From NCBI GenBank assembly GCA_025964255.1, contig JAOPZF010000133.1, forward strand, positions 1-51,696: 51,696 nt of DNA, given 5' to 3'. A program made the translations under genes and the position numbers. Shown here one piece after another: positions 1 through 51,696 of this stretch. Each line of letters opens with the position of its first letter. Positions within the stretch are counted from its first letter, which is position 1. Under the pieces are notes generated by a model that saw nothing but the letters and a program-made list of their open reading frames with translations, ran no database searches and was not told the DNA's origin. Source of the stretch: Solirubrobacterales bacterium. GTDB taxonomy: Bacteria > Actinomycetota > Thermoleophilia > Solirubrobacterales > 70-9.

Positions 1-116
1 GCCAGGGCGACGCCGAAGACGACCAGGCAGACGACGATGCGGTGACGGAGCTCGTCGAGGTGGTCGACGAGGCTGAGCTGGTCTTCGTGGGAGACCGCCC
101 GGACGCGGCGCGGCAT
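1..116 (-). CDS. tatC: Sec-independent translocase TatC, N-terminal part
   Basis: Only the first 38 or so codons are inside the window; the gene runs off the left edge. The reading starts at ATG 116 with a short basic segment, followed by the family hallmark LVDHLDELRHRI and the start of the first membrane helix (VVCLVVFGVAL). TatC is the multi-spanning receptor that recognises twin-arginine signal peptides and, with TatA, moves folded proteins across the membrane. It lies 12 bp downstream of tatA on the same strand, the usual tatA-tatC order. A twin-arginine lipoprotein is encoded about 4 kb away (ends at 4215). The identity is secure although most of the protein is not visible. Confidence 0.9.
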   Translation of the reverse strand, partial: MPRRVRAVSHEDQLSLVDHLDELRHRIVVCLVVFGVAL

Positions 117-128
117 CCCTCCGGACCC

Positions 129-377
129 TCAGCCGCGGTCGACGCTGACCACTTCGGGCTCGGCGGGGGCCTTCGCGGTGGCGGTGGTGGCCTGCGCGTC
201 GGTGAGCTCCGGTTTGTCCTCGATGTCGTCCTTCTTTTCTCCGGTCACGGTTTCTTTGAACTCGCGCATGCCACGGCCGAGGCCATGGCCGAGCTCGGGG
301 AGCCGTTTGGGACCGAAGACGATGAGGGCGACGATGAGGACGAGGGCGATCTCGAGGGGTCCGACATTTCCTAGCAT
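129..377 (-). CDS. tatA: Twin-arginine translocase subunit TatA
   Basis: This 82-residue protein forms the pore component of the Tat pathway. It has the standard TatA layout: a very short N-terminus, one membrane helix (about residues 5-20), the FGPKRLPELG hinge with its conserved FG pair, an amphipathic helix (LGRGMREFKETV), then an acidic, Ala/Pro-rich tail. A longer in-frame reading upstream is possible, but ATG 377 places the helix at the N-terminus as in all family members and has an AAAGGT ribosome-binding site about 7 nt upstream. tatC follows 12 bp later, so the two are probably co-transcribed. No separate tatB is seen here. Confidence 0.93.
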   Translation of the reverse strand: MLGNVGPLEIALVLIVALIVFGPKRLPELGHGLGRGMREFKETVTGEKKDDIEDKPELTDAQATTATAKAPAEPEVVSVDRG

Positions 378-426
378 GACAATGACCTTTCGGTTCGAGT
401 GATGAGTTGGGTGTCGTCGACGCCGA

Positions 427-1533
427 TCAGCCTGTCGGAGCCAGCGTTCCGTTGCGAAGCGTGAGGTACGTATCGAGCTTTTCGGAATGGCTGACCACGC
501 GCTCCACGATCCTTTCCAACACCTCGTCGGCGGCCGGGATCGCAAGTCCGTTCTCGTCGACGGAGGTGGGAGTCAGCTCCACCTCGCACCCGCCATCACG
601 GCCGAAGCGGAGCGAGGCGACGTAGCCATCGGGGGACATCGAGGCGACAACCTTGAGCATCGTGTCGTCGAGCTCCGAGAGGTCGAACGGGATCTGTTTG
701 CCGACCAGCGTGCCCGGGCTGTAGAGAACGGGGGCGCCTTCGTAGATCTCGATCCCTTGAACTCCGTGAACATGATTACCGAGCACGGCGTCTGCTCCGG
801 CCTCGACCACGGCATGAGCGAGTGGGCGCTGGTACTCCGCGAGGTCCGCGCCTCCTCCATAGCCCCAGTGGACGGAGACGCAAAGAAGGTCGACTTCCGC
901 ACGAAGCGCCCGCACCCGCTCCAGCGCCACGGCGCAGTCATCCTCGTCGACCCGGGTTCGGATCGTGACCATCAGCGGCTCGCCTGGCTCCTCCAACTCC
1001 CAGAGCGGGTTGACCTCGTAACCGCTATGAACTCGAATCGCGGCAACACCGGGACGCTCCTCGGTAGCGGGCGCGCCGGGGGCAGCCAGACAGGTGAAAG
1101 CGATGAAGCCGACCTTGAGCCCGTTGCGTTCGAGCACCACCGGTTGGAGCGCGGCGGCGATCGAGTCACCTGCGCCCACATGGGCGATCCCGAGGCGGTC
1201 GAAGGCTTCCACCGTATCGGCGAGCGCATCTGGCCCATAGTCCGTGACGTGATTATTCGCCAGCGTCACGATGTCGAATCCGAGCTTGCCGAAATCGGCT
1301 GCCAACGCCGGATCCGACCGGATCGCGGCGAGCTTCTCGGCAGGACGACCACGGTCTGAAAGGGGCGTCTCGAAGTTGGTGAATCGGAGGTCCGCCCTCG
1401 CCAGTACGTCCAGCGTCGCCGCGAACTGGGCACTGATCGGTCGGCCGTCCCTGTAGAAGGGTCCGTTGGGAAAGCAGTCGCCGCCGACCGCGAGGCTCAC
1501 TGTCTCGTTCACCGATAAACCCTCTCTTTTCAT
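427..1533 (-). CDS. CapA-family metallophosphatase-like protein
   Basis: The protein belongs to the CapA/PGA_cap family, a calcineurin-like metallo-dependent fold first known from poly-gamma-glutamate capsule synthesis and also common as stand-alone enzymes of unknown substrate. Family motifs occur in order: VGGDCF near the N-terminus, FETPLSDRG, LANNHVTDYG, SVHWGYGG and GNHVHGVQGIE, whose Asp, Asn and His residues are expected metal ligands. No signal peptide or membrane helix is visible, so a cytosolic role is likely. It is the last gene of the leftward catabolic arm. The start is ambiguous: ATG 1533 is used here, TTG 1545 overlaps the preceding SDR gene, and GTG 1512 has the best ribosome-binding site (AGAGAGGG). 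Its link to the sugar pathway is unknown. Confidence 0.85.
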   Translation of the reverse strand: MKREGLSVNETVSLAVGGDCFPNGPFYRDGRPISAQFAATLDVLARADLRFTNFETPLSDRGRPAEKLAAIRSDPALAADFGKLGFDIVTLANNHVTDYGPDALADTVEAFDRLGIAHVGAGDSIAAALQPVVLERNGLKVGFIAFTCLAAPGAPATEERPGVAAIRVHSGYEVNPLWELEEPGEPLMVTIRTRVDEDDCAVALERVRALRAEVDLLCVSVHWGYGGGADLAEYQRPLAHAVVEAGADAVLGNHVHGVQGIEIYEGAPVLYSPGTLVGKQIPFDLSELDDTMLKVVASMSPDGYVASLRFGRDGGCEVELTPTSVDENGLAIPAADEVLERIVERVVSHSEKLDTYLTLRNGTLAPTG

Positions 1534-1538
1534 CCCCG

Positions 1539-2348
1539 TCACCAACTTGCGACCGGTTCTTGATGTCCGCCTTGCGGCCAGTGAAATTCTCCGTTGACCG
1601 CGGCGGGTGCCTCGATCAGTCGGATCACCACGGCGACGGCCTCAGCCAGCGAATCGCCGCCTGTCGCCTCGACGAGGCGCACCCAATCGCCCAGGCCCCC
1701 GGCCGCCTCGCCGAGGGCGGTCACCTTGGAGTGGATCTCAGCCCACATGTCGGTCTTCAGCGAACCAGGATGGATCGCGTTCGCCGTCACTCCGGTCCCT
1801 TCCAACTCGATGGCCAGTTGGCGCGTCAGACGATTGAGTGCCGCCTTGGAGGTCGCATAGGCACTGTCGAAAGGGACCGGGGGCAGAATGGCCCCGGCGG
1901 AGGAGACGTTGACGATCCTTCCCCAACCGGCGGCCAGCATCTTGGGAACGAACTCGCGACAGGTCAGAAAGGGACCGAACAGGTTGACTTCCTGGGTCGC
2001 TATCCATTCATCCACCGGACTGTCGCCGAAAGCGGTGATCGGCCCGAAGATGCCGGCGGCATTGACGAGGACACCGGCCGGGCCGAACTCGCGCTCGGTC
2101 ACCGCCCGGAGCGCGGCGACATCGCAAGGAATCCGTACATCGGTCTGGACCGCCACCGCCTCCGCCCCCGCTTCGGCACGAATCAGACGGGCGGTCGCCT
2201 CGAGGTCGGCAGCAGTGCGACCGGCCAGAACGACGTTGATCCCGCGGGCGGCCAGGGCGATCGCCACCTCGCGACCAAGGCCGCGGCCGGCACCGGTCAC
2301 CACCGCGACCCCGCCGGCCAGACTCGGGGTGGCGCCAGCTTCGGTCAT
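1539..2348 (-). CDS. SDR-family NAD(P)-dependent oxidoreductase
   Basis: This is a 269-residue classical short-chain dehydrogenase/reductase. The N-terminal Rossmann fold carries the TGAGRGLG cofactor loop (about residues 18-25), an NAAG motif follows in mid-protein, and the catalytic Ser is in NVSSAG with the Tyr-Lys pair in YATSK. These enzymes oxidise hydroxyl groups or reduce ketones with NAD(P). The ATG overlaps the stop of the upstream transporter gene (ATGA), so translation is coupled. Position directly behind a sugar transporter suggests oxidation of the imported sugar or a sugar acid. Substrate and cofactor preference cannot be read from the sequence. Confidence 0.9.
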   Translation of the reverse strand: MTEAGATPSLAGGVAVVTGAGRGLGREVAIALAARGINVVLAGRTAADLEATARLIRAEAGAEAVAVQTDVRIPCDVAALRAVTEREFGPAGVLVNAAGIFGPITAFGDSPVDEWIATQEVNLFGPFLTCREFVPKMLAAGWGRIVNVSSAGAILPPVPFDSAYATSKAALNRLTRQLAIELEGTGVTANAIHPGSLKTDMWAEIHSKVTALGEAAGGLGDWVRLVEATGGDSLAEAVAVVIRLIEAPAAVNGEFHWPQGGHQEPVASW

Positions 2349-4225
2349 GCCGTCATCGCCTCCCGCTTCGGCACGTAACCGGCCATCGCGTGGATCAGAT
2401 TTTCCTCCGAGGTCTCCTGCGCCGCGCCTTCGAGGATCACCTCGCCCTGCCGCATGACGACAATCCGGTCGCCGATGCCGAGCACCGTCTCGACGTCGTG
2501 TGAGATCACGATGACGCCCACCCCCTGCGCGGCCAACGAATCGATCAATTCGAGCGTGCTCTGCGACTGGCGCATGCCGAGGGCAGCGGTCGGCTCGTCG
2601 AGGATCACGACCTTGGCCCCCTCGTCGATCACCCGGGCGATCGCGACGGACTGTCGCTGTCCGCCCGACAACAGGCGCACCGGACGTCGGTAGTCGCCCA
2701 GGTCGACGCCGAGTCTGCTGAGTCGTTCTTCTGCCCCGGTGATCGCGGCCTTGTCGTCGCGCCAGGACACCGGGCCCCAGTTCATCCGCCGCGGCTCCTC
2801 ACCGAGCGAGAGGTTCTCGGCCGCTCCAAGATTCGGACATAGTGCGAGGTCCTGGTAGACGGTGCGGATGCCGAGCTCTCGGGCAGCCCGTGGGCTGTCG
2901 AGATCCACCGCCGCGCCGTCGATTTCGATCGTGCCTCCGTCAGGGCGTACAGCGCCGCTCAGCATCTTGATCACGGTGCTCTTCCCGGCGCCGTTATCTC
3001 CGGCGAGACAAAGAACTTCGCCCGCGGAAACCGAGAGGTTCACGCCGCCCACGGCGCAGACCGCGCCGTAGTACTTCGACAGTCCTTCGCACCTGAGCAC
3101 CACGGCGCCACGTTTGCGCTCGAGTTTCTTCCGCGAGCCGATCTTCGGGCCGCCGATGGGCGCCGAGATGGCCGCGGACCTTGCTTCCGACCCGCGCCGG
3201 CCGTGGACTGCGGTGCGACGACGATAGGCGGTGAACTGGTCCGCCGCGAGAGCGAGCAGCAGGGCCCCGCCGTGGACGACCTGCTGCCAATAGCTCGCGA
3301 CGCCGGCGAAGATGACGCCGGCATTGAGAATTCCGATGGTCAGCACACCGACGAATACGCCGACGGGATGCCCGGAGCCTCCATTGAAGGCGACGCCGCC
3401 CAGGATCACCGCGGTGAGGACGAGCAGCTCGAACCCGGTCCCGACCTGCGGCGAGGCGCTGCCGACCTGAGCCACCGAGAGCAGGGCAACCAATCCCATA
3501 AGAGCCCCGTTGATGCTGTACAGACCGGTCACGTATCGATCCACCCGAACGCCCGCAAGCTCGGTCGCGACAGGGTTCCCGCCTATCGCGTAGATCCGCA
3601 GTCCGAGAACGGTCCGCAGCATGACGACACTGCCGACGAAGAAGACGGCTGCTCCGATCAGAACCGGAAGGGGTACCGAGTCGATGTGGGTCTGGCCGAT
3701 CTTCAGGAACGAACTTGAGAACCCGTAGATCGAGACCCCCTTGGAGACGACGAATGCCAGGCCGGCCAGCACGGTGCCGGCCCCAAGGGTGACGATCAGG
3801 GGATTGATCCTCAGCAGCCGCACGAGGCGACCGTTGATGTAGCCGAGGACGAGACCGGATCCGAGGGCGGTAGCGACCGCGGCGCCGGTTCCCGAGTCAC
3901 GGGCGGCGTAACCGGTCAGCACGCCGATGAAGGCGTACTGACCGCCGATCGAGAGGTCGACGTTGCCGGACGTCAGCAGCATCATCTGGCCCAGGCCGGC
4001 GATGCCGACCGAGGTGACGGACAACAGCGTGATGAAGAAATTGTCGAGGCTGAGGAAGCCGCTGTAGTTGGCCCCGAGGTAGAGGGCGAGCGCGATGCAG
4101 ACGAGGGCGAGGCCGATGCGACTGCGGGCGTCCCAGGGCCTCTCCTGGGACGCGGCGCTCGCGGCTCGCCACGCGCTTACGCGGTCGCGGAGCCCTCCGC
4201 TCATCTTCCGATCGCTATTTTTCAC
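2345..4225 (-). CDS. Sugar ABC transporter: permease and ATPase fused in one polypeptide
   Basis: The 626-residue protein joins two subunits that are normally separate. Residues about 35-335 form a multi-helix RbsC-like permease with the CUT2 signature region (LTSGNVDLSIGGQ, then NPLIVTLG). After a basic linker, residues about 375-626 form a single RbsA-type ATPase domain with Walker A GDNGAGKS (about 409), the LSGGQ signature and Walker B VVILDEPTAA. CUT2 transporters import monosaccharides such as ribose, xylose or rhamnose; here the ATPase half is a single domain, not the usual RbsA tandem. The GTG start at 4225 overlaps the end of the binding-protein gene; ATG 4204 is an alternative. It forms a complete importer with the upstream lipoprotein. 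Confidence 0.92.
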   Translation of the reverse strand: MKNSDRKMSGGLRDRVSAWRAASAASQERPWDARSRIGLALVCIALALYLGANYSGFLSLDNFFITLLSVTSVGIAGLGQMMLLTSGNVDLSIGGQYAFIGVLTGYAARDSGTGAAVATALGSGLVLGYINGRLVRLLRINPLIVTLGAGTVLAGLAFVVSKGVSIYGFSSSFLKIGQTHIDSVPLPVLIGAAVFFVGSVVMLRTVLGLRIYAIGGNPVATELAGVRVDRYVTGLYSINGALMGLVALLSVAQVGSASPQVGTGFELLVLTAVILGGVAFNGGSGHPVGVFVGVLTIGILNAGVIFAGVASYWQQVVHGGALLLALAADQFTAYRRRTAVHGRRGSEARSAAISAPIGGPKIGSRKKLERKRGAVVLRCEGLSKYYGAVCAVGGVNLSVSAGEVLCLAGDNGAGKSTVIKMLSGAVRPDGGTIEIDGAAVDLDSPRAARELGIRTVYQDLALCPNLGAAENLSLGEEPRRMNWGPVSWRDDKAAITGAEERLSRLGVDLGDYRRPVRLLSGGQRQSVAIARVIDEGAKVVILDEPTAALGMRQSQSTLELIDSLAAQGVGVIVISHDVETVLGIGDRIVVMRQGEVILEGAAQETSEENLIHAMAGYVPKREAMTA

Positions 4226-5498
4226 TGTCGATGCCGGCGGGCGTGTAGTTCGGTTCGCCGAACGAGGTGTTGCCGTAGTAGGTCAGGTACTTGGCGACGC
4301 TGCCTTCAAAGATGGAGGCCGGATCTGCTTCCGCGGCCAGCACCCCGTCGACGGTTTCGGCGTTGACGATCTGCATCTTCAGATCCAGTACCGCGGGGAT
4401 CGATTTGCCTTCGATCCAATCGCAGCAGAACTGCCCGACGGCGTAAGCCTCGACGGCGTTGGGGAAGGCGATGTCTTCGCGTAGCAGCCCACCCGCTTTC
4501 ACCATGTTGAGGGCGCTCGGTTCCCCGTTGAAGCCGCTGACATAAATCTTGTCTTCGGGACTCTTGCCCGCCGCTTCGAGCGCCGAGATCACGCCGAGCG
4601 CGGTGTCGTCATCGGCGAGCCAGACGTTGGCATCCGGATGCGCCTGGAGGAGGGTCGAAGCGAGTTCGTTGCCCTCCTGTGGCGTCAACAGTTTGATCGG
4701 CTGGTTGGCGACGATCTGGACGCCGGAGCCGGCTTTTTCGACGCCGGCTACCCGGCCTTCGCCGCGCGGGATCAGCGATTCGGCGATCTGGTCGTCGTTG
4801 AACACCACGACCTGCGCTTGTCCACCAAGATTCTTCTTGATCCACTTCGCCGCCTGTTCACCTTGGAGGAGGCCACCCTTGTATTGATCGGCGATGATCT
4901 GCTGCGTGGAGGGACCGGCGACCATATAGACGATGTCGATGCCGGCTTTTATCGCTTCCAGAAGGGTCGCCGACTCGCCATGTTCGTCTTGGACCTGAGC
5001 CATGATCGCGCCGACGCCGGTCTGTTGGAGCTGCTGGAGCTGGGCGATGTTCTGAGCGACGTCCGCTTCCCAGGTCGTTGCGCTGAAGTCGAAGCCGCGA
5101 TCCTTGACGGCTTTTTCGACGTTCTTTTGGTAGTTGTTGAAGTATTCGGATCCGGCCGGGAAGTTGGTCGCGATGTGCTGCGGAAGTCCCGTTTCCGGTC
5201 CCGCCGCGACGCCGGGATCGAAGGGCTTGAAGCTTGAGAGGGTCGTCTTGTTGGTGGTGAGCGTCCCGAACGAACCAACACCGCCTCCGCCACCGCCGCT
5301 CGTGGTTCCGCCGCCGGTACTGCTCGCCGTGGTGCTGGAGCCGCCGCAGGCTGCCAGCACGGTCGGAATGACCGTCAGCCCCCCGGCTACAACCGACGCT
5401 CGCACCAGCATCGTGCGACGCGTGTAATTCTCGCCGAGCGGCTGTGGAGCAGCTCCCTTGATGGGATCACCTGAAACGTCTTTCTTCCCCAGTGACAT
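4215..5498 (-). CDS. Sugar ABC transporter substrate-binding lipoprotein with Tat signal
   Basis: This is a periplasmic-binding-protein-like (Peripla_BP_4) sugar receptor for the adjacent fused transporter. ATG 5498 is chosen because AGAGGAGAGAG lies directly upstream; a longer reading would place that site inside the gene. The N-terminus has an unusually long hydrophilic leader, an Arg-Arg pair at residues 27-28 (YTRRTMLVRAS), a hydrophobic stretch and the lipobox LAAC with Cys51, so export through Tat followed by lipid anchoring is predicted. A Gly/Ser/Thr-rich linker precedes the binding domain. Its own promoter and a GntR-type operator lie just upstream at 5527-5573. Glutamate is mostly encoded by GAA, unlike cytosolic neighbours. 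The sugar is unknown. Confidence 0.92.
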   Translation of the reverse strand: MSLGKKDVSGDPIKGAAPQPLGENYTRRTMLVRASVVAGGLTVIPTVLAACGGSSTTASSTGGGTTSGGGGGGVGSFGTLTTNKTTLSSFKPFDPGVAAGPETGLPQHIATNFPAGSEYFNNYQKNVEKAVKDRGFDFSATTWEADVAQNIAQLQQLQQTGVGAIMAQVQDEHGESATLLEAIKAGIDIVYMVAGPSTQQIIADQYKGGLLQGEQAAKWIKKNLGGQAQVVVFNDDQIAESLIPRGEGRVAGVEKAGSGVQIVANQPIKLLTPQEGNELASTLLQAHPDANVWLADDDTALGVISALEAAGKSPEDKIYVSGFNGEPSALNMVKAGGLLREDIAFPNAVEAYAVGQFCCDWIEGKSIPAVLDLKMQIVNAETVDGVLAAEADPASIFEGSVAKYLTYYGNTSFGEPNYTPAGIDSEK

Positions 5499-5526
5499 TC
5501 TCTCTCCTCTTGGCACGAGTTCCCAT

Positions 5527-5539
5527 GTGGTCAGACCAA
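5527..5539. promoter_or_regulatory. Putative GntR/FCD operator upstream of the sugar-binding protein gene
   Basis: GTGGTCAGACCAA contains the perfect palindrome TGGT-CAG-ACCA. It matches the TTGGTnnnACCAA pattern recognised by FCD-type GntR regulators such as PdhR, and differs at one position from the reverse complement of the site at 8404-8416. It overlaps the expected transcription start of the binding-protein gene, where a bound repressor would block initiation. Confidence 0.6.
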
Positions 5540-5545
5540 AATTAT

Positions 5546-5573
5546 CCTATACAGCCGCTTCTGCACATGTCAA
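5546..5573 (-). promoter_or_regulatory. Putative promoter of the sugar transporter genes
   Basis: On the minus strand a perfect TTGACA (5573-5568) is followed after 16 nt by TATAGG (5551-5546). The -35 element overlaps the last codons and stop of the preceding Gfo/Idh gene, so the transporter genes can be transcribed separately. The operator at 5527-5539 lies directly over the predicted start. Confidence 0.5.
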
Positions 5574-6655
5574 GCAAGTATTTGGTCATGCCACTCAGCA
5601 GGTATATCCAGAACATCGAGGCGCTCCTGTCGGCCGCTTTCAGCCGCCCGCACGGCGGTCAAGGCGACGGCGAGAGAGCGCAGCGATTCGGCTGGACGCA
5701 GACGCTCGGGCGGACGACCGCTGCGTACGCACTCCGCGAGGTAAAGGAGGGTCTCCCGCAATGCCGTCGCCGCGTCGCCGGGACCAAGCGACGCAACCGA
5801 CGGGTCGAGGCGCTCGGGACCCTCAGCGCCCAGCAATTCCAGCCCGTCACTCGGCGTCCGCAGGCGCGCCACTCCTTCGGTACCGATCAGCTCGGTCTCG
5901 GACTCGAGCCAGACGCCGGCGTCGTCAGGGAGCACCCAAGCGTTCTCCACGACGGCCAGGCGGCCCCCGGGGAACTCCAGCACGGTCCACAGCAAATCGG
6001 GGAAGGGGGAGTCGACGGCAGGAGCGGCACAGTTCACCCGGACCGACTGCGGCATCGACCCGAAGTACCAGCACGCCAGGTCGAAGTCGTGGATCGCCGC
6101 CATCAGGGCCGGGTGCGTCCGGGCATACCTGGCGTGGGCAGATCGGAGATTCAGCCTACGGGCGTACACGCTACGAAGATCTCCCAGCGACCCTTCCACG
6201 AGTCTTTGTTTGAGTGCGGCGAAGCGTGGGTCAAAGCGGAGAATGTGACCGGTCATGACCGTCACGTCGTGCTGCTCGGCGATCCGCAGTAGGCGCGCCG
6301 CCGCCGGAAGGTCTAGAGCGAGCGGCTTCTCTATCAACGCGTGCACGCCGCGTTCGAGGAAAGGAGCCGCGACCTCGGCGCGGTCGGACTCGCCGCTCGC
6401 GATGCTGACGATGTCGAGTTCGGCATCCGCCATCTCGAGGGCGGAAACGAAACATCGGCTGACGTCGTGTTCGGCAGCCACGGCCTCGCCCCGGGCGCGA
6501 TCGCGGTCGCAGACCGCCACGACCGAGACACCAGGCACCTGTCGCCACGCCCGCAGGTGCTCGACCCCCCACGGCCCGAGGCCGACCACCCCGATTCGAA
6601 GCGATGTCCCGTTGCGCTTTGCTCGCGTCTCCCCAGCCGTCCCGGAGGAAAGCAT
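5570..6655 (-). CDS. Gfo/Idh/MocA-family oxidoreductase
   Basis: This 361-residue enzyme has the family's N-terminal Rossmann domain (GVVGLGPWG around residues 22-30) and the conserved EKPLALD motif that carries the catalytic Lys near residue 130. A C-terminal alpha/beta substrate domain follows. Members oxidise or reduce sugars, inositols and sugar acids with NAD(P). The ATG overlaps the amidohydrolase stop (TGATG), giving tight translational coupling. Context suggests a second dehydrogenase acting on the same imported carbohydrate as the SDR enzymes. The exact reaction cannot be assigned. Confidence 0.9.
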   Translation of the reverse strand: MLSSGTAGETRAKRNGTSLRIGVVGLGPWGVEHLRAWRQVPGVSVVAVCDRDRARGEAVAAEHDVSRCFVSALEMADAELDIVSIASGESDRAEVAAPFLERGVHALIEKPLALDLPAAARLLRIAEQHDVTVMTGHILRFDPRFAALKQRLVEGSLGDLRSVYARRLNLRSAHARYARTHPALMAAIHDFDLACWYFGSMPQSVRVNCAAPAVDSPFPDLLWTVLEFPGGRLAVVENAWVLPDDAGVWLESETELIGTEGVARLRTPSDGLELLGAEGPERLDPSVASLGPGDAATALRETLLYLAECVRSGRPPERLRPAESLRSLAVALTAVRAAESGRQERLDVLDIPAEWHDQILA

Positions 6656-7902
6656 CAGAGCGGCGGGGCAGCATCGAGCCAGCTTCGGGAACCGGCGGCC
6701 CTGCCCGGATGGGGCAACGGACCGCCCCAGAGAATGCCCGCGCGGATCGTCGCCTCGGCACGCAAGAGCTGCCGAGCCGGTCGCCGAGCCCCGGACGCGT
6801 CGACGAACTCACCGTCGTGATCTTCGAGAGAGAGGACGGCGATGTCGGCGATGTCGCCGACACGCAGCCTGCCGAGGGTGTCGTCGCGTCCGATCAACTC
6901 CGCGGGACGCAGCGTCGCCGCGCGCACAACCTCGGCCAACGGCATCCCAAGGTTGAGGAACTTGGCCATCGTCTGCGGTAGATCACCGACCGGCCCGCTG
7001 GCACTTAGCGAGTGAAGGTCGGTGGAGATCGTGTCGGGCCAGAATCCACCCGCGATGGCCTCCTCGACGACTCCATAATCGAAGCTACCGAAGCCATGCC
7101 CGACGTCAAAGATGACGCCGCGCCGGCGGGCGACCGCGGCGGCCGCGATCAACTCACCGCCTTCGACGAGGCCGTTCGGCGCCGGCGTAAAGCAGTGGGT
7201 GACGATGTCGCCGGGCCGCAGCAGCTCCATCAGCTCACCGAGGGCCGCCGGTGCTCCTCCGATGTGCACCATCACCGGCACCCCGGCGCGCTCGCCCGCC
7301 TCGACGGCGATTCGCACCGGCGTCAGCCCGTTGTCACCGACGATCAGCGGCGCCTGCTCGCGAACCTTGATCCCGATGGCGATATCGCGGTTTTCGACGA
7401 TCGCTCGGACCACTTTGTCGACGTCGAGATAGGCGAGGTCGATCGCCTCGCCCTCCGGCCAACCGGTAAGGCCGATCGTCGAGATGTGAACGAAGGCGAG
7501 AACCCGCGTCCGGTTGCCGTTGACGATCATGTTGCGGAAGCCTTCGAGCGTGTGGGCACCGGCATCGCCGGCGCTCACGATCGTCGTGACGCCGCTGGTC
7601 GAGCAGGCCTCGTCGGCCGGCACGGTAAGCGGGCAGACCCCGGTATAGACGTGGGCGTGAAGATCGACCAGGCCCGGAACGGTGATCTTGCCGCGGGCGT
7701 CGACCACCGTCGTCCCGGTGTGCGGCGGGTACTCGAGGCGCGGCGAGGCGACCAGATCGGATAGATCGTCGGCGATCGCGGCGATCCGACCGAAGCGGAC
7801 TCCGACATCGAGAACCTCGTCGACGCCGCTGCCGGGATCGACCACCCGCCCACCACGGACCAACAGGTCGAGCGGCGCATCCGTTCGATCGTCCATCGTC
7901 AT
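6655..7902 (-). CDS. Metal-dependent amidohydrolase/deacetylase-family protein (COG3964-like)
   Basis: The protein is a TIM-barrel amidohydrolase of the D-aminoacylase/dihydroorotase group. Visible landmarks are the beta-sandwich start (LLVRGGRVVDPGSG), the HAH metal motif in VDLHAHVY, a candidate carboxylated Lys in IGIKVREQ, His residues in VMVHIGG and IVTHCFTP, and the catalytic Asp in ISTDLHS. It probably hydrolyses an amide, lactam or lactone; COG3964 members often sit in amino-acid or amino-sugar-acid gene clusters. ATG 7902 follows AAAGGAG and overlaps the RidA stop by one base; ATG 7896 is also possible. It belongs to the tightly packed leftward arm. Confidence 0.87.
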   Translation of the reverse strand: MTMDDRTDAPLDLLVRGGRVVDPGSGVDEVLDVGVRFGRIAAIADDLSDLVASPRLEYPPHTGTTVVDARGKITVPGLVDLHAHVYTGVCPLTVPADEACSTSGVTTIVSAGDAGAHTLEGFRNMIVNGNRTRVLAFVHISTIGLTGWPEGEAIDLAYLDVDKVVRAIVENRDIAIGIKVREQAPLIVGDNGLTPVRIAVEAGERAGVPVMVHIGGAPAALGELMELLRPGDIVTHCFTPAPNGLVEGGELIAAAAVARRRGVIFDVGHGFGSFDYGVVEEAIAGGFWPDTISTDLHSLSASGPVGDLPQTMAKFLNLGMPLAEVVRAATLRPAELIGRDDTLGRLRVGDIADIAVLSLEDHDGEFVDASGARRPARQLLRAEATIRAGILWGGPLPHPGRAAGSRSWLDAAPPL

Positions 7903-8402
7903 CAATCTCCTTTCCACGCCAGCACGGCATCAACCTCGACCGGCATCGCGAACGGCAGGTCGGCAACGCCCACCGAGGTTCGCGCGGCCAGCCGCTCCTC
8001 TCCGTAGAGGTCCAGCAGCAGATCCGAGAAGCCGTTGACAATGCGCGCCTGTTCGGTGAACTCCGGCACGGCGTTCACGTATCCGGTGACCTTGAGCCAG
8101 CACTCGACCCGATCGAGCGATCCAAGCTCGCGCTCGATCGTCCCGAGTACGTTCAGAGCAGTCAACCGCGCCGCTTCGATGCCTTCCTGGACCGAGAGAT
8201 CGCGACCGACCTTGCCGAGGGTCGCACCCCAACCATCCCCGTAGGTGGGGCCGTGCCCGGAGATCCAGACGGTGTCGGCATGACGGACCAACCGTCGGTA
8301 AGTGAGCGCCATCCCGTCTGGGATCACCTGTGCAGGCGGTATCTCCAAACCGAGTTCGGCGAGACGGGCGGCGACTGGGCTGTCTGATCGCTGGGCTGGC
8401 AC
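7902..8402 (-). CDS. RidA/YjgF-family protein
   Basis: This 166-residue protein belongs to the RidA/YER057c/UK114 superfamily. The conserved C-terminal block (AARTSVGVADLPFAMPVEVDAV) includes the Arg that RidA uses to hydrolyse reactive enamine/imine intermediates made by PLP enzymes. It is longer than the usual 130 residues and resembles the divergent RidA-like clades found in catabolic operons. It is the first gene of the leftward arm and is divergent from the GntR regulator. The GTG start at 8402 has no convincing ribosome-binding site and lies only a few bases from the predicted transcription start. A PLP enzyme on the other arm could generate its substrate. Confidence 0.87.
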   Translation of the reverse strand: MPAQRSDSPVAARLAELGLEIPPAQVIPDGMALTYRRLVRHADTVWISGHGPTYGDGWGATLGKVGRDLSVQEGIEAARLTALNVLGTIERELGSLDRVECWLKVTGYVNAVPEFTEQARIVNGFSDLLLDLYGEERLAARTSVGVADLPFAMPVEVDAVLAWKGD

Positions 8403-8403
8403 T

Positions 8404-8416
8404 TTGGTCTGGCCAC
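8404..8416. promoter_or_regulatory. Putative GntR/FCD operator at the start of the leftward arm
   Basis: TTGGTCTGGCCAC reads GTGGCCAGACCAA on the minus strand, which differs by one base from the site at 5527-5539. It overlaps the predicted -10 element and start of the RidA gene. Confidence 0.5.
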
Positions 8417-8444
8417 CCTACTAACGGCAAGTGTGCCGCGTCAA
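8415..8444 (-). promoter_or_regulatory. Putative promoter of the RidA-amidohydrolase-oxidoreductase genes
   Basis: On the minus strand TTGACG (8444-8439) and TAGGGT (8420-8415) are separated by 18 nt. Transcription would begin about 5-7 nt before the GTG at 8402, leaving almost no leader. Confidence 0.4.
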
Positions 8445-8484
8445 CCCTGAGGTAGGTACTCAACCCTAACGTACCCCTGGTCCA

Positions 8485-8513
8485 TTGGAGATTTGGTCAG
8501 TCCAATGTAATAT
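8485..8513 (+). promoter_or_regulatory. Putative promoter of the GntR gene (probably leaderless)
   Basis: A weak -35 (TTGGAG, 8485-8490), a 17-nt spacer and TAATAT (8508-8513, fitting TANNNT) precede the ATG at 8522 by only 8 nt. No ribosome-binding site fits between them, which points to a leaderless transcript. Confidence 0.4.
8493..8505. promoter_or_regulatory. Putative GntR/FCD operator in front of the regulator gene
   Basis: TTGGTCAGTCCAA is one base from TTGGTnnnACCAA and shares TGGTCAG with the site at 5527. It lies between the predicted -35 and -10 elements. CATTGGA (8483-8489) and TCCAATG (8501-8507) form an additional overlapping 7-bp inverted repeat. Confidence 0.55.
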
Positions 8514-8521
8514 GGCCATTG

Positions 8522-9301
8522 ATGAACGACCAACCCCGAAGGACCGGCCCGTCCAACCCTCCAAAGCGAGCTGCTTCCGACCCTAAGCCGGAAGTGTCCA
8601 TCAAGGCAATTTCCCTCACCGATTCGGCCGCCTCGAGGATCGCGGCGAAGATCAACTCCGGCGAGATCATGCCCGGGCAACGCCTGCCATCGGAGCGCGC
8701 GTTGGCAAGCGAACTGAACGTCTCCAGGCCGGCTCTGCGGGAGGCGCTCCAGGCGCTGCAGTCGGCCGGTCTGGTCCGGTCCAGGCGGGGTAGCGGCTGG
8801 TACGTGCTTGAGCACGGCAGCGACGATGGCCGGGCCGCCCTCTCGACCTGGATGGCTCTACAGCCGATCGGCGACATCGTCGCGGTGCGCCGTACCTTGG
8901 AGCCGGACGCGGTCCGCTCGATCCCGGCCACCCGCGTCGCCGATGTCGCAGCCCAGGCAGACGAATTGCTGAAGGGGATGCGGCGCGCCCTCCGCAATGA
9001 CGAACCGGAGCTTGCCGCGGCGCTTCACTCGAGCTTCCACCGCACGCTCGTCCAGTTCGCCTCGACCAGGCTCCACCGGACCCTGCTGGCGAGCATGATC
9101 GACTCGGCGGAGAACACGCAGCTGGAGCTATTCCGGACTCCGCAGGCCGACCTCCAGTCGCTCGAACGGCACCGCTGGATTGCCGAGGCACTCGACGACG
9201 GCGACGTCGAGGAGACGGCGCGCCGGGTGGCCGCCCATCTCGAACCAGCCTTCACCTATACGGGCAGCGAGCGAAATCAGGCGGAGGAGGAGGCAAAGTG
9301 A
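8522..9301 (+). CDS. GntR-family transcriptional regulator, FCD subfamily
   Basis: After a hydrophilic N-terminal extension of about 30 residues, a winged helix-turn-helix of GntR type occupies about residues 32-98 (GQRLPSERALASELNVSRPA, then GSGWYVLEHG). The all-helical FCD ligand-binding domain follows to about residue 230 with the expected conserved Arg and His residues. FCD regulators normally bind small organic acids or sugar acids and leave DNA when the effector is present. The ATG at 8522 has no ribosome-binding site and probably begins a leaderless mRNA. The gene opens the rightward arm and overlaps the next gene by 4 nt (GTGA). Three matching palindromes nearby are its likely targets. 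Confidence 0.92.
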   Translation: MNDQPRRTGPSNPPKRAASDPKPEVSIKAISLTDSAASRIAAKINSGEIMPGQRLPSERALASELNVSRPALREALQALQSAGLVRSRRGSGWYVLEHGSDDGRAALSTWMALQPIGDIVAVRRTLEPDAVRSIPATRVADVAAQADELLKGMRRALRNDEPELAAALHSSFHRTLVQFASTRLHRTLLASMIDSAENTQLELFRTPQADLQSLERHRWIAEALDDGDVEETARRVAAHLEPAFTYTGSERNQAEEEAK

Positions 9302-10455
9302 CCACCACCGTGCTCGACACGCAGACCGAGCGGCTGGCGACACTGGCCGCGTGCTCCGGCGACACCCCGGACCTCGTCATCGACCTCGGCGCCCTCCAGA
9401 CCAACGTCGACCGTATCGCCGCCGCCGCCGCGGCGCACGGCGTCGGTGTCCGACCCCACATCAAGACCCACAAGCTGATCCAGGTAGCCCGGATGCAGAT
9501 GAACGCCGGGGCGGTCGGGATCCAGGTCGCCAAGCTCGGCGAAGCCGAAGTGATGGTCGAAGCCGGGATCCTCGACGTGCTCGTCGGCTACCCGATCGTC
9601 GGCAAGGCGAAGGTCGAGCGACTGGTCGGGCTCGCCGAGCTCGCCCGCGTCACCGTCAGCCTCGATGCCCTCGAGGTTGCACGGCCGATCGCCGAGGCGG
9701 CAGAGAGGCGCGGGGTCGAGCTCAACTTCCTGATCGAGATCGACACCGGGCTCTCGCGGATCGGCGTCCCTCCCGGCGAGGAGGCGATCGGGCTGGCGGA
9801 GCAAGTCGCCGCCCTGCCGGCGACGCACCTGATCGGCGTGCTCACCCATGAGGGCCATGCCTACACCCGCGCGGGCTCAGAGGAGGAGCTCCGCACGATC
9901 ACCCGGGAGGCATGTGAGCGCACGGTAGCCACGGCCCGGGAGCTGCGGGCCCGCGGCACCGCGGCGCCTGTGATCTCGGTCGGTTCATCCGGCACCTTCC
10001 GCTTCGCGATCGAGGTCGACGGCGTGACCGAGGTCCGCCCTGGCACCTATGTATTCAACGACCGGACGCAGATCGGCCTCGGTGCCGCGACGCCGGCCGA
10101 CGTCGCGGCCGTGGTCGTCGCGACCGTGGTCAGCGGGCACCGAGCCGGCGAAGTCGTCCTCGATGCCGGCAGCAAGGCACTTACTTCCGACCGGATGATC
10201 TCGAATTCGGTCTCCGATACTTTCGGGCTGGTCGCGGCCGACGACGGCTCTGTCGGTGAAATCGTCCGGCTCAGCGAGGAGCACGCGGTCGCCTCCTTCC
10301 CGCAAGGCGTCAAGGCCCCAGGCGTCGGCGAGCGGGTGGCCATCATCCCGAATCACATCTGCCCGGTCGTCAACCTGTTCGAGAAAGCGACGGTGACGCT
10401 CGATGGTGCGGTGGTCGACCGGTGGCCGGTCGCCGCCAGAGGACTGCTGCGATGA
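9298..10455 (+). CDS. D-threonine aldolase/D-serine dehydratase-like PLP enzyme
   Basis: This is a fold-type III PLP enzyme (alanine-racemase N-terminal barrel plus D-serine-dehydratase-like C-terminal domain). RPHIKTHK near residue 57 contains the PLP lysine, and IPNHICP near residue 350 supplies the His-x-Cys metal site typical of D-threonine aldolases and eukaryotic-type D-serine dehydratases. Members cleave or dehydrate D-beta-hydroxy amino acids. The GTG overlaps the regulator stop, so translation is coupled. Pairing with the RidA-like protein suggests an enamine intermediate. Whether it is an aldolase or a dehydratase cannot be decided from the sequence. Confidence 0.85.
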   Translation: MTTTVLDTQTERLATLAACSGDTPDLVIDLGALQTNVDRIAAAAAAHGVGVRPHIKTHKLIQVARMQMNAGAVGIQVAKLGEAEVMVEAGILDVLVGYPIVGKAKVERLVGLAELARVTVSLDALEVARPIAEAAERRGVELNFLIEIDTGLSRIGVPPGEEAIGLAEQVAALPATHLIGVLTHEGHAYTRAGSEEELRTITREACERTVATARELRARGTAAPVISVGSSGTFRFAIEVDGVTEVRPGTYVFNDRTQIGLGAATPADVAAVVVATVVSGHRAGEVVLDAGSKALTSDRMISNSVSDTFGLVAADDGSVGEIVRLSEEHAVASFPQGVKAPGVGERVAIIPNHICPVVNLFEKATVTLDGAVVDRWPVAARGLLR

Positions 10456-11252
10456 ATGCAGAGGCGGAATTCAGCGGCCGCGTCGTGCTCGTCGCCGGCG
10501 CCGCCCGGGGGATCGGCCTCGCCTGCGCGGAGGCATTCGCGGCCCGCGGAGCGACGGTCGCGTTGGCCGACATCGCCGACGAGGGCCTCGACGACGCGGC
10601 GGCGAGGCTGAGCGCGACAACGACCGCCGCCAACAGCAGTCACCAAGTCGATCTCGGTGACGCGGCGGCGGGAACCGGGCTGGTCGCCGAGATCATTGCC
10701 GCACACGGGCGGATCGACATCCTCGTGAACGCCGCCGGCCTGCTGATGACCCGCCCGTTCCTGGAGCTTGAGCCCGCGGAATGGGATCGGGTGAACGGGG
10801 TCAACGCCCGGGGTGGTGTCTTCCTCGCCCAAGCGACGGCGCGGCAGATGGTCGCCCAGGGGAGCGGCGGCAGAATCGTCCTGGTGGCCTCGCTCGTCGC
10901 GCGGCGTCCGGTCCGGCTCGACAACGTGGCATACAGCGCCTCGAAGGCGGCAATTCTCCAGGCGGCGACTTGCATGGCGCTCGAGCTGGCGCCACATCAG
11001 ATCACCGTCAACGTCGTCTCGCCCGGCTCGACCGCAACGGAGATGCTGCTCGAGGACCAACTCGGAGGTGGCGCCGATGCTCGGGAGCGTGCGCTGCAGG
11101 GTGACCTCGCGACCTGGCGTCTCGGCGTTCCTCTGGGCCGCCTCGCGGAGCCGGCCGACCAGGCCGCCGCGACCGTTTTCCTGGCCGGCGACGGCGCTCG
11201 CCACATCACCGGCCAAGAGCTCATCGTCGACGGCGGCCAGGCCGTCGTCTGA
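10452..11252 (+). CDS. SDR-family oxidoreductase
   Basis: The protein is a classical SDR with the GAARGIG cofactor loop near residue 16, a VNAAG motif and the YSASK catalytic pair; it ends in the typical GQELIVDGG. ATG 10452 overlaps the stop of the preceding gene (ATGA). In known non-phosphorylative L-fucose/L-rhamnose pathways, an SDR oxidises the 2-keto-3-deoxy acid to a 2,4-diketo acid that an FAH-family enzyme cleaves. The FAH-family gene lies only 4 bp downstream, so this step is a plausible role. That assignment is inference from gene order. Confidence 0.9.
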   Translation: MNAEAEFSGRVVLVAGAARGIGLACAEAFAARGATVALADIADEGLDDAAARLSATTTAANSSHQVDLGDAAAGTGLVAEIIAAHGRIDILVNAAGLLMTRPFLELEPAEWDRVNGVNARGGVFLAQATARQMVAQGSGGRIVLVASLVARRPVRLDNVAYSASKAAILQAATCMALELAPHQITVNVVSPGSTATEMLLEDQLGGGADARERALQGDLATWRLGVPLGRLAEPADQAAATVFLAGDGARHITGQELIVDGGQAVV

Positions 11253-11256
11253 GCCG

Positions 11257-12114
11257 ATGCGCCTCGTCCATCTCGCCGGCGCGGAGCATCCGGAGCTCGC
11301 CATGCTTCGCGAGGGGGGCGTGGTCCCCCTCCGCCCGACCCTCCCTGCGGGGGTCGAGACGCTCGACGACGCGATCGAGCTTGGCCCCGGAGCACTCCGG
11401 GCCGCGGCGGACAAGCTCGGCGACGCCGATGGGATCCCGCTCGCCGACGTCTCGCTCGCCGCCCCACTCTGCCGCCCGTCGAAGGTACTGTGCATCGGGA
11501 TGAACTACCGCGACCACGCCGCGGAGCAGGGAGTCGAGCTACCCGATCAGCCACTCCTTTTCGCGAAGTTTCCATCGGCGCTCACCGGCCCCGACAGCAC
11601 GATCGGCTGGTCGCCGAAGCTGACCAGCCAGGTGGATTGGGAGGCCGAGCTGGCGGTGGTCGTCGGGCGGCGGCTCCGAAATGTCTGCGCGGCCGACGCG
11701 ATCGAGGGCGTGTTCGGCTACACGGCGGCGAACGACCTCAGCGCTCGCGACCTCCAGTTCGCCGATGGCCAGTGGGTGCGCGGCAAGAGCCTCGACGGCT
11801 TCCTGCCGCTCGGACCTGCCGTGGTCACCGCCGACTCCTTCGACCCGGGCGCGAAGGCGATCCGCTCGTACGTCAACGGCAAGCTGATGCAGGACTCGAG
11901 CACCGACCAGCTGATCTTCGGCGTTGGCGAGATCCTCTCCTTCCTCTCCCGATCCTTCACCTTGATGCCCGGCGACATCGTCCTCACCGGCACCCCTGCC
12001 GGGGTGGGCGCCTTCCGCGACCCGCCGGTCTTTCTTGGCGATGGCGATGTGGTCGAGATCGAGATCGAAGGGATCGGCACGCTGCGCAACACCATGCGCG
12101 AGGTGCGCGATTGA
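11257..12114 (+). CDS. Fumarylacetoacetate hydrolase-family protein
   Basis: This 285-residue protein has a short N-terminal domain and the FAH catalytic domain. The motifs are CIGMNYRDHAAE, LFAKFPSAL, DWEAELAVVVGR (metal-binding Glu residues), FGYTAANDLSARD and DIVLTGTPAGVG. Family members hydrolyse or decarboxylate beta-diketo acids using Mg2+. Acylpyruvases and 2,4-diketo-3-deoxy-fuconate/rhamnonate hydrolases belong here, the latter yielding pyruvate plus L-lactate. LutABC, which consumes L-lactate, follows immediately, which makes the diketo-acid hydrolase role attractive. ATG 11257 lies 4 bp after the SDR stop. Confidence 0.9.
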   Translation: MRLVHLAGAEHPELAMLREGGVVPLRPTLPAGVETLDDAIELGPGALRAAADKLGDADGIPLADVSLAAPLCRPSKVLCIGMNYRDHAAEQGVELPDQPLLFAKFPSALTGPDSTIGWSPKLTSQVDWEAELAVVVGRRLRNVCAADAIEGVFGYTAANDLSARDLQFADGQWVRGKSLDGFLPLGPAVVTADSFDPGAKAIRSYVNGKLMQDSSTDQLIFGVGEILSFLSRSFTLMPGDIVLTGTPAGVGAFRDPPVFLGDGDVVEIEIEGIGTLRNTMREVRD

Positions 12115-12863
12115 GTTCCGAGGTGCCGATCGCGCTCTTCGTCACCTGCCTCAACGACACCCTGTTTCCGAGCGTGGGCCAGGCCACCGTGCGACTACTC
12201 GAGCGGCTGGGCTATCCGGTCTCCTTTCCCGTCGGGCAGACCTGCTGCGGGCAGATGCACGTGAACAGCGGCTACGCCACCGAGGCCCTGCCGATGCTCC
12301 GAAGGTTCCTCGGGGCCTTCTCGGGCGAGGAGCTGATCGTCTCCCCGTCCGCCTCCTGCGTCGCCACGGTTCGCCATCAATACCCGACGATCGCCCGCGA
12401 CGCCGGCGACGCCGGCCTGGCCGCCGCGCTCGAAGGGCTGACCCCGCGGGTCTTCGAGCTGAGCGAGTTGCTCACCGAGCGCCTTGGCCTGGTCGACGTA
12501 GGCGCCTCGTTCCCGCACCGGGTCGCTTACCACCCGACCTGTCACTCGCTGCGCGGCCTGGGGCTCGGCGAGGCGCCGCTGCGCCTGCTGCGCGCGGTGC
12601 GCGGGCTCGAGCTGGTCGAGTTGCCGAGCGCGGAGGTGTGTTGTGGGTTCGGCGGGACCTTCGCCGTGAAGAATGCTGACACCTCGGCGGCGATGCTGGA
12701 CGACAAGCTCGCCGCGTTGCGAGCCTGCGGCGCCGAGGTCTGCACGACGGTCGACAGCTCCTGCCTGATGCACATCGGCGGCGGGCTCAGTCGTGCGGGA
12801 AGCGGCATCCGGGGAATGCACATCGCCGAGATCCTCGCCTCCGAGATGGCACCGGCGTCGTGA
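12111..12863 (+). CDS. lutA: L-lactate utilisation protein LutA (Fe-S oxidoreductase)
   Basis: About 250 residues with two cysteine-rich CCG-type motifs, each ending in CC: PVGQTCCGQMHVNSGY near the N-terminus and SAEVCCGFGGTF in the second half, plus the conserved YHPTCHSLRGLG. This matches LutA/YkgE, a subunit of the LutABC complex that oxidises L-lactate to pyruvate. No ATG is available. TTG 12111 has GAGGTG 5 nt upstream and overlaps the FAH stop (TTGA); GTG 12123 is the alternative. It overlaps lutB by 4 nt. Confidence 0.9.
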   Translation: MSSEVPIALFVTCLNDTLFPSVGQATVRLLERLGYPVSFPVGQTCCGQMHVNSGYATEALPMLRRFLGAFSGEELIVSPSASCVATVRHQYPTIARDAGDAGLAAALEGLTPRVFELSELLTERLGLVDVGASFPHRVAYHPTCHSLRGLGLGEAPLRLLRAVRGLELVELPSAEVCCGFGGTFAVKNADTSAAMLDDKLAALRACGAEVCTTVDSSCLMHIGGGLSRAGSGIRGMHIAEILASEMAPAS

Positions 12864-14275
12864 GTGCCTATCGGCCCTTTCCGGAGGCGGCGCGTGACGG
12901 GCTGGCCGACCCGACCCTGCGGCGCAATCTGAGCCGAGCCACGGCGACGATCCGTGCCCGCAGCGCCGCGGTCGTGGCCGAGAAGCAGGATTGGCAGGCG
13001 CTACGCGACGCCGGGGCGGCGATCAAGGCCGACACGATGTCCCGGCTCGACACCCTTCTGAAGCAATTCGAGCGGCAGGTCGAACGGGCCGGCGGGACCG
13101 TCCACTGGGCCGCGGATGGCGCCGAGGCCTGCGAGATCGTGACCGCCATCGCCCAGGCCAACGGCTACTCGCGCCTGCTCAAGGTGAAGTCGATGGCAAC
13201 CGACGAGATCGACCTCAACGCAAAGCTCGCGGACGCCGGGATCGAGGCCGTCGAGACCGACCTCGCCGAGCTGATCGTGCAACTGGCGGGGGACCGTCCC
13301 TCCCACATCCTCGTTCCGGCGATCCACCGCAACCGCGCCGAGATCCACGCCCTCTTCGCCGAGCACCTCGGCGCCCGCCCCGAGGAGACCGAACCGCAGG
13401 CGCTCGCCGCCGTCGCGCGCCGCCACCTGCGTCGCCAATTCATGACCACTCCGATGGCGGTCAGCGGGGCCAATTTCGGCGTCGCCGAGACCGGCGCGGT
13501 CTGCGTGGTCGAGTCGGAGGGGAATGGCCGCATGTGCACCACCCTGCCCGAGGTTCTCGTGACGGTGATGGGGATCGAGAAGCTGATCCCGCGCTGGCAG
13601 GACCTCGAGGTCTTCCTTCAGTTGCTGCCGCGCGCGGCTACCGGCGAGCGGATGAACCCCTACACCTCGCTCTGGACCGGCGTGCGGAAGGACGTGCCGG
13701 GAGATGGACCGCGGGAGTTCCACCTCGTCCTGCTCGACAACGGGCGCACGCGGGCGCTCGCCGACCCGCGGGGCCGCGACGCCCTTCACTGCATCCGCTG
13801 CAGTGCCTGCCTCAACGTCTGCCCGGTCTACGAGCGGGTCGGTGGACACGCCTACGAAGGTGTCTACCCGGGCCCGATCGGGGCGATCCTGGCACCGCAG
13901 CTCGAGGGGATCGAGTCCCGTTCCTCATTGCCGTTCGCCTCCACGCTCTGCGGCGCCTGCTTCGAGGCCTGCCCGGTGAAGATCGACATCCCATCGATGC
14001 TCGTCCACCTGCGCGGCGCCGCCGTCAAGTCCGGGGCGACGCCGCGCGCCGAACGGCTGACGATGGCGGCGCTCGCTCGCGCGTTCGGCTCGCGGCGCGG
14101 CTTCGAGGCGCTTCAGCGGCTCGGCTCGGTTCTGCAGCGGCAGCTCCCTCGGGATCGCCGGATGGCGCGCTTTCCCGGCCCGCTCGGTCGTTGGGCCCGA
14201 TCTCGCGACCTGCCACCAGCGGCGTCGCAAAGCTTCCGTTCCTGGTGGGAAAAGGAGCGTGATGGCCGGCGATGA
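12860..14275 (+). CDS. lutB: L-lactate utilisation iron-sulfur protein LutB
   Basis: The 471-residue protein combines an N-terminal LUD domain (about residues 60-290) with a ferredoxin-like region. Two CxxCxxCxxxCP clusters (CIRCSACLNVCPVY and CGACFEACPVKIDI) would bind two [4Fe-4S] centres for electron transfer. A C-terminal LutB-type tail follows. It starts with GTG overlapping the lutA stop. Together with LutA and LutC it forms the membrane-independent L-lactate oxidation complex, so lactate is a predicted product of the upstream steps. Confidence 0.93.
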   Translation: MSAYRPFPEAARDGLADPTLRRNLSRATATIRARSAAVVAEKQDWQALRDAGAAIKADTMSRLDTLLKQFERQVERAGGTVHWAADGAEACEIVTAIAQANGYSRLLKVKSMATDEIDLNAKLADAGIEAVETDLAELIVQLAGDRPSHILVPAIHRNRAEIHALFAEHLGARPEETEPQALAAVARRHLRRQFMTTPMAVSGANFGVAETGAVCVVESEGNGRMCTTLPEVLVTVMGIEKLIPRWQDLEVFLQLLPRAATGERMNPYTSLWTGVRKDVPGDGPREFHLVLLDNGRTRALADPRGRDALHCIRCSACLNVCPVYERVGGHAYEGVYPGPIGAILAPQLEGIESRSSLPFASTLCGACFEACPVKIDIPSMLVHLRGAAVKSGATPRAERLTMAALARAFGSRRGFEALQRLGSVLQRQLPRDRRMARFPGPLGRWARSRDLPPAASQSFRSWWEKERDGRR

Positions 14276-14957
14276 GCCACACATGGGCGGCGCGCGGGAG
14301 GAGATCTTGGCGCGCGTAGGCGCGGCGCTCTCCGACCTTTCCGCCGCGGCCCGTACGGAGCCGGCCGAGATCCCGCGCCTCTACGAACGCGGACGCGAGG
14401 CGACCCCGGCGATACGGGAGTTATTCGCCGAGCGCGTCGCTGACTACAGGGCGGCGCCACTGACGCTCTCCGCGCCCGAGGACATCGGCGGCGCCGTCTC
14501 GCGCCTCGCCCAGGCGCGCGGCGCCAGGCGCTTGGCCGTGCCCGACGACCTGCCGGACGCGTGGGCCCCGGCCGACCTCGAGTTGGTGCCCGACCGCGGG
14601 TCGAGCGCGGCCGAGCTCGACCGGCTGGACGGCGTCCTGACCGGATGTGCGGCAGCGATCGCCGAGACGGGCACGATCGCCTTGGACGGTGGTGCCACGC
14701 AAGGGCGTCGCCATCTGACCCTGATCCCGGACTGGCACATCTGCGTCGTTTTCGCCGACCAGCTGGTCGCGGGCGTCCCGGAGGCGATCCTGCGGCTCGG
14801 CTCGGCAGCACATGAGGGCAGGCCGATCACCCTGATCTCCGGACCCTCGGCGACTTCGGATATCGAGCTCGAGCGGGTCGAGGGCGTGCATGGCCCCCGC
14901 ACGCTGGACGTGCTGATCGTCGACCGAGAACAATCGACCAAGGAGCATCCGCTATGA
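14262..14957 (+). CDS. lutC: L-lactate utilisation protein LutC (LUD domain)
   Basis: This 231-residue LUD-domain protein carries the hallmark SGPSATSDIELERVEGVHGP near the C-terminus and an AETGTIALDGG motif, both characteristic of LutC/YkgG. Its role is as third component of lactate oxidation. ATG 14262 follows AAAAGGAGC; it overlaps the end of lutB by 14 nt. The stop overlaps the ATG of the next gene (ATGA). The complete lutABC set in one operon argues for a functional complex. Confidence 0.92.
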   Translation: MAGDEPHMGGAREEILARVGAALSDLSAAARTEPAEIPRLYERGREATPAIRELFAERVADYRAAPLTLSAPEDIGGAVSRLAQARGARRLAVPDDLPDAWAPADLELVPDRGSSAAELDRLDGVLTGCAAAIAETGTIALDGGATQGRRHLTLIPDWHICVVFADQLVAGVPEAILRLGSAAHEGRPITLISGPSATSDIELERVEGVHGPRTLDVLIVDREQSTKEHPL

Positions 14958-15970
14958 GCGAGTCGCACCAAGCCCCGTTCGGCTCCGCCGGCGCGTGGCC
15001 GGCGCCGTGGACCCTGGCGCGGGGGCTCTGCAACGCCGAGGGCCCCACCGCCGCTCCCCGCGGCTGGATCCTCAACGTCAACAGCCTCAGCCGCCCCAGC
15101 GAGCCGAGCTGGCCGACCCGGGGCGGCGACATCACCGCCACCCACCTTGCGCGGCCAGGCCAGACGACGGTTCTCTTCAACACCTCGACCGCGAAGGTCG
15201 AGGGAATCCCCTGCGCCCTCGCGTTCGGCCCCGACGAGGCTCTGTACATCGCCGACGAGGGACGGCGGGCGATCCTGCGGGTTCCCCCCGAGGGCGAAAT
15301 CGAAGATCTCATCATCGACTGGCACGACGAGCGACTCAACGGCGCCAACGACCTCGTCTTCGATCCGGCGGGGAACCTCTACTTCACCGATCCCTGGACG
15401 AGCTCGCCGCGGAACCCCGTCGCCGGGGTCTACGGATACTCGTGGAGCAGCGGCGAGCTGCACCAGATCGATTCAGGGATGCAGTTCACCAACGGCATCG
15501 TGGTATGGGAGGACCGGCTGCTGGTCGCCGAGACCTACACCCGGATGGTCTGGAGCTACGAGCTAGGCGGCGAAGGAAGGGCCGGCAACCGGCAACCGTT
15601 CTGCGAGCTGCCCGACATCGCCGACGCGCCGCCGCTCCCTCCGAACGTCCAGCAGACGCTCGGGGTCAAGTACGTGTGCGGGCCCGACGGGATGGCCTGC
15701 GACGCCGAGGGCAGGCTCTATGTCGCCCATTACTCGGCCGGCGGCATCTTTGTCTATGACCGGTCCGGCGACTACGTCGACACGATCCCGACCCCGGGCG
15801 CGATCCCGACCAATGTCTGCTTCGGCGGACCCGACCACGATCAACTCTTCGTCACCGTCGACGACATCGGCGAGCTTCTCGTCTACGACCTCGGGGTCCC
15901 CGGGCAACGGCTGCCGTTCTGCCCCTCGGGCAGCGGCAACCACGCCTGGGCCGCAATGCTGCCGAACTGA
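14954..15970 (+). CDS. SMP-30/gluconolactonase-family protein
   Basis: This 338-residue beta-propeller enzyme shows family metal-site segments: an early Glu (CNAEGP), Asn in NGANDLVFDPAG, and Asp in CGPDGMACDAEG. SMP-30/gluconolactonase proteins hydrolyse sugar lactones using a divalent metal. In this cluster it would open the lactone formed by a sugar dehydrogenase. It is the last gene of the rightward arm and overlaps lutC by 4 nt. No signal peptide is evident. The lactone specificity is unknown. Confidence 0.88.
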   Translation: MSESHQAPFGSAGAWPAPWTLARGLCNAEGPTAAPRGWILNVNSLSRPSEPSWPTRGGDITATHLARPGQTTVLFNTSTAKVEGIPCALAFGPDEALYIADEGRRAILRVPPEGEIEDLIIDWHDERLNGANDLVFDPAGNLYFTDPWTSSPRNPVAGVYGYSWSSGELHQIDSGMQFTNGIVVWEDRLLVAETYTRMVWSYELGGEGRAGNRQPFCELPDIADAPPLPPNVQQTLGVKYVCGPDGMACDAEGRLYVAHYSAGGIFVYDRSGDYVDTIPTPGAIPTNVCFGGPDHDQLFVTVDDIGELLVYDLGVPGQRLPFCPSGSGNHAWAAMLPN

Positions 15971-16573
15971 TGGCGTCGGCGGCCAATCGCCTCTAAGGGA
16001 GCGGCTGCCGTGCTCGCGCAAGCTAGGAATCGGACTCACTCGCAACGGACGCCCAACTTCGCATCACACCCTTTTCACCCGGTGAGAAAGGGATCAGCCT
16101 GCGGCGGCGAGATTTCCGGAAGGGCCTCAGAGAGGCCAGCGGGGGAACCGTCGCGGAGGTCGCCGATCACCTTGACCGATGAACAGGTCCACCGCGTCAA
16201 GGAGATGTGCGGACAGCGCCGCGAAAACGTGAATGCATGGGGCCTGAAGGAGGGAGCCCCGGGATCGATGGCTCGGTAGGACCGACGCGATTCGGGCACC
16301 GACTTGCGCCGGCCACGATCGATGCCGTATCCGAACTCGCCGGCGGCGCTGGTGAGCGACAAAGGAATCCGTCGCGAGGAGACCTTTTGGACCGATGAGC
16401 GGCGGGCGATGGTTCAGCGCCTGCGCCTACTCTGCGGGATCCCTCCGGCTCAGACATCCTGACAACCTTGACGAAGAAGTCCCGCGAGATCGTCGGGTCC
16501 GACACGGCTCGAACCCGATTTCGAACCGCTCATCAGCGTGAATGGGCACTCGCGCCTTTGAGTGCCTTTATCC

Positions 16574-16603
16574 ACGACTATCGACGGCCATCAACGACTA
16601 TCG
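16574..16603. repeat. Three tandem 10-bp units
   Basis: ACGACTATCG, ACGGCCATCA and ACGACTATCG are contiguous. The first and third units are identical. They lie about 110 bp left of a weak tRNA T-arm-like sequence (16,691-16,720). Confidence 0.75.
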
Positions 16604-16690
16604 GCGATCTCCGCTGGGTTCCTCGAGCGAGCGGCAAACCCCAGTAGAACGCCAATCCTTGATGCGCCGGTGGAGATCGAAGGGTTGGAT

Positions 16691-16720
16691 CGCACCCAGG
16701 AGGTCGGCGGTTCGAAATCC
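16691..16720 (+). other. Weak tRNA T-arm-like sequence
   Basis: AGGTCGGCGGTTCGAAATCC resembles the variable loop plus T-arm of a tRNA (TTCGAAA loop), but the stem does not pair. It is probably a degraded tRNA 3' fragment and is the least certain of the five relics. Confidence 0.3.
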
Positions 16721-16884
16721 TTGTTTCGGCGACGCCTATTTTGACGTCCGGACCAACGATCCGGCCAGTCGTGCCGTCAGGACTTCGGTTCGACTGGTCG
16801 AGTTTCGACCACGGTTCAGTCGCTGGCGAGCGTCGTCTCAAAGGGACCGTGAAGGGACCGAAACACCCTGAAATGAGCCTTTTC

Positions 16885-16911
16885 CTGACTTCTACTGACC
16901 TCTGTTGACCC
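16885..16911. repeat. TGAC repeated three times with 10-bp period
   Basis: TGAC occurs at 16,886, 16,896 and 16,906 with exact 10-bp spacing. The array lies left of the hairpin and tRNA fragment at 16,950-17,038, the same order as at 17,276-17,410. Confidence 0.6.
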
Positions 16912-16949
16912 GGTGCCGGAGGGCGGTCAGATCGAGAGAAATCCCGCCT

Positions 16950-16971
16950 GTAGAGCCGGATTCGGCTCTAC
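16950..16971 (-). terminator. Hairpin downstream of a tRNA fragment
   Basis: GTAGAGCCG and CGGCTCTAC form a perfect 9-bp stem around GATT. It lies just beyond the 3' end of the minus-strand tRNA fragment, as a tRNA terminator would. Confidence 0.55.
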
Positions 16972-16989
16972 GGAGAGGCATGCAGAGAG

Positions 16990-17038
16990 TGCGCCCGACC
17001 AGATTCGAACTGGCGACCTTCGGCTTGAAAGACCGAAG
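16990..17038 (-). pseudogene. tRNA 3' fragment (anticodon arm to acceptor end)
   Basis: On the minus strand there is a paired anticodon arm with loop CTTTCAA, a variable loop AGGTC, and a T-arm (GCCAG, TTCGAAT, CTGGT). A 3' acceptor strand CGGGCGC plus A follows. By position the anticodon would be TTC (Glu), but this is tentative. No matching 5' acceptor strand (GCGCCCG) or D-arm lies upstream, so it is a 3' partial copy, as left by integration into a tRNA gene. Confidence 0.7.
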
Positions 17039-17073
17039 CGGACCCTCGCCTCCCCGCTCCGAAGGGCTAATGA

Positions 17074-17093
17074 GGCCGAACGCTGCCTAACAG
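17074..17093. repeat. Two 10-bp CCGAAC-type units
   Basis: GGCCGAACGC and TGCCTAACAG match the units at 21,731-21,760. They precede the degenerate tRNA-Val fragment at 17,174. Confidence 0.5.
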
Positions 17094-17173
17094 GTCCAGA
17101 CGTTGAGAGCCGGGATTCGCTCCAGGATCGGGACAGCGATCTAGATGGCCTTCGACCCAAACGCCGTGCGAGG

Positions 17174-17195
17174 CTTCACACGCGAGAGTCGCTAG
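17174..17195 (+). pseudogene. Degenerate tRNA-Val 3' fragment
   Basis: CTTCACACGCGAGAG-TCGCT matches the start of the better preserved tRNA-Val fragment at 21,832 with one base missing, then diverges. The sequence between the repeat units and this fragment (about 17,107-17,135) also resembles that at 21,770-21,795. Confidence 0.55.
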
Positions 17196-17275
17196 ATGCT
17201 GGTCGGATCGGCCGGGGACCGCCCGTAGTTGCGGGTCCGTCGGGCCAATCATCGGGCCAATAGGCCACTCCTCGG

Positions 17276-17315
17276 CCCGAACACAGTCCAACACAGCCGA
17301 ACGTAGCCCAACCCC
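17276..17315. repeat. Four tandem 10-bp CC(G/A)AAC units
   Basis: CCCGAACACA, GTCCAACACA, GCCGAACGTA and GCCCAACCCC are contiguous with 10-bp period. They lie just left of a hairpin and a tRNA-Gly fragment. Confidence 0.7.
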
Positions 17316-17322
17316 GGAACGA

Positions 17323-17350
17323 CGAAACCCCGCTCTAGGGCGGGGTTTCG
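17323..17350 (-). terminator. Strong hairpin next to the tRNA-Gly fragment
   Basis: CGAAACCCCGC and GCGGGGTTTCG form a perfect 11-bp stem around a 6-nt loop. It lies immediately 3' of the minus-strand tRNA-Gly fragment and is probably that tRNA gene's original terminator. Confidence 0.65.
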
Positions 17351-17352
17351 GC

Positions 17353-17410
17353 TAAGCGGCTGAAGGGATTCCGAACCCTCGACCTTCTGCATGGCAAGCA
17401 GATGCTCTAG
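17353..17410 (-). pseudogene. tRNA-Gly(GCC) 3' fragment
   Basis: On the minus strand the sequence runs from the end of the D-arm (CTAGAGCA) through an anticodon arm with loop TTGCCAT (anticodon GCC), variable loop, T-arm and acceptor strand AGCCGCT. The T-loop has one extra G (TTCGGAAT instead of TTCGAAT). No 5' acceptor half is present. This is a damaged partial copy, not a working tRNA. Confidence 0.75.
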
Positions 17411-17703
17411 CGAACCGAAGATGACGACCCCGTGCAACCATCCGGTTGACGACCGAACCCTCGGGTAGGCTAAAGGAGTGTTGAGATAGTTCGGAGCCGC
17501 GCTTGTACGCCGCGTCGCCGCCATCTACGCGCGAAAAGCACCTGGCCCGGCTCCACGATGCTCGCCTCATGACGGGTATCGGATTGCAGACCGCCCTGGC
17601 TCGGCCCCCTCGGGGCTGGTTCTCGGATCCCCGCTGTCCTGGCGCTCATCCTCCTCGTCCGGTCAGCGGCTTCGATACTCCAGAGGAACAGAGAGCAGGA
17701 CTG

Positions 17704-18108
17704 ATGGATTCTGATGAAATGGCGCCGGCGTCCGACAGCCGGGCCGACCGCGAGATCCCGGCGCTCGCCGAGATCTCGCGAGCGATGGTCAAGCTCTACA
17801 AAGAACAGTTCGGGCGCGGACCGACCAGGGCCAAGACGAGCTTCGCCGGGCCCGATGTCGTCATCTGCACCCTCGAGGACAGCTTCACCCCGGCCGAGCG
17901 CAAGCTCGCCGAGATGGGTGAGCACCAGCGTCTGCGCGACACTCGCCTCTACTTCCAGTACGCGACGGAGGACGACTTCCGCTCGGTCATCGAGCGGATA
18001 CTGCGGCGGAAGGTCTGGGCCTTCAACAGCAGCACTGACACGGAAAGGGATGTCTCAGTCGAGGTATTCCATCTGGAGCCCGCGGCGCGGGTGGAGCCGA
18101 CCGTCTAG
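17704..18108 (+). CDS. MpsC-like (DUF2294) protein
   Basis: This 134-residue protein has the DUF2294/MpsC-like domain: SRAMVKLYKEQFGRGPTRAK near the N-terminus, a central VICTLEDSFTPAERKLAE, and a C-terminal segment ending VSVEVFHL. The family is named after a Bacillus protein linked to a sodium-dependent membrane-potential system, but its biochemical role is not established. ATG 17704 has AGCAGGA upstream; longer readings have no support. A related gene faces it at 18,416. No membrane helix or signal peptide is present. Confidence 0.8.
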   Translation: MDSDEMAPASDSRADREIPALAEISRAMVKLYKEQFGRGPTRAKTSFAGPDVVICTLEDSFTPAERKLAEMGEHQRLRDTRLYFQYATEDDFRSVIERILRRKVWAFNSSTDTERDVSVEVFHLEPAARVEPTV

Positions 18109-18350
18109 TCACGGTGCTTGGCGAAGCGGCATCCTCGTCTTCGGGGAGCCGCTCTCCCCCAGGCCACTCGGCATCGCCCTGCAGATCACCGCCTTCGTGA
18201 TGGTCTGCGGCTCGGCGCTCCTGCTGCCGGCCCCGCTGAATTCCACGACCGAAGGCCTGTCCGAAAGTCAAAATCGATCCTGAAGCTCTCGAAGCGATCC
18301 GCCTCGAAAGCCGGTAGCCGGTCCGGGAGCCGCCGACTTCTCATGTAGAT

Positions 18351-18377
18351 GCCGAGGAACGGTCACCCTTCCTCGGC
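18351..18377. terminator. Hairpin between convergent DUF2294 genes
   Basis: GCCGAGGAA and TTCCTCGGC form a 9-bp stem with a 9-nt loop. A second hairpin (CTGCCC/GGGCAG) follows at about 18,382-18,400. Together they could terminate transcription from both sides. Confidence 0.55.
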
Positions 18378-18415
18378 CCCTGCTGCCCGACGTGGGGCAG
18401 GGCTACCGCTCCTAC

Positions 18416-18892
18416 TCAATCGGGATCGGTCTTGGGATCGTCGGAGGTGACTGCACCTTCGTCGTCATCGGAAAGGAGCTCCCGCGCGGTCTCCTCGAGC
18501 GCCGAGCGTTCGACCTGTTTGTCGAAGACGAAGATCTCGACGATGACATGCGGATCGAAGAGGACCTGGCTCTGGTAGGTGGTGACCTTGCGTTCGGTCA
18601 GCTGTTCGATCGTTCCCACCAGCCGCTCGGTCATGATGTTCTCGAAGCGTTGGCGGAAGGCACGGACCGCGTCCGCTTCGTCCGCTTGCAGCATCGTCTT
18701 CTCCCCCTCGGTCATGCCGTCGCGCATGACGACGAACAGAAGATCGTCGACCAAGTAGGACTTCGCCTTCGACGGTCCGCGGCCGTAAAAGGTCTTCATC
18801 GCCTTGACCATCTCCCGAGAGATCGCGGAGGCAAGCGAATTTCCCACTTGACGTTCGGCGGTGGGGTCTGGGGCTTTGGGGCCATCGGTCAT
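18416..18892 (-). CDS. MpsC-like (DUF2294) protein, second copy
   Basis: The 158-residue protein shares the family pattern with the facing gene: ISREMVKAMKTFYGRGPSKAK, a central VVMRDGMTEGEKTML, and VIVEIFVF, then an acidic C-terminal tail (about 30 residues) that the other copy lacks. ATG 18892 (MTDGPKA) is preferred over an upstream in-frame start because it places the domain as in homologues. The two copies are clearly diverged paralogues, not a recent duplication. Function is unknown. Confidence 0.8.
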   Translation of the reverse strand: MTDGPKAPDPTAERQVGNSLASAISREMVKAMKTFYGRGPSKAKSYLVDDLLFVVMRDGMTEGEKTMLQADEADAVRAFRQRFENIMTERLVGTIEQLTERKVTTYQSQVLFDPHVIVEIFVFDKQVERSALEETARELLSDDDEGAVTSDDPKTDPD

Positions 18893-19032
18893 CGCGCGAA
18901 AGATCCTATGGAGCGACGGAGGCTTTGGCAATCTGTCCCGTCCGGATCACCCCGAGCTCAGGAAGCTGCGCAGGACCGTGGAAGCCGGCGCCGCGGCCGA
19001 CATCGCCAGCTTCGCCCGCAGCGAGGAGATCC

Positions 19033-19446
19033 ATGAGTTCCGACACCGCCGCCGGGTCCGGCGATTCGACCACCGGCAATCCCAAGATCGAGGCAAAGGG
19101 GATGGCACGCCTCTGGCGCGATTTCAACCTGACGATCGTCGTGGCGATCCTGTTCATCGTCACCTTCGCCGTCTTCGCCATCGTCGACTACCACCACTAC
19201 GAGCACGAAGCCCACGTTCAACACTTCAAGACGACCTTCAGCGGCTGGATGTCGGAATTCTGAACGCTGACGCTGGAGAACTGGCAGTCGGAGTTCCTCC
19301 ACATCGCGATCTTCGTGCTTCTCACCTCCTTCCTGGTCCACAAGGTCAGCGCCGAGTCCCGTGACAGTGACGACCGCATCGAGGAAGGGATCGAGCGGAT
19401 CGCGGAGCGGCTGGGTCGACTCGAAGGCGACCGAGGCAAGGATTAG
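19033..19446 (+). pseudogene. DUF6766-type membrane protein interrupted by an in-frame TGA
   Basis: From ATG 19033 the frame gives a hydrophilic start, one membrane helix (LTIVVAILFIVTFAVFAIV), then TGA at 19,261-19,263. The same frame continues without shift to TAG 19,446 and encodes the conserved second half: TLTLENWQSEFLHIAIF, a second helix, HKVSAESRDSDD and a charged helix. The ENWQSEFL..HKGSAES pattern is diagnostic of DUF6766 proteins, so both halves belong to one gene of about 137 codons. TGA occupies a position where Trp (TGG) would fit. Nonsense mutation, sequencing error or stop read-through are all possible. No start codon follows the TGA closely. Confidence 0.75.
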
Positions 19447-20253
19447 GTCCAGCGCGGAGGTCGAAGAGCTCCGTGGCCCCGCGGCTTGGGAGTGGCGACG
19501 GGCCGTCTCCCGTCCCGGACCACGCCGTCGCGGTTGACCTAGTCGGTGCGGGGTAGCCGTCCCCCGAGGAACTGAGTCCCTCAACCTTGACCCCCCCGCA
19601 CAGGTGCCTGTCTATAAGGCAGGTGCCTGGGCGGCGGGGCACTCTTCCGCCGGGCAGGCATCATCAGCCGGCTTCCTTAGCCCATCGCGATTTAGGCGAC
19701 TTCGATACTCGGGATGGGCCGTTCGTGCGATTTAGCCACCAGACCCGGTCGCCGAGCAGCAGCATCAGGGCCGCAGCAGGACGATCCGGACCACGGTGGC
19801 GTCGAGGACGACCGCGATCGTGAGGCCGATGCCGAGTTGGCTCACCGTCGCCATCGGGAAGAGGTCCTCGAGGTCGAGAGCGGGGCGGTGCAACTGCTGA
19901 TCGTCTTGGCAGCGGACGACGGCGATGGCCTGACCAAGTAGCTCCGCTCGTGGGGTCCGCCTTCGCGATCGGAGCGATGAGCCGCCGCGATCGATTCTGC
20001 CTCCCCCGTTTGCGACCGTGTCGTCCTGGTGCCCGCGACGCGGATTGTCGATGGCGAGAAAGTCCAGCGGATGATCGAGGGCCGGCTCGGGCCACTGTGG
20101 GTGCGCCGGGGCCTCCGCCCAGCGGTCCGGGTGCTGAGATGAACGCTCCGCGGGTACCCGTCGCCACCGATGACGCCGAACGACGATGGATTGCAACAGG
20201 TGCAAGGTAAGCGCGGCGGGGATGCCCAAGGAGATCCGAACGAGCGCCGGGGC
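19447..20253. other. Gene-poor stretch with an MMPL remnant
   Basis: Apart from the MMPL remnant (19,680-19,870) there is no credible gene. CAGGTGCCTG occurs twice as a direct repeat (19,601-19,610 and 19,620-19,629). The remaining sequence up to the membrane gene at 20,254 shows only spurious frames. Confidence 0.6.
19680..19870 (-). pseudogene. C-terminal remnant of an MMPL/RND-type transporter
   Basis: On the minus strand QLGIGLTIAVVLDATVVRIVLL is the penultimate segment of MMPL transporters. The continuation ALMLLLGDRVWWLN is in another frame. A single missing base near 19,769 (CTGCGGCC where CTGCCGGCC is expected) explains the shift. Nothing recognisable of the rest of the protein is present, so this is a truncated, frameshifted relic. 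Confidence 0.75.
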
Positions 20254-20778
20254 ATGATCGCGCGCCTGATGGAGGATCCCCAGCAGGAGCGCGCCTTCCT
20301 CTCCACGATCGGGTTCACCGGCGGGTTTGCGGCATGCCGCGGTATCACCCACGCGATCCGGAACCACATCCCGCCGTTTCACAACTTCAGCTCCAAGGGC
20401 GGCACCCACATCCATCACTCGACGTTCGGGATCTTGGGACTGCTGAGCATCGGCTTCCTGTGGACCCAGCAGGTGTGGACCGGTCACGACGACCCGCCGC
20501 GCTGGGGCTCGCGGATCACCGCCGGGACGTTCGGGATCGCCGCCGCACTCACCCTTGACGAGTTCGCGCTGTGGCTCGACCTCCACGACGACTACTGGGA
20601 CGCGAAAGGCCGTAAGTCGGTCGATGCGGCGATCATCTTCGGCGGGCTGCTGACCGCGATCACCATCGCCTCCGAGACGCTCGACGAGCACCAGGTGCCG
20701 GCCGCCCTGCGGTGGCTGGCCAAATTCGACATCCGCAACGCGCTGCCGACCCCGGCCGGCGGCACGTCGGCCTCCTAG
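20254..20778 (+). CDS. Uncharacterised integral membrane protein
   Basis: This 174-residue protein has about four hydrophobic segments. Conserved-looking polar motifs within the membrane part are GFAACRGITHAIRNHIPPF, GGTHIHHSTFGI and LDEFALWLDLHDDYW. The His-rich THIHHSTFG and the acidic DEFALWLDLHDDYWD resemble an actinobacterial family of small membrane proteins without assigned function, and could bind a metal. ATG 20254 is chosen because it starts just before the first conserved segment; longer (20,170) and shorter (20,269) starts are possible. It converges on the hydrolase gene with only about 20 bp between stops. Confidence 0.75.
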   Translation: MIARLMEDPQQERAFLSTIGFTGGFAACRGITHAIRNHIPPFHNFSSKGGTHIHHSTFGILGLLSIGFLWTQQVWTGHDDPPRWGSRITAGTFGIAAALTLDEFALWLDLHDDYWDAKGRKSVDAAIIFGGLLTAITIASETLDEHQVPAALRWLAKFDIRNALPTPAGGTSAS

Positions 20779-20799
20779 AGCGGGGAAACTTGGCGAGGT

Positions 20800-21570
20800 T
20801 CAGTCCGCCTCCAGGAGGAATGGACGCACGATCCGGGCCAGCGCGTCCGGCGCGCTGAAGTTGACGGCGTGTGGAGCGCCGGGCACGGTCAGGAGACGCC
20901 CTTGCGGCAGCAGGCGAGCGACCTCCTCCGACCACGGCGCCGAGACGATCGGGTCCCGCTCGCCTCGCACGACCAGCGCGGGGACGCGGATCTGCCTGTA
21001 GTGCTCCGCGGCGGGATCGCGCAGCGCGGCGCGCAGGGTTCGCCAGGCCCGGGACGCACCCGCCTCGATGTAGTCGCGGGAGGCGATCAGGGGCAGGGGC
21101 CGGCGCTCGCGGGTCACGTCCACCAGCAGCCGCGCGATCTGCTGGCGCGGCCTCGGGGCGCTCGGATCCATCGTCGGGGACACGAGCACCGCCCGCGCGA
21201 GGCGCTCCGGGTGGCGCTCGGCGAGGTGCGCGATGACCTGGCAACCGAGGCTGTTCCCGATCAGGGCGGCGCGTGGCAGGCCGTAGTCCGACATCCAGGC
21301 CGCCAGCGCGTCGGCCAGGCCCGGCAGGCCGAGCGGCTCCGGCGGATCCGAGCTGCGCCCGAAGCCGGGTAGATCGGGCGCCACGACCCGGAACTCCCCC
21401 TGGAGACGCTGCAGCAGAGGGACCATGTAGCGCGCGGAGACCCCGAGGCCATGGACCAGGACGACGGGCCGGGCGGCGTCGGGTACGCGTGCCGCCGGTG
21501 TGCGCGAATACCAGCGCACCCCCGCCACGACGCTCCACCGCCCTTGCACGCTGGCCGATAGCTCGCCCAT
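20800..21570 (-). CDS. Alpha/beta-fold hydrolase
   Basis: The 256-residue protein has the oxyanion motif HGLGVSARY, the nucleophile elbow GNSLG (Ser near residue 107), an acid in GERDPIV and the catalytic His in GAPHAVNF, completing a Ser-Asp-His triad. No signal peptide or membrane helix is seen, so it is probably a cytosolic esterase or lactonase. Substrate cannot be inferred. It is the last gene before the tRNA-Val relic at 21,832. Confidence 0.9.
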   Translation of the reverse strand: MGELSASVQGRWSVVAGVRWYSRTPAARVPDAARPVVLVHGLGVSARYMVPLLQRLQGEFRVVAPDLPGFGRSSDPPEPLGLPGLADALAAWMSDYGLPRAALIGNSLGCQVIAHLAERHPERLARAVLVSPTMDPSAPRPRQQIARLLVDVTRERRPLPLIASRDYIEAGASRAWRTLRAALRDPAAEHYRQIRVPALVVRGERDPIVSAPWSEEVARLLPQGRLLTVPGAPHAVNFSAPDALARIVRPFLLEAD

Positions 21571-21730
21571 GGTGCCGGGGATACCCGACCCGGTCGCCCG
21601 ACACGCTTGGCCGAGCCGGTGCGACTCTCGCCGCGGCCCGGTTCCCGCCGCTTGCCCGGTCGATCAGCTTATGAGCCCCGACGGGAAGTCCACTGAGGGT
21701 CCCCGTGGGGTCATTCGTGGGGTCAAACGA

Positions 21731-21760
21731 TGCCGAACACTGCCGAATAGGGCCGAACGT
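21731..21760. repeat. Three tandem 10-bp CCGAA units
   Basis: TGCCGAACAC, TGCCGAATAG and GGCCGAACGT are contiguous. They match the units at 17,074-17,093 and 17,276-17,315. Confidence 0.75.
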
Positions 21761-21831
21761 CACGAACCGAGATTTCGCTCTAGGAGCGGGATAGCGCGCT
21801 ACCACGCCGTCGATGCGATGCGAGTGCGACG

Positions 21832-21874
21832 CTTCACACGCGAGAGGTCGCTGGTTCGAAACCAGCCGTGCCCA
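21832..21874 (+). pseudogene. tRNA-Val(CAC) 3' fragment
   Basis: The sequence contains an anticodon loop TTCACAC (anticodon CAC), variable loop AGGTC, a perfect T-arm (GCTGG, TTCGAAA, CCAGC) and acceptor strand CGTGCCC plus A. The matching 5' strand GGGCACG and a D-arm are absent, and the outer anticodon stem does not pair. It looks like an attachment-site copy of a tRNA-Val 3' end. The intact gene must lie outside the window. Confidence 0.75.
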
Positions 21875-21980
21875 TAGCCCGCCAATCGCTTGAGAGCTGC
21901 CTTTCCGAATAAGCCAGATCTGCAAGCGATCGCCTGGCTGGCGGTGAGGCAAAACGCTCTGCAGATCGCGCTCTCCTCGG

Positions 21981-22877
21981 TTAGGCCGGCACCGGCTCGG
22001 GGAGGCGGCGCCAGGCCCAGACCGCGCCCGCGTAGATCAGGACGGCGAGCACCGTCGCGGAGCTGACCACCATCCCGGCCGCGGTGGCGGTGACGAGACT
22101 GGTGCTGCCGAGCGCGGCGACCGTCGCCGCCGGGCCGGTGCCGACGCCGAGGGGGAGCAGTCCCACCGCCCCCATCGTGAAGAGGACGAGGCAGACATGT
22201 GCCGGATCCGATGGCAGACCGAATGCGGCCACGACGATCCAGGTGCGGAGAAAGGCCATCGCCGTGAAAGCCGCGACGACGATCGCCAGCCGGTTCCGAA
22301 GCTCGGGGTCGGCGAGCACGCCGAGGCCGGCGGCGATCTTGCGGTTGCGGAAGCGCCCGTAGAGGAGCCGAAGCGCCGCCAGCACGGCGACGGCGCCCCC
22401 GAGCATCGCCCAGGGGGCCCAGGCGGGGATCATCCCGACCGCGGTCGAGCCGACGGCCGCCAGCACCGCCGCGGCGCAGACCTCGAAGAGGACGATCGGC
22501 GCGTCCGCCAGCGCGATCTGTGAGACATCCGGCGCGCTTGCGCCGCCGAAGCGCCGAAGCAGCGCGATCCGCGCCGGCAGCGCCGCCTGTCCCTGAACGG
22601 TGCCGGCCAGGAAGGCGCCGGCGTTGGCGGCGTGAACGTCTCTGGGGTCCAAGCTTTCGGCTTTCTCACCCGCGGCGGCGCGGAGCACCGTACGCCACGC
22701 CTCGGTCCTCAGGGCGAGGGTGAGGACGTGGGCCGTCGTCGCCCCGAGGATCACCCAGACCGGCACGGTCCCGATCGCGTCGAGCACCGGATCGCCTCTG
22801 GTGAAGAGGAGGAAGCCGATCAGCCCGACCACCGCCAGCGGCAAGACCGTCGAGACCATCCTGCGTGCGCGAGTCAC
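21981..22877 (-). CDS. Lysylphosphatidylglycerol-synthase-TM-like membrane protein
   Basis: This 298-residue protein has about seven or eight hydrophobic segments and follows the pattern of the UPF0104/LPG_synthase_TM family: a Lys/Arg-rich start, LRTEAWRTVLRAA, the polar stretch AANAGAFLAGTVQGQAALPARIALLRR and the C-terminal GLLPLGVGTGPAAT. Relatives are the flippase part of MprF and many stand-alone proteins of unknown role. Start GTG 22877 has GGGAT upstream; ATG 22859 is less likely. It stands alone between the relic region and the kinase gene. Confidence 0.8.
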   Translation of the reverse strand: MTRARRMVSTVLPLAVVGLIGFLLFTRGDPVLDAIGTVPVWVILGATTAHVLTLALRTEAWRTVLRAAAGEKAESLDPRDVHAANAGAFLAGTVQGQAALPARIALLRRFGGASAPDVSQIALADAPIVLFEVCAAAVLAAVGSTAVGMIPAWAPWAMLGGAVAVLAALRLLYGRFRNRKIAAGLGVLADPELRNRLAIVVAAFTAMAFLRTWIVVAAFGLPSDPAHVCLVLFTMGAVGLLPLGVGTGPAATVAALGSTSLVTATAAGMVVSSATVLAVLIYAGAVWAWRRLPEPVPA

Positions 22878-23006
22878 GAATCAATCCCGATGTGGTCCTC
22901 GGTCACGGATGCTCCTTCGCTTGCGTTGGTTCGCGATCGGCTCTCTCCGATTCTCGGGACCCAGACCGCAATCGTCATCACGGCCACCCACCGATTCGCC
23001 TTCGGG

Positions 23007-24473
23007 TTAACCCCCAGGCGTCGGAGCGATCGGGAGCGTCACGTCAAGGCAGGTGCCGCCCCCGGGCGGGCTCTCGACCGCGACCGCGCCCCCGAAAGCC
23101 TGGACTCGATCGCTCAGCCCGATCAGGCCGGAGCCACGCGTTGGGTCCGCTCCGCCGACACCGTCGTCGCGTACGCGCAGTCGCAGCTCTCCCTCGCTGC
23201 GCTCCAGGTCGACCCATGCGCTTTCCGCTCGGGCGTGCTTGACGATGTTGGTGAGGGCCTCGGCGACGACGTAGTAGACGGCGACCTCGAGCTGCGCCGG
23301 CAGCGGCTCTTCTGGCCCCACGGTCAGCTCGACCGGGACCCGGGAGCGCCGCGCGAGGGTCCTGAGCGCGGGGGCGAGCCCGCCCTGCGAGAGGATCGCC
23401 GGGTGGATGCCGCGCGAGATCTCGCGTAGCTCGGAGAGCGCTTCGTTCAGCCCCGCCACGGTCTGCGACAACGTGAGCCTGAGCTCCGTCTGCTCCGACG
23501 GCACCCCCGGTTCCGCCGCCCTCAAGGCGAGGGCGAGCGAGACCAACCGCTGCTGGACGCCATCGTGGAGGTCGCGCTCGATCTGGCGCCGGCTCTCGTC
23601 GGTTGCCGCGACGATGCGCGCCCGCGAAGCCTTCAACTCGGCGCGGTCCTCCGCGTTCGCGATCGCGATCGCGACCAGTTCGGTGAACTCGGCGAGCCGC
23701 CGTTCGGCATCCGGCGGCAGGGACCCGTGGCGTGACGAGATCAACGTGGCGCCCCAGAGCCGGCCGCCGACCACCACCGGAGTGGCCACCCCCACGCCCG
23801 CAACGCCTCCCGTGAACTGATCGGCGCGTCCCGGTCGGCCGCTGCGCTGCACCTCGGCGATCAGCGTTCCCTCTTCCACTGGCCGGCGCTCGCCCACCAC
23901 CGCTCCCTGCCCCGTCGCGGCGACGATCCTCCCGGTCGCGTCAGGCTCGAAGCAGACGATGGTCGTGGCGTCCGCACCGAGAAGGTCGCGCGTCTCGAGG
24001 GCCACCGACGAGAAGACCTTGGATGGCTCGACTCCCCGCGCCACTAGCGTCGCCACCCGCCGTAGGGCGGCCTGCTCTCCGGCAAGCTTGCTGCGCCCCG
24101 CCTCCGCGACCTCGGCCTTGCGGCGCGTCAATTCCGCGAGCGCCCCGGCCAGGACGCCCAGGGCGATGTACATACCGGCGATCAGGAAGTTCTGCCAGTC
24201 GCTCGGGCCGAACGAGCGGGTCGGCGGGATGTAGAAGGAGTCGAAGGCGAGGCCGGTGGCGATCGCCATCGGGAAGCCGTACAGGGGACCCCCGCGCCAG
24301 GCCGCGGCGATCAGGAGAGCGACCCAGATCAGGCACCAGAGGACGATCAGGACGGTGTCGCCCCGCAGCGGAATTGCCGCCGCGATCGCGAGGAAGAATG
24401 CCGCGCTGGCAAGAAAGGAGGCGGCGGGCGCCGCCAGGGACTGGAGACTCGGGATGCGATCCCAGCGGATCAC
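23007..24473 (-). CDS. NarL-type sensor histidine kinase with DUF4118 and GAF domains
   Basis: The 488-residue kinase has four N-terminal membrane helices of DUF4118 type (about residues 15-115, as in KdpD), a GAF sensor domain (about 140-275), and a HisKA_3 dimerisation domain with phospho-acceptor His303 in ERDLHDGVQQRL. The C-terminal HATPase has an N-box (EALTNIVKHA), DDGVGG and GSGLIGLSDR. It would phosphorylate a NarL-class regulator; one is encoded at 24,964 and a lone receiver at 24,527. The stimulus is unknown; GAF domains bind small molecules or haem. Confidence 0.93.
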   Translation of the reverse strand: MIRWDRIPSLQSLAAPAASFLASAAFFLAIAAAIPLRGDTVLIVLWCLIWVALLIAAAWRGGPLYGFPMAIATGLAFDSFYIPPTRSFGPSDWQNFLIAGMYIALGVLAGALAELTRRKAEVAEAGRSKLAGEQAALRRVATLVARGVEPSKVFSSVALETRDLLGADATTIVCFEPDATGRIVAATGQGAVVGERRPVEEGTLIAEVQRSGRPGRADQFTGGVAGVGVATPVVVGGRLWGATLISSRHGSLPPDAERRLAEFTELVAIAIANAEDRAELKASRARIVAATDESRRQIERDLHDGVQQRLVSLALALRAAEPGVPSEQTELRLTLSQTVAGLNEALSELREISRGIHPAILSQGGLAPALRTLARRSRVPVELTVGPEEPLPAQLEVAVYYVVAEALTNIVKHARAESAWVDLERSEGELRLRVRDDGVGGADPTRGSGLIGLSDRVQAFGGAVAVESPPGGGTCLDVTLPIAPTPGG

Positions 24474-24526
24474 GATCCGAGGCTACCGCGGATGACGATC
24501 TGAGCCGGCGGTCCGATCCGCGGGCG

Positions 24527-24886
24527 TCATCGAAGCAGGGCTCGGATGGCCTCAGCCGACAGATCCGACTTGGCGACGAAGCCGATCGCGGGGCTCGCCT
24601 CGATCAGCTCGGCGAACTCATCCTCGGCGTGGCTCGAGATCATGATGAGCTGCCCCCCCGCGGAGTCGTCCTCGGCCTTCAGCGTTCGCACCAGGGCGAA
24701 ACCACTGTCACCGTTGAGATCGATGTCGACGAGCGTCACGTCCGGTCGTGCCTCCTCCACCCGCCGCACCGCTTCCTGGGCCGAAGCGGCGACGCCGACG
24801 ACCTCGATCCCCTGCTGCTCGAGCAGGGCCCGAGCGGCACGGGAGAACTCCGGGCTATCGTCGATGATCAGGCAGCGCAAAGACAT
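24527..24886 (-). CDS. Stand-alone response-regulator receiver
   Basis: This 119-residue protein is a receiver domain only: acidic pair at residues 9-10, phospho-acceptor Asp54 in TLVDIDL, Ser in MISSHAE and the conserved Lys in FVAKSDL. No output domain follows, so it acts by protein contact or as a phosphate sink. ATG 24886 (MSLRCL) is preferred to an upstream start because the domain begins immediately. It is 53 bp upstream of the kinase gene on the same strand and divergent from the NarL-type regulator. Confidence 0.9.
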   Translation of the reverse strand: MSLRCLIIDDSPEFSRAARALLEQQGIEVVGVAASAQEAVRRVEEARPDVTLVDIDLNGDSGFALVRTLKAEDDSAGGQLIMISSHAEDEFAELIEASPAIGFVAKSDLSAEAIRALLR

Positions 24887-24963
24887 GCAGCCGAGGATAG
24901 GTGCGGGGCTTTCAGGAAACATTGCAGCTAGCCCCCAATGGCATTGTGGTCGATACTCCAGCT

Positions 24964-25623
24964 ATGCCCGCTGACCACACGAGCGTGGTGGTGGCCGATG
25001 ACGACGTCCTTCTCCGCGAGGGTCTCGTCAGCCTGCTCGAGCAGTCCCGGTTCCACGTGGTGGGGCAATGCGGTGAGGCTTCGATGCTGCTCGCGTACGT
25101 GAGGAAGTTTCGGCCCGACCTCGCGATCGTCGACATAAGGATGCCGCCCACTCACACGACCGAGGGTCTCGACGCGGCCCAGACGATCCGCGAGGAGATC
25201 CCCGACACCGCTGTGCTCGTCCTCTCTGCTCACGCCGAGATGGAGCAGGCGGCCGACCTGCTGGCCACCGGCGGACGTTGTGGCTATCTGCTGAAGAGCC
25301 GCATCACCGACGTGGACCAGTTCATCGAGACGCTCGAGCGTCTCGTCAAGGGTGAGGCGGTCGTCGATCCGGTCCTCGTCCAGGAACTGGTCAGCGCCCG
25401 CCGCGCGAACGATCCCCTCGAGGCGCTGTCGGCGCGGGAGCTGGAGGTGCTCGAGCAGATGGCCGAGGGGCGCTCGAACGCCGGCATCGCGAAGCAGCTT
25501 TGGGTGACCGAAGGCACCGTCGAGAAGCACGTCCACAGCATCCTGATGAAACTGCCCTTGGCCGGGACCGAGGACGATCACCGCCGCGTCCTGGCCGTGA
25601 TCGCCTATCTCGATACCCGCTAG
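24964..25623 (+). CDS. NarL/LuxR-family response regulator
   Basis: The 219-residue regulator has a receiver domain (acidic cluster ADDD at 11-14, phospho-acceptor Asp57 in IVDIRMPP, conserved Lys in LLKSRITD) and a C-terminal LuxR helix-turn-helix (LSARELEVLEQMAEGRSNAGIAKQLWVTEGTVEKHV). It is the probable DNA-binding partner of the kinase at 23,007. It is transcribed away from the lone receiver, so both may share control from the 77-bp gap. Its TAG shares bases with the stop codon of the convergent gene. Confidence 0.93.
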   Translation: MPADHTSVVVADDDVLLREGLVSLLEQSRFHVVGQCGEASMLLAYVRKFRPDLAIVDIRMPPTHTTEGLDAAQTIREEIPDTAVLVLSAHAEMEQAADLLATGGRCGYLLKSRITDVDQFIETLERLVKGEAVVDPVLVQELVSARRANDPLEALSARELEVLEQMAEGRSNAGIAKQLWVTEGTVEKHVHSILMKLPLAGTEDDHRRVLAVIAYLDTR

Positions 25624-26576
25624 GAAGTGGACGGACGGAGCCCGACGAGCAACGCGATCCCCATCAGCGCGAGCAGCGGTCCGGAGTTCGGATCGGTCGC
25701 CTGACCGGAGTAGAGGGCGCCGAGGTCCTGCCCCATGACCCACATCGCCAGCGTCAGCGCCAGCCCGAGCGCCACGGCGGGGGTTCTGGTCCGGCGCGCC
25801 AGCGCGCCGACTCCGATCAGGATCTCCGCCGCCACCAAGACGACGACCAGCAGCAGGCCGTGGGTCCCGGCCCATGCGCCCACCGAGCTGTCCAGCCTGG
25901 CGAGCCACCCCGGTGCGCCGGAGGTCCCAGCGGTCAGAGTGCTCGCGACCGCCCCGCCGGTGTTCTGGCCCGGTAGTGCCTGGAAGACTGCCGCCCCGAC
26001 CCACACAGCGGCCCATGCGAACGGCAGCCATCGCGCCGGGCCTTCGCGCGAGCCGTCGCGCCGCGGCCACGCCGCGGCTGCCAGGAGCGCATAGATGAGA
26101 GCAGAGCCGGGCGCCCCCGTGATCAGGCTGGCGTGACCGCCGGCCAGCCCGGAGAGTCCCTCGCCGACGTACCAGACGCCGAGCGCCCATGCGATCGACG
26201 CGGCGAGCGTCAACCGGGCGGTGCGAGGCACGAGCAGCCCGATCCCGAGCAGGAGCTGGACCGCGGCGAACGGGACGTTCCAGACGACAGGGTTTGCGGC
26301 GACGATGGTCGCGCCGAGGTGGACGGGGGCCGAGACGATCCACGGCTGCCCTTCTCCGACCGGGGCGATGACCTGGGTCGCGAACCCACGCGTGAACATG
26401 AAGGGCTGCAACTGAAGCACGCCGTCGAGAAGCCAAAACAGGCCGAGCGCGACCTGGAGCTGACGGCGGGTGATGCCGGCACTGCGGACGATGGTGGCGA
26501 CGGCGGTCCGCGCGTGCAGACGCCGCGGAATCGTCGCGACGGTAGAAGAGAGGAAAGTCGTTCGGCCACTGGACAT
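25620..26576 (-). CDS. DoxX-like multi-spanning membrane protein
   Basis: The 318-residue protein has two halves each rich in hydrophobic helices. The N-terminal half includes the DoxX-like LGLFWLLDGVLQLQPFMF. A conserved-looking DLGALYSGQATDPNSGPLL lies near the C-terminus. Its function is unknown; DoxX relatives interact with thiol or quinone redox systems. ATG 26576 is chosen because CACAGGAG lies 8 nt upstream. It follows the CWB2 protein gene on the same strand with a 98-bp gap, so co-transcription is possible. Confidence 0.75.
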   Translation of the reverse strand: MSSGRTTFLSSTVATIPRRLHARTAVATIVRSAGITRRQLQVALGLFWLLDGVLQLQPFMFTRGFATQVIAPVGEGQPWIVSAPVHLGATIVAANPVVWNVPFAAVQLLLGIGLLVPRTARLTLAASIAWALGVWYVGEGLSGLAGGHASLITGAPGSALIYALLAAAAWPRRDGSREGPARWLPFAWAAVWVGAAVFQALPGQNTGGAVASTLTAGTSGAPGWLARLDSSVGAWAGTHGLLLVVVLVAAEILIGVGALARRTRTPAVALGLALTLAMWVMGQDLGALYSGQATDPNSGPLLALMGIALLVGLRPSTS

Positions 26577-26674
26577 GGTGTTGGCTCCTGTGTAGTCCTT
26601 GAAGGCTTGTTGGAGGGGATGGCCGTCCGGGCCGGGCGCACGAGGCGACCGGCCCAGACGATCGTTCATTGGGA

Positions 26675-28144
26675 CTAGCCCGCGGGCTGGGTGTCCGAGT
26701 AGGTGCTTCCGGTGGTCGTGTTCCAGAGGCGCCGGTTATTCATTTCAGAGATGTAATCGATGCGGGTCTGGAATGGCCACGTGAGCTCGTTCCAGTTCCC
26801 CATCAGGTAGGTCATGTTGTAGGGGCCGTCGGCCGGCGTGTTGAGATAGGTCGGGGCGACGGACTTGAAATAGCCTTCCAGCTGGGACGGGAGCTTGCTG
26901 GAGCTGTGGGTAAGCAGCAGCGGAGCGTGGAAGCCCATGTGCGACATCGGCGCGGATGCAACGGCACCCTGCCAGTCGTTTTCGTTCACCACCGTGAACC
27001 CATGGCCCGGACCGGTGATCTTCCAGCCCACTTCGCCGGCAGGATCCCACATCTTCGCGAAGGCGATCGCCGTGTCGACGGCGGTGTCCTTCGGATTCGC
27101 GTTGAACGCAACGTTGTTGTCGTTGGTGATCCGGATGATGCTGCCGTATTGGGACAGTTCTTTCGCTACCGCGTCCGAGATCTGTTCCGGGCCGCCGAAC
27201 AGGTAGATCCGAGCATGACCGTCGCGGCGCTTGAGCGCTTCAATCGTTCCTTCCGGCACCGAGTTCTGATTCACCCACAGGAGGCCGGACGCCATGTGCG
27301 ACACCCAGTGGGTCGCCGGCAGCACGTATTTGTAGGACTGCATCGAACCGATCATCACGTTTTCCATGCCGTTTTCCATGGCGGGAACGCCGGTGTCGGG
27401 GTTCTCGATGCTCCCGTAGAGCTGGTCGACCGTGTTCGCAAGGGCGGGCACGTTCGGTGCCGTGACGGTCGCGTACTTCAGGCCCAGTTCTTCGAGCTTC
27501 TTCTCGACGCCGGGGTTCGCGGCTGCGCCGACCAAGAAGGCGTCGACGTTGTGGTAACGCGAGATTCCGGTATCCCCGAGGCGTTTGATCTCGTTTTCGG
27601 TGATCTTCGGAATCCCCTTACTGGTGACGTAGAGAATCGGGGCGTCGTCGGGGAAGTGCACCAACGGCGTCGCGGTGATCGCGGTGAGCGGTTCGTTGGG
27701 CGTGACCAACGTCAGCCCCCACGGCCGGTCCGGAACGTTGTTGTTCTCGTTCGGGGCGTTCAGCGGGAGTGCCGCGGGCCACTGATGCTGCGTTACCGCC
27801 ACGGCTTCCTGGTACGGATTGTTACCGTACAGCCGCGTCGTCGTCTTCGTATCGATCGTCGGCACGATGCTGCCCGAGCCAGACGGTGACGGAACGTGGA
27901 AGTCCGGCTTTTCGGTCGGTTTGCCGAACGGATACATCTCGCTGGTCTTCAGCGAAGGCGACGCCTTCACTGCCGTCGTCAGGTGGATTTCGCCTTCGGC
28001 GTTGGAGTTGGTCGCGGCAAGCGCGGTTCCGCCGGCGAATACGCCTGCGGACGCGAGCATCCCGAAGACGATCGCAACCAAGGCGAGGCCGGCGCCGCCG
28101 ATCCTGGTGCGAATACTGGTCCGCCTAGGTAGTAGGTGTGACAT
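26675..28144 (-). CDS. Secreted cell-wall-binding-repeat 2 protein
   Basis: The 489-residue protein starts with a Sec-type signal peptide (basic RRTSIRTR, hydrophobic core, cleavage near ALAAT). The mature part shows the CWB2 pattern RLYGNNPYQEAVAVTQ and further blocks (LYLFGGPEQISDAVAKEL, VDTAIAFAKMW) typical of proteins that attach to cell-wall polymers. AAGGAGG precedes the ATG. GAA dominates over GAG for Glu, as in other exported proteins of this window. No catalytic domain is evident, so it may be a structural or adhesive wall protein. Confidence 0.85.
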   Translation of the reverse strand: MSHLLPRRTSIRTRIGGAGLALVAIVFGMLASAGVFAGGTALAATNSNAEGEIHLTTAVKASPSLKTSEMYPFGKPTEKPDFHVPSPSGSGSIVPTIDTKTTTRLYGNNPYQEAVAVTQHQWPAALPLNAPNENNNVPDRPWGLTLVTPNEPLTAITATPLVHFPDDAPILYVTSKGIPKITENEIKRLGDTGISRYHNVDAFLVGAAANPGVEKKLEELGLKYATVTAPNVPALANTVDQLYGSIENPDTGVPAMENGMENVMIGSMQSYKYVLPATHWVSHMASGLLWVNQNSVPEGTIEALKRRDGHARIYLFGGPEQISDAVAKELSQYGSIIRITNDNNVAFNANPKDTAVDTAIAFAKMWDPAGEVGWKITGPGHGFTVVNENDWQGAVASAPMSHMGFHAPLLLTHSSSKLPSQLEGYFKSVAPTYLNTPADGPYNMTYLMGNWNELTWPFQTRIDYISEMNNRRLWNTTTGSTYSDTQPAG

Positions 28145-28433
28145 CGTTTTGTCCTCCTTGGAGGAGAGGAGCCGGGCGGCGGCGTCCGGAGCCCGGCGTC
28201 CCCACTCGACAAGATTTATCGGATGGTCGAAGCCTTGCGGCCCCTTACTCCAACCGCATCGCCGCTAACGTGAGTCCACGGTTCACGCTAGCCCCCAAAG
28301 GGAGTGGCCGCTGGCCCCCATGCAGACCGATGTCGACGGCCGAGAGACTGTGACCATGAAGGTACGTCTCAGTGACCAGCAGACCGAAGGCCGTTTCCGA
28401 CCTCGATACGCACCTCGTAGATGACGCGCGAGA
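28145..28433. other. Intergenic stretch without a recognised gene
   Basis: This 289-bp stretch contains the ribosome-binding site of the CWB2 gene and presumably its promoter. No further gene, repeat or clear hairpin is seen. Confidence 0.5.
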
Positions 28434-29084
28434 TCAGGGTCCCGCAGGTTTGGTCGAGCCGCTCTGCGCCGCGTGCAGCTTTCCCGCCCAGACCGCCTTC
28501 GCGCCCAGGTCACCGGTCCGGAAGGTGAAGAAGCCGGCGGCGATCGCCAGGATCACGAGCAAGACCCTCAAGGCGTTGAACGTCGACCTCGAGCCGAGCA
28601 GCCCGTCGACGATGGCGAGGCCGGTCGGCATGCCCCCGGAGATCCGGTAGGCGGCGAAGGCGAGGATCAGGACGGCGGTGAAAAGGGTGAAGACGATCGC
28701 CAGGATGTGGGCGGCCTGCGAATGTTCGGAGATCAGCGTGGCGGCTTCGCCATGTAGGTGGAGAACGCCATTCAGGGCATCGCCTGCCTGCATCGTCAGG
28801 AAGATCGAGCTCATCGCGATGATCGAGACCAGCGAGAGCGCGATCCCATAGCGACCAAGCCATTCCGGGCGGGCCATCAAGACGAGCGCCGCGACCACGG
28901 CCGCCGGGATGAGGATCACCGGCACGTGGACGAACAAGGGGTGCGCCGGGAGGCCGCTGTAGACGGTGGTGATCTTGATCCCGAGCGTGACGAAACCAAG
29001 GAAGGCGAGCAACGTGAGGATGAACTCCGCGCGTCGCCAGTCGATGCCCGTCCGCCGCGCCGCGGTGGTGTCCTCGGTGCTCAC
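28434..29084 (-). CDS. DUF2231-type membrane protein
   Basis: This 216-residue protein has about five membrane helices. The segment GLPAHPLFVHVPVILIPAA with its His residues, HSQAAHILAIVFTLF, and the terminal RTGDLGAKAVW match DUF2231 proteins, whose conserved intramembrane His suggest haem binding, though function is unproven. A GTG start at 29,084 lies opposite the divergent glycosidase gene. Two TGAGAG-type palindromes lie between them. Confidence 0.82.
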   Translation of the reverse strand: MSTEDTTAARRTGIDWRRAEFILTLLAFLGFVTLGIKITTVYSGLPAHPLFVHVPVILIPAAVVAALVLMARPEWLGRYGIALSLVSIIAMSSIFLTMQAGDALNGVLHLHGEAATLISEHSQAAHILAIVFTLFTAVLILAFAAYRISGGMPTGLAIVDGLLGSRSTFNALRVLLVILAIAAGFFTFRTGDLGAKAVWAGKLHAAQSGSTKPAGP

Positions 29085-29130
29085 GGCGGCGATCTTCAGG
29101 ACGGGCCCTAAACCACCAGTGAGTCGAACG

Positions 29131-29144
29131 TGAGAGAACTCTCA
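29131..29144. promoter_or_regulatory. Palindromic element TGAGAG-AA-CTCTCA
   Basis: A perfect 6-bp inverted repeat with a 2-bp centre in the divergent promoter region. Its centre lies 32 bp, about three helical turns, from that of the next element. Confidence 0.6.
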
Positions 29145-29161
29145 TCCTCGGGCCAAGGCGC

Positions 29162-29177
29162 GTGAGAGGAATCTCAC
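29162..29177. promoter_or_regulatory. Palindromic element GTGAGA-GGAA-TCTCAC
   Basis: A second perfect 6-bp inverted repeat of the same type, 47 bp upstream of the glycosidase start. Confidence 0.6.
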
Positions 29178-29223
29178 CGCTCCCCCAATCTCCGCTTCAT
29201 CTGACGGCGCCAGTGTGCGGCCG

Positions 29224-30426
29224 ATGGCCACGGCCACCGTCGAACCACCCAGCCGGGCGCGCCGCCGCCGTCCTCCGCCCTCCCGGGTCCCGATCTGGCG
29301 CCGCGCGCGGCGCGTCCTCCTGTTCGCCTGCCTCTTCTCCCTCGGGGTCGCGGCGCTCTCCTGGCTGCCGGCGGTGAGCGGCAGCCGCAACCTCAGCATC
29401 AGCATCGCCAGCGTCGAGTGGCTGCGCAGCCACGGCGGCAACCCGATCGCCACCCAGATCGAGAACTGGTACTACCAGCTGAACGAACCCGAAAAGGGCG
29501 GGCCGGCGCTGACCTCACTGCCGCAGGTCGGGGACGGGACCGCGGCCCGGGTAGAAGGCGAAGGCGGAGAAAGCCCGGGGAAGGCAACCCCGTACTCACC
29601 GCCCGACGTGAACCCGCTGATCCACCCGAAGCTGCCGGGTGAGGGCGTCTGGCAGAAGGCCGGCGCCAAGGTGGGGCCGGAACCGCCCGTCCTGCTCACC
29701 ACGTTCCGCAGCGACCCCGAATATCCGCAATTCGTCGCCGGGGTCGCCTGGATGAGCGCCCCGAACACCGAACTCGTCTACACGCCGGGGACGGCCGAGC
29801 CTCCCGAACCGCTCGAAGACCGCGGCTCGGGCGAAGTGCCGCCGAGCATGCGCAAGCGGCTCGTCGCCACCTTCAACGGCGGCTTCCCACTCGAAACCTC
29901 GAACGCCGGGTTGATCTACCGCGGCAAGGTGGTCGAAACGATGGTCGACGGGATCGCGACCGTCGTCGGCTACCGGGGCGGCGGCTTCGACATCGTCAAA
30001 TGGGAGAGCGGGACGAAGGTGCCGAAGAACGTCTTGTTCGCGAAGCAGAACCTGCCGCCGATCATCTACGAAGGCAAGCTGAACCCGAACCTCTCCGACG
30101 GCCCCGAATGGGGCGAAACGGTCAACAACGCGACGCGGGTGTGGCGCTCCGGCCTCGGCATCGACTCCCACGGCAACCTGATGTACGCGGCGGCCAACTA
30201 CCAGACGGTGGAATCACTGGCGAAGGTGCTGCAACGGGCCGGAGCGGTGCGCGCGATCGAGCTTGACATCAATGAAGACTGGACCAGCTTCATCAGCTAC
30301 CGCCATCCCGGGGCGATCGAACCGAGCAACCTGCTGCCGGAAATGTACCGCTCTCCGGAACGCTATCTCGTGCCCGACGAACGGGACTTCTTCGCCGTCT
30401 ACCTGAAGCCGGGGCAGCCCTGGTGA
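29224..30426 (+). CDS. Phosphodiester glycosidase-family protein (NAGPA-like), membrane-anchored
   Basis: From ATG 29224 (GTG 29215 is an alternative) the protein has a basic cytosolic start and one membrane helix (about residues 28-50). A large extracytoplasmic part follows with NAGPA/DUF2233 motifs: LVATFNGGFPL, NNATRVWRSGLGIDSHGNL and AIELDIN. The family removes GlcNAc from phosphodiester-linked sugars. In actinobacteria the target could be a wall polymer, but this is inference. Hand counting gives about 24 GAA against about 7 GAG for Glu, the reverse of the next gene. The next small gene overlaps by 4 nt. Confidence 0.88.
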   Translation: MATATVEPPSRARRRRPPPSRVPIWRRARRVLLFACLFSLGVAALSWLPAVSGSRNLSISIASVEWLRSHGGNPIATQIENWYYQLNEPEKGGPALTSLPQVGDGTAARVEGEGGESPGKATPYSPPDVNPLIHPKLPGEGVWQKAGAKVGPEPPVLLTTFRSDPEYPQFVAGVAWMSAPNTELVYTPGTAEPPEPLEDRGSGEVPPSMRKRLVATFNGGFPLETSNAGLIYRGKVVETMVDGIATVVGYRGGGFDIVKWESGTKVPKNVLFAKQNLPPIIYEGKLNPNLSDGPEWGETVNNATRVWRSGLGIDSHGNLMYAAANYQTVESLAKVLQRAGAVRAIELDINEDWTSFISYRHPGAIEPSNLLPEMYRSPERYLVPDERDFFAVYLKPGQPW

Positions 30427-30638
30427 GGCTGCCGCGCAACGTCTCCCCCGCCGCCGCGAGACGCCGGTCGCTGCTCATCGATGCGATGTTGGGGTTCCTG
30501 ATCGCCGTCTGCGCGATCACCGCCGCCGCCGGGGTCGGCGTGGTCGGCTTTTTCGCCTTGATCTGCGCCCTCATCGTCGCCTCCTGGTACCTGATCGAGG
30601 GCAGCGTCAGGATGGCGCGGCGGAAGTCGCGCCGCTGA
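30423..30638 (+). CDS. Small two-helix membrane protein
   Basis: This 71-residue protein has a basic N-terminus, two adjacent hydrophobic helices (MLGFLIAVCAITAAAGVGVVG and FALICALIVASWYLI) and a basic tail (RMARRKSRR). The GTG overlaps the glycosidase stop, so the two are translated together. No known family is recognised. Confidence 0.7.
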   Translation: MRLPRNVSPAAARRRSLLIDAMLGFLIAVCAITAAAGVGVVGFFALICALIVASWYLIEGSVRMARRKSRR

Positions 30639-30655
30639 GACGTACGATCGCGGCC

Positions 30656-31330
30656 ATGGAGATCCTTGTCGTCGAGGACGAGACCGGCATCGCCGACTTC
30701 CTCGAGCGCGGCCTGCGCGCCGAGGGCTACGAGGTGAAGGTCGCGACCGACGGCGAGGACGGCGCGCGCCTGGCGGTCGACCCCGGGGTCGACTTGGTCG
30801 TCCTCGACCGGATGCTCCCCAAGATCGACGGGCTCGAGGTGCTGGCGCGGGTGCGGCACGCACGGCCGCTGCTGCCGGTGATCATGCTGACGGCGAAGGC
30901 CGAGGTCGCCGACCGGGTCGAGGGCCTCGACGGCGGTGCCACCGACTACGTCACCAAGCCCTTCGCCTTCGAGGAGCTGCTGGCGCGGATCCGTGCCCGC
31001 CTGCGCGAGGGCGGCGCCGCGGCGGAAACCGCGATCGAGGCGGCCGGGATCCGGCTGGACCTGATGAGCCGGGAGGCGCTCCGCGAGGGGGTGACGACGC
31101 GCCTGCCCGACCGCGAGGCCGACCTCCTCGCCTACCTGATGCGCAACGAGGGCCGGGTCGTCTCGCGCGAGGAGCTCCTCTCCTCGGTCTGGGGCTACGA
31201 CCACGACCCCGGGACCAACATCGTCCAGGTCTACATCGGCTACCTGCGGCGCAAACTCGCAAGGCCGGCCTCGCCGGCACCGATCGAGACCCTGCGCTCG
31301 GCGGGCTACCGGCTCCGGGAGCGCAGGTGA
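30656..31330 (+). CDS. OmpR-family response regulator
   Basis: The 224-residue protein has a receiver (EDE at 7-9, phospho-acceptor Asp51 in VVLDRMLP, Lys in YVTKPF) and an OmpR-type winged helix ending ETLRSAGYRLRERR. It is co-transcribed with the kinase that overlaps its stop by 4 nt, and follows the glycosidase and small membrane genes closely. The palindromic TGAGAG elements in front of this operon and elsewhere are candidate binding sites. Almost every Glu is GAG. Confidence 0.94.
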   Translation: MEILVVEDETGIADFLERGLRAEGYEVKVATDGEDGARLAVDPGVDLVVLDRMLPKIDGLEVLARVRHARPLLPVIMLTAKAEVADRVEGLDGGATDYVTKPFAFEELLARIRARLREGGAAAETAIEAAGIRLDLMSREALREGVTTRLPDREADLLAYLMRNEGRVVSREELLSSVWGYDHDPGTNIVQVYIGYLRRKLARPASPAPIETLRSAGYRLRERR

Positions 31331-32463
31331 GGTCGCGCTGGGAGCGGCTCGGACTTCGCGGTCGACTGACGCTCGCCTTCGGGACGATCGTCGTCGTCGC
31401 CTTCGGGCTCGTCTTCGTGACCGTGCGCGCGCAGATGGGCCACGAGCGGACGGTGATCGGCGCCGAGGAGGAACGCGAGGCGCACGAACCAGGGGCCACC
31501 ACGGGGGAGCGCCATGACTCCGACGGCGGGTCGTCGATCGAGGAGGCCCAACACGACGTCGAGAAGACCTTCCTCCTCTTCGGCGGGATCGCCCTCGCTG
31601 CCGCGCTCCTCGCCGGCTACCTGGTGTCGGCACGGGCAGCGGCTCCGCTGCGCCGCTTCACCGCGACCGCGACCGCGATCGACGCCGGCGACCTCAGTCC
31701 CCGGATCGTCGCCGACCCCTCCTCGGCGGCGGAGCTGCGGACCCTGGCCGACTCGTTCAACCTGATGCTCGACCGACTCGAGGACGCCTTCGCCCGCCAG
31801 CGCGGCTTCGTCTCCGATGCCTCGCACGAGCTGCGCAGCCCGCTGACCGCGATCCGCGGGCAGATCGAAGTGCTGGCCCGTGAACCCGAACCCGACGCGG
31901 CCGCGGTGAAGCGGGTCGAGGCGGTGACGCTGACCGAGCTCGCCCGGGTCGAACGGCTGGTCGAGCAGATGCTGGCGCTGGCGCGCCTCGACGAGGGCGT
32001 CGGACCCGTGCGCCACGAGGTCGACGCCGCCGCCTTCCTGCGCGAGTCGATCGCGGCGGCCCCGGGGTCGGCGACGCCCGGCCGGGTCGCCGCCGGGCGG
32101 ATCGACCTCGACCCCGACATGGTCGCCCGGGTGATCCGCAACCTGGTCGAGAACGCGCGCCGTCACGCCGGGCCCGAGGGGGCCGTCACCGTCGCCTCGA
32201 GCGCGGAGGCCGGTCGCCTTCGTGTCGACGTCGACGACGACGGTCCGGGGATCGCGCCGGCCGAGCGCGAGCGGATCTTCGACCGCTTCCACCGCAGCGA
32301 CGCGGCCCGCGCCCGCAGCTCGGGCGGGGCCGGACTCGGCCTGGCGATCGCCCGCTCGATCGTCGAGGCGCACGGCGGCCGCATCTGGGCCGAGGAGTCA
32401 CCGCTCGGCGGCGCCCGGGTCAGCTTCGAGCTGCCGGGCCTGCGCGGCGGATCGCCAAAGTAA
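31327..32463 (+). CDS. Sensor histidine kinase
   Basis: This 378-residue kinase has two membrane helices (about 15-35 and 80-100) enclosing a short, acidic extracytoplasmic loop rich in Glu, His and Asp that could sense cations. HAMP, HisKA (phospho-acceptor His167 in DASHELRSPLTA) and HATPase (VENARRHAGPEG, DDDGPGI, GGAGLGLAI) follow. It is the cognate partner of the OmpR-type regulator upstream (GTGA overlap). Confidence 0.94.
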   Translation: MRSRWERLGLRGRLTLAFGTIVVVAFGLVFVTVRAQMGHERTVIGAEEEREAHEPGATTGERHDSDGGSSIEEAQHDVEKTFLLFGGIALAAALLAGYLVSARAAAPLRRFTATATAIDAGDLSPRIVADPSSAAELRTLADSFNLMLDRLEDAFARQRGFVSDASHELRSPLTAIRGQIEVLAREPEPDAAAVKRVEAVTLTELARVERLVEQMLALARLDEGVGPVRHEVDAAAFLRESIAAAPGSATPGRVAAGRIDLDPDMVARVIRNLVENARRHAGPEGAVTVASSAEAGRLRVDVDDDGPGIAPAERERIFDRFHRSDAARARSSGGAGLGLAIARSIVEAHGGRIWAEESPLGGARVSFELPGLRGGSPK

Positions 32464-32475
32464 GAGACGTCTCAC
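32460..32475. promoter_or_regulatory. Palindromic element GTAAGA-GACG-TCTCAC
   Basis: Same type as the pair at 29,131-29,177, with one mismatch. It overlaps the kinase stop and lies 46 bp before the cytochrome-b-like gene that opens the redox operon. Confidence 0.5.
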
Positions 32476-32520
32476 GCGCCGCTAAGGGTGGGCCAATCGG
32501 GCGACCTCAAGATCGTCTCC

Positions 32521-33144
32521 ATGTTCGATTCCCATGCAGGAACCTTCAGCGGTGCCCGGGATCGCGTCGCCGCCCGCACCGGCGGGGTCGTCGGCAACGC
32601 TCGCCTGACCGGCGCCGCCGCCGTCGCCCTGCTCATCCTCCTCGCGGCCGAGGGGGTGACGATCCCCTTCATCGGCAAATGGCTCGGCCCGCACATCTTC
32701 ATCGGGCTGATGCTGATCCCGCCGGTGGCGCTGAAGCTCGGCAGCACCGGCTACCGGTTCGCCCGCTACTACACCCACGACGAACCCTACGTACGCAAGG
32801 GTCCGCCGCCGACCGCCCTGCGCGTGCTGGCGCCCGGCGTCGTCCTCACCACGCTGGCCCTGTTCGGGACCGGCGTCGCCCTGCTCCTCGCCGGACCGCC
32901 GAGCAACACGCTGATCTTCGCCCACAAGCTCAGCTTCTTCGCCTGGGTCGCCTTGATGTCGATCCACATTCTGGCCCACCTGCTCGAGCTGCCCCGCCTG
33001 GCGAGCGCCGACTGGCGCCGGAACGGCCCGCGGGAGGCACGACTGGCGGGCGCCGGACTGCGGGCGGCCCTGCTCGCCGGTGCGATCGCCCTCGGCACCG
33101 GCCTGGGCGCGGTCGTCCTCACCGCCGGGACCTCGTGGCACTGA
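32521..33144 (+). CDS. Cytochrome-b-like integral membrane protein
   Basis: This 207-residue protein has about five hydrophobic segments. His residues in GPHIFIG, FAHKLSF and MSIHILAHLLEL sit within or next to helices and could ligate b-type haem, as in cytochrome b561/DUF4405-like proteins. Haem binding is inferred. ATG 32521 is taken; GTG 32488 is an alternative. It begins a group that continues with a small membrane protein, ApbE and a ferric-reductase-like protein, suggesting a transmembrane electron-transfer role. Confidence 0.75.
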   Translation: MFDSHAGTFSGARDRVAARTGGVVGNARLTGAAAVALLILLAAEGVTIPFIGKWLGPHIFIGLMLIPPVALKLGSTGYRFARYYTHDEPYVRKGPPPTALRVLAPGVVLTTLALFGTGVALLLAGPPSNTLIFAHKLSFFAWVALMSIHILAHLLELPRLASADWRRNGPREARLAGAGLRAALLAGAIALGTGLGAVVLTAGTSWH

Positions 33145-33199
33145 GGAAATCCCCAGCAACCACTGACCGCAGCTTTCAAGACCTGAGGCAAGGTGAGTC

Positions 33200-33505
33200 A
33201 TGGACCCGATCGAGAAACGAGAACTGAAACGCAGGGCCTGGGCCAGGCTGGCCGCGCAAAAACGGCGCGCCGGCCTGTTGCGCGGGCGGGTCGTGATCGC
33301 CTCCCTGATCTGCTTCGCCCTGCTCTGGGGGATCGTCTTCGCCCAGATGGCGACCGGCAACGACCCCGTCCTGTCGGCCAAGTCGAAGACGGTCGCGACG
33401 CGCCCGATCAAGCAGGCGACGAAGGAAATCGAACCGACCGAGACCCGCGAAGTCGACCCGGAAGCGGAAGCGGAAACCGAACCGCTGGTCACGAGCCAGT
33501 CATGA
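33200..33505 (+). CDS. Small single-helix membrane protein of the redox operon
   Basis: This 101-residue protein has a basic N-terminus (KRELKRRAWARLAAQKRR), one membrane helix (about residues 30-50), and an acidic extracytoplasmic tail rich in Thr and Glu. Nearly all Glu codons are GAA. A good AAGGTGA site precedes ATG 33200. The tail lacks the D..(S/T)GAT flavinylation motif, so it is not an obvious ApbE substrate. It overlaps apbE by 4 nt (ATGA). Confidence 0.75.
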   Translation: MDPIEKRELKRRAWARLAAQKRRAGLLRGRVVIASLICFALLWGIVFAQMATGNDPVLSAKSKTVATRPIKQATKEIEPTETREVDPEAEAETEPLVTSQS

Positions 33506-34443
33506 TCGGCGAGACCACCGAGAGCTTCGAGTGCTTCGGCGGCCGCTGTGCCGTCCGTGTCACCGACCCCGACAAGCCCTCCTCGCTTGCTGCCGTCGAG
33601 GGTGCCCGCCACACCCTCCTCGAGGCGCATCGCACCCTCTCCCGCTTCGACCCCGACAGCGAGCTCTCTCGGCTGAACCGGGACCCGCGCCGGACCGTGC
33701 CGGTATCGCCCCTTCTGCGCCAGTTGGTCGCCGCCGCCCTCAGCGCCGGCCTCAGGAGCGGCGGTCTCGTCGACGCGACCCTCGTCGACGAGATCGAGGC
33801 CTGCGGCTACACCGAGTCCCGGGACTTCTCCGTCGGCCCGGCGGCCGTCCATCTGTCGGCCCGCGGCGGTCCCGCCACGCCCAGCCCACGCGCGGGATGG
33901 TGTGAGCTCGCGGTCGACGAGCGCGCCGGGACGGTGAGCCGATCTCCCGGCCTGCGGGTCGACCCGGGTGGGATCGCCAAGGGGCTGATGGCCGACCTCG
34001 TCGCCGAGACGCTCGCCGGCTTCCGCTCCTTCGCGGTCGACTGCTGCGGTGACCTTCGCGTCGGCGGCACCGCCGGCCGGGTGAGGGCGATCCAGGTCGG
34101 AGATCCGAGCGGAGGCATGCCCCTGCATGAGCTCCGCATCGCATCCGGGGCGGTCGCCACCAGTGGCATAACCAGGCGTTCGTGGGTCGACGCCGACGGC
34201 CGCGTCGCCCACCAGATCCTCGACCCGGCCACCGGCCTCCCCGCCTTCACCGGCATCGTCCAGACGACGGCCGTCGCGCCGACCGGCCTCTACGCCGAGA
34301 CGCTCGCCAAGGCGGCTCTCCTCGCCGGCCCCGACCGAGCCGAGGCGTGGCTGCCCTACGGCGGCGTGATCCTCGCCGAGGACGGGGACGTGCGGATCGT
34401 CGATGCGTTGACGCGGGTTCTCCCCGAGGTACTCGCGGCGTGA
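33502..34443 (+). CDS. apbE: FAD:protein FMN transferase (ApbE family)
   Basis: The 313-residue protein shows the ApbE pattern: LSRFDPDSELSRLN, VDPGGIAKGLMADLV (nucleotide site), DCCGDLRVGG, HQILDPATG and APTGLYAETLAKAALLAG (metal-binding region). ApbE transfers FMN from FAD to a Thr/Ser of extracytoplasmic or membrane flavoproteins. No signal peptide or lipobox is visible, so a cytosolic or membrane-associated form is possible. It lies between a small membrane protein and a ferric-reductase-like protein, overlapping both by 4 nt. Confidence 0.92.
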   Translation: MIGETTESFECFGGRCAVRVTDPDKPSSLAAVEGARHTLLEAHRTLSRFDPDSELSRLNRDPRRTVPVSPLLRQLVAAALSAGLRSGGLVDATLVDEIEACGYTESRDFSVGPAAVHLSARGGPATPSPRAGWCELAVDERAGTVSRSPGLRVDPGGIAKGLMADLVAETLAGFRSFAVDCCGDLRVGGTAGRVRAIQVGDPSGGMPLHELRIASGAVATSGITRRSWVDADGRVAHQILDPATGLPAFTGIVQTTAVAPTGLYAETLAKAALLAGPDRAEAWLPYGGVILAEDGDVRIVDALTRVLPEVLAA

Positions 34444-35003
34444 TCGTCTCCGAACACATCTTCTGGATCACCAGCCGCGCCGCCGGAGGGGCGGCACTCC
34501 TGCTCGCCAGCGCTGCCGTGGTGGTGGGATTGATGCTGAGCGCCAAGAAACCGGTCACGAACAAGAACGACCTCCGGGCGATCCACGAGGCGCTCTCGCT
34601 GACGACGCTGGCGATGGTCGCCCTCCATGGCCTCGCCTTGCTCGGCGACTCCTACCTGAACCCCGGCCTCCCCGGGATCACGATCCCCTTCGTCGGCGCC
34701 TACCGTCCCCTCTGGACCGGGATCGGCATCGTCTCCGGTTACGGGCTCGCGATCCTCGGGCTCACCTACTACAAGCGCGACCGGATCGGCGTGGCTCGCT
34801 GGCGCAAGATGCACCGCTTCGTCGCCCTCTTCTGGGTGATGGGGATCGTCCACACGATCGGCGCCGGCTCCGACGCCACCCAGCTCTGGTTCCTGCTGAT
34901 CTGTGGCGCGGTTGTCCTCCCGGCGGCGGCATTGCTCACGTTGCGCCTGCTAGGCCGGTGGTGGAACGCACCGGTCGGGGCGCGTGTTCCCGATCGCGCC
35001 TGA
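34440..35003 (+). CDS. Ferric-reductase-like transmembrane protein
   Basis: This 187-residue protein has about five helices. His pairs in IHEALSLTTLAMVALHG and MHRFVALFWVMGIVH have the spacing of bis-His haem sites in ferric reductase-like (MsrQ/YedZ/FRE) domains. It would carry electrons across the membrane to an external acceptor, possibly a flavinylated protein. The GTG overlaps the apbE stop. The soluble FAD/NADPH domain of full ferric reductases is absent. Confidence 0.85.
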   Translation: MIVSEHIFWITSRAAGGAALLLASAAVVVGLMLSAKKPVTNKNDLRAIHEALSLTTLAMVALHGLALLGDSYLNPGLPGITIPFVGAYRPLWTGIGIVSGYGLAILGLTYYKRDRIGVARWRKMHRFVALFWVMGIVHTIGAGSDATQLWFLLICGAVVLPAAALLTLRLLGRWWNAPVGARVPDRA

Positions 35004-35024
35004 ACGCGGCGATAGCCTCGCCGC

Positions 35025-35726
35025 GTGCCCTGGAGACGCTCCCACACGGAGGAACACCTCAGCTTCCGCTCCAACTGGCTTCGAGCCGCGGTGCTCGGTG
35101 CCAACGACGGGATCCTCTCGACCTCGAGCCTGGTCCTCGGCGTCGCCGCCTCCGGCGCGTCGCGGAGCGCCATCGTGACCGCCGGGGTCTCCGGCCTGGT
35201 CGCGGGCGCCGGATCGATGGCGGCCGGGGAGTACGTGTCCGTCAGCTCCCAGCGGGACACCGAGGAGGCCGACCTTCGCCTCGAGGCGAGCGAGTTGGCC
35301 GAGGACCCCGAAGGCGAGCTCGCGGAGTTGGCTGGGATCTACGAAGCGCGCGGGCTGGAGCCCGAGCTGGCCGCCCGCGTCGCGGCTGCTCTCTCCGAGC
35401 GCGATGCGCTCGCCGCCCACGCCCGCGACGAGCTCGGCCTCCCCGAGGATCGTCGGGCCCGGCCACTGCAGGCGGCCGGAGCCTCGGCGCTCTCGTTCGC
35501 GACCGGGGCGATCCTCCCCTTGTTGGCGATCGGGCTGTTCGGCGCGTCCGTCCGTGTGGTCGCCTGCGTCCTCGTCACGATCCTCGCTCTCGGCGGGCTC
35601 GGTGCCCTGGGAGCCCGGCTTGGCGGCGCCCCGGAGCTTCCGGCGCTCCTTCGCGTCGTCTTCTGGGGCGTCGTCGCGATGGGGGCGACGGCGGCGATCG
35701 GCGCCCTGATCGGTTCCATCGTCTGA
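35025..35726 (+). CDS. VIT1/CCC1-family iron/manganese transporter
   Basis: The 233-residue protein shows the VIT pattern: HLSFRSNWLRAAVLGANDGILST near the N-terminus, GLVAGAGSMAAGEYVSVSSQ with metal-contacting residues, a Glu-rich cytosolic segment (about residues 78-130) and three C-terminal helices. These proteins move Fe2+ or Mn2+ out of the cytosol. The GTG start is 21 bp after the ferric-reductase-like gene, so iron handling and electron transfer are probably linked in one operon. Confidence 0.92.
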   Translation: MPWRRSHTEEHLSFRSNWLRAAVLGANDGILSTSSLVLGVAASGASRSAIVTAGVSGLVAGAGSMAAGEYVSVSSQRDTEEADLRLEASELAEDPEGELAELAGIYEARGLEPELAARVAAALSERDALAAHARDELGLPEDRRARPLQAAGASALSFATGAILPLLAIGLFGASVRVVACVLVTILALGGLGALGARLGGAPELPALLRVVFWGVVAMGATAAIGALIGSIV

Positions 35727-35742
35727 CGGGCTCCTCCAGGCC

Positions 35743-35756
35743 GGCCCTCGAGGGCC
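35743..35756. terminator. Palindrome between convergent genes
   Basis: GGCCCTCGAGGGCC is a perfect 14-bp palindrome in the 40-bp gap between the convergent VIT and channel-like genes. It may terminate transcription in both directions. Confidence 0.5.
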
Positions 35757-35766
35757 TTGATACGAC

Positions 35767-36147
35767 CTACCGGCCCTCGGCGTCGAGCTCCCGGCCACGC
35801 TTCTGGATGAAGGCGCCGGTGGCCCCGGCGAGGGTGGCGACCACGCTGATCGCGTAGGCCTCCATGATGATGTCGAGGGCGCGCCCGCCGAAGGAGATCG
35901 GGTCCTTCATCTGGGAGGACACCGTGAGGAGCTGGGTGCTCGTCCAGAAGAAGGCGCTGCCCAGGGTGTGGATCTCGGTCCCGGCAGAGTGGCGCTCGAG
36001 AAAGTAGGCGAGGACGGTGCAGAGGAGATCGACGCCGATCGTCACCACGGCGATCATCGTCAGATGGTCACGGTAGCGGCGGTGGGTGCGCGTCTCGGCG
36101 CGGAAGATGGCGCGGAGCTCGCCACCGGTGCGGCGCATCAGGCTCAT
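35767..36147 (-). CDS. Two-helix potassium-channel-like protein without a selectivity filter
   Basis: This 126-residue protein looks like the pore module of a 2-TM channel: helix 1 (about 29-50), a pore-helix-like segment (LGSAFFWTSTQLLTV) and helix 2 (about 91-113, LDIIMEAYAISVVATLAGATGAFI). Where potassium channels have TVGYG it has TVSSQ, so potassium selectivity is not expected. It may be a channel of altered selectivity or a non-conducting relative. It lies 10 bp downstream of the phospholipase-D-like gene on the same strand. Confidence 0.65.
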   Translation of the reverse strand: MSLMRRTGGELRAIFRAETRTHRRYRDHLTMIAVVTIGVDLLCTVLAYFLERHSAGTEIHTLGSAFFWTSTQLLTVSSQMKDPISFGGRALDIIMEAYAISVVATLAGATGAFIQKRGRELDAEGR

Positions 36148-36157
36148 CGCGCCCTCC

Positions 36158-37603
36158 TTACCCGTCGACGACGAAACCCTGCAGAGGACCCAGCAGGGCG
36201 GCCGAGCGCCTCGACACGCCGCGGAGCTCGAGCAGGCGGTGGGTCGCCGGTTCGCCGTGCTCGCGACGCTCGAGCTGCTCCCGGGCGATCGGCTTCCAGA
36301 AGTGGTCGACGATCTCGGCCGGGTCGCCGGCGACCGCGGCGACCGGCATCTCGAGGTGCTCGCTCCAGAGCCGCAGCCGCGTCTCCCGGGCGAGCGCCGG
36401 GTCGCGGCAGGCGACGTTCATCTCGCTGTCGTTGAAGAGCGAGTGCTCGTTCAGGTTCGCCGAGCCGATCGTCAGCCAGCGGTCATCGACGACCGCGATC
36501 TTGGCGTGGACGTAGAGCGGGCCCGACAGGCGGCCAGTACGGCTCTGCAAGGTCGCCGCGAGGAACCGCCCGGCCCCAGCGTCGGCCTCGGCCAGTTGGG
36601 CGAGCTGCCCACGGGTGTCGTCGGCCCCGTTGTTGGGCTTCGCCGGCAGCACGATCACGACGCGGAACCCGTCCGAGGGCGGATTGCGGAGCTTGTCGAG
36701 CAGGATCTCGACGACCTGCGGCGCCCAGAGAAATTGATTCTCGAGGTAGACCAGCGAGCGGGCCGAGCGCAGCGCGCGCTGGTAGCTCTCGAGGATCCTG
36801 AAGTCGCCCTGCGGGAGGAAGTCATAGATCTTCTCGGGCACGGTGCGGATCACCTGGACCTCGTGCTCGCCGGCCGCGGGCGGCGGCGGGGTTGGCGCGA
36901 GCCTCTCCCCCGTCACCTCGTGCCAGCGCGCGGTGAAGTGTTCGGCGACGTCGGCGACCGCGGGGCCTTCGAGCCGGCTCGAGGCATCGTGCCAGCCGAT
37001 CTTGCCGCGGGCCGGATGGTCGCCCGAGTCGAACCGGTCGCCTCCGAGCGAGGTCAGGTCGATGCCACCTACGAAGGCAACCTTGCCGTCGACGATCACC
37101 AGCTTCTCGTGGTGACAGTGCATCGGTCTCTCGCGCGAGTCGAGCGCACACTGGACCTTCGACCCCTGCATCAGTTCGTCGCGGGTCCGGCGCACCTGCG
37201 AGCGGCGCGGCGAGAAGACCGGCATAGGCGCGCCGGCCCAGAGCAGCACCCGCACGTCGACCCGCTCCGCGAGCTCGGCCAGGTGGTCGCGCAACCGCCT
37301 CGCTCCCTCGTCGCGGTCGAGGCCGAAGTCGGGGGTGATGGCCCAGGCCGCGATGTTGATCTCGGTCCGTGCCTGGTCGAGCGCCTCGGAGATCCGCGGC
37401 AGCGCCTCGGCACCGTCGATCAGGATCTCCAGCTTGCAGCCCTCTCGCGGCGGCGGGTCGCCCGCCGCCCAGATGCCGTCGCCCGGGGGGTCGAGCTGTG
37501 CACCGCGGCCGGCGCGTCGCAGGCGGCGGCTGTGGTGGGCGCGGACCAGCGTGTCGATCCCAAGCCCGGCTGCGCGATCGAGCGCTTCGAGTGGTCCTCG
37601 CAT
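36158..37603 (-). CDS. Phospholipase D-like protein
   Basis: The 481-residue protein has two HKD motifs: His165-x-Lys167-x4-Asp172 (HHEKLVIVD) and His366-x-Lys368-x4-Asp373 (HAKIAVVDD), each followed by the GG/GS-N pattern (FVGGID, IGSANLNEHSLFND). Members hydrolyse or transfer phospholipid headgroups, including cardiolipin synthesis. No membrane helix or clear signal peptide is present, which fits a soluble PLD more than a classical cardiolipin synthase. ATG 37603 is used. Confidence 0.9.
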   Translation of the reverse strand: MRGPLEALDRAAGLGIDTLVRAHHSRRLRRAGRGAQLDPPGDGIWAAGDPPPREGCKLEILIDGAEALPRISEALDQARTEINIAAWAITPDFGLDRDEGARRLRDHLAELAERVDVRVLLWAGAPMPVFSPRRSQVRRTRDELMQGSKVQCALDSRERPMHCHHEKLVIVDGKVAFVGGIDLTSLGGDRFDSGDHPARGKIGWHDASSRLEGPAVADVAEHFTARWHEVTGERLAPTPPPPAAGEHEVQVIRTVPEKIYDFLPQGDFRILESYQRALRSARSLVYLENQFLWAPQVVEILLDKLRNPPSDGFRVVIVLPAKPNNGADDTRGQLAQLAEADAGAGRFLAATLQSRTGRLSGPLYVHAKIAVVDDRWLTIGSANLNEHSLFNDSEMNVACRDPALARETRLRLWSEHLEMPVAAVAGDPAEIVDHFWKPIAREQLERREHGEPATHRLLELRGVSRRSAALLGPLQGFVVDG

Positions 37604-38170
37604 GCACCCAAGCTAGCGAGGGTCGATGAGAGCTCGTCACGAACTCGAACCTGACGCGCCGTGGCGCTCCACGTTCCGGCAGATGACGCGGAAGCGTCGA
37701 CGCCGGGCCCGAAGGCCTCCCTGCCCGAAAAGGCGAAGGCCTACGCCTGATCCTGATCGTCGCCGGCGTCGTCGGCCTGATCATCGCCGCCCTCCAATGG
37801 ACCGTCTGGGCGCGACCGGTCACGCCGATCGGAGGTGGTCGTGGACGACCGTCGCGGCGTCGGGACCACCTACCGGCAGGACCCACCTGCGGAGCAGTGA
37901 CCCTCGAGGGCCGGAGCCTGACGGCGATCACCTGGCGCGAGACGCTGGACGTAGGCCTTGACGATCCAGTAGGTCGCGTATTCACGGCGTCTGATGCGGC
38001 GACCAAGGAGACGCCGCCCCGCAAGACCTGCCTGGCGAGGACGGAACTTGGTCCGCCCACTCGCAGCTTTCATGGCCTGTGGTTCTCGTAGGGATTCCAT
38101 TGTGGGGCGACGTCGGAGACCACGGTAGATCCGGCCCATGAGCCTCTGATGAGAACTGCCTGGATCTCCG
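37604..38170. other. Intergenic stretch; possible orphan membrane segment
   Basis: No gene is convincing. On the plus strand about 37,730-37,815 encodes a basic segment and one membrane helix (LILIVAGVVGLIIAALQWTVWA) but has no start codon or ribosome-binding site. On the minus strand a 66-codon frame from ATG 38,072 exists but has low third-position GC. Both may be remnants. GATGAGAGCTCGTCA near 37,625 resembles the TGAGAG element. Confidence 0.5.
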
Positions 38171-38977
38171 TCAGACCGCCACATCGCGCCGGTTGAAGAT
38201 CACAAGGGCGGCGATCAACGGCGGCAAGGCGAAGACGATCGAGACCCAGATCGCCCGCAGGATCGGGCCGATATGGAAGGGGGATTCGAACAGGGCGTGC
38301 CATGCGGTCAGCTGGTTGGTGAGGAGGTATGGATCGACGCCGCTGATCGCGTGGATCACGGCGACGCCCTGCAGCGCCATCGCGTAGATCACGGTCCCTC
38401 CCACCGCCGCCACGCTCTGGCGCGTCGCCACCGAGAGGAAGACGCCGAAGCAGGCGATCGAGAGGACCGGGAGGCAGTAGAGCGCCAAGGCAGGGACGTC
38501 GAGCAGCAGTGCGTGAAGCGCCGAGATGCGCACGCCGGAGATGTTGATGAGCGGATGGAAGCCCCAGGCGAGCAATCCGCCGATCGTCGAGACGAGGAAG
38601 AAGACGGTCATCGCGAAGGCGAGGTAGACGAAGAGCGCCCAGACCTTGCCGAGCAGGACCTCGGAGCGACCCAGCGACCGGGTTAGGATCGTCTTCAAGG
38701 TCCCGTCGGAGTCCTCCCCGGCGACGATGTCACCGGCGACCAGCGCGGCGATCACCGCCGGTCCGATCACCGCGATCAGCTTGAAGACGACGAGTGAGAA
38801 GGCCACCCCGGTGTGGCCGAGGTTTTCCGCCAGCGGAGCACCGGGAGGGCCCTGGGCAAGCTCGAGCAGCAGGTAGATGATCGGACCGATCGCGGCGGTC
38901 GCGACGCCGAGCCAGGTCCGTTTCTGGGCCGCCAGTTTCAGCAGCTCCCAGCGGAAGGCGATCAGCGAGCCACTCAC
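38171..38977 (-). CDS. ABC-2-type transporter permease
   Basis: This 268-residue permease has about six helices and the family layout: FRWELLKLAAQKRTWLG at the start, then IAALVAGDIVAGEDSDGTLKTILTRSLGRSEVLLGK, and a C-terminal RRDV. GTG 38977 overlaps the ATPase stop by 4 nt. It is a clear paralogue of the permease at 44,149. With the ATPase upstream it forms an exporter of unknown substrate. Confidence 0.9.
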   Translation of the reverse strand: MSGSLIAFRWELLKLAAQKRTWLGVATAAIGPIIYLLLELAQGPPGAPLAENLGHTGVAFSLVVFKLIAVIGPAVIAALVAGDIVAGEDSDGTLKTILTRSLGRSEVLLGKVWALFVYLAFAMTVFFLVSTIGGLLAWGFHPLINISGVRISALHALLLDVPALALYCLPVLSIACFGVFLSVATRQSVAAVGGTVIYAMALQGVAVIHAISGVDPYLLTNQLTAWHALFESPFHIGPILRAIWVSIVFALPPLIAALVIFNRRDVAV

Positions 38978-39942
38978 CGGCGCGCCTCCTCGACGACGGG
39001 AGCCGGGTCCTCGGTCAGCTCGAAGAAGACCCGCTCGAGCGTCAGCTGCTCGGGGACGAGAGAGCGGATCAGGAGGCCGGCGCCGGCGAAGGCCTTGGTG
39101 ACGCCGAGCAGGTCGTCCTCGTCGGAGACCGCGAAGCCGACGTAGTCGGGACCAGCCTCGACCTCGGAGAGGCCCGGGACGGCGGCGAGGAGTGCGGCGG
39201 CGCGGCCGAGGTCGGGAGTGTCGAGCCGGTAGCGGAGGCCGGCGCGGTGGCGCAACTCGTCGAGCTCGCCCTCGTAGACGATCCGCCCCGCGGCGACGAT
39301 CGCCGCCCGCTCGCAGAGGATCTGCACCTCGGCCAGCAGATGGCTGGAGAGCAGCACGGTCATGCCCTGCTCGGAGAGGCGCCGCAACAACCCGCGGAGG
39401 AAGCGGATGCCACCCGGATCGAGGCCGTTGGCCGGCTCGTCGAGCAGCAGCAGCCGCGGGCGACGGACCAGGCATCCGGCGATGCCGAGCCGCTGGCGCA
39501 TGCCCTGCGAGTACTCGGACACGCGGTCGCCGCCGCGATCGCGCAGCTCGACCGTCTCCAGCACCTCGTCGATCTCCTGGTCGCCCACCCCTTCGCGGTC
39601 GTAGCCGGCGAGCAGACGGAGGTTGGTGCGGCCGCTCAGGTAGGTGTAGAGACGCGGCTCCTCGATGATCCCGGCGACTCCGGCGCGAGCGGCGAGCGGG
39701 TCGGTCCAGACGTCGCGGCCGAACAGCCTCACCGAGCCGGCGTCGGGACGGACCAGGCCGAGCAACATGCGCATCGTGGTCGTCTTCCCGGCCCCGTTGG
39801 GACCAAGGAACCCGTAGATCTCACCGGGCATCACCGTGAGATCGATTCCATCCACCGCCGGCCTGTCGCGATAGGTCTTGGTGAGACCCGTCGCGGCGAT
39901 CGGGACGACGGCGGACTCACCTGCCGAGCGCGTCGTTGCCAT
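38974..39942 (-). CDS. ABC transporter ATP-binding protein
   Basis: This 322-residue ATPase has Walker A GPNGAGKTT, a Q-loop in the usual place, the variant signature YSQGMRQRLG, Walker B LLLLDEPANGLDP and a switch His in LLSSHLL. A DUF4162-like C-terminal region follows. It energises the permease encoded directly downstream. The ATG lies 22 bp from the inverted repeat at 39,964. Confidence 0.93.
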   Translation of the reverse strand: MATTRSAGESAVVPIAATGLTKTYRDRPAVDGIDLTVMPGEIYGFLGPNGAGKTTTMRMLLGLVRPDAGSVRLFGRDVWTDPLAARAGVAGIIEEPRLYTYLSGRTNLRLLAGYDREGVGDQEIDEVLETVELRDRGGDRVSEYSQGMRQRLGIAGCLVRRPRLLLLDEPANGLDPGGIRFLRGLLRRLSEQGMTVLLSSHLLAEVQILCERAAIVAAGRIVYEGELDELRHRAGLRYRLDTPDLGRAAALLAAVPGLSEVEAGPDYVGFAVSDEDDLLGVTKAFAGAGLLIRSLVPEQLTLERVFFELTEDPAPVVEEARR

Positions 39943-39963
39943 TGCTTGAAGATACGCCGCTGG

Positions 39964-39996
39964 GATGAGAGCTCCCTAAGGAAATGGGCTCTCATC
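39964..39996. promoter_or_regulatory. Inverted repeat GATGAGAGC / GCTCTCATC
   Basis: A perfect 9-bp inverted repeat with a 15-bp spacer lies between the divergent exporter and phosphatase genes. Each half contains the TGAGAG core seen at 29,131 and 29,162. Confidence 0.6.
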
Positions 39997-40149
39997 GCCG
40001 TCCCATCCCTTACTCACTTTTGTGACCGAAACGCACTCGAAATTCACTTCGTTGTAGCACGCCGGTAACGCCATCGCCGACGCCGCACACGAAGGTCAGA
40101 ACGTCTCGCTCCAACCACCCCTGAACCCTCCAGAAGGAGAGACGTCCTG

Positions 40150-41840
40150 ATGAGAAGGAACCTACGCAGGCCCGGCGCTCTGCCGCTCGTGGCCGGCCTT
40201 GCCGCGATCGTCGCACTGCTCGTGACGTCGGTCGCGGTCGCCTCGGCCCACCCGGGCCACGCGGCCCCTCCGCCCCACGCTGGTCACGACCACAAGGCCG
40301 AACACGTCCTGCTGCTCTCCGTCGACGGACTCCACCAGTCCGACCTCCAGTGGTACGTCGGCAAGCACCCGCACTCGGCCCTCGCCTCGCTGGTAGGGAA
40401 CGGCGTCGAGTTCACCCACGCCCAGACGCCCGTCCCCTCCGACTCCGTACCCGGCATGGTCGGCCAGGTGACCGGTGGCAACCCCGGCACCACCGGCATG
40501 TACTACGACGAAACGTACAACCGCGAACTGCTCCCGGCCGGCACCACCGACTGCGCGAACGCGAAGCCCGGCGCCGAAGTCCTCTACACCGAGCAGGCCG
40601 ACAAGAACCTGCACTCGATCGACGCCGGCCAAGGCTCTCCGGCCTGCCAGGCAACGTCCTGCAGACGACCGGCGACCCGGCCGAACTGATCGACCCGTCG
40701 AAGCTGCCGGTCGACCCGACCACCTGCAAGCCGGTCTACCCGCACGAATACCTCCGCGTCAACACGATCTTCGAAGTCGCGAAGGAAAACGGGCTGCGGA
40801 CCGCCTGGGTCGACAAACACCCCGCCTACGACCTGCTCCAGGGTCCCTCCGGCGAAGGCATCGACGACCTCTTCACGCCGGAGATCAACAGCGACGCGCC
40901 GACCGAAGGGTCCGAAAACGACTGGACCACCGACAACGCGCTGACCGAGCAGTACGACTCCTACAAGGTGAAGGCGGTGATCAACGAGATCAAGGGCTTC
41001 GACCACAGCGGCACCGAACAGGTCGGCACGCCGGCGATCTTCGGGATGAACTTCCAGACGGTCTCGACCGCCGAGAAGCTGCCCGAATCGGACGGTCTCA
41101 AAGGCGGCTACGAAGCCGACGGCACGACCCCCGCGCCGCTGCTCCGCCGCGCCCTCGAATACATCAACACCAAGGTCGGCTCGATGCTGGCGGCGCTGCA
41201 CGCGAAGGGCCTCGCCTCCTCGACCACGGTGATCCTCTCGGCCAAGCACGGCCAGTCCCCGGACACGCCGTCGGCGCTGACCCGGATCCCCGACGGGCCG
41301 ATCCTCGAAGGGCTCGACGAAGCGTGGGCCACCACCCATCCGGAAGACACCGAACCGCTGGTCGCCTTCTCGATCGACGACGACGGGATGCTGATCTGGC
41401 TCCACTACCGCACCCCGGAAGCGCTGGCGTTCGCGAAGCAGTACCTGCTCGCCGACAACGGCACCGGTAACGACATCGAAGGCAACCCGAAGCCCTTCAC
41501 GAGCTCCGGACTGAAAACGCTCTACGCGGGCGAAGAAGCGGCCGAATACTTCGGCACCTCGACCAGTGACCCGCGGGTGCCGGACCTGTTCGGCATCGCC
41601 CAGTACGGGACCGTCTACACCGGTGGCCAGGGCAAGATCGCCGAGCACGGCGGGGCCAATCCGCAGGACCGCGACGTCCCGCTGGTCGTCTCCGGCGGCC
41701 CGGTCGACCACAACTCGGTCGACTCGCAGACGGTCGAGACGACGCAGATCGCCCCGACCATCCTCAGCCTGCTCGGGCTCGACCCGGGCGCGCTCGAAGC
41801 GGTTGAGATCGAAGGGACCGAAACGCTGCAGGTCCACTAG
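40150..41840 (+). pseudogene. Secreted alkaline-phosphatase-superfamily phosphodiesterase, frameshifted
   Basis: From ATG 40150 there is a Sec signal peptide (cleavage near VASA), a His-rich start, the metal motif LLLSVDGLHQSD and the nucleophile region TPVPSDSVPGMVG. The frame is lost at about 40,640-40,660. The other frame continues from GLPGNVLQTTGDP through YPHEYLRVNTIFEVA, ILSAKHGQSP and HGGANPQDRDVPLVVSGG to TAG 41,840. Restoring one C in GGCTCTCC (as GGCCTCTCC) gives one continuous protein of about 563 residues. A sequencing error or a recent mutation are both possible, since both halves are otherwise intact. Glu is mostly GAA. Confidence 0.8.
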
Positions 41841-41845
41841 CGGCA

Positions 41846-41881
41846 GGGTCGGCGCGCGGCCTCGATGGCGCGCGCCGACCC
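41846..41881 (+). terminator. Strong hairpin after the phosphatase gene
   Basis: GGGTCGGCGCGCG and CGCGCGCCGACCC form a perfect 13-bp stem with a 10-nt loop, 6 bp after the stop codon. No T-run follows, as is common in high-GC actinobacteria. Confidence 0.7.
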
Positions 41882-41918
41882 GAGCCTCGCTCGGTCGTCG
41901 ACTCGACGTGACGACGGT

Positions 41919-42113
41919 TCAGCGCCAGATCTCGGCGCCCTCGCCGAGGACCGCGGAACTAGCGCGGGTCAGCATCCAGGCGACGATGACCCCGGCGGTG
42001 ACAACCGTGAACGCGACGGCGACCAGAGCGATCACGACAAAGACGGCGGCGGCCGGGAGCGCGACGAGAACGACGAGGGCGATTTCGGTACTCAGCGCAG
42101 CGATGGCAGGCAT
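41919..42113 (-). CDS. Small membrane protein, possible
   Basis: This 64-residue reading has a long hydrophobic stretch (IALVVLVALPAAAVFVVIALVAVAFTVVTAGVIVAWML), enough for one or two helices. It follows the kinase gene on the same strand by 22 bp. No clear ribosome-binding site is seen and no family is recognised. It may be the last gene of the operon. Confidence 0.45.
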   Translation of the reverse strand: MPAIAALSTEIALVVLVALPAAAVFVVIALVAVAFTVVTAGVIVAWMLTRASSAVLGEGAEIWR

Positions 42114-42135
42114 GCGCCGATGGTGCGCCGTCCTC

Positions 42136-43500
42136 CTAAACCGCCGATGAATGGTCGTCCAGCGGGACGGATCGGTCATCGAGCGGCAACGCCAGGATGA
42201 CCGTCGACCCTTCGGCCCAGGCGCGACCGCCGTGTCGCTCGGCCGTCGCCCGCACGATCGCGAGGCCGAGGCCCGAGCCGGGCGCCCCGGTCCCGGCTCC
42301 GCGCCAGAAGCGGCCGAAGGCGTCCTCCTCGGTCCCGGGTTCGAAGCCCGCGCCTTGGTCGGTCACGACGACCCGCGCCTCGTCTCCCTCGCGCCGCAGC
42401 GTGACCCGCACCTCGCCGCCCGCCGGCCCGTGACGCTCGGCGTTGTCGAGCAGGTTGCCCAGGGCGCGGGCGAGTCCCTCGGGGTCCCCGCTCACGACCA
42501 CCGATCCGTCGAGCTCGGCGACCACTCCCTCGCGCCCGGCCACCGAGTCACGGACGAGCTCGTCCAGGCGCAGTGGCCCGAGCGGGAGCTCGGGAGCCGA
42601 CTCGCGCTCCAACGCGAGCAGGTCCTCGACCAGGCGCCCGAGCCGCTCCGCGTCTGATTCGAGGTCGGCGATCACCTCCGGGTCGGCGCCGTGCCGCGCC
42701 ACATACTCGACGTTGCCGCGCAGGCTGGTCAGCGGCGTGCGCAGCTCGTGGCTCGCGTCGGCGAGCAGTCGGCGTTCGCGTTCGCGCGCCGCCGCAAGGC
42801 CTCCGAGCATCCCGTTCAGGGTCTCCGCGAGCTCCCTCACCTCCGACGGCCCGGCCGGCTCGGCGAGACGCCGCCCCGGATCCTCGGTGCGGGCGATCGT
42901 CGCCGCCGAGGTGGAGAGGTCACGCAGCGGCCGCGTGCCGCGGCGGGTGAGGAAGGCCGCGAGCCCGCCGCCGATGACCACCGCCCCGATCCCGCAGAGA
43001 ATCAGGACCAGGCCGAGACGGTGCTCGGTCTCGTCGATGTCGGCATTGCTGCCGGCGACCAGGACGACGCCACCCGAGGCCGGGCCGCCGGCGTCGGCGA
43101 TCGGGGCGGCGAAGATGCGGATCGATTCGCCGTCGAGTTCGGCGTCGGCGAACGCGGTGTCGCCGCGGCGGGCGGTCGGGTCGGCGGCCGTCCGCGGCAG
43201 CAGCTTTGCCCCCAGGGACAGTGAGCGGGCGACGATCGCCCCTTCGCGGTCGAGCACCTCGACGCTCAGCTGATGGCCGGAGAGTGGCGATTCGAGCGTC
43301 CCCGGCGCGCGCAGGAGGGCCGGCGCCGAGACGGCCAGGCGGGCGACGTCGGTGGCGCGCTGACGCAGGCTCTGGTCGAGCGAGGCGTGCATCCGGTCGC
43401 TGACCACCACCCGCGCCGCGATCCCGAAGACCAGCACCGCGAGGGCGACCGCGGCGACCGCGGCGACGGTCAGGCGGAAGCTGAGGCTGTGGACCCTCAC
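42136..43500 (-). CDS. Sensor histidine kinase
   Basis: The 454-residue kinase has two membrane helices (about 12-32 and 163-185) around an extracytoplasmic sensor region. HAMP, HisKA with phospho-acceptor His251 (DASHELRTPLTS) and HATPase (LDNAERHGPAGG, DQGAGFEPG, GSGLGLAI) follow. GTG 43500 overlaps the regulator stop by 4 nt. It is part of an operon with the ABC exporter and LolA-like genes upstream, so it probably senses envelope stress or the exported substrate. Confidence 0.94.
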   Translation of the reverse strand: MRVHSLSFRLTVAAVAAVALAVLVFGIAARVVVSDRMHASLDQSLRQRATDVARLAVSAPALLRAPGTLESPLSGHQLSVEVLDREGAIVARSLSLGAKLLPRTAADPTARRGDTAFADAELDGESIRIFAAPIADAGGPASGGVVLVAGSNADIDETEHRLGLVLILCGIGAVVIGGGLAAFLTRRGTRPLRDLSTSAATIARTEDPGRRLAEPAGPSEVRELAETLNGMLGGLAAARERERRLLADASHELRTPLTSLRGNVEYVARHGADPEVIADLESDAERLGRLVEDLLALERESAPELPLGPLRLDELVRDSVAGREGVVAELDGSVVVSGDPEGLARALGNLLDNAERHGPAGGEVRVTLRREGDEARVVVTDQGAGFEPGTEEDAFGRFWRGAGTGAPGSGLGLAIVRATAERHGGRAWAEGSTVILALPLDDRSVPLDDHSSAV

Positions 43501-44156
43501 GGAGCGAGTATGAAGCCGACCCCACGCACCGTCCTGATCGTCTCGGGGTCCCCCAGCTTGTGGCGGACCCGCGCGACGTAACGGTCGACGAGGTTGTCGG
43601 TCCCGGCGCCTCCCCAGATCGCCTCGATGGCGGCATCGCGGGAGAGGACGGTGCGCGGGTCGCGCAGCAGCAGCTCGAGCAGCTGCCCCTCGCGCGCGGT
43701 GAGCTGCACCGCCGGGCCGCCACCGACCGCGACGGTGGCGGTCGCCGTGTCGAGGACGATCTCCCCGTGGGCGAGGCGCTCGCTGCGGTCGGAGCCACGG
43801 CGGGTCAGCGCCCGCAGCCGTGCGACCACCTCGGCGATCGCGAACGGCTTCACCACGTAGTCGTCGGCCCCCGACTCGAGGCCCCGCACCCGGTCGGCGA
43901 TCGAGTCACGGGCGGTCAGCATCAGGACGCCGCCGGTGAGGCCCTTGGCGCGCAGCCGCCGGCAGACCTCGAAGCCGCTCAGCCCCGGCATCGACACGTC
44001 GAGCACGACCAGGTCCGGCGCGGTGCGCTCGGCGAGCGCCAGTGCCGTGCCGCCGTCGGCGGCGCCGGCGATCTCGAAGCCCTCGGCACCGAGGCTGCGC
44101 TCGAGCATCCGCCGCACCGCGGCGTCGTCCTCGACGATCAGCAGCCGCTCAGTCAC
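43497..44156 (-). CDS. OmpR-family response regulator
   Basis: The 219-residue regulator has a receiver (EDD at 9-11, phospho-acceptor Asp53 in VVLDVSMPG, Lys in VVKPF) and an OmpR winged helix ending IRTVRGVGFILAP. The GTG overlaps the permease stop by 8 nt and its own stop overlaps the kinase start. It therefore belongs to one tightly coupled unit with the exporter. Confidence 0.94.
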   Translation of the reverse strand: MTERLLIVEDDAAVRRMLERSLGAEGFEIAGAADGGTALALAERTAPDLVVLDVSMPGLSGFEVCRRLRAKGLTGGVLMLTARDSIADRVRGLESGADDYVVKPFAIAEVVARLRALTRRGSDRSERLAHGEIVLDTATATVAVGGGPAVQLTAREGQLLELLLRDPRTVLSRDAAIEAIWGGAGTDNLVDRYVARVRHKLGDPETIRTVRGVGFILAP

Positions 44157-44967
44157 CGGCGACGTCGCGGCGCAGGAAGACCAGCGCGGCGGCGAACAGG
44201 GCGGGCACCGCGTAGATCGCGCAGACCCAGAGGGCCCGGATCACAGGCGTCCAGTCGACCGGAGAGCGCAAGAACCCCTGCCAGGCGTTGAACTGGGTGC
44301 TGAGGAGGTACGGATGGATCCCGCCGAGGCCGGGCAGGATGCCGATCAGCTGGACCAGCAGCGAGAACATCAGGGTGCCGACGATCGCCGCCGCGCTGTT
44401 GCGGAAGACGGTCGAGAAGAGCAGCCCGATCGAGGCGATCGCCAGGATCGGGACCAGGTAGAAGAGCAGGCTGAGCCCGACCAGGCCGAGCCCTTCGCTC
44501 GCCGAGACCTCCGTGCCGGAGAGCGTGGTGATCGAGTTGAACCCGGAGGCGATGATCCCCGCGACGAGTGCGACCGCGCCGGTGACCGCGATCGCCGCGA
44601 TCGCGTAGGTGAAGGTGGCGAGCGTCTTGCCGGCGAAGATCTGCTGGCGCTCGACCGAGCGCGTGAGGATCGTCTTCAGCGTCTGGTGGCGATCCTCGGC
44701 GGCGACGATGTCCCCGGCGACCAGCGCGGTGATCAACGGGAACATCCAGACCGAGCCGAAGAGCAAGAGGACGAGCGGCACCGCCAGCCCGGTGCTGTGC
44801 AGGTAGCGGCCGAAGGAGACGTCTTCGGGCTGGCCGTTCTGGGTGACCAGGGCGACGACGAAGATGATCGGCACGATCGCCGCGGCGCCGAGGCCGAGGT
44901 AGGTGCGCTTCTGGGCGCGCAGCTTGCGCAGCTCCCAGCGGTAGACGGTGAGGACGCCCGGGGTCAC
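44149..44967 (-). CDS. ABC-2-type transporter permease
   Basis: This 272-residue permease has about six helices and begins YRWELRKLRAQKRTYLG. The segment ITALVAGDIVAAEDRHQTLKTILTRSVERQQIFAGK matches the permease at 38,171 closely, showing common ancestry. GTG 44967 overlaps the ATPase stop by 4 nt. The substrate is unknown. Confidence 0.9.
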   Translation of the reverse strand: MTPGVLTVYRWELRKLRAQKRTYLGLGAAAIVPIIFVVALVTQNGQPEDVSFGRYLHSTGLAVPLVLLLFGSVWMFPLITALVAGDIVAAEDRHQTLKTILTRSVERQQIFAGKTLATFTYAIAAIAVTGAVALVAGIIASGFNSITTLSGTEVSASEGLGLVGLSLLFYLVPILAIASIGLLFSTVFRNSAAAIVGTLMFSLLVQLIGILPGLGGIHPYLLSTQFNAWQGFLRSPVDWTPVIRALWVCAIYAVPALFAAALVFLRRDVAGD

Positions 44968-45938
44968 GCCTGCGCCGGCTCCGGGTCGGGTTCGGCGGAG
45001 GTCGACCCCGCCGAGTCGTCCTCGGTGAGGCTGAAGAAGAGGTCCTCGAGGGTCGCGTGGCGCCGGCTCAGCTCCTCGATCAGAGCTCCCGACTCGACCA
45101 GGGACAGCGAGAGCGCGCCGACCGCGCCCGGTCCGGCGGCGCTGAAGGTGAGGCCGCCGTCCGCCGCCGGGCGGACCTCGGAGATCCCGGTCTGAGCCTC
45201 CGCGACCCGTCGGGCTACCCCGTCGGCGCTCGTCCGCAGTTGGTAGCCGTCGCCCGCCTGTGCGCGCAGGTCGTCGAGCCGCCCCTGGTAGGCGACCCGC
45301 CCGGAACGGACGATCGCCACCCGGTTGCAGACTTCTTCGACCTCGGTCAGCAGGTGACTCGATAGCAGCACGGTCATGCCGCTGGCCGAGAGCTGGCGGA
45401 TCAGGTCGCGCATGTCGCGCATCCCGCCCGGGTCGAGCCCCGTGGCCGGCTCGTCGAGCATCAGCAGGCGCGGCTTACGGAGCAGCGCCGCGGCGATGCC
45501 GAGGCGCTGGCGCATCCCATGCGAGTAGCCGCCGACGCGGTCCTTGGCGCGGTCGGAGAGGCCGACGGTGGACAAGGACTCCTCGATCCGCGAGGCAGCC
45601 TCGTCGCCGTCGAGCGCCGCGAGGAGACGCAGATTCTCGCGCCCGTTCAGGTAGGGGTAGAAGGACGGCGCTTCGACGAAGCCGGCGACGCCCTCGAGCG
45701 CCTTCACGCTGACCTGGGGGTCGCGGCCGAAGAGCCGCACCGTGCCGGCGCTCGGGCGGATCAGCCCGAGCATCATCCGCAGCGACGTCGTCTTTCCCGC
45801 CCCGTTCGGGCCGAGGTAGCCGAAGACATCCCCGGCCTCGACGGTCAGGTCGACCTGGTCGACGGCGACCAGATCGCCGTAGCGCTTGACCAGGCCCCTG
45901 ACCTCGATCGGGGCCTGCTGTGGCATCACCTGCGGCAC
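44964..45938 (-). CDS. ABC transporter ATP-binding protein
   Basis: This 324-residue ATPase has Walker A GPNGAGKTT, signature YSHGMRQRLG, Walker B LLMLDEPATGLDP and switch His in LLSSHLL, with a C-terminal domain ending in an acidic tail. It pairs with the permease downstream. GTG 45938 is used; ATG 45926 is an alternative. It lies 15 bp after the LolA-like lipoprotein-sorting gene. Confidence 0.92.
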   Translation of the reverse strand: MPQVMPQQAPIEVRGLVKRYGDLVAVDQVDLTVEAGDVFGYLGPNGAGKTTSLRMMLGLIRPSAGTVRLFGRDPQVSVKALEGVAGFVEAPSFYPYLNGRENLRLLAALDGDEAASRIEESLSTVGLSDRAKDRVGGYSHGMRQRLGIAAALLRKPRLLMLDEPATGLDPGGMRDMRDLIRQLSASGMTVLLSSHLLTEVEEVCNRVAIVRSGRVAYQGRLDDLRAQAGDGYQLRTSADGVARRVAEAQTGISEVRPAADGGLTFSAAGPGAVGALSLSLVESGALIEELSRRHATLEDLFFSLTEDDSAGSTSAEPDPEPAQA

Positions 45939-45953
45939 CAGGGTCGTGTCCGC

Positions 45954-47129
45954 CTAGAGGCCGCGGGCCGCGGCCTCCACCGCGGCGGGCGGCACCGAGC
46001 CGATGACGATGTAATCGACGCCTTCGCGGCTGAAGCGGAGCGCCGAGCCGAGGGCGGTGTCGAGCTCTTCGCCCTTGACGTCGCCGATCACGACCTTCGG
46101 CAGGCCGAGTTCGCCTTCTTCGCCGCCGGCTTCTTCGCCGGCCGGTTCGGACTTCGACTCGATCACGGCGATCCCGCCGAGGCCCTTGCCGTAGGTGACG
46201 AGCGCGGCGGTCTTGCCGTCGACTTCGATCGCGCGGACCTCCGACTGCGGCAGCCCGGCCAGCGACTGCGGAGCGGCGAGCGGGAAATCGACCGCGGCGC
46301 CGACGGCCGCCGCGCCCACCGCTTTGGTCGGATTGCCGTGCGGACCCTTCACTTCGGCGGGCGATAGGTCGATGACTTTGGCTTCGGCGGGCGGCGAGAT
46401 GTCGAAGACCGATTCGGACACCGATTCGAAGGAGACGCCGGTGGCTTCCAGCTCGAGCACCGGAGAGGAGCTTTCGCTGGAGTAGACGGCGGCGCGCAAC
46501 GGGATCCCGTTGATGGCGTCCCAGGCGAGCTCGACCCGGCCGAGCAGGCCGCCGTCGTGACTCGGAGCCGCCTGCACGGTGTAGGCCGCCTTGCCCGCGA
46601 CGTCGGAGGGGATCGCGCCGCTCAGTTCGACGTGCTTGCCGAGGTGGTCGATCTCCTGCTGGATCTTGGCGATCGATGGGATCGCCCCTTCGCCGCCTTC
46701 GTCTTCTTCTTCCGGCAGCGTCCCTTCGTAGACGGTTTCCGAGGTGCCGTCGTAGACCTGGAAGTGGCTGCCTTCGATCAGCACCTGGCTGTCGTTGCCG
46801 CTTTCTTCGGCCTGCAGCTCGAGCCGCAGCTTGCCGCCGCCCGCGGGCGAGGCCCAGAGCCTGCCGGTGGCGCCGGCCAGGATCGGGTCTTTGCCTTCGA
46901 GGCTCGAGGCGTCGATCAAGTTGTTGGTGAAGTGGACTTCGGCGCTGATGCCCGGCACGCTCGGCGCTTCGAGCGCGTCGTGGACGGCGTTCGCGAGCGG
47001 CTTGGCGGGCGGCTTCGGCCCCCCACCCGAGGTGGCGAGCGCGACGGCGGTGCCGCCGATCACGAGGACCAGCGCGAGGGCGCAGATCGAGAGAAGTCGG
47101 CGGGTAGAGATGCGGCGAAGAAAGTTCAA
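45954..47129 (-). CDS. Membrane-anchored LolA/RseB-like protein
   Basis: From TTG 47129, which has AGGAGG 5 nt upstream, the 391-residue protein has a signal-anchor helix (about 11-33). The extracytoplasmic region resembles LolA/RseB-like lipid-binding folds (LWASPAGGGKLRLELQ, FQVYDGTSETVYEG, YTVQAAPSHDGGLLGRVELAWD). Such domains bind lipids or lipoproteins and can signal to kinases or sigma factors. It is the first gene of the operon with exporter, regulator and kinase, so it may be the sensor or cargo protein. Glu is largely GAA. Confidence 0.78.
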   Translation of the reverse strand: MNFLRRISTRRLLSICALALVLVIGGTAVALATSGGGPKPPAKPLANAVHDALEAPSVPGISAEVHFTNNLIDASSLEGKDPILAGATGRLWASPAGGGKLRLELQAEESGNDSQVLIEGSHFQVYDGTSETVYEGTLPEEEDEGGEGAIPSIAKIQQEIDHLGKHVELSGAIPSDVAGKAAYTVQAAPSHDGGLLGRVELAWDAINGIPLRAAVYSSESSSPVLELEATGVSFESVSESVFDISPPAEAKVIDLSPAEVKGPHGNPTKAVGAAAVGAAVDFPLAAPQSLAGLPQSEVRAIEVDGKTAALVTYGKGLGGIAVIESKSEPAGEEAGGEEGELGLPKVVIGDVKGEELDTALGSALRFSREGVDYIVIGSVPPAAVEAAARGL

Positions 47130-47177
47130 AGCGGCCTCCTGGTGAAACTGGGACCGTTCGAGCGTAGGCACGCTCCG

Positions 47178-47191
47178 TGAAAGAACTCTGA
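47178..47191. promoter_or_regulatory. TGAGAG-type element TGAAAG-AA-CTCTGA
   Basis: Differs at two positions from the palindrome at 29,131 and has the same AA centre. It lies 49 bp upstream of the LolA-like start, in the promoter region of the exporter/two-component operon. Confidence 0.4.
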
Positions 47192-47199
47192 CAGTTGCC

Positions 47200-47922
47200 C
47201 TACCCCGGCCGTAAGGGCAGCGGTTCGCGGAAGGCGGCGTCGGCGGCCGACGCGCTCAGGTGCCCGTTGACGACCAACTGATCGAGCACGTGCCGCTGGC
47301 GCAGGCGAGCGAGCGGGAGATCGCGAAGCGGGTCATAGGTGCTGGGTGCCTGTGGCAGGCCCGCCAGCAGCGAGGCCTCACCCCAGGTGAGCCGGCGCGG
47401 TGAGACGCCGAAGTAGCCGCGGGCGGCGGCCACGGCGCCCCAGTAGCCGTTGCCGTAGTAGATCGAGTTCAGGTACATGGTGAGCACCTGTTCGTGGGAG
47501 TAGGCGAGTGAGAGCTTCACCCCGAGCCCGATCTCTTCGAGCGTCCCGACGACCCCGGCACCGTGCGGGTAGAGCTGCTTGGCAAGCTGCTGGGGGATCG
47601 TGCTGCCGCCCGGATCTTCGCTCGTCCCCACCGCGGCCACGGCGGCACGCCCGGCGCCGCTCGTCACGTTGAAGAAGACGTTGTCGTAGAAGTTCTCGTC
47701 CTCGGTCGAGACGACGGCAATCGCGAGCCGTTGCGGCGGCGGCGGCGCCAGGGCGCGACCGCCGTGCCGGGCGAGGATCGCGTCGACCCGCGCTTCGGCG
47801 TCGCCGACGCCGGGCAGCGTCGCAAGGAAGATCGCGGCGGCGGCGAGCAGCGCGACGAGAATGGCGACCGCGGCGCCGAGGACCAGGCTCAGCCGTCGAT
47901 GGCGGCGAAGCCACTCCCTCAA
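47200..47922 (-). CDS. Monofunctional GT51 peptidoglycan glycosyltransferase-like protein
   Basis: The 240-residue protein has a basic start, one membrane helix (about 10-35) and a GT51 domain only. Motifs are VSTEDENFYDN (catalytic Glu region), GGSTIPQQLAKQL, KLSLAYSHEQVLTMYLNSIYYGNGYWG and the end of the fold. No penicillin-binding transpeptidase domain follows. The His usually found in EDxxFxxHxG is absent. The TTG start overlaps the permease stop (TTGA). It polymerises lipid II glycan chains if active. Confidence 0.82.
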   Translation of the reverse strand: MREWLRRHRRLSLVLGAAVAILVALLAAAAIFLATLPGVGDAEARVDAILARHGGRALAPPPPQRLAIAVVSTEDENFYDNVFFNVTSGAGRAAVAAVGTSEDPGGSTIPQQLAKQLYPHGAGVVGTLEEIGLGVKLSLAYSHEQVLTMYLNSIYYGNGYWGAVAAARGYFGVSPRRLTWGEASLLAGLPQAPSTYDPLRDLPLARLRQRHVLDQLVVNGHLSASAADAAFREPLPLRPG

Positions 47923-48728
47923 GCGTCGCGGCGGACGAGCAGCACCGCGGCGATCGCGAAGGCGATCGCGACGTAGGCGCAGAAGATCCCGAAGCCCGCC
48001 CACGGCGCGAGCGTGCCGGGGTCCGGCGTGATCGTCCAGATCGCCCCGCCGGCGTTGCTCGGCAGGTAGGGATCGATCGAGTTGGCGACGCTGGTCGGCA
48101 GCAGGCCGACGATCGGCGGGAGGACGAAGACGATGCCGGCGAGGGCGGCGATCCCGCCCGCCGTGCTGCGGAGGATCGCGCCGAGGGCGAGCCCGAAGAG
48201 GCCCATCGCGGTGAGGAAGAGCGGCGCGCCGATCAGGGCCCGCAGGACCCCGGCGTGCCCGATCGAGATGTTGATGCCTTCGCCGGCCAGGATCGCCTGC
48301 CCGACCAAGAAGACGATGAACGTCGCGGGCAGGCTGATCGCGAACGCCGTCGCGCCGAAGACGAGCGCCTTCCCCCACAGCACCGGCAGCCGGCGCGGCA
48401 CGGCGGCCATCGTCGAGCGGATCATCCCGGTCGAGTACTCGCCGGTGATCGCCAACACGCCGAGCACGCCGAGCGAGAGCTGGGCGAAGTTGATCCCGGC
48501 GAGGCTGACGGAGAGGGGGTGGAAGTCGGCGCGATCGTGGGCGCTGAGATGAGCCCAGCGCGACTCGAAGACGATGCAGGCGAGGACCCCGATCCCGATC
48601 GCGAGCAGCAGGGTCGCGGCGAGCGCGTAGCGGGTCGAGCGCAGCGAGATCAGCTTCGTCCACTCCGAGCGCACGACGCGCCGTTGCGTCACCGGCTCGA
48701 CGACCAGCGGCATCCGGAACGCCTCCAT
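47919..48728 (-). CDS. ABC-2-type transporter permease
   Basis: The 269-residue permease has about six helices, with SEWTKLISLRSTRYALAAT near the start and ITGEYSTGMIRSTMAAVPRR, the pattern of ABC-2 permeases that often act in resistance or lipid export. It differs in type from the permeases at 38,171 and 44,149. It is co-transcribed with the ATPase upstream, whose stop its start overlaps, and with the GT51 gene downstream. Confidence 0.9.
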   Translation of the reverse strand: MEAFRMPLVVEPVTQRRVVRSEWTKLISLRSTRYALAATLLLAIGIGVLACIVFESRWAHLSAHDRADFHPLSVSLAGINFAQLSLGVLGVLAITGEYSTGMIRSTMAAVPRRLPVLWGKALVFGATAFAISLPATFIVFLVGQAILAGEGINISIGHAGVLRALIGAPLFLTAMGLFGLALGAILRSTAGGIAALAGIVFVLPPIVGLLPTSVANSIDPYLPSNAGGAIWTITPDPGTLAPWAGFGIFCAYVAIAFAIAAVLLVRRDA

Positions 48729-49663
48729 CAGACCGGCGCTCCGGCCGTGGCGAGGGCGCCGTCGCCGGCGCGGTACTCGACCGACTCGCCGGTCATCTCC
48801 ATGAAGGCGTCCTCGAGCGACGCCTGCCGCGGCGCCAGTTCGTAGAGGACGATCCCGCTGACATGGGCGGCGAGGCCGATTTCCTCGGCGTCCATCCCCT
48901 GGACCTCGATCAGGTCCGGTCCCAGCTTGCGGATTCGCACCTCCGGCGCCTCCAGCACCTCGCCGAACCGGCCCGCGTGTGGGGTGCGCACGCGCACCGC
49001 GCTCTTCGAGGCGTCGCGGATCATCTCCCGCACGCCGACGTCGGCGATCAGCTTGCCTTTGCCGATCACGATCAGGTGGTCGGCGGTGAGAGCCATCTCG
49101 CTCATCAGATGGGAGGAGACGAAGACCGTCCGCCCCTCGGCGGCGAGCTCTTTGAGCAGGTTCCGCACCCAGAGGATCCCCTCCGGGTCGAGCCCGTTGA
49201 TCGGCTCGTCGAGCATCACCACGCGCGGATCGGCGAGGAGCGCGGAGGCGATGCCGAGGCGCTGGCGCATCCCCAGGGAGAAGGTCCCGGCGCGCTTGCG
49301 GGCGACGTCGGCGAGGCCGACCAGCTCGATCATCGCCTCGACCCGGTCACGCCCCAGGCCGTGGGTCTGGGCCATCGCCAGGAGATGGTCACGGGCCGAG
49401 CGACCGGTGTGGAAGGAGCTGGCGTCGAGCAGCGCGCCGACCTGGTGCAGCGGCGCCCGGTGATCGCGGTAGCGCTTGCCGTTGACGATCACCGTGCCGT
49501 GGTCGGGCGTGTCGAGACCGAGGATGAGCCGCATCGTGGTCGACTTGCCCGAGCCGTTGGGACCAAGGAAACCGGTGACCAGACCGGGTCGCACGGAGAA
49601 GCCGAGATCGCTGACCGCTGCCTTCTTGCCGTAGCTCTTGCTGACCTCTGTGAGTTCGATCAT
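48728..49663 (-). CDS. ABC transporter ATP-binding protein
   Basis: This ATPase has Walker A GPNGSGKST, signature FSLGMRQRLG, Walker B VVMLDEPINGLDP and switch His in VSSHLM. It resembles BcrA-like ATPases of resistance exporters. ATG 49663 is used; an upstream TTG at 49,675 is possible. It energises the permease downstream. Confidence 0.92.
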   Translation of the reverse strand: MIELTEVSKSYGKKAAVSDLGFSVRPGLVTGFLGPNGSGKSTTMRLILGLDTPDHGTVIVNGKRYRDHRAPLHQVGALLDASSFHTGRSARDHLLAMAQTHGLGRDRVEAMIELVGLADVARKRAGTFSLGMRQRLGIASALLADPRVVMLDEPINGLDPEGILWVRNLLKELAAEGRTVFVSSHLMSEMALTADHLIVIGKGKLIADVGVREMIRDASKSAVRVRTPHAGRFGEVLEAPEVRIRKLGPDLIEVQGMDAEEIGLAAHVSGIVLYELAPRQASLEDAFMEMTGESVEYRAGDGALATAGAPV

Positions 49664-49715
49664 GACGGGCGCCAAGCTAGTTGCACCCTCTTAATCGAGG
49701 ATGAGAGGTGGTGGA

Positions 49716-50936
49716 TCACGTCGCGGAGACCGCCTCGGTGGGCAGGCCGAGCTGCGCCACCCTCTGCGGCAGGTCGACGTGCAGCCAGTGCGAGAGATGC
49801 GCAGGTGGGGTCTCGATGATGATCTCGGTGTAGGCGCCCGCGTCGAGCTCTTCGACGATGTCGTCGTAGGCATTGGAGCTGCACGCCACCCGGCCGGACA
49901 CCTCGGCACCCACCGCATCGCGAAGGCGCGGGATCGCCCGCGCCAGCAGCTCCACACCATCGGCCCCGTCGGGTCCGTCGTGGTCGAAGCCGAGCTTGTC
50001 CGGATCGGGGACGAGCAGCCGGAAGGTGGCCGGCGCGAGGGCCGCGCGGCGACGCACCGCCTCGAGCAGCGCTTCGGTCGGCGCCACCTTGTTGAGGACG
50101 ACGAGCACCGCCGGGCCGGTGCCCAGGGGCGCCGCGACCGGGCCATTGCGGATCACGTCGCGCTTGGAGATCGCCAGGAAGACGACCAGGGCGAGGATCG
50201 TCGAGAGGAAGATGATCGAGGTGACCGTGGTGCCGAGGCCGAGGCCGCCTTCGGCCTTCGGCGAGGCGAGGTAGTCACCGATCGACGCGCCCAGCGGGCG
50301 GGTGAGGATGTAGGCGAGCCAGAAGGAGAGGATCGCGTTCATCCTCAGCGCGAAGTGGCAGAAGGCGATCACCGCGATCGCGCCCGCGAAGATCCCGACG
50401 GTCGGCAGGTAGCCGAAGGCGAGCTTCTCGGAGAGGAGATCTCCTGCCGAGGTGCCGAGGGCGAAGGTGAAGAGGATCGTCGCCCAGTAGAACGCCTCGC
50501 GCCTGGTGGTGACGATGGTGTGGACGGAGAGGGTGCGCTCGCTCCAGTACCAACTGGCGAACACACATATGAGGATCGCGCCGAAGGCGACCGTCGTCGT
50601 TTCCAGCGTGACGCCGTAGTTTTCGACCAGGTTGTCGCTGATCAGGGTGCCGACCACGCTGATCAAGACCACCGCCAGCCAGTAGATCCCGGGGACATAG
50701 CGACGGGACCGGAACTGTGCGACCAGGACCGCGATCAGCACCGCGCCCATGATGTAGGAGGTGTTGGTGAGGCCGAGGCCGAGGTTTTCGTTCAGGTTGT
50801 CGGCGAAGGTCTCCCCCACCGTCGTGCAGAGGATCTTGATCACCCAGAAGTAGGCGGTGATCTCGGGGACCTTGTTGAGCATCCGGCGCCCGTTGCTGGG
50901 CACCGGCGGACGAGGCACTGCGGTGGCTGCGTTCAT
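49716..50936 (-). CDS. COG4705-like membrane protein with a C-terminal soluble domain
   Basis: The 406-residue protein has about eight to ten helices in the first 280 residues. They are arranged as four related units, each with a Gly-rich acidic motif: TTVGETFADNLNE, VVGTLISDNLVEN, ALGTSAGDLLSE and PLGASIGDYLAS. Residues about 285-406 form a soluble alpha/beta domain resembling actinobacterial UspA-like modules (VLVVLNKVAPTEALLEAV, YTEIIIETPPAHLSHWL). The function of COG4705 proteins is not established. Confidence 0.75.
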   Translation of the reverse strand: MNAATAVPRPPVPSNGRRMLNKVPEITAYFWVIKILCTTVGETFADNLNENLGLGLTNTSYIMGAVLIAVLVAQFRSRRYVPGIYWLAVVLISVVGTLISDNLVENYGVTLETTTVAFGAILICVFASWYWSERTLSVHTIVTTRREAFYWATILFTFALGTSAGDLLSEKLAFGYLPTVGIFAGAIAVIAFCHFALRMNAILSFWLAYILTRPLGASIGDYLASPKAEGGLGLGTTVTSIIFLSTILALVVFLAISKRDVIRNGPVAAPLGTGPAVLVVLNKVAPTEALLEAVRRRAALAPATFRLLVPDPDKLGFDHDGPDGADGVELLARAIPRLRDAVGAEVSGRVACSSNAYDDIVEELDAGAYTEIIIETPPAHLSHWLHVDLPQRVAQLGLPTEAVSAT

Positions 50937-51042
50937 CGGGGGGACTGTGAAGGGCCACTGTTGGAAGGGGATGAAAGAACGCCTCGTCCCTTCTCATCGC
51001 AGAACGCCGGACCCCCGGGCCCGGCGGATCCCGAGATCCCTT

Positions 51043-51696
51043 TCAGGCCCCTCCGTCCTTCCGCAATCGATATCCGGCGCCGCGCACGGTCTCGATCGAG
51101 CTGGTGCCGAAGGGGACGTCGATCTTCTGTCGCAGGTAGCGCACGTACACCTCGATCACGTTGGAGCGGTGCTCGAAGTCGTAGTCCCAGCCCTGCTCGA
51201 GCAGCTGGGTGCGCGAGAGGACGTATCCGGGATGACGCATGAACGTCTCGAGCAGGGTGAATTCCTTCGCCGACAGGTCGATCTCGACCTCGCCGCGCCA
51301 GACCTCGTGGGTGCCGGGGTCGAGGCGGAGGGCACCGACCTCGAGCGAGGCGGGGCGCTCGACGCTCCCGCGACGGACGAGGGCACGCAGCCGCGCCAGG
51401 AGCTCGGCGAAGGCGAACGGCTTCACCATGTAGTCGTCGGCACCCCCATCGAGCCCGCCGACCCGATCCTCGATGGCGCCGCGCGCGGTCAGCATCAGGA
51501 CCGGCGCCCAGACCCCGTCGCGGCGCAACCGCCGGCAGGTCTCGAAGCCGTCGATCCCGGGCAGCATCACGTCGAGCACCACCGCGTCGTACTTGGACGC
51601 TCCGGCCATCTCGACCGCGCGCTCACCCTCGCCGGCGATGTCGACCGTCAACCCCTCCTCGCCGAGGCCACGCCGCAGTAACGCCGCCATCTTCAC
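51043..51696 (-). CDS. OmpR-family response regulator, N-terminus beyond the edge
   Basis: The visible 218 codons lack only the first few residues of the receiver (the ..VEDE.. segment would lie just past 51,696). The phospho-acceptor Asp is in AVVLDVMLPG, the Lys in YMVKPF, and the OmpR winged helix ends IETVRGAGYRLRKDGGA. A cognate kinase is not visible; it may lie outside. The downstream 107 bp up to 50,936 separates it from the COG4705-like gene. Confidence 0.92.
   Translation of the reverse strand: MKMAALLRRGLGEEGLTVDIAGEGERAVEMAGASKYDAVVLDVMLPGIDGFETCRRLRRDGVWAPVLMLTARGAIEDRVGGLDGGADDYMVKPFAFAELLARLRALVRRGSVERPASLEVGALRLDPGTHEVWRGEVEIDLSAKEFTLLETFMRHPGYVLSRTQLLEQGWDYDFEHRSNVIEVYVRYLRQKIDVPFGTSSIETVRGAGYRLRKDGGA

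Follow-up and report, generated by a model that had tools for sequence, protein, structure and literature searches.

Two known routes, described separately, are among the closest to the locus studied here. In the ong cluster of Pseudoalteromonas prydzensis, GlcNAc1A is handled like a D-amino acid by a deacetylase, a fold-type III PLP deaminase and RidA, and OngC has been placed near the D-Ser dehydratase/D-Thr aldolase group (PMC9537276). In the non-phosphorylative L-fucose/L-rhamnose route 3 (FucF/FucG, LRA5/LRA6), a dehydrogenase and a lactonase act upstream of an SDR and an FAH-family hydrolase, giving pyruvate and L-lactate (PMC11199699). The locus at positions 427-15970 of the window (the whole stretch of DNA that was analysed, 51,696 nucleotides) follows the logic of the ong pathway in its PLP enzyme, RidA protein and COG3964 deacylase, with OngC compared through its published placement. 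However, the ong cluster has a D-aminoacylase-type deacetylase (OngB), a KdgK kinase, SSS and TonB-dependent transporters and an LPMO-made substrate, whereas the locus has a COG3964 (NF006689) deacylase, a CUT2 importer, in-cluster dehydrogenases and a lactonase, an FAH and LutABC tail and no kinase; profile searches found neither a KDG kinase nor an SSS transporter among its 15 proteins. It resembles route 3 in its SDR and FAH-family hydrolase and in the dehydrogenase and lactonase upstream, but it has no sugar-acid dehydratase, its SDRs lack the first arginine of L-KDFDH and its FAH falls under the LRA6-type cut-off. As in the L-lactate utilisation operon, LutA, LutB and LutC are complete and ordered, although here they are set between the FAH and SMP-30 genes of a sugar-import locus, where they are probably the terminal step.

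Here, we propose with moderate confidence that the locus breaks down an N-acylated amino sugar non-phosphorylatively, with a 6-deoxyhexosamine as the most likely substrate and L-lactate as a product; that the substrate is some amino-sugar acid we consider likely. Each step is of a known kind, and the combination appears to be undescribed so far. If true, the proposal joins D-amino-acid-like breakdown of oxidised amino sugars to the 2,4-diketo (FAH) route for deoxy sugars, and an amino sugar would reach central metabolism along a phosphate-free path. In the sugar operons of several phyla, it would point to functions for RidA, for COG3964 and for genes that usually carry the annotation ‘alanine racemase’ or ‘D-threonine aldolase’; it would also offer a reason why a RidA protein is essential in the ong pathway, where its role had been left unexplained. 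Deoxyamino sugars are common in bacterial capsules and O-antigens, and among the papers listed by one literature search on their catabolism, none had such a degradation route as the subject of its title or abstract.

Gene layout and operator-like sites

What can be read directly from the DNA is which genes are present and in what order, the operator-like sites, the catalytic motifs and how the sub-groups recur. Fifteen genes form two tight divergent blocks flanking a GntR gene, with adjacent reading frames overlapping or at most 8 bp apart, apart from a 53-bp SBP/Gfo gap and the 116-bp divergent gap. Profile matches and reading frames confirm in place every component named in an earlier note on this DNA.

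For the GntR/FCD regulator (8519..9301, plus strand), the nearest NCBIfam models are NanR (90.3 bits, cut-off 260) and LldR (76.5 bits, cut-off 311). Near-palindromic operator-like sites (TTGGTCWGNCCA) lie in the divergent gap (TTGGTCTGGCCA, 8404..8415, and TTGGTCAGTCCA, 8493..8504, both plus strand) and on both sides of a sigma-70-like match ahead of the transporter block (TTGACA-18-TAGGAT, 5544..5573, minus strand). Directly downstream of this promoter-like sequence is the pattern match TTGGTCTGACCA (5528..5539, minus strand), and on its other side, within the final codons of the Gfo/Idh gene, is TTGGTCATGCCA (5582..5593, plus strand), which matches with one mismatch. The pattern, derived from the two divergent-gap sites, has six matches in the window against 1.38 expected, a number reached in 0 of 100 shuffles; two of the six are the defining sites, two are one site on both strands (5526-5540) and the remaining two lie at 5581-5593 and 19926. 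This excess supports the suggested control by GntR, which would repress both blocks. The promoter-like match occurs once in 18 kb, the same as chance (shuffle mean 1.2).

Proposed uptake, oxidation and nitrogen release

Every reaction below, the step order, the substrate and the inducer are predictions from sequence, and no protein of the locus is close to any of proven substrate. The sugar would be taken up by the CUT2 importer, represented by a substrate-binding protein (PF13407, 85.5 bits; 4215..5516, minus strand; twin-arginine/lipobox-like N-terminus by eye) and a permease (PF02653, 98.2 bits) fused to an ABC ATPase domain (2345..4225, minus strand). The ATPase of CUT2 importers usually has two tandem ABC domains, whereas here there is a single, permease-fused one. 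The Gfo/Idh/MocA oxidoreductase, a candidate C1 dehydrogenase (5570..6655, minus strand), and/or the short-chain dehydrogenase SDR1 (1539..2348, minus strand), both identified by profile matches, would oxidise C1 to a lactone. This would be opened by the candidate lactonase of the SMP-30/gluconolactonase family (PF08450; 14954..15970, plus strand; motifs EGP, NGAND, TNGI and PDGM).

The COG3964 amidohydrolase/deacetylase (6655..7917, minus strand), a candidate N-deacylase with a HxH, Lys, His, His, Asp pattern and 386.2 bits against NF006689 (cut-off 371), would strip the N-acyl group off a D-amino-acid-like sugar acid. The fold-type III PLP enzyme (9298..10455, plus strand; PF01168, 116.7 bits; PF14031, 75.3 bits) belongs to the D-Ser dehydratase/D-Thr aldolase group; as a candidate aminosugar-acid dehydratase/ammonia-lyase it would eliminate water across C2-C3. 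A RidA-like candidate imine deaminase (7902..8402, minus strand) would then help the enamine/imine to lose ammonia faster, yielding a 2-keto-3-deoxy acid. It scores above both family thresholds (PF14588, 39.9 bits over 35; PF01042, 34.3 over 27.3) and retains the Arg common to three solved Rid proteins, which we take to be catalytic.

The metal motif of the PLP enzyme, His353-x-Cys355, is that of D-threo-3-hydroxyaspartate dehydratase (3wqc), other deposited chains of which carry Ala for the motif Cys or His, while the aldolases 4v15 and 7dib have His-x-Asp. The enzyme thus shares its motif with the D-Ser/D-THA dehydratase branch and probably belongs there. It lacks the motif of a D-threonine/3-hydroxyaspartate aldolase, and the BhcC model NF045642 gives 181.4 against a cut-off of 690. 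His-x-Cys is present in 89 of 90 PLP loci, a figure that is partly built in because the peptide patterns by which 80 of the 90 were found include this region.

The earlier note regarded a sugar-acid dehydratase as missing and looked to an enolase-superfamily or IlvD-type enzyme under the same operator elsewhere in the genome. No operator match lies within 2 kb of any MR_MLE or IlvD/Edd match of the genome, so the absence holds for these two families, the ones that the search covered. As a statement about the pathway it probably does not hold, since the missing dehydratase is probably the D-threonine-aldolase-like PLP enzyme of the locus itself, best read as standing in for the sugar-acid dehydratase in an amino-sugar-acid branch. 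RidA, the PLP enzyme and COG3964, which had been set aside as foreign to the known routes, are thus best read as core steps, and the alternative of an amino-sugar substrate becomes the better-supported half of the original suggestion.

The same three proteins could instead act on N-acylated D-3-hydroxyamino acids or a sugar-D-amino-acid conjugate, with COG3964 deacylating, the PLP enzyme dehydrating D-serine/D-threonine-type acids with the help of RidA, and the sugar enzymes handling the sugar half only. In its favour, OngC accepts D-serine and D-threonine as well (PMC9537276), the relatives of the PLP enzyme with solved structures work on D-amino acids, and importers of the peptide type occur in some related clusters. 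Against it, sugar importers, Gfo/Idh and lactonase-type families turn up repeatedly as neighbours, and we think this reading unlikely.

Proposed cleavage and lactate oxidation, and the CapA-like protein

Under the amino-sugar proposal, SDR2 (10452..11252, plus strand; nearest models EntA-like), a candidate C4 dehydrogenase, would oxidise C4 of the 2-keto-3-deoxy acid. Neither SDR is supported as a member of the known 2-keto-3-deoxyfuconate dehydrogenase subfamily: the Arg three residues ahead of the catalytic Tyr in L-KDFDH types 1-4 is N168 in SDR2 (Y171) and D161 in SDR1 (Y164). The FAH-family hydrolase (11257..12114, plus strand; PF01557, 236.8 bits), a candidate 2,4-diketo-3-deoxy-acid hydrolase, would cleave the 2,4-diketo acid to pyruvate and L-lactate. 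It starts at the ATG at 11257, and searches were run from 11269, four residues short; it is far under the 2,4-didehydro-3-deoxy-L-rhamnonate hydrolase cut-off (NF053535, 193.6 against 500 bits). Members of its family are widespread in the class, occurring in 240 of 399 genomes at E 1e-50. The complete, ordered set of LutA (12111..12863; two CCG stretches; start TTG 12111 or GTG 12123), LutB (12860..14275; TIGR00273, 459.3 bits over a cut-off of 444.8) and LutC (14259..14957; LUD domain, without an NCBIfam match), all on the plus strand, would convert lactate to pyruvate.

The head module would be identical for a 6-hydroxy hexosamine of the GlcNAc type, from which FAH would release pyruvate and glycerate, leaving LutABC to oxidise another 2-hydroxy acid or outside lactate. 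In favour of this, no LutB was found up to 9 kb away in four related clusters with PLP, SDR and FAH genes (L035, L053, L068 and L163), of which L068 spans just 7.4 kb; here, however, LutABC is embedded with overlapping frames between FAH and SMP-30, and LutB is annotated as an L-lactate protein, which makes a 6-hydroxy substrate improbable.

The FAH and LutABC tail also suits a plain 6-deoxy sugar of the L-fucose/L-rhamnose type, oxidised with a dehydratase encoded elsewhere while PLP, RidA and COG3964 serve another purpose. L-rhamnose-type aldolase genes accompany LutABC in 6 of 16 class loci, and another CUT2 cluster of the genome (C212) includes a gene of the MR_MLE family. That gene has no operator match, though, and, by eye, the other strong MR_MLE match belongs to a menaquinone cluster and neither IlvD/Edd gene sits in a sugar cluster. 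Moreover, little space separates the COG3964, RidA and PLP genes from the others, and they recur as a group, so that we regard the plain route as rather improbable and not the best reading. A muramic-acid route, in which the PLP enzyme releases the 3-O-lactyl group of oxidised muramate as lactate for LutABC to burn, could in principle account for LutABC without a 6-deoxy sugar, but it is very improbable, as muramic acid carries a D-lactyl group whereas LutB is annotated for L-lactate, and profile searches of the 15 proteins gave no match to a MurQ-like family.

A more specific form of the amino-sugar proposal involves the PGA_cap/CapA-like metalloenzyme (372 aa; 427..1545, minus strand), which has the family active-site residues D23, E59, N98, H99, D102, H226 and H260. 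N-acetyl-L-fucosamine and N-acetyl-L-quinovosamine have the L-amino configuration at C2 (from our own Fischer-projection reasoning), and the solved fold-III relatives act on D-amino acids; we therefore propose that the CapA-like protein may be a metal-dependent C2 epimerase of an N-acyl sugar acid. The cluster would then degrade such a 6-deoxy-L-hexosamine fully non-phosphorylatively, with the PLP enzyme replacing the dehydratase, to pyruvate, L-lactate, acetate and ammonia, a version we consider quite doubtful. All solved relatives found for the CapA-like protein are chains of MslH, a peptide Trp epimerase, likeness to which was judged by the dyads H88/D91 and H295/D11, by H261 and by equivalog score. 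D23, H99, D102 and H260 align with MslH D11, H88, D91 and H295, but, being invariant or nearly so across 17 PGA_cap sequences, they cannot single out an epimerase; Gly228 stands opposite H261, and the score against NF038314 is 91.8 (cut-off 700).

Recurrence in other genomes

Groups of RidA with PLP, and of a deacylase with both, are seen again in distant bacteria. COG3964-RidA-IclR-PLP occurs in Conexibacter (L008 and L009) and D-aminoacylase-RidA-PLP in Azospirillum; G111 has COG3964 and PLP genes, yet no RidA match. Among matches within 9 kb of a PLP gene, with the window and L001 left out, RidA lay within 3 kb in 16 of 20 cases (expected share 0.408, p = 4e-4) and Gfo in 16 of 22 (p = 0.0025). 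Enrichment was not significant for the deacylase (9/14, p = 0.067) or SDR (11/18, p = 0.067) and absent for FAH (2/6, p = 0.78). Of the 90 PLP loci, 20 have Gfo at most 3 kb from the PLP gene.

The cluster L001 combines COG3964 (70%), RidA (71%), the permease-ATPase fusion (60% identical), the PLP enzyme (54%), CapA (53%) and the SBP (46%), and its divergent gap holds a similar palindrome; its contig stops after the PLP gene and has no FAH, Lut or SMP-30 matches.

Within the class, both PLP-RidA-SDR-FAH and FAH-LutABC groups recur, and one genome of the same genus (G008) has both, the former as SDR-sugar ABC-RidA-ATPase-PLP-FAH (L163). FAH adjoins LutABC in G008 and G065, and lies next to more distant LutABC-like genes in G223, G368 and G258, all five loci having been examined on account of a nearby FAH; in 16 LutB loci chosen blind to FAH there was none, and six of these held an L-rhamnulose-1-phosphate aldolase/dehydrogenase-like gene. 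The genome's own second LutABC locus also has no FAH. The initial description of a locus that imports and oxidises a sugar, carries GntR-type sites and closes with FAH and LutABC is supported.

Three actinobacterial clusters have the same functional step sequence as the locus: L068 (RidA-PLP-SDR-UlaG-like-Zn-ADH-FAH) and the similar L035 and L053, the last without a RidA match. In them, a metallo-beta-lactamase-fold protein and Zn-ADH take the place of SMP-30 and Gfo/Idh, the importer is CUT1-like (by eye) and no LutB or COG3964 match lies within 9 kb. The FAH gene of L068 is read in two frames. In Chelativorans, COG3964, a PLP enzyme and FAH share one cluster, with a His-x-Asp motif and a very distant FAH.

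Cluster layout and the PLP enzyme

We read the cluster as a route that would convert an N-acyl amino sugar, probably a 6-deoxy one, to pyruvate and L-lactate, and we file it as a new variant joining known kinds of steps. No amino-sugar route via a 2,4-diketo acid and FAH was found in searches of an open-licence library with few subscription journals, and passages of PMC9007349 describe a glucosamine route of a different type. Profile matches bear out the gene list that the earlier note had given for 427..15970. In transcription order, the minus-strand block encodes a RidA-like protein, a COG3964 amidohydrolase, a Gfo/Idh protein (Gfo), an SBP, a permease-ABC ATPase fusion, SDR1 and a CapA-like protein, and the plus-strand block encodes GntR, the PLP enzyme, SDR2, FAH, LutA, LutB, LutC and SMP-30. 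Adjacent reading frames overlap or are separated by no more than 8 bp; the exceptions are a 53-bp interval from SBP to Gfo and the 116-bp divergent gap. SDR2 and FAH are 4 bp apart with the FAH start taken as ATG 11257. The fusion gene (2345-4225) encodes a 626-aa protein that combines a CUT2-type permease with just one ABC domain; two ABC domains are the usual form of CUT2 ATPases. An island inserted at tRNA-Glu (16991-17064) was considered and rejected: no tRNA repeat of at least 14 bases was found elsewhere within the window, and G+C is 0.677 in the locus versus 0.690 outside it.

The PLP enzyme (9298..10455, plus strand), a candidate aminosugar-acid dehydratase or ammonia-lyase, matches the Ala_racemase_N and D-ser_dehydrat profiles. 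Its best solved relatives, compared through five alignments among 27 matches, include the D-threonine aldolases 4v15 and 7dib, both His-x-Asp, and the D-threo-3-hydroxyaspartate dehydratase 3wqc, which is His-x-Cys; other deposited chains of that dehydratase have Ala in place of the Cys or the His. The window enzyme carries H353-x-C355, and His-x-Cys is found in 89/90 relatives with gene context, but 80 of the 90 were found by peptide patterns that include this region. A beta-hydroxyaspartate cycle was rejected on a BhcC model score far below the cut-off.

The COG3964-RidA-PLP head module

The closest model for the head of the cluster is the ong pathway. According to passages of PMC9537276, 2-acetamido-2-deoxygluconate is broken down there with the help of a deacetylase, a PLP deaminase of fold type III and a RidA protein, the last being essential in vivo with a role given as unknown. 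The ong deacetylase is of subtype V, D-aminoacylase-like (passages of PMC12017989), whereas the window carries a COG3964 amidohydrolase in its place. This protein scores 386.2 bits with NF006689 (cut-off 371), keeps the ligand-type motifs of solved relatives and belongs to a family that is rare at E 1e-30 (5/299 genomes of the class, the source genome G000 counted). A search of the open-licence library for literature on COG3964 enzymes found none.

Related groupings recur elsewhere. COG3964, RidA, IclR and PLP genes stand together in two Conexibacter loci (L008, L009); G111 resembles them otherwise but has no RidA match there. G111 belongs to the order of G000 and shows 81-89% DNA identity to Conexibacter loci across its five longest aligned segments, which makes G000 probably a thermoleophilic actinobacterium. 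D-aminoacylase, RidA and PLP genes are grouped in Azospirillum, as are D-aminoacylase-like, Gfo, PTE-like and PLP genes in a Chloroflexota locus (L005). Across 90 loci, the window among them, a RidA gene occurs no more than 3 kb from the PLP gene in 18 and no more than 9 kb away in 23. The two counts for deacylases of either kind are 12 and 14; Gfo is found inside 3 kb in 20 loci, and FAH inside 9 kb in 6. In a ring test on 88 loci (window and L001 left out; expected share in the inner 3 kb, 0.408), the inner ring held 16/20 RidA matches (p 4e-4), 16/22 for Gfo (p 0.0025), 9/14 for deacylases (p 0.067), 11/18 for SDRs (p 0.067) and 2/6 for FAH (p 0.78, no enrichment), p-values that are indicative only because the loci are non-independent.

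The closest relative of the window cluster is an Actinomycetes MAG locus (L001/L117, G391 contig 311), with identities of 70% for COG3964, 71% for RidA, 60% for the same permease-ATPase fusion, 54% for the PLP enzyme, 53% for CapA and 46% for SBP; its contig ends directly after the PLP gene, so the comparison stops before any FAH-Lut part. Inside it, 3241-4509 (minus strand) encodes a 422-aa protein with no Pfam match and, by eye, the look of a TIM-barrel hydrolase. A Chelativorans plasmid cluster was dropped as strong support, its PLP enzyme being His-x-Asp and its FAH very distant. That cluster (L207; Chelativorans sp. AA-79, NZ_CP120363.1, 51303-70533) lies on a conjugative plasmid beside TniB/TniQ transposition genes and contains a beta-propeller lactonase, a peptide-type importer, several SDRs, COG3964, GntR, the PLP enzyme and the distant FAH.

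The FAH-LutABC tail and sugar stereochemistry

Passages of PMC11199699 describe SDR and FAH steps that give pyruvate and L-lactate. The first arginine of the dehydrogenases in those passages was not found in SDR1 or SDR2, so the SDR step is placed by gene context only. PLP, RidA, SDR and FAH genes are grouped in L163 (G008, same genus), in L035, where FAH is 5 kb off on the opposite strand, and in L068, where FAH reads in two frames; L053 has PLP, SDR and FAH with a SIS-domain gene. The L053 cluster (1754-17155) runs PLP-SDR-UlaG-like-Zn-ADH-FAH and also holds GH4 and PfkB genes, along with a glucosamine-isomerase-like gene that scores weakly (25.9 bits, cut-off 27).

FAH stands with LutABC in G065 and, with one gene between, on contig 29 of G008; in G223, G368 and G258 it accompanies more distant LutABC-like genes (LutB 41-45% identical). 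In the G368 locus (L183, contig 43) the gene order is lutB-like, D-aminoacylase-like, lutC-like, FAH. Among 16 LutB loci of the class picked without regard to FAH, none has FAH, nor does FAH match near the second LutABC of G000. Six of the 16 (L186, L191, L193, L197, L199, L200) carry an L-rhamnulose-1-phosphate aldolase/dehydrogenase-like (RhaD-type bifunctional) gene, and LutABC in the class can therefore follow a 6-deoxy-L-sugar pathway. Rhamnulokinase and rhamnose isomerase are present in two of these six; in L199 the remaining neighbours tested resemble glutamine synthetase and aldehyde and alcohol dehydrogenases, which means that some of the six may be something other than rhamnose loci. 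On this basis lactate from a 6-deoxy-L-sugar is no more than plausible at the window locus.

A D-specific PLP enzyme and an L-lactate product would call for a sugar that is D at C2 and L at C5. L-Rhamnosamine and L-pneumosamine would fit, and the commoner L-fucosamine or L-quinovosamine would have to be inverted at C2. A lead for such a C2 epimerase, judged from sequence, is the CapA-like protein. It carries the active-site residues typical of PGA_cap: across 17 sequences D23, E59, N98, H226 and H260 are invariant and H99 and D102 almost invariant. Its solved relatives at E 0.001 comprise only three sequences, which passages of PMC10406935 identify as MslH, a metal-dependent Calpha epimerase, and its mutants; all four residues of the MslH dyads are matched in the CapA-like protein, and H261 is not. 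PADLOC gave no match for an anti-phage role of CapA.

Dehydratase search and operator-like sites

The earlier note had found no sugar-acid dehydratase in the window and proposed looking for an enolase-superfamily or IlvD-type enzyme under the same operator. Run genome-wide, this search found no PF13378 or PF00920 gene of G000 under the same operator-like site. By eye, the four PF13378 matches lie in a separate CUT2 cluster (C212) and a menaquinone cluster (C233) or resemble enolases (C106, C149), and both PF00920 matches are dihydroxyacid-dehydratase-like; on C20 an operator-like match with one mismatch precedes one of these genes by 2.4 kb. The C212 cluster (L140) pairs an MR_MLE-family enzyme with an amidohydrolase-like gene and is possibly a second sugar-acid route.

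The divergent gap contains operator-like TTTGGTCTGGCCA and TTTGGTCAGTCCA, putative GntR sites. The pattern built from this pair also matches 5526-5540 and 5581-5593, the latter, upstream site within the 3' end of the Gfo gene. Between the two lies TTGACA-18-TAGGAT; the first 18 kb of the window contain no other sigma-70-like match, and shuffled sequence also gives about one (mean 1.2). The window has 6 pattern matches versus 1.38 expected, a count reached in 0/100 shuffles, with two of the six having defined the pattern and two others being a single site counted on both strands. The L001 divergent gap holds a similar palindrome, TTGGTCGTACCA; at two mismatches the L001 match count is not above chance (66/200 shuffles match or exceed it). 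Genome-wide, up to one mismatch gives 65 matches versus 39 for a reversed-pattern control, which is weak taken alone. A paired match on C46 was discarded, the contig being foreign-looking and the stretch, though without a called gene, protein-coding by eye. The C46 (L137) genes look foreign to the remaining assembly by eye, possibly contamination; the assembly (4.0 Mb, 277 contigs) has 6.5% contamination. Exact matches in G000 number six, three of them in the locus, and one, at C200 6786-6797, precedes a 168-aa gene by about 15 bp.
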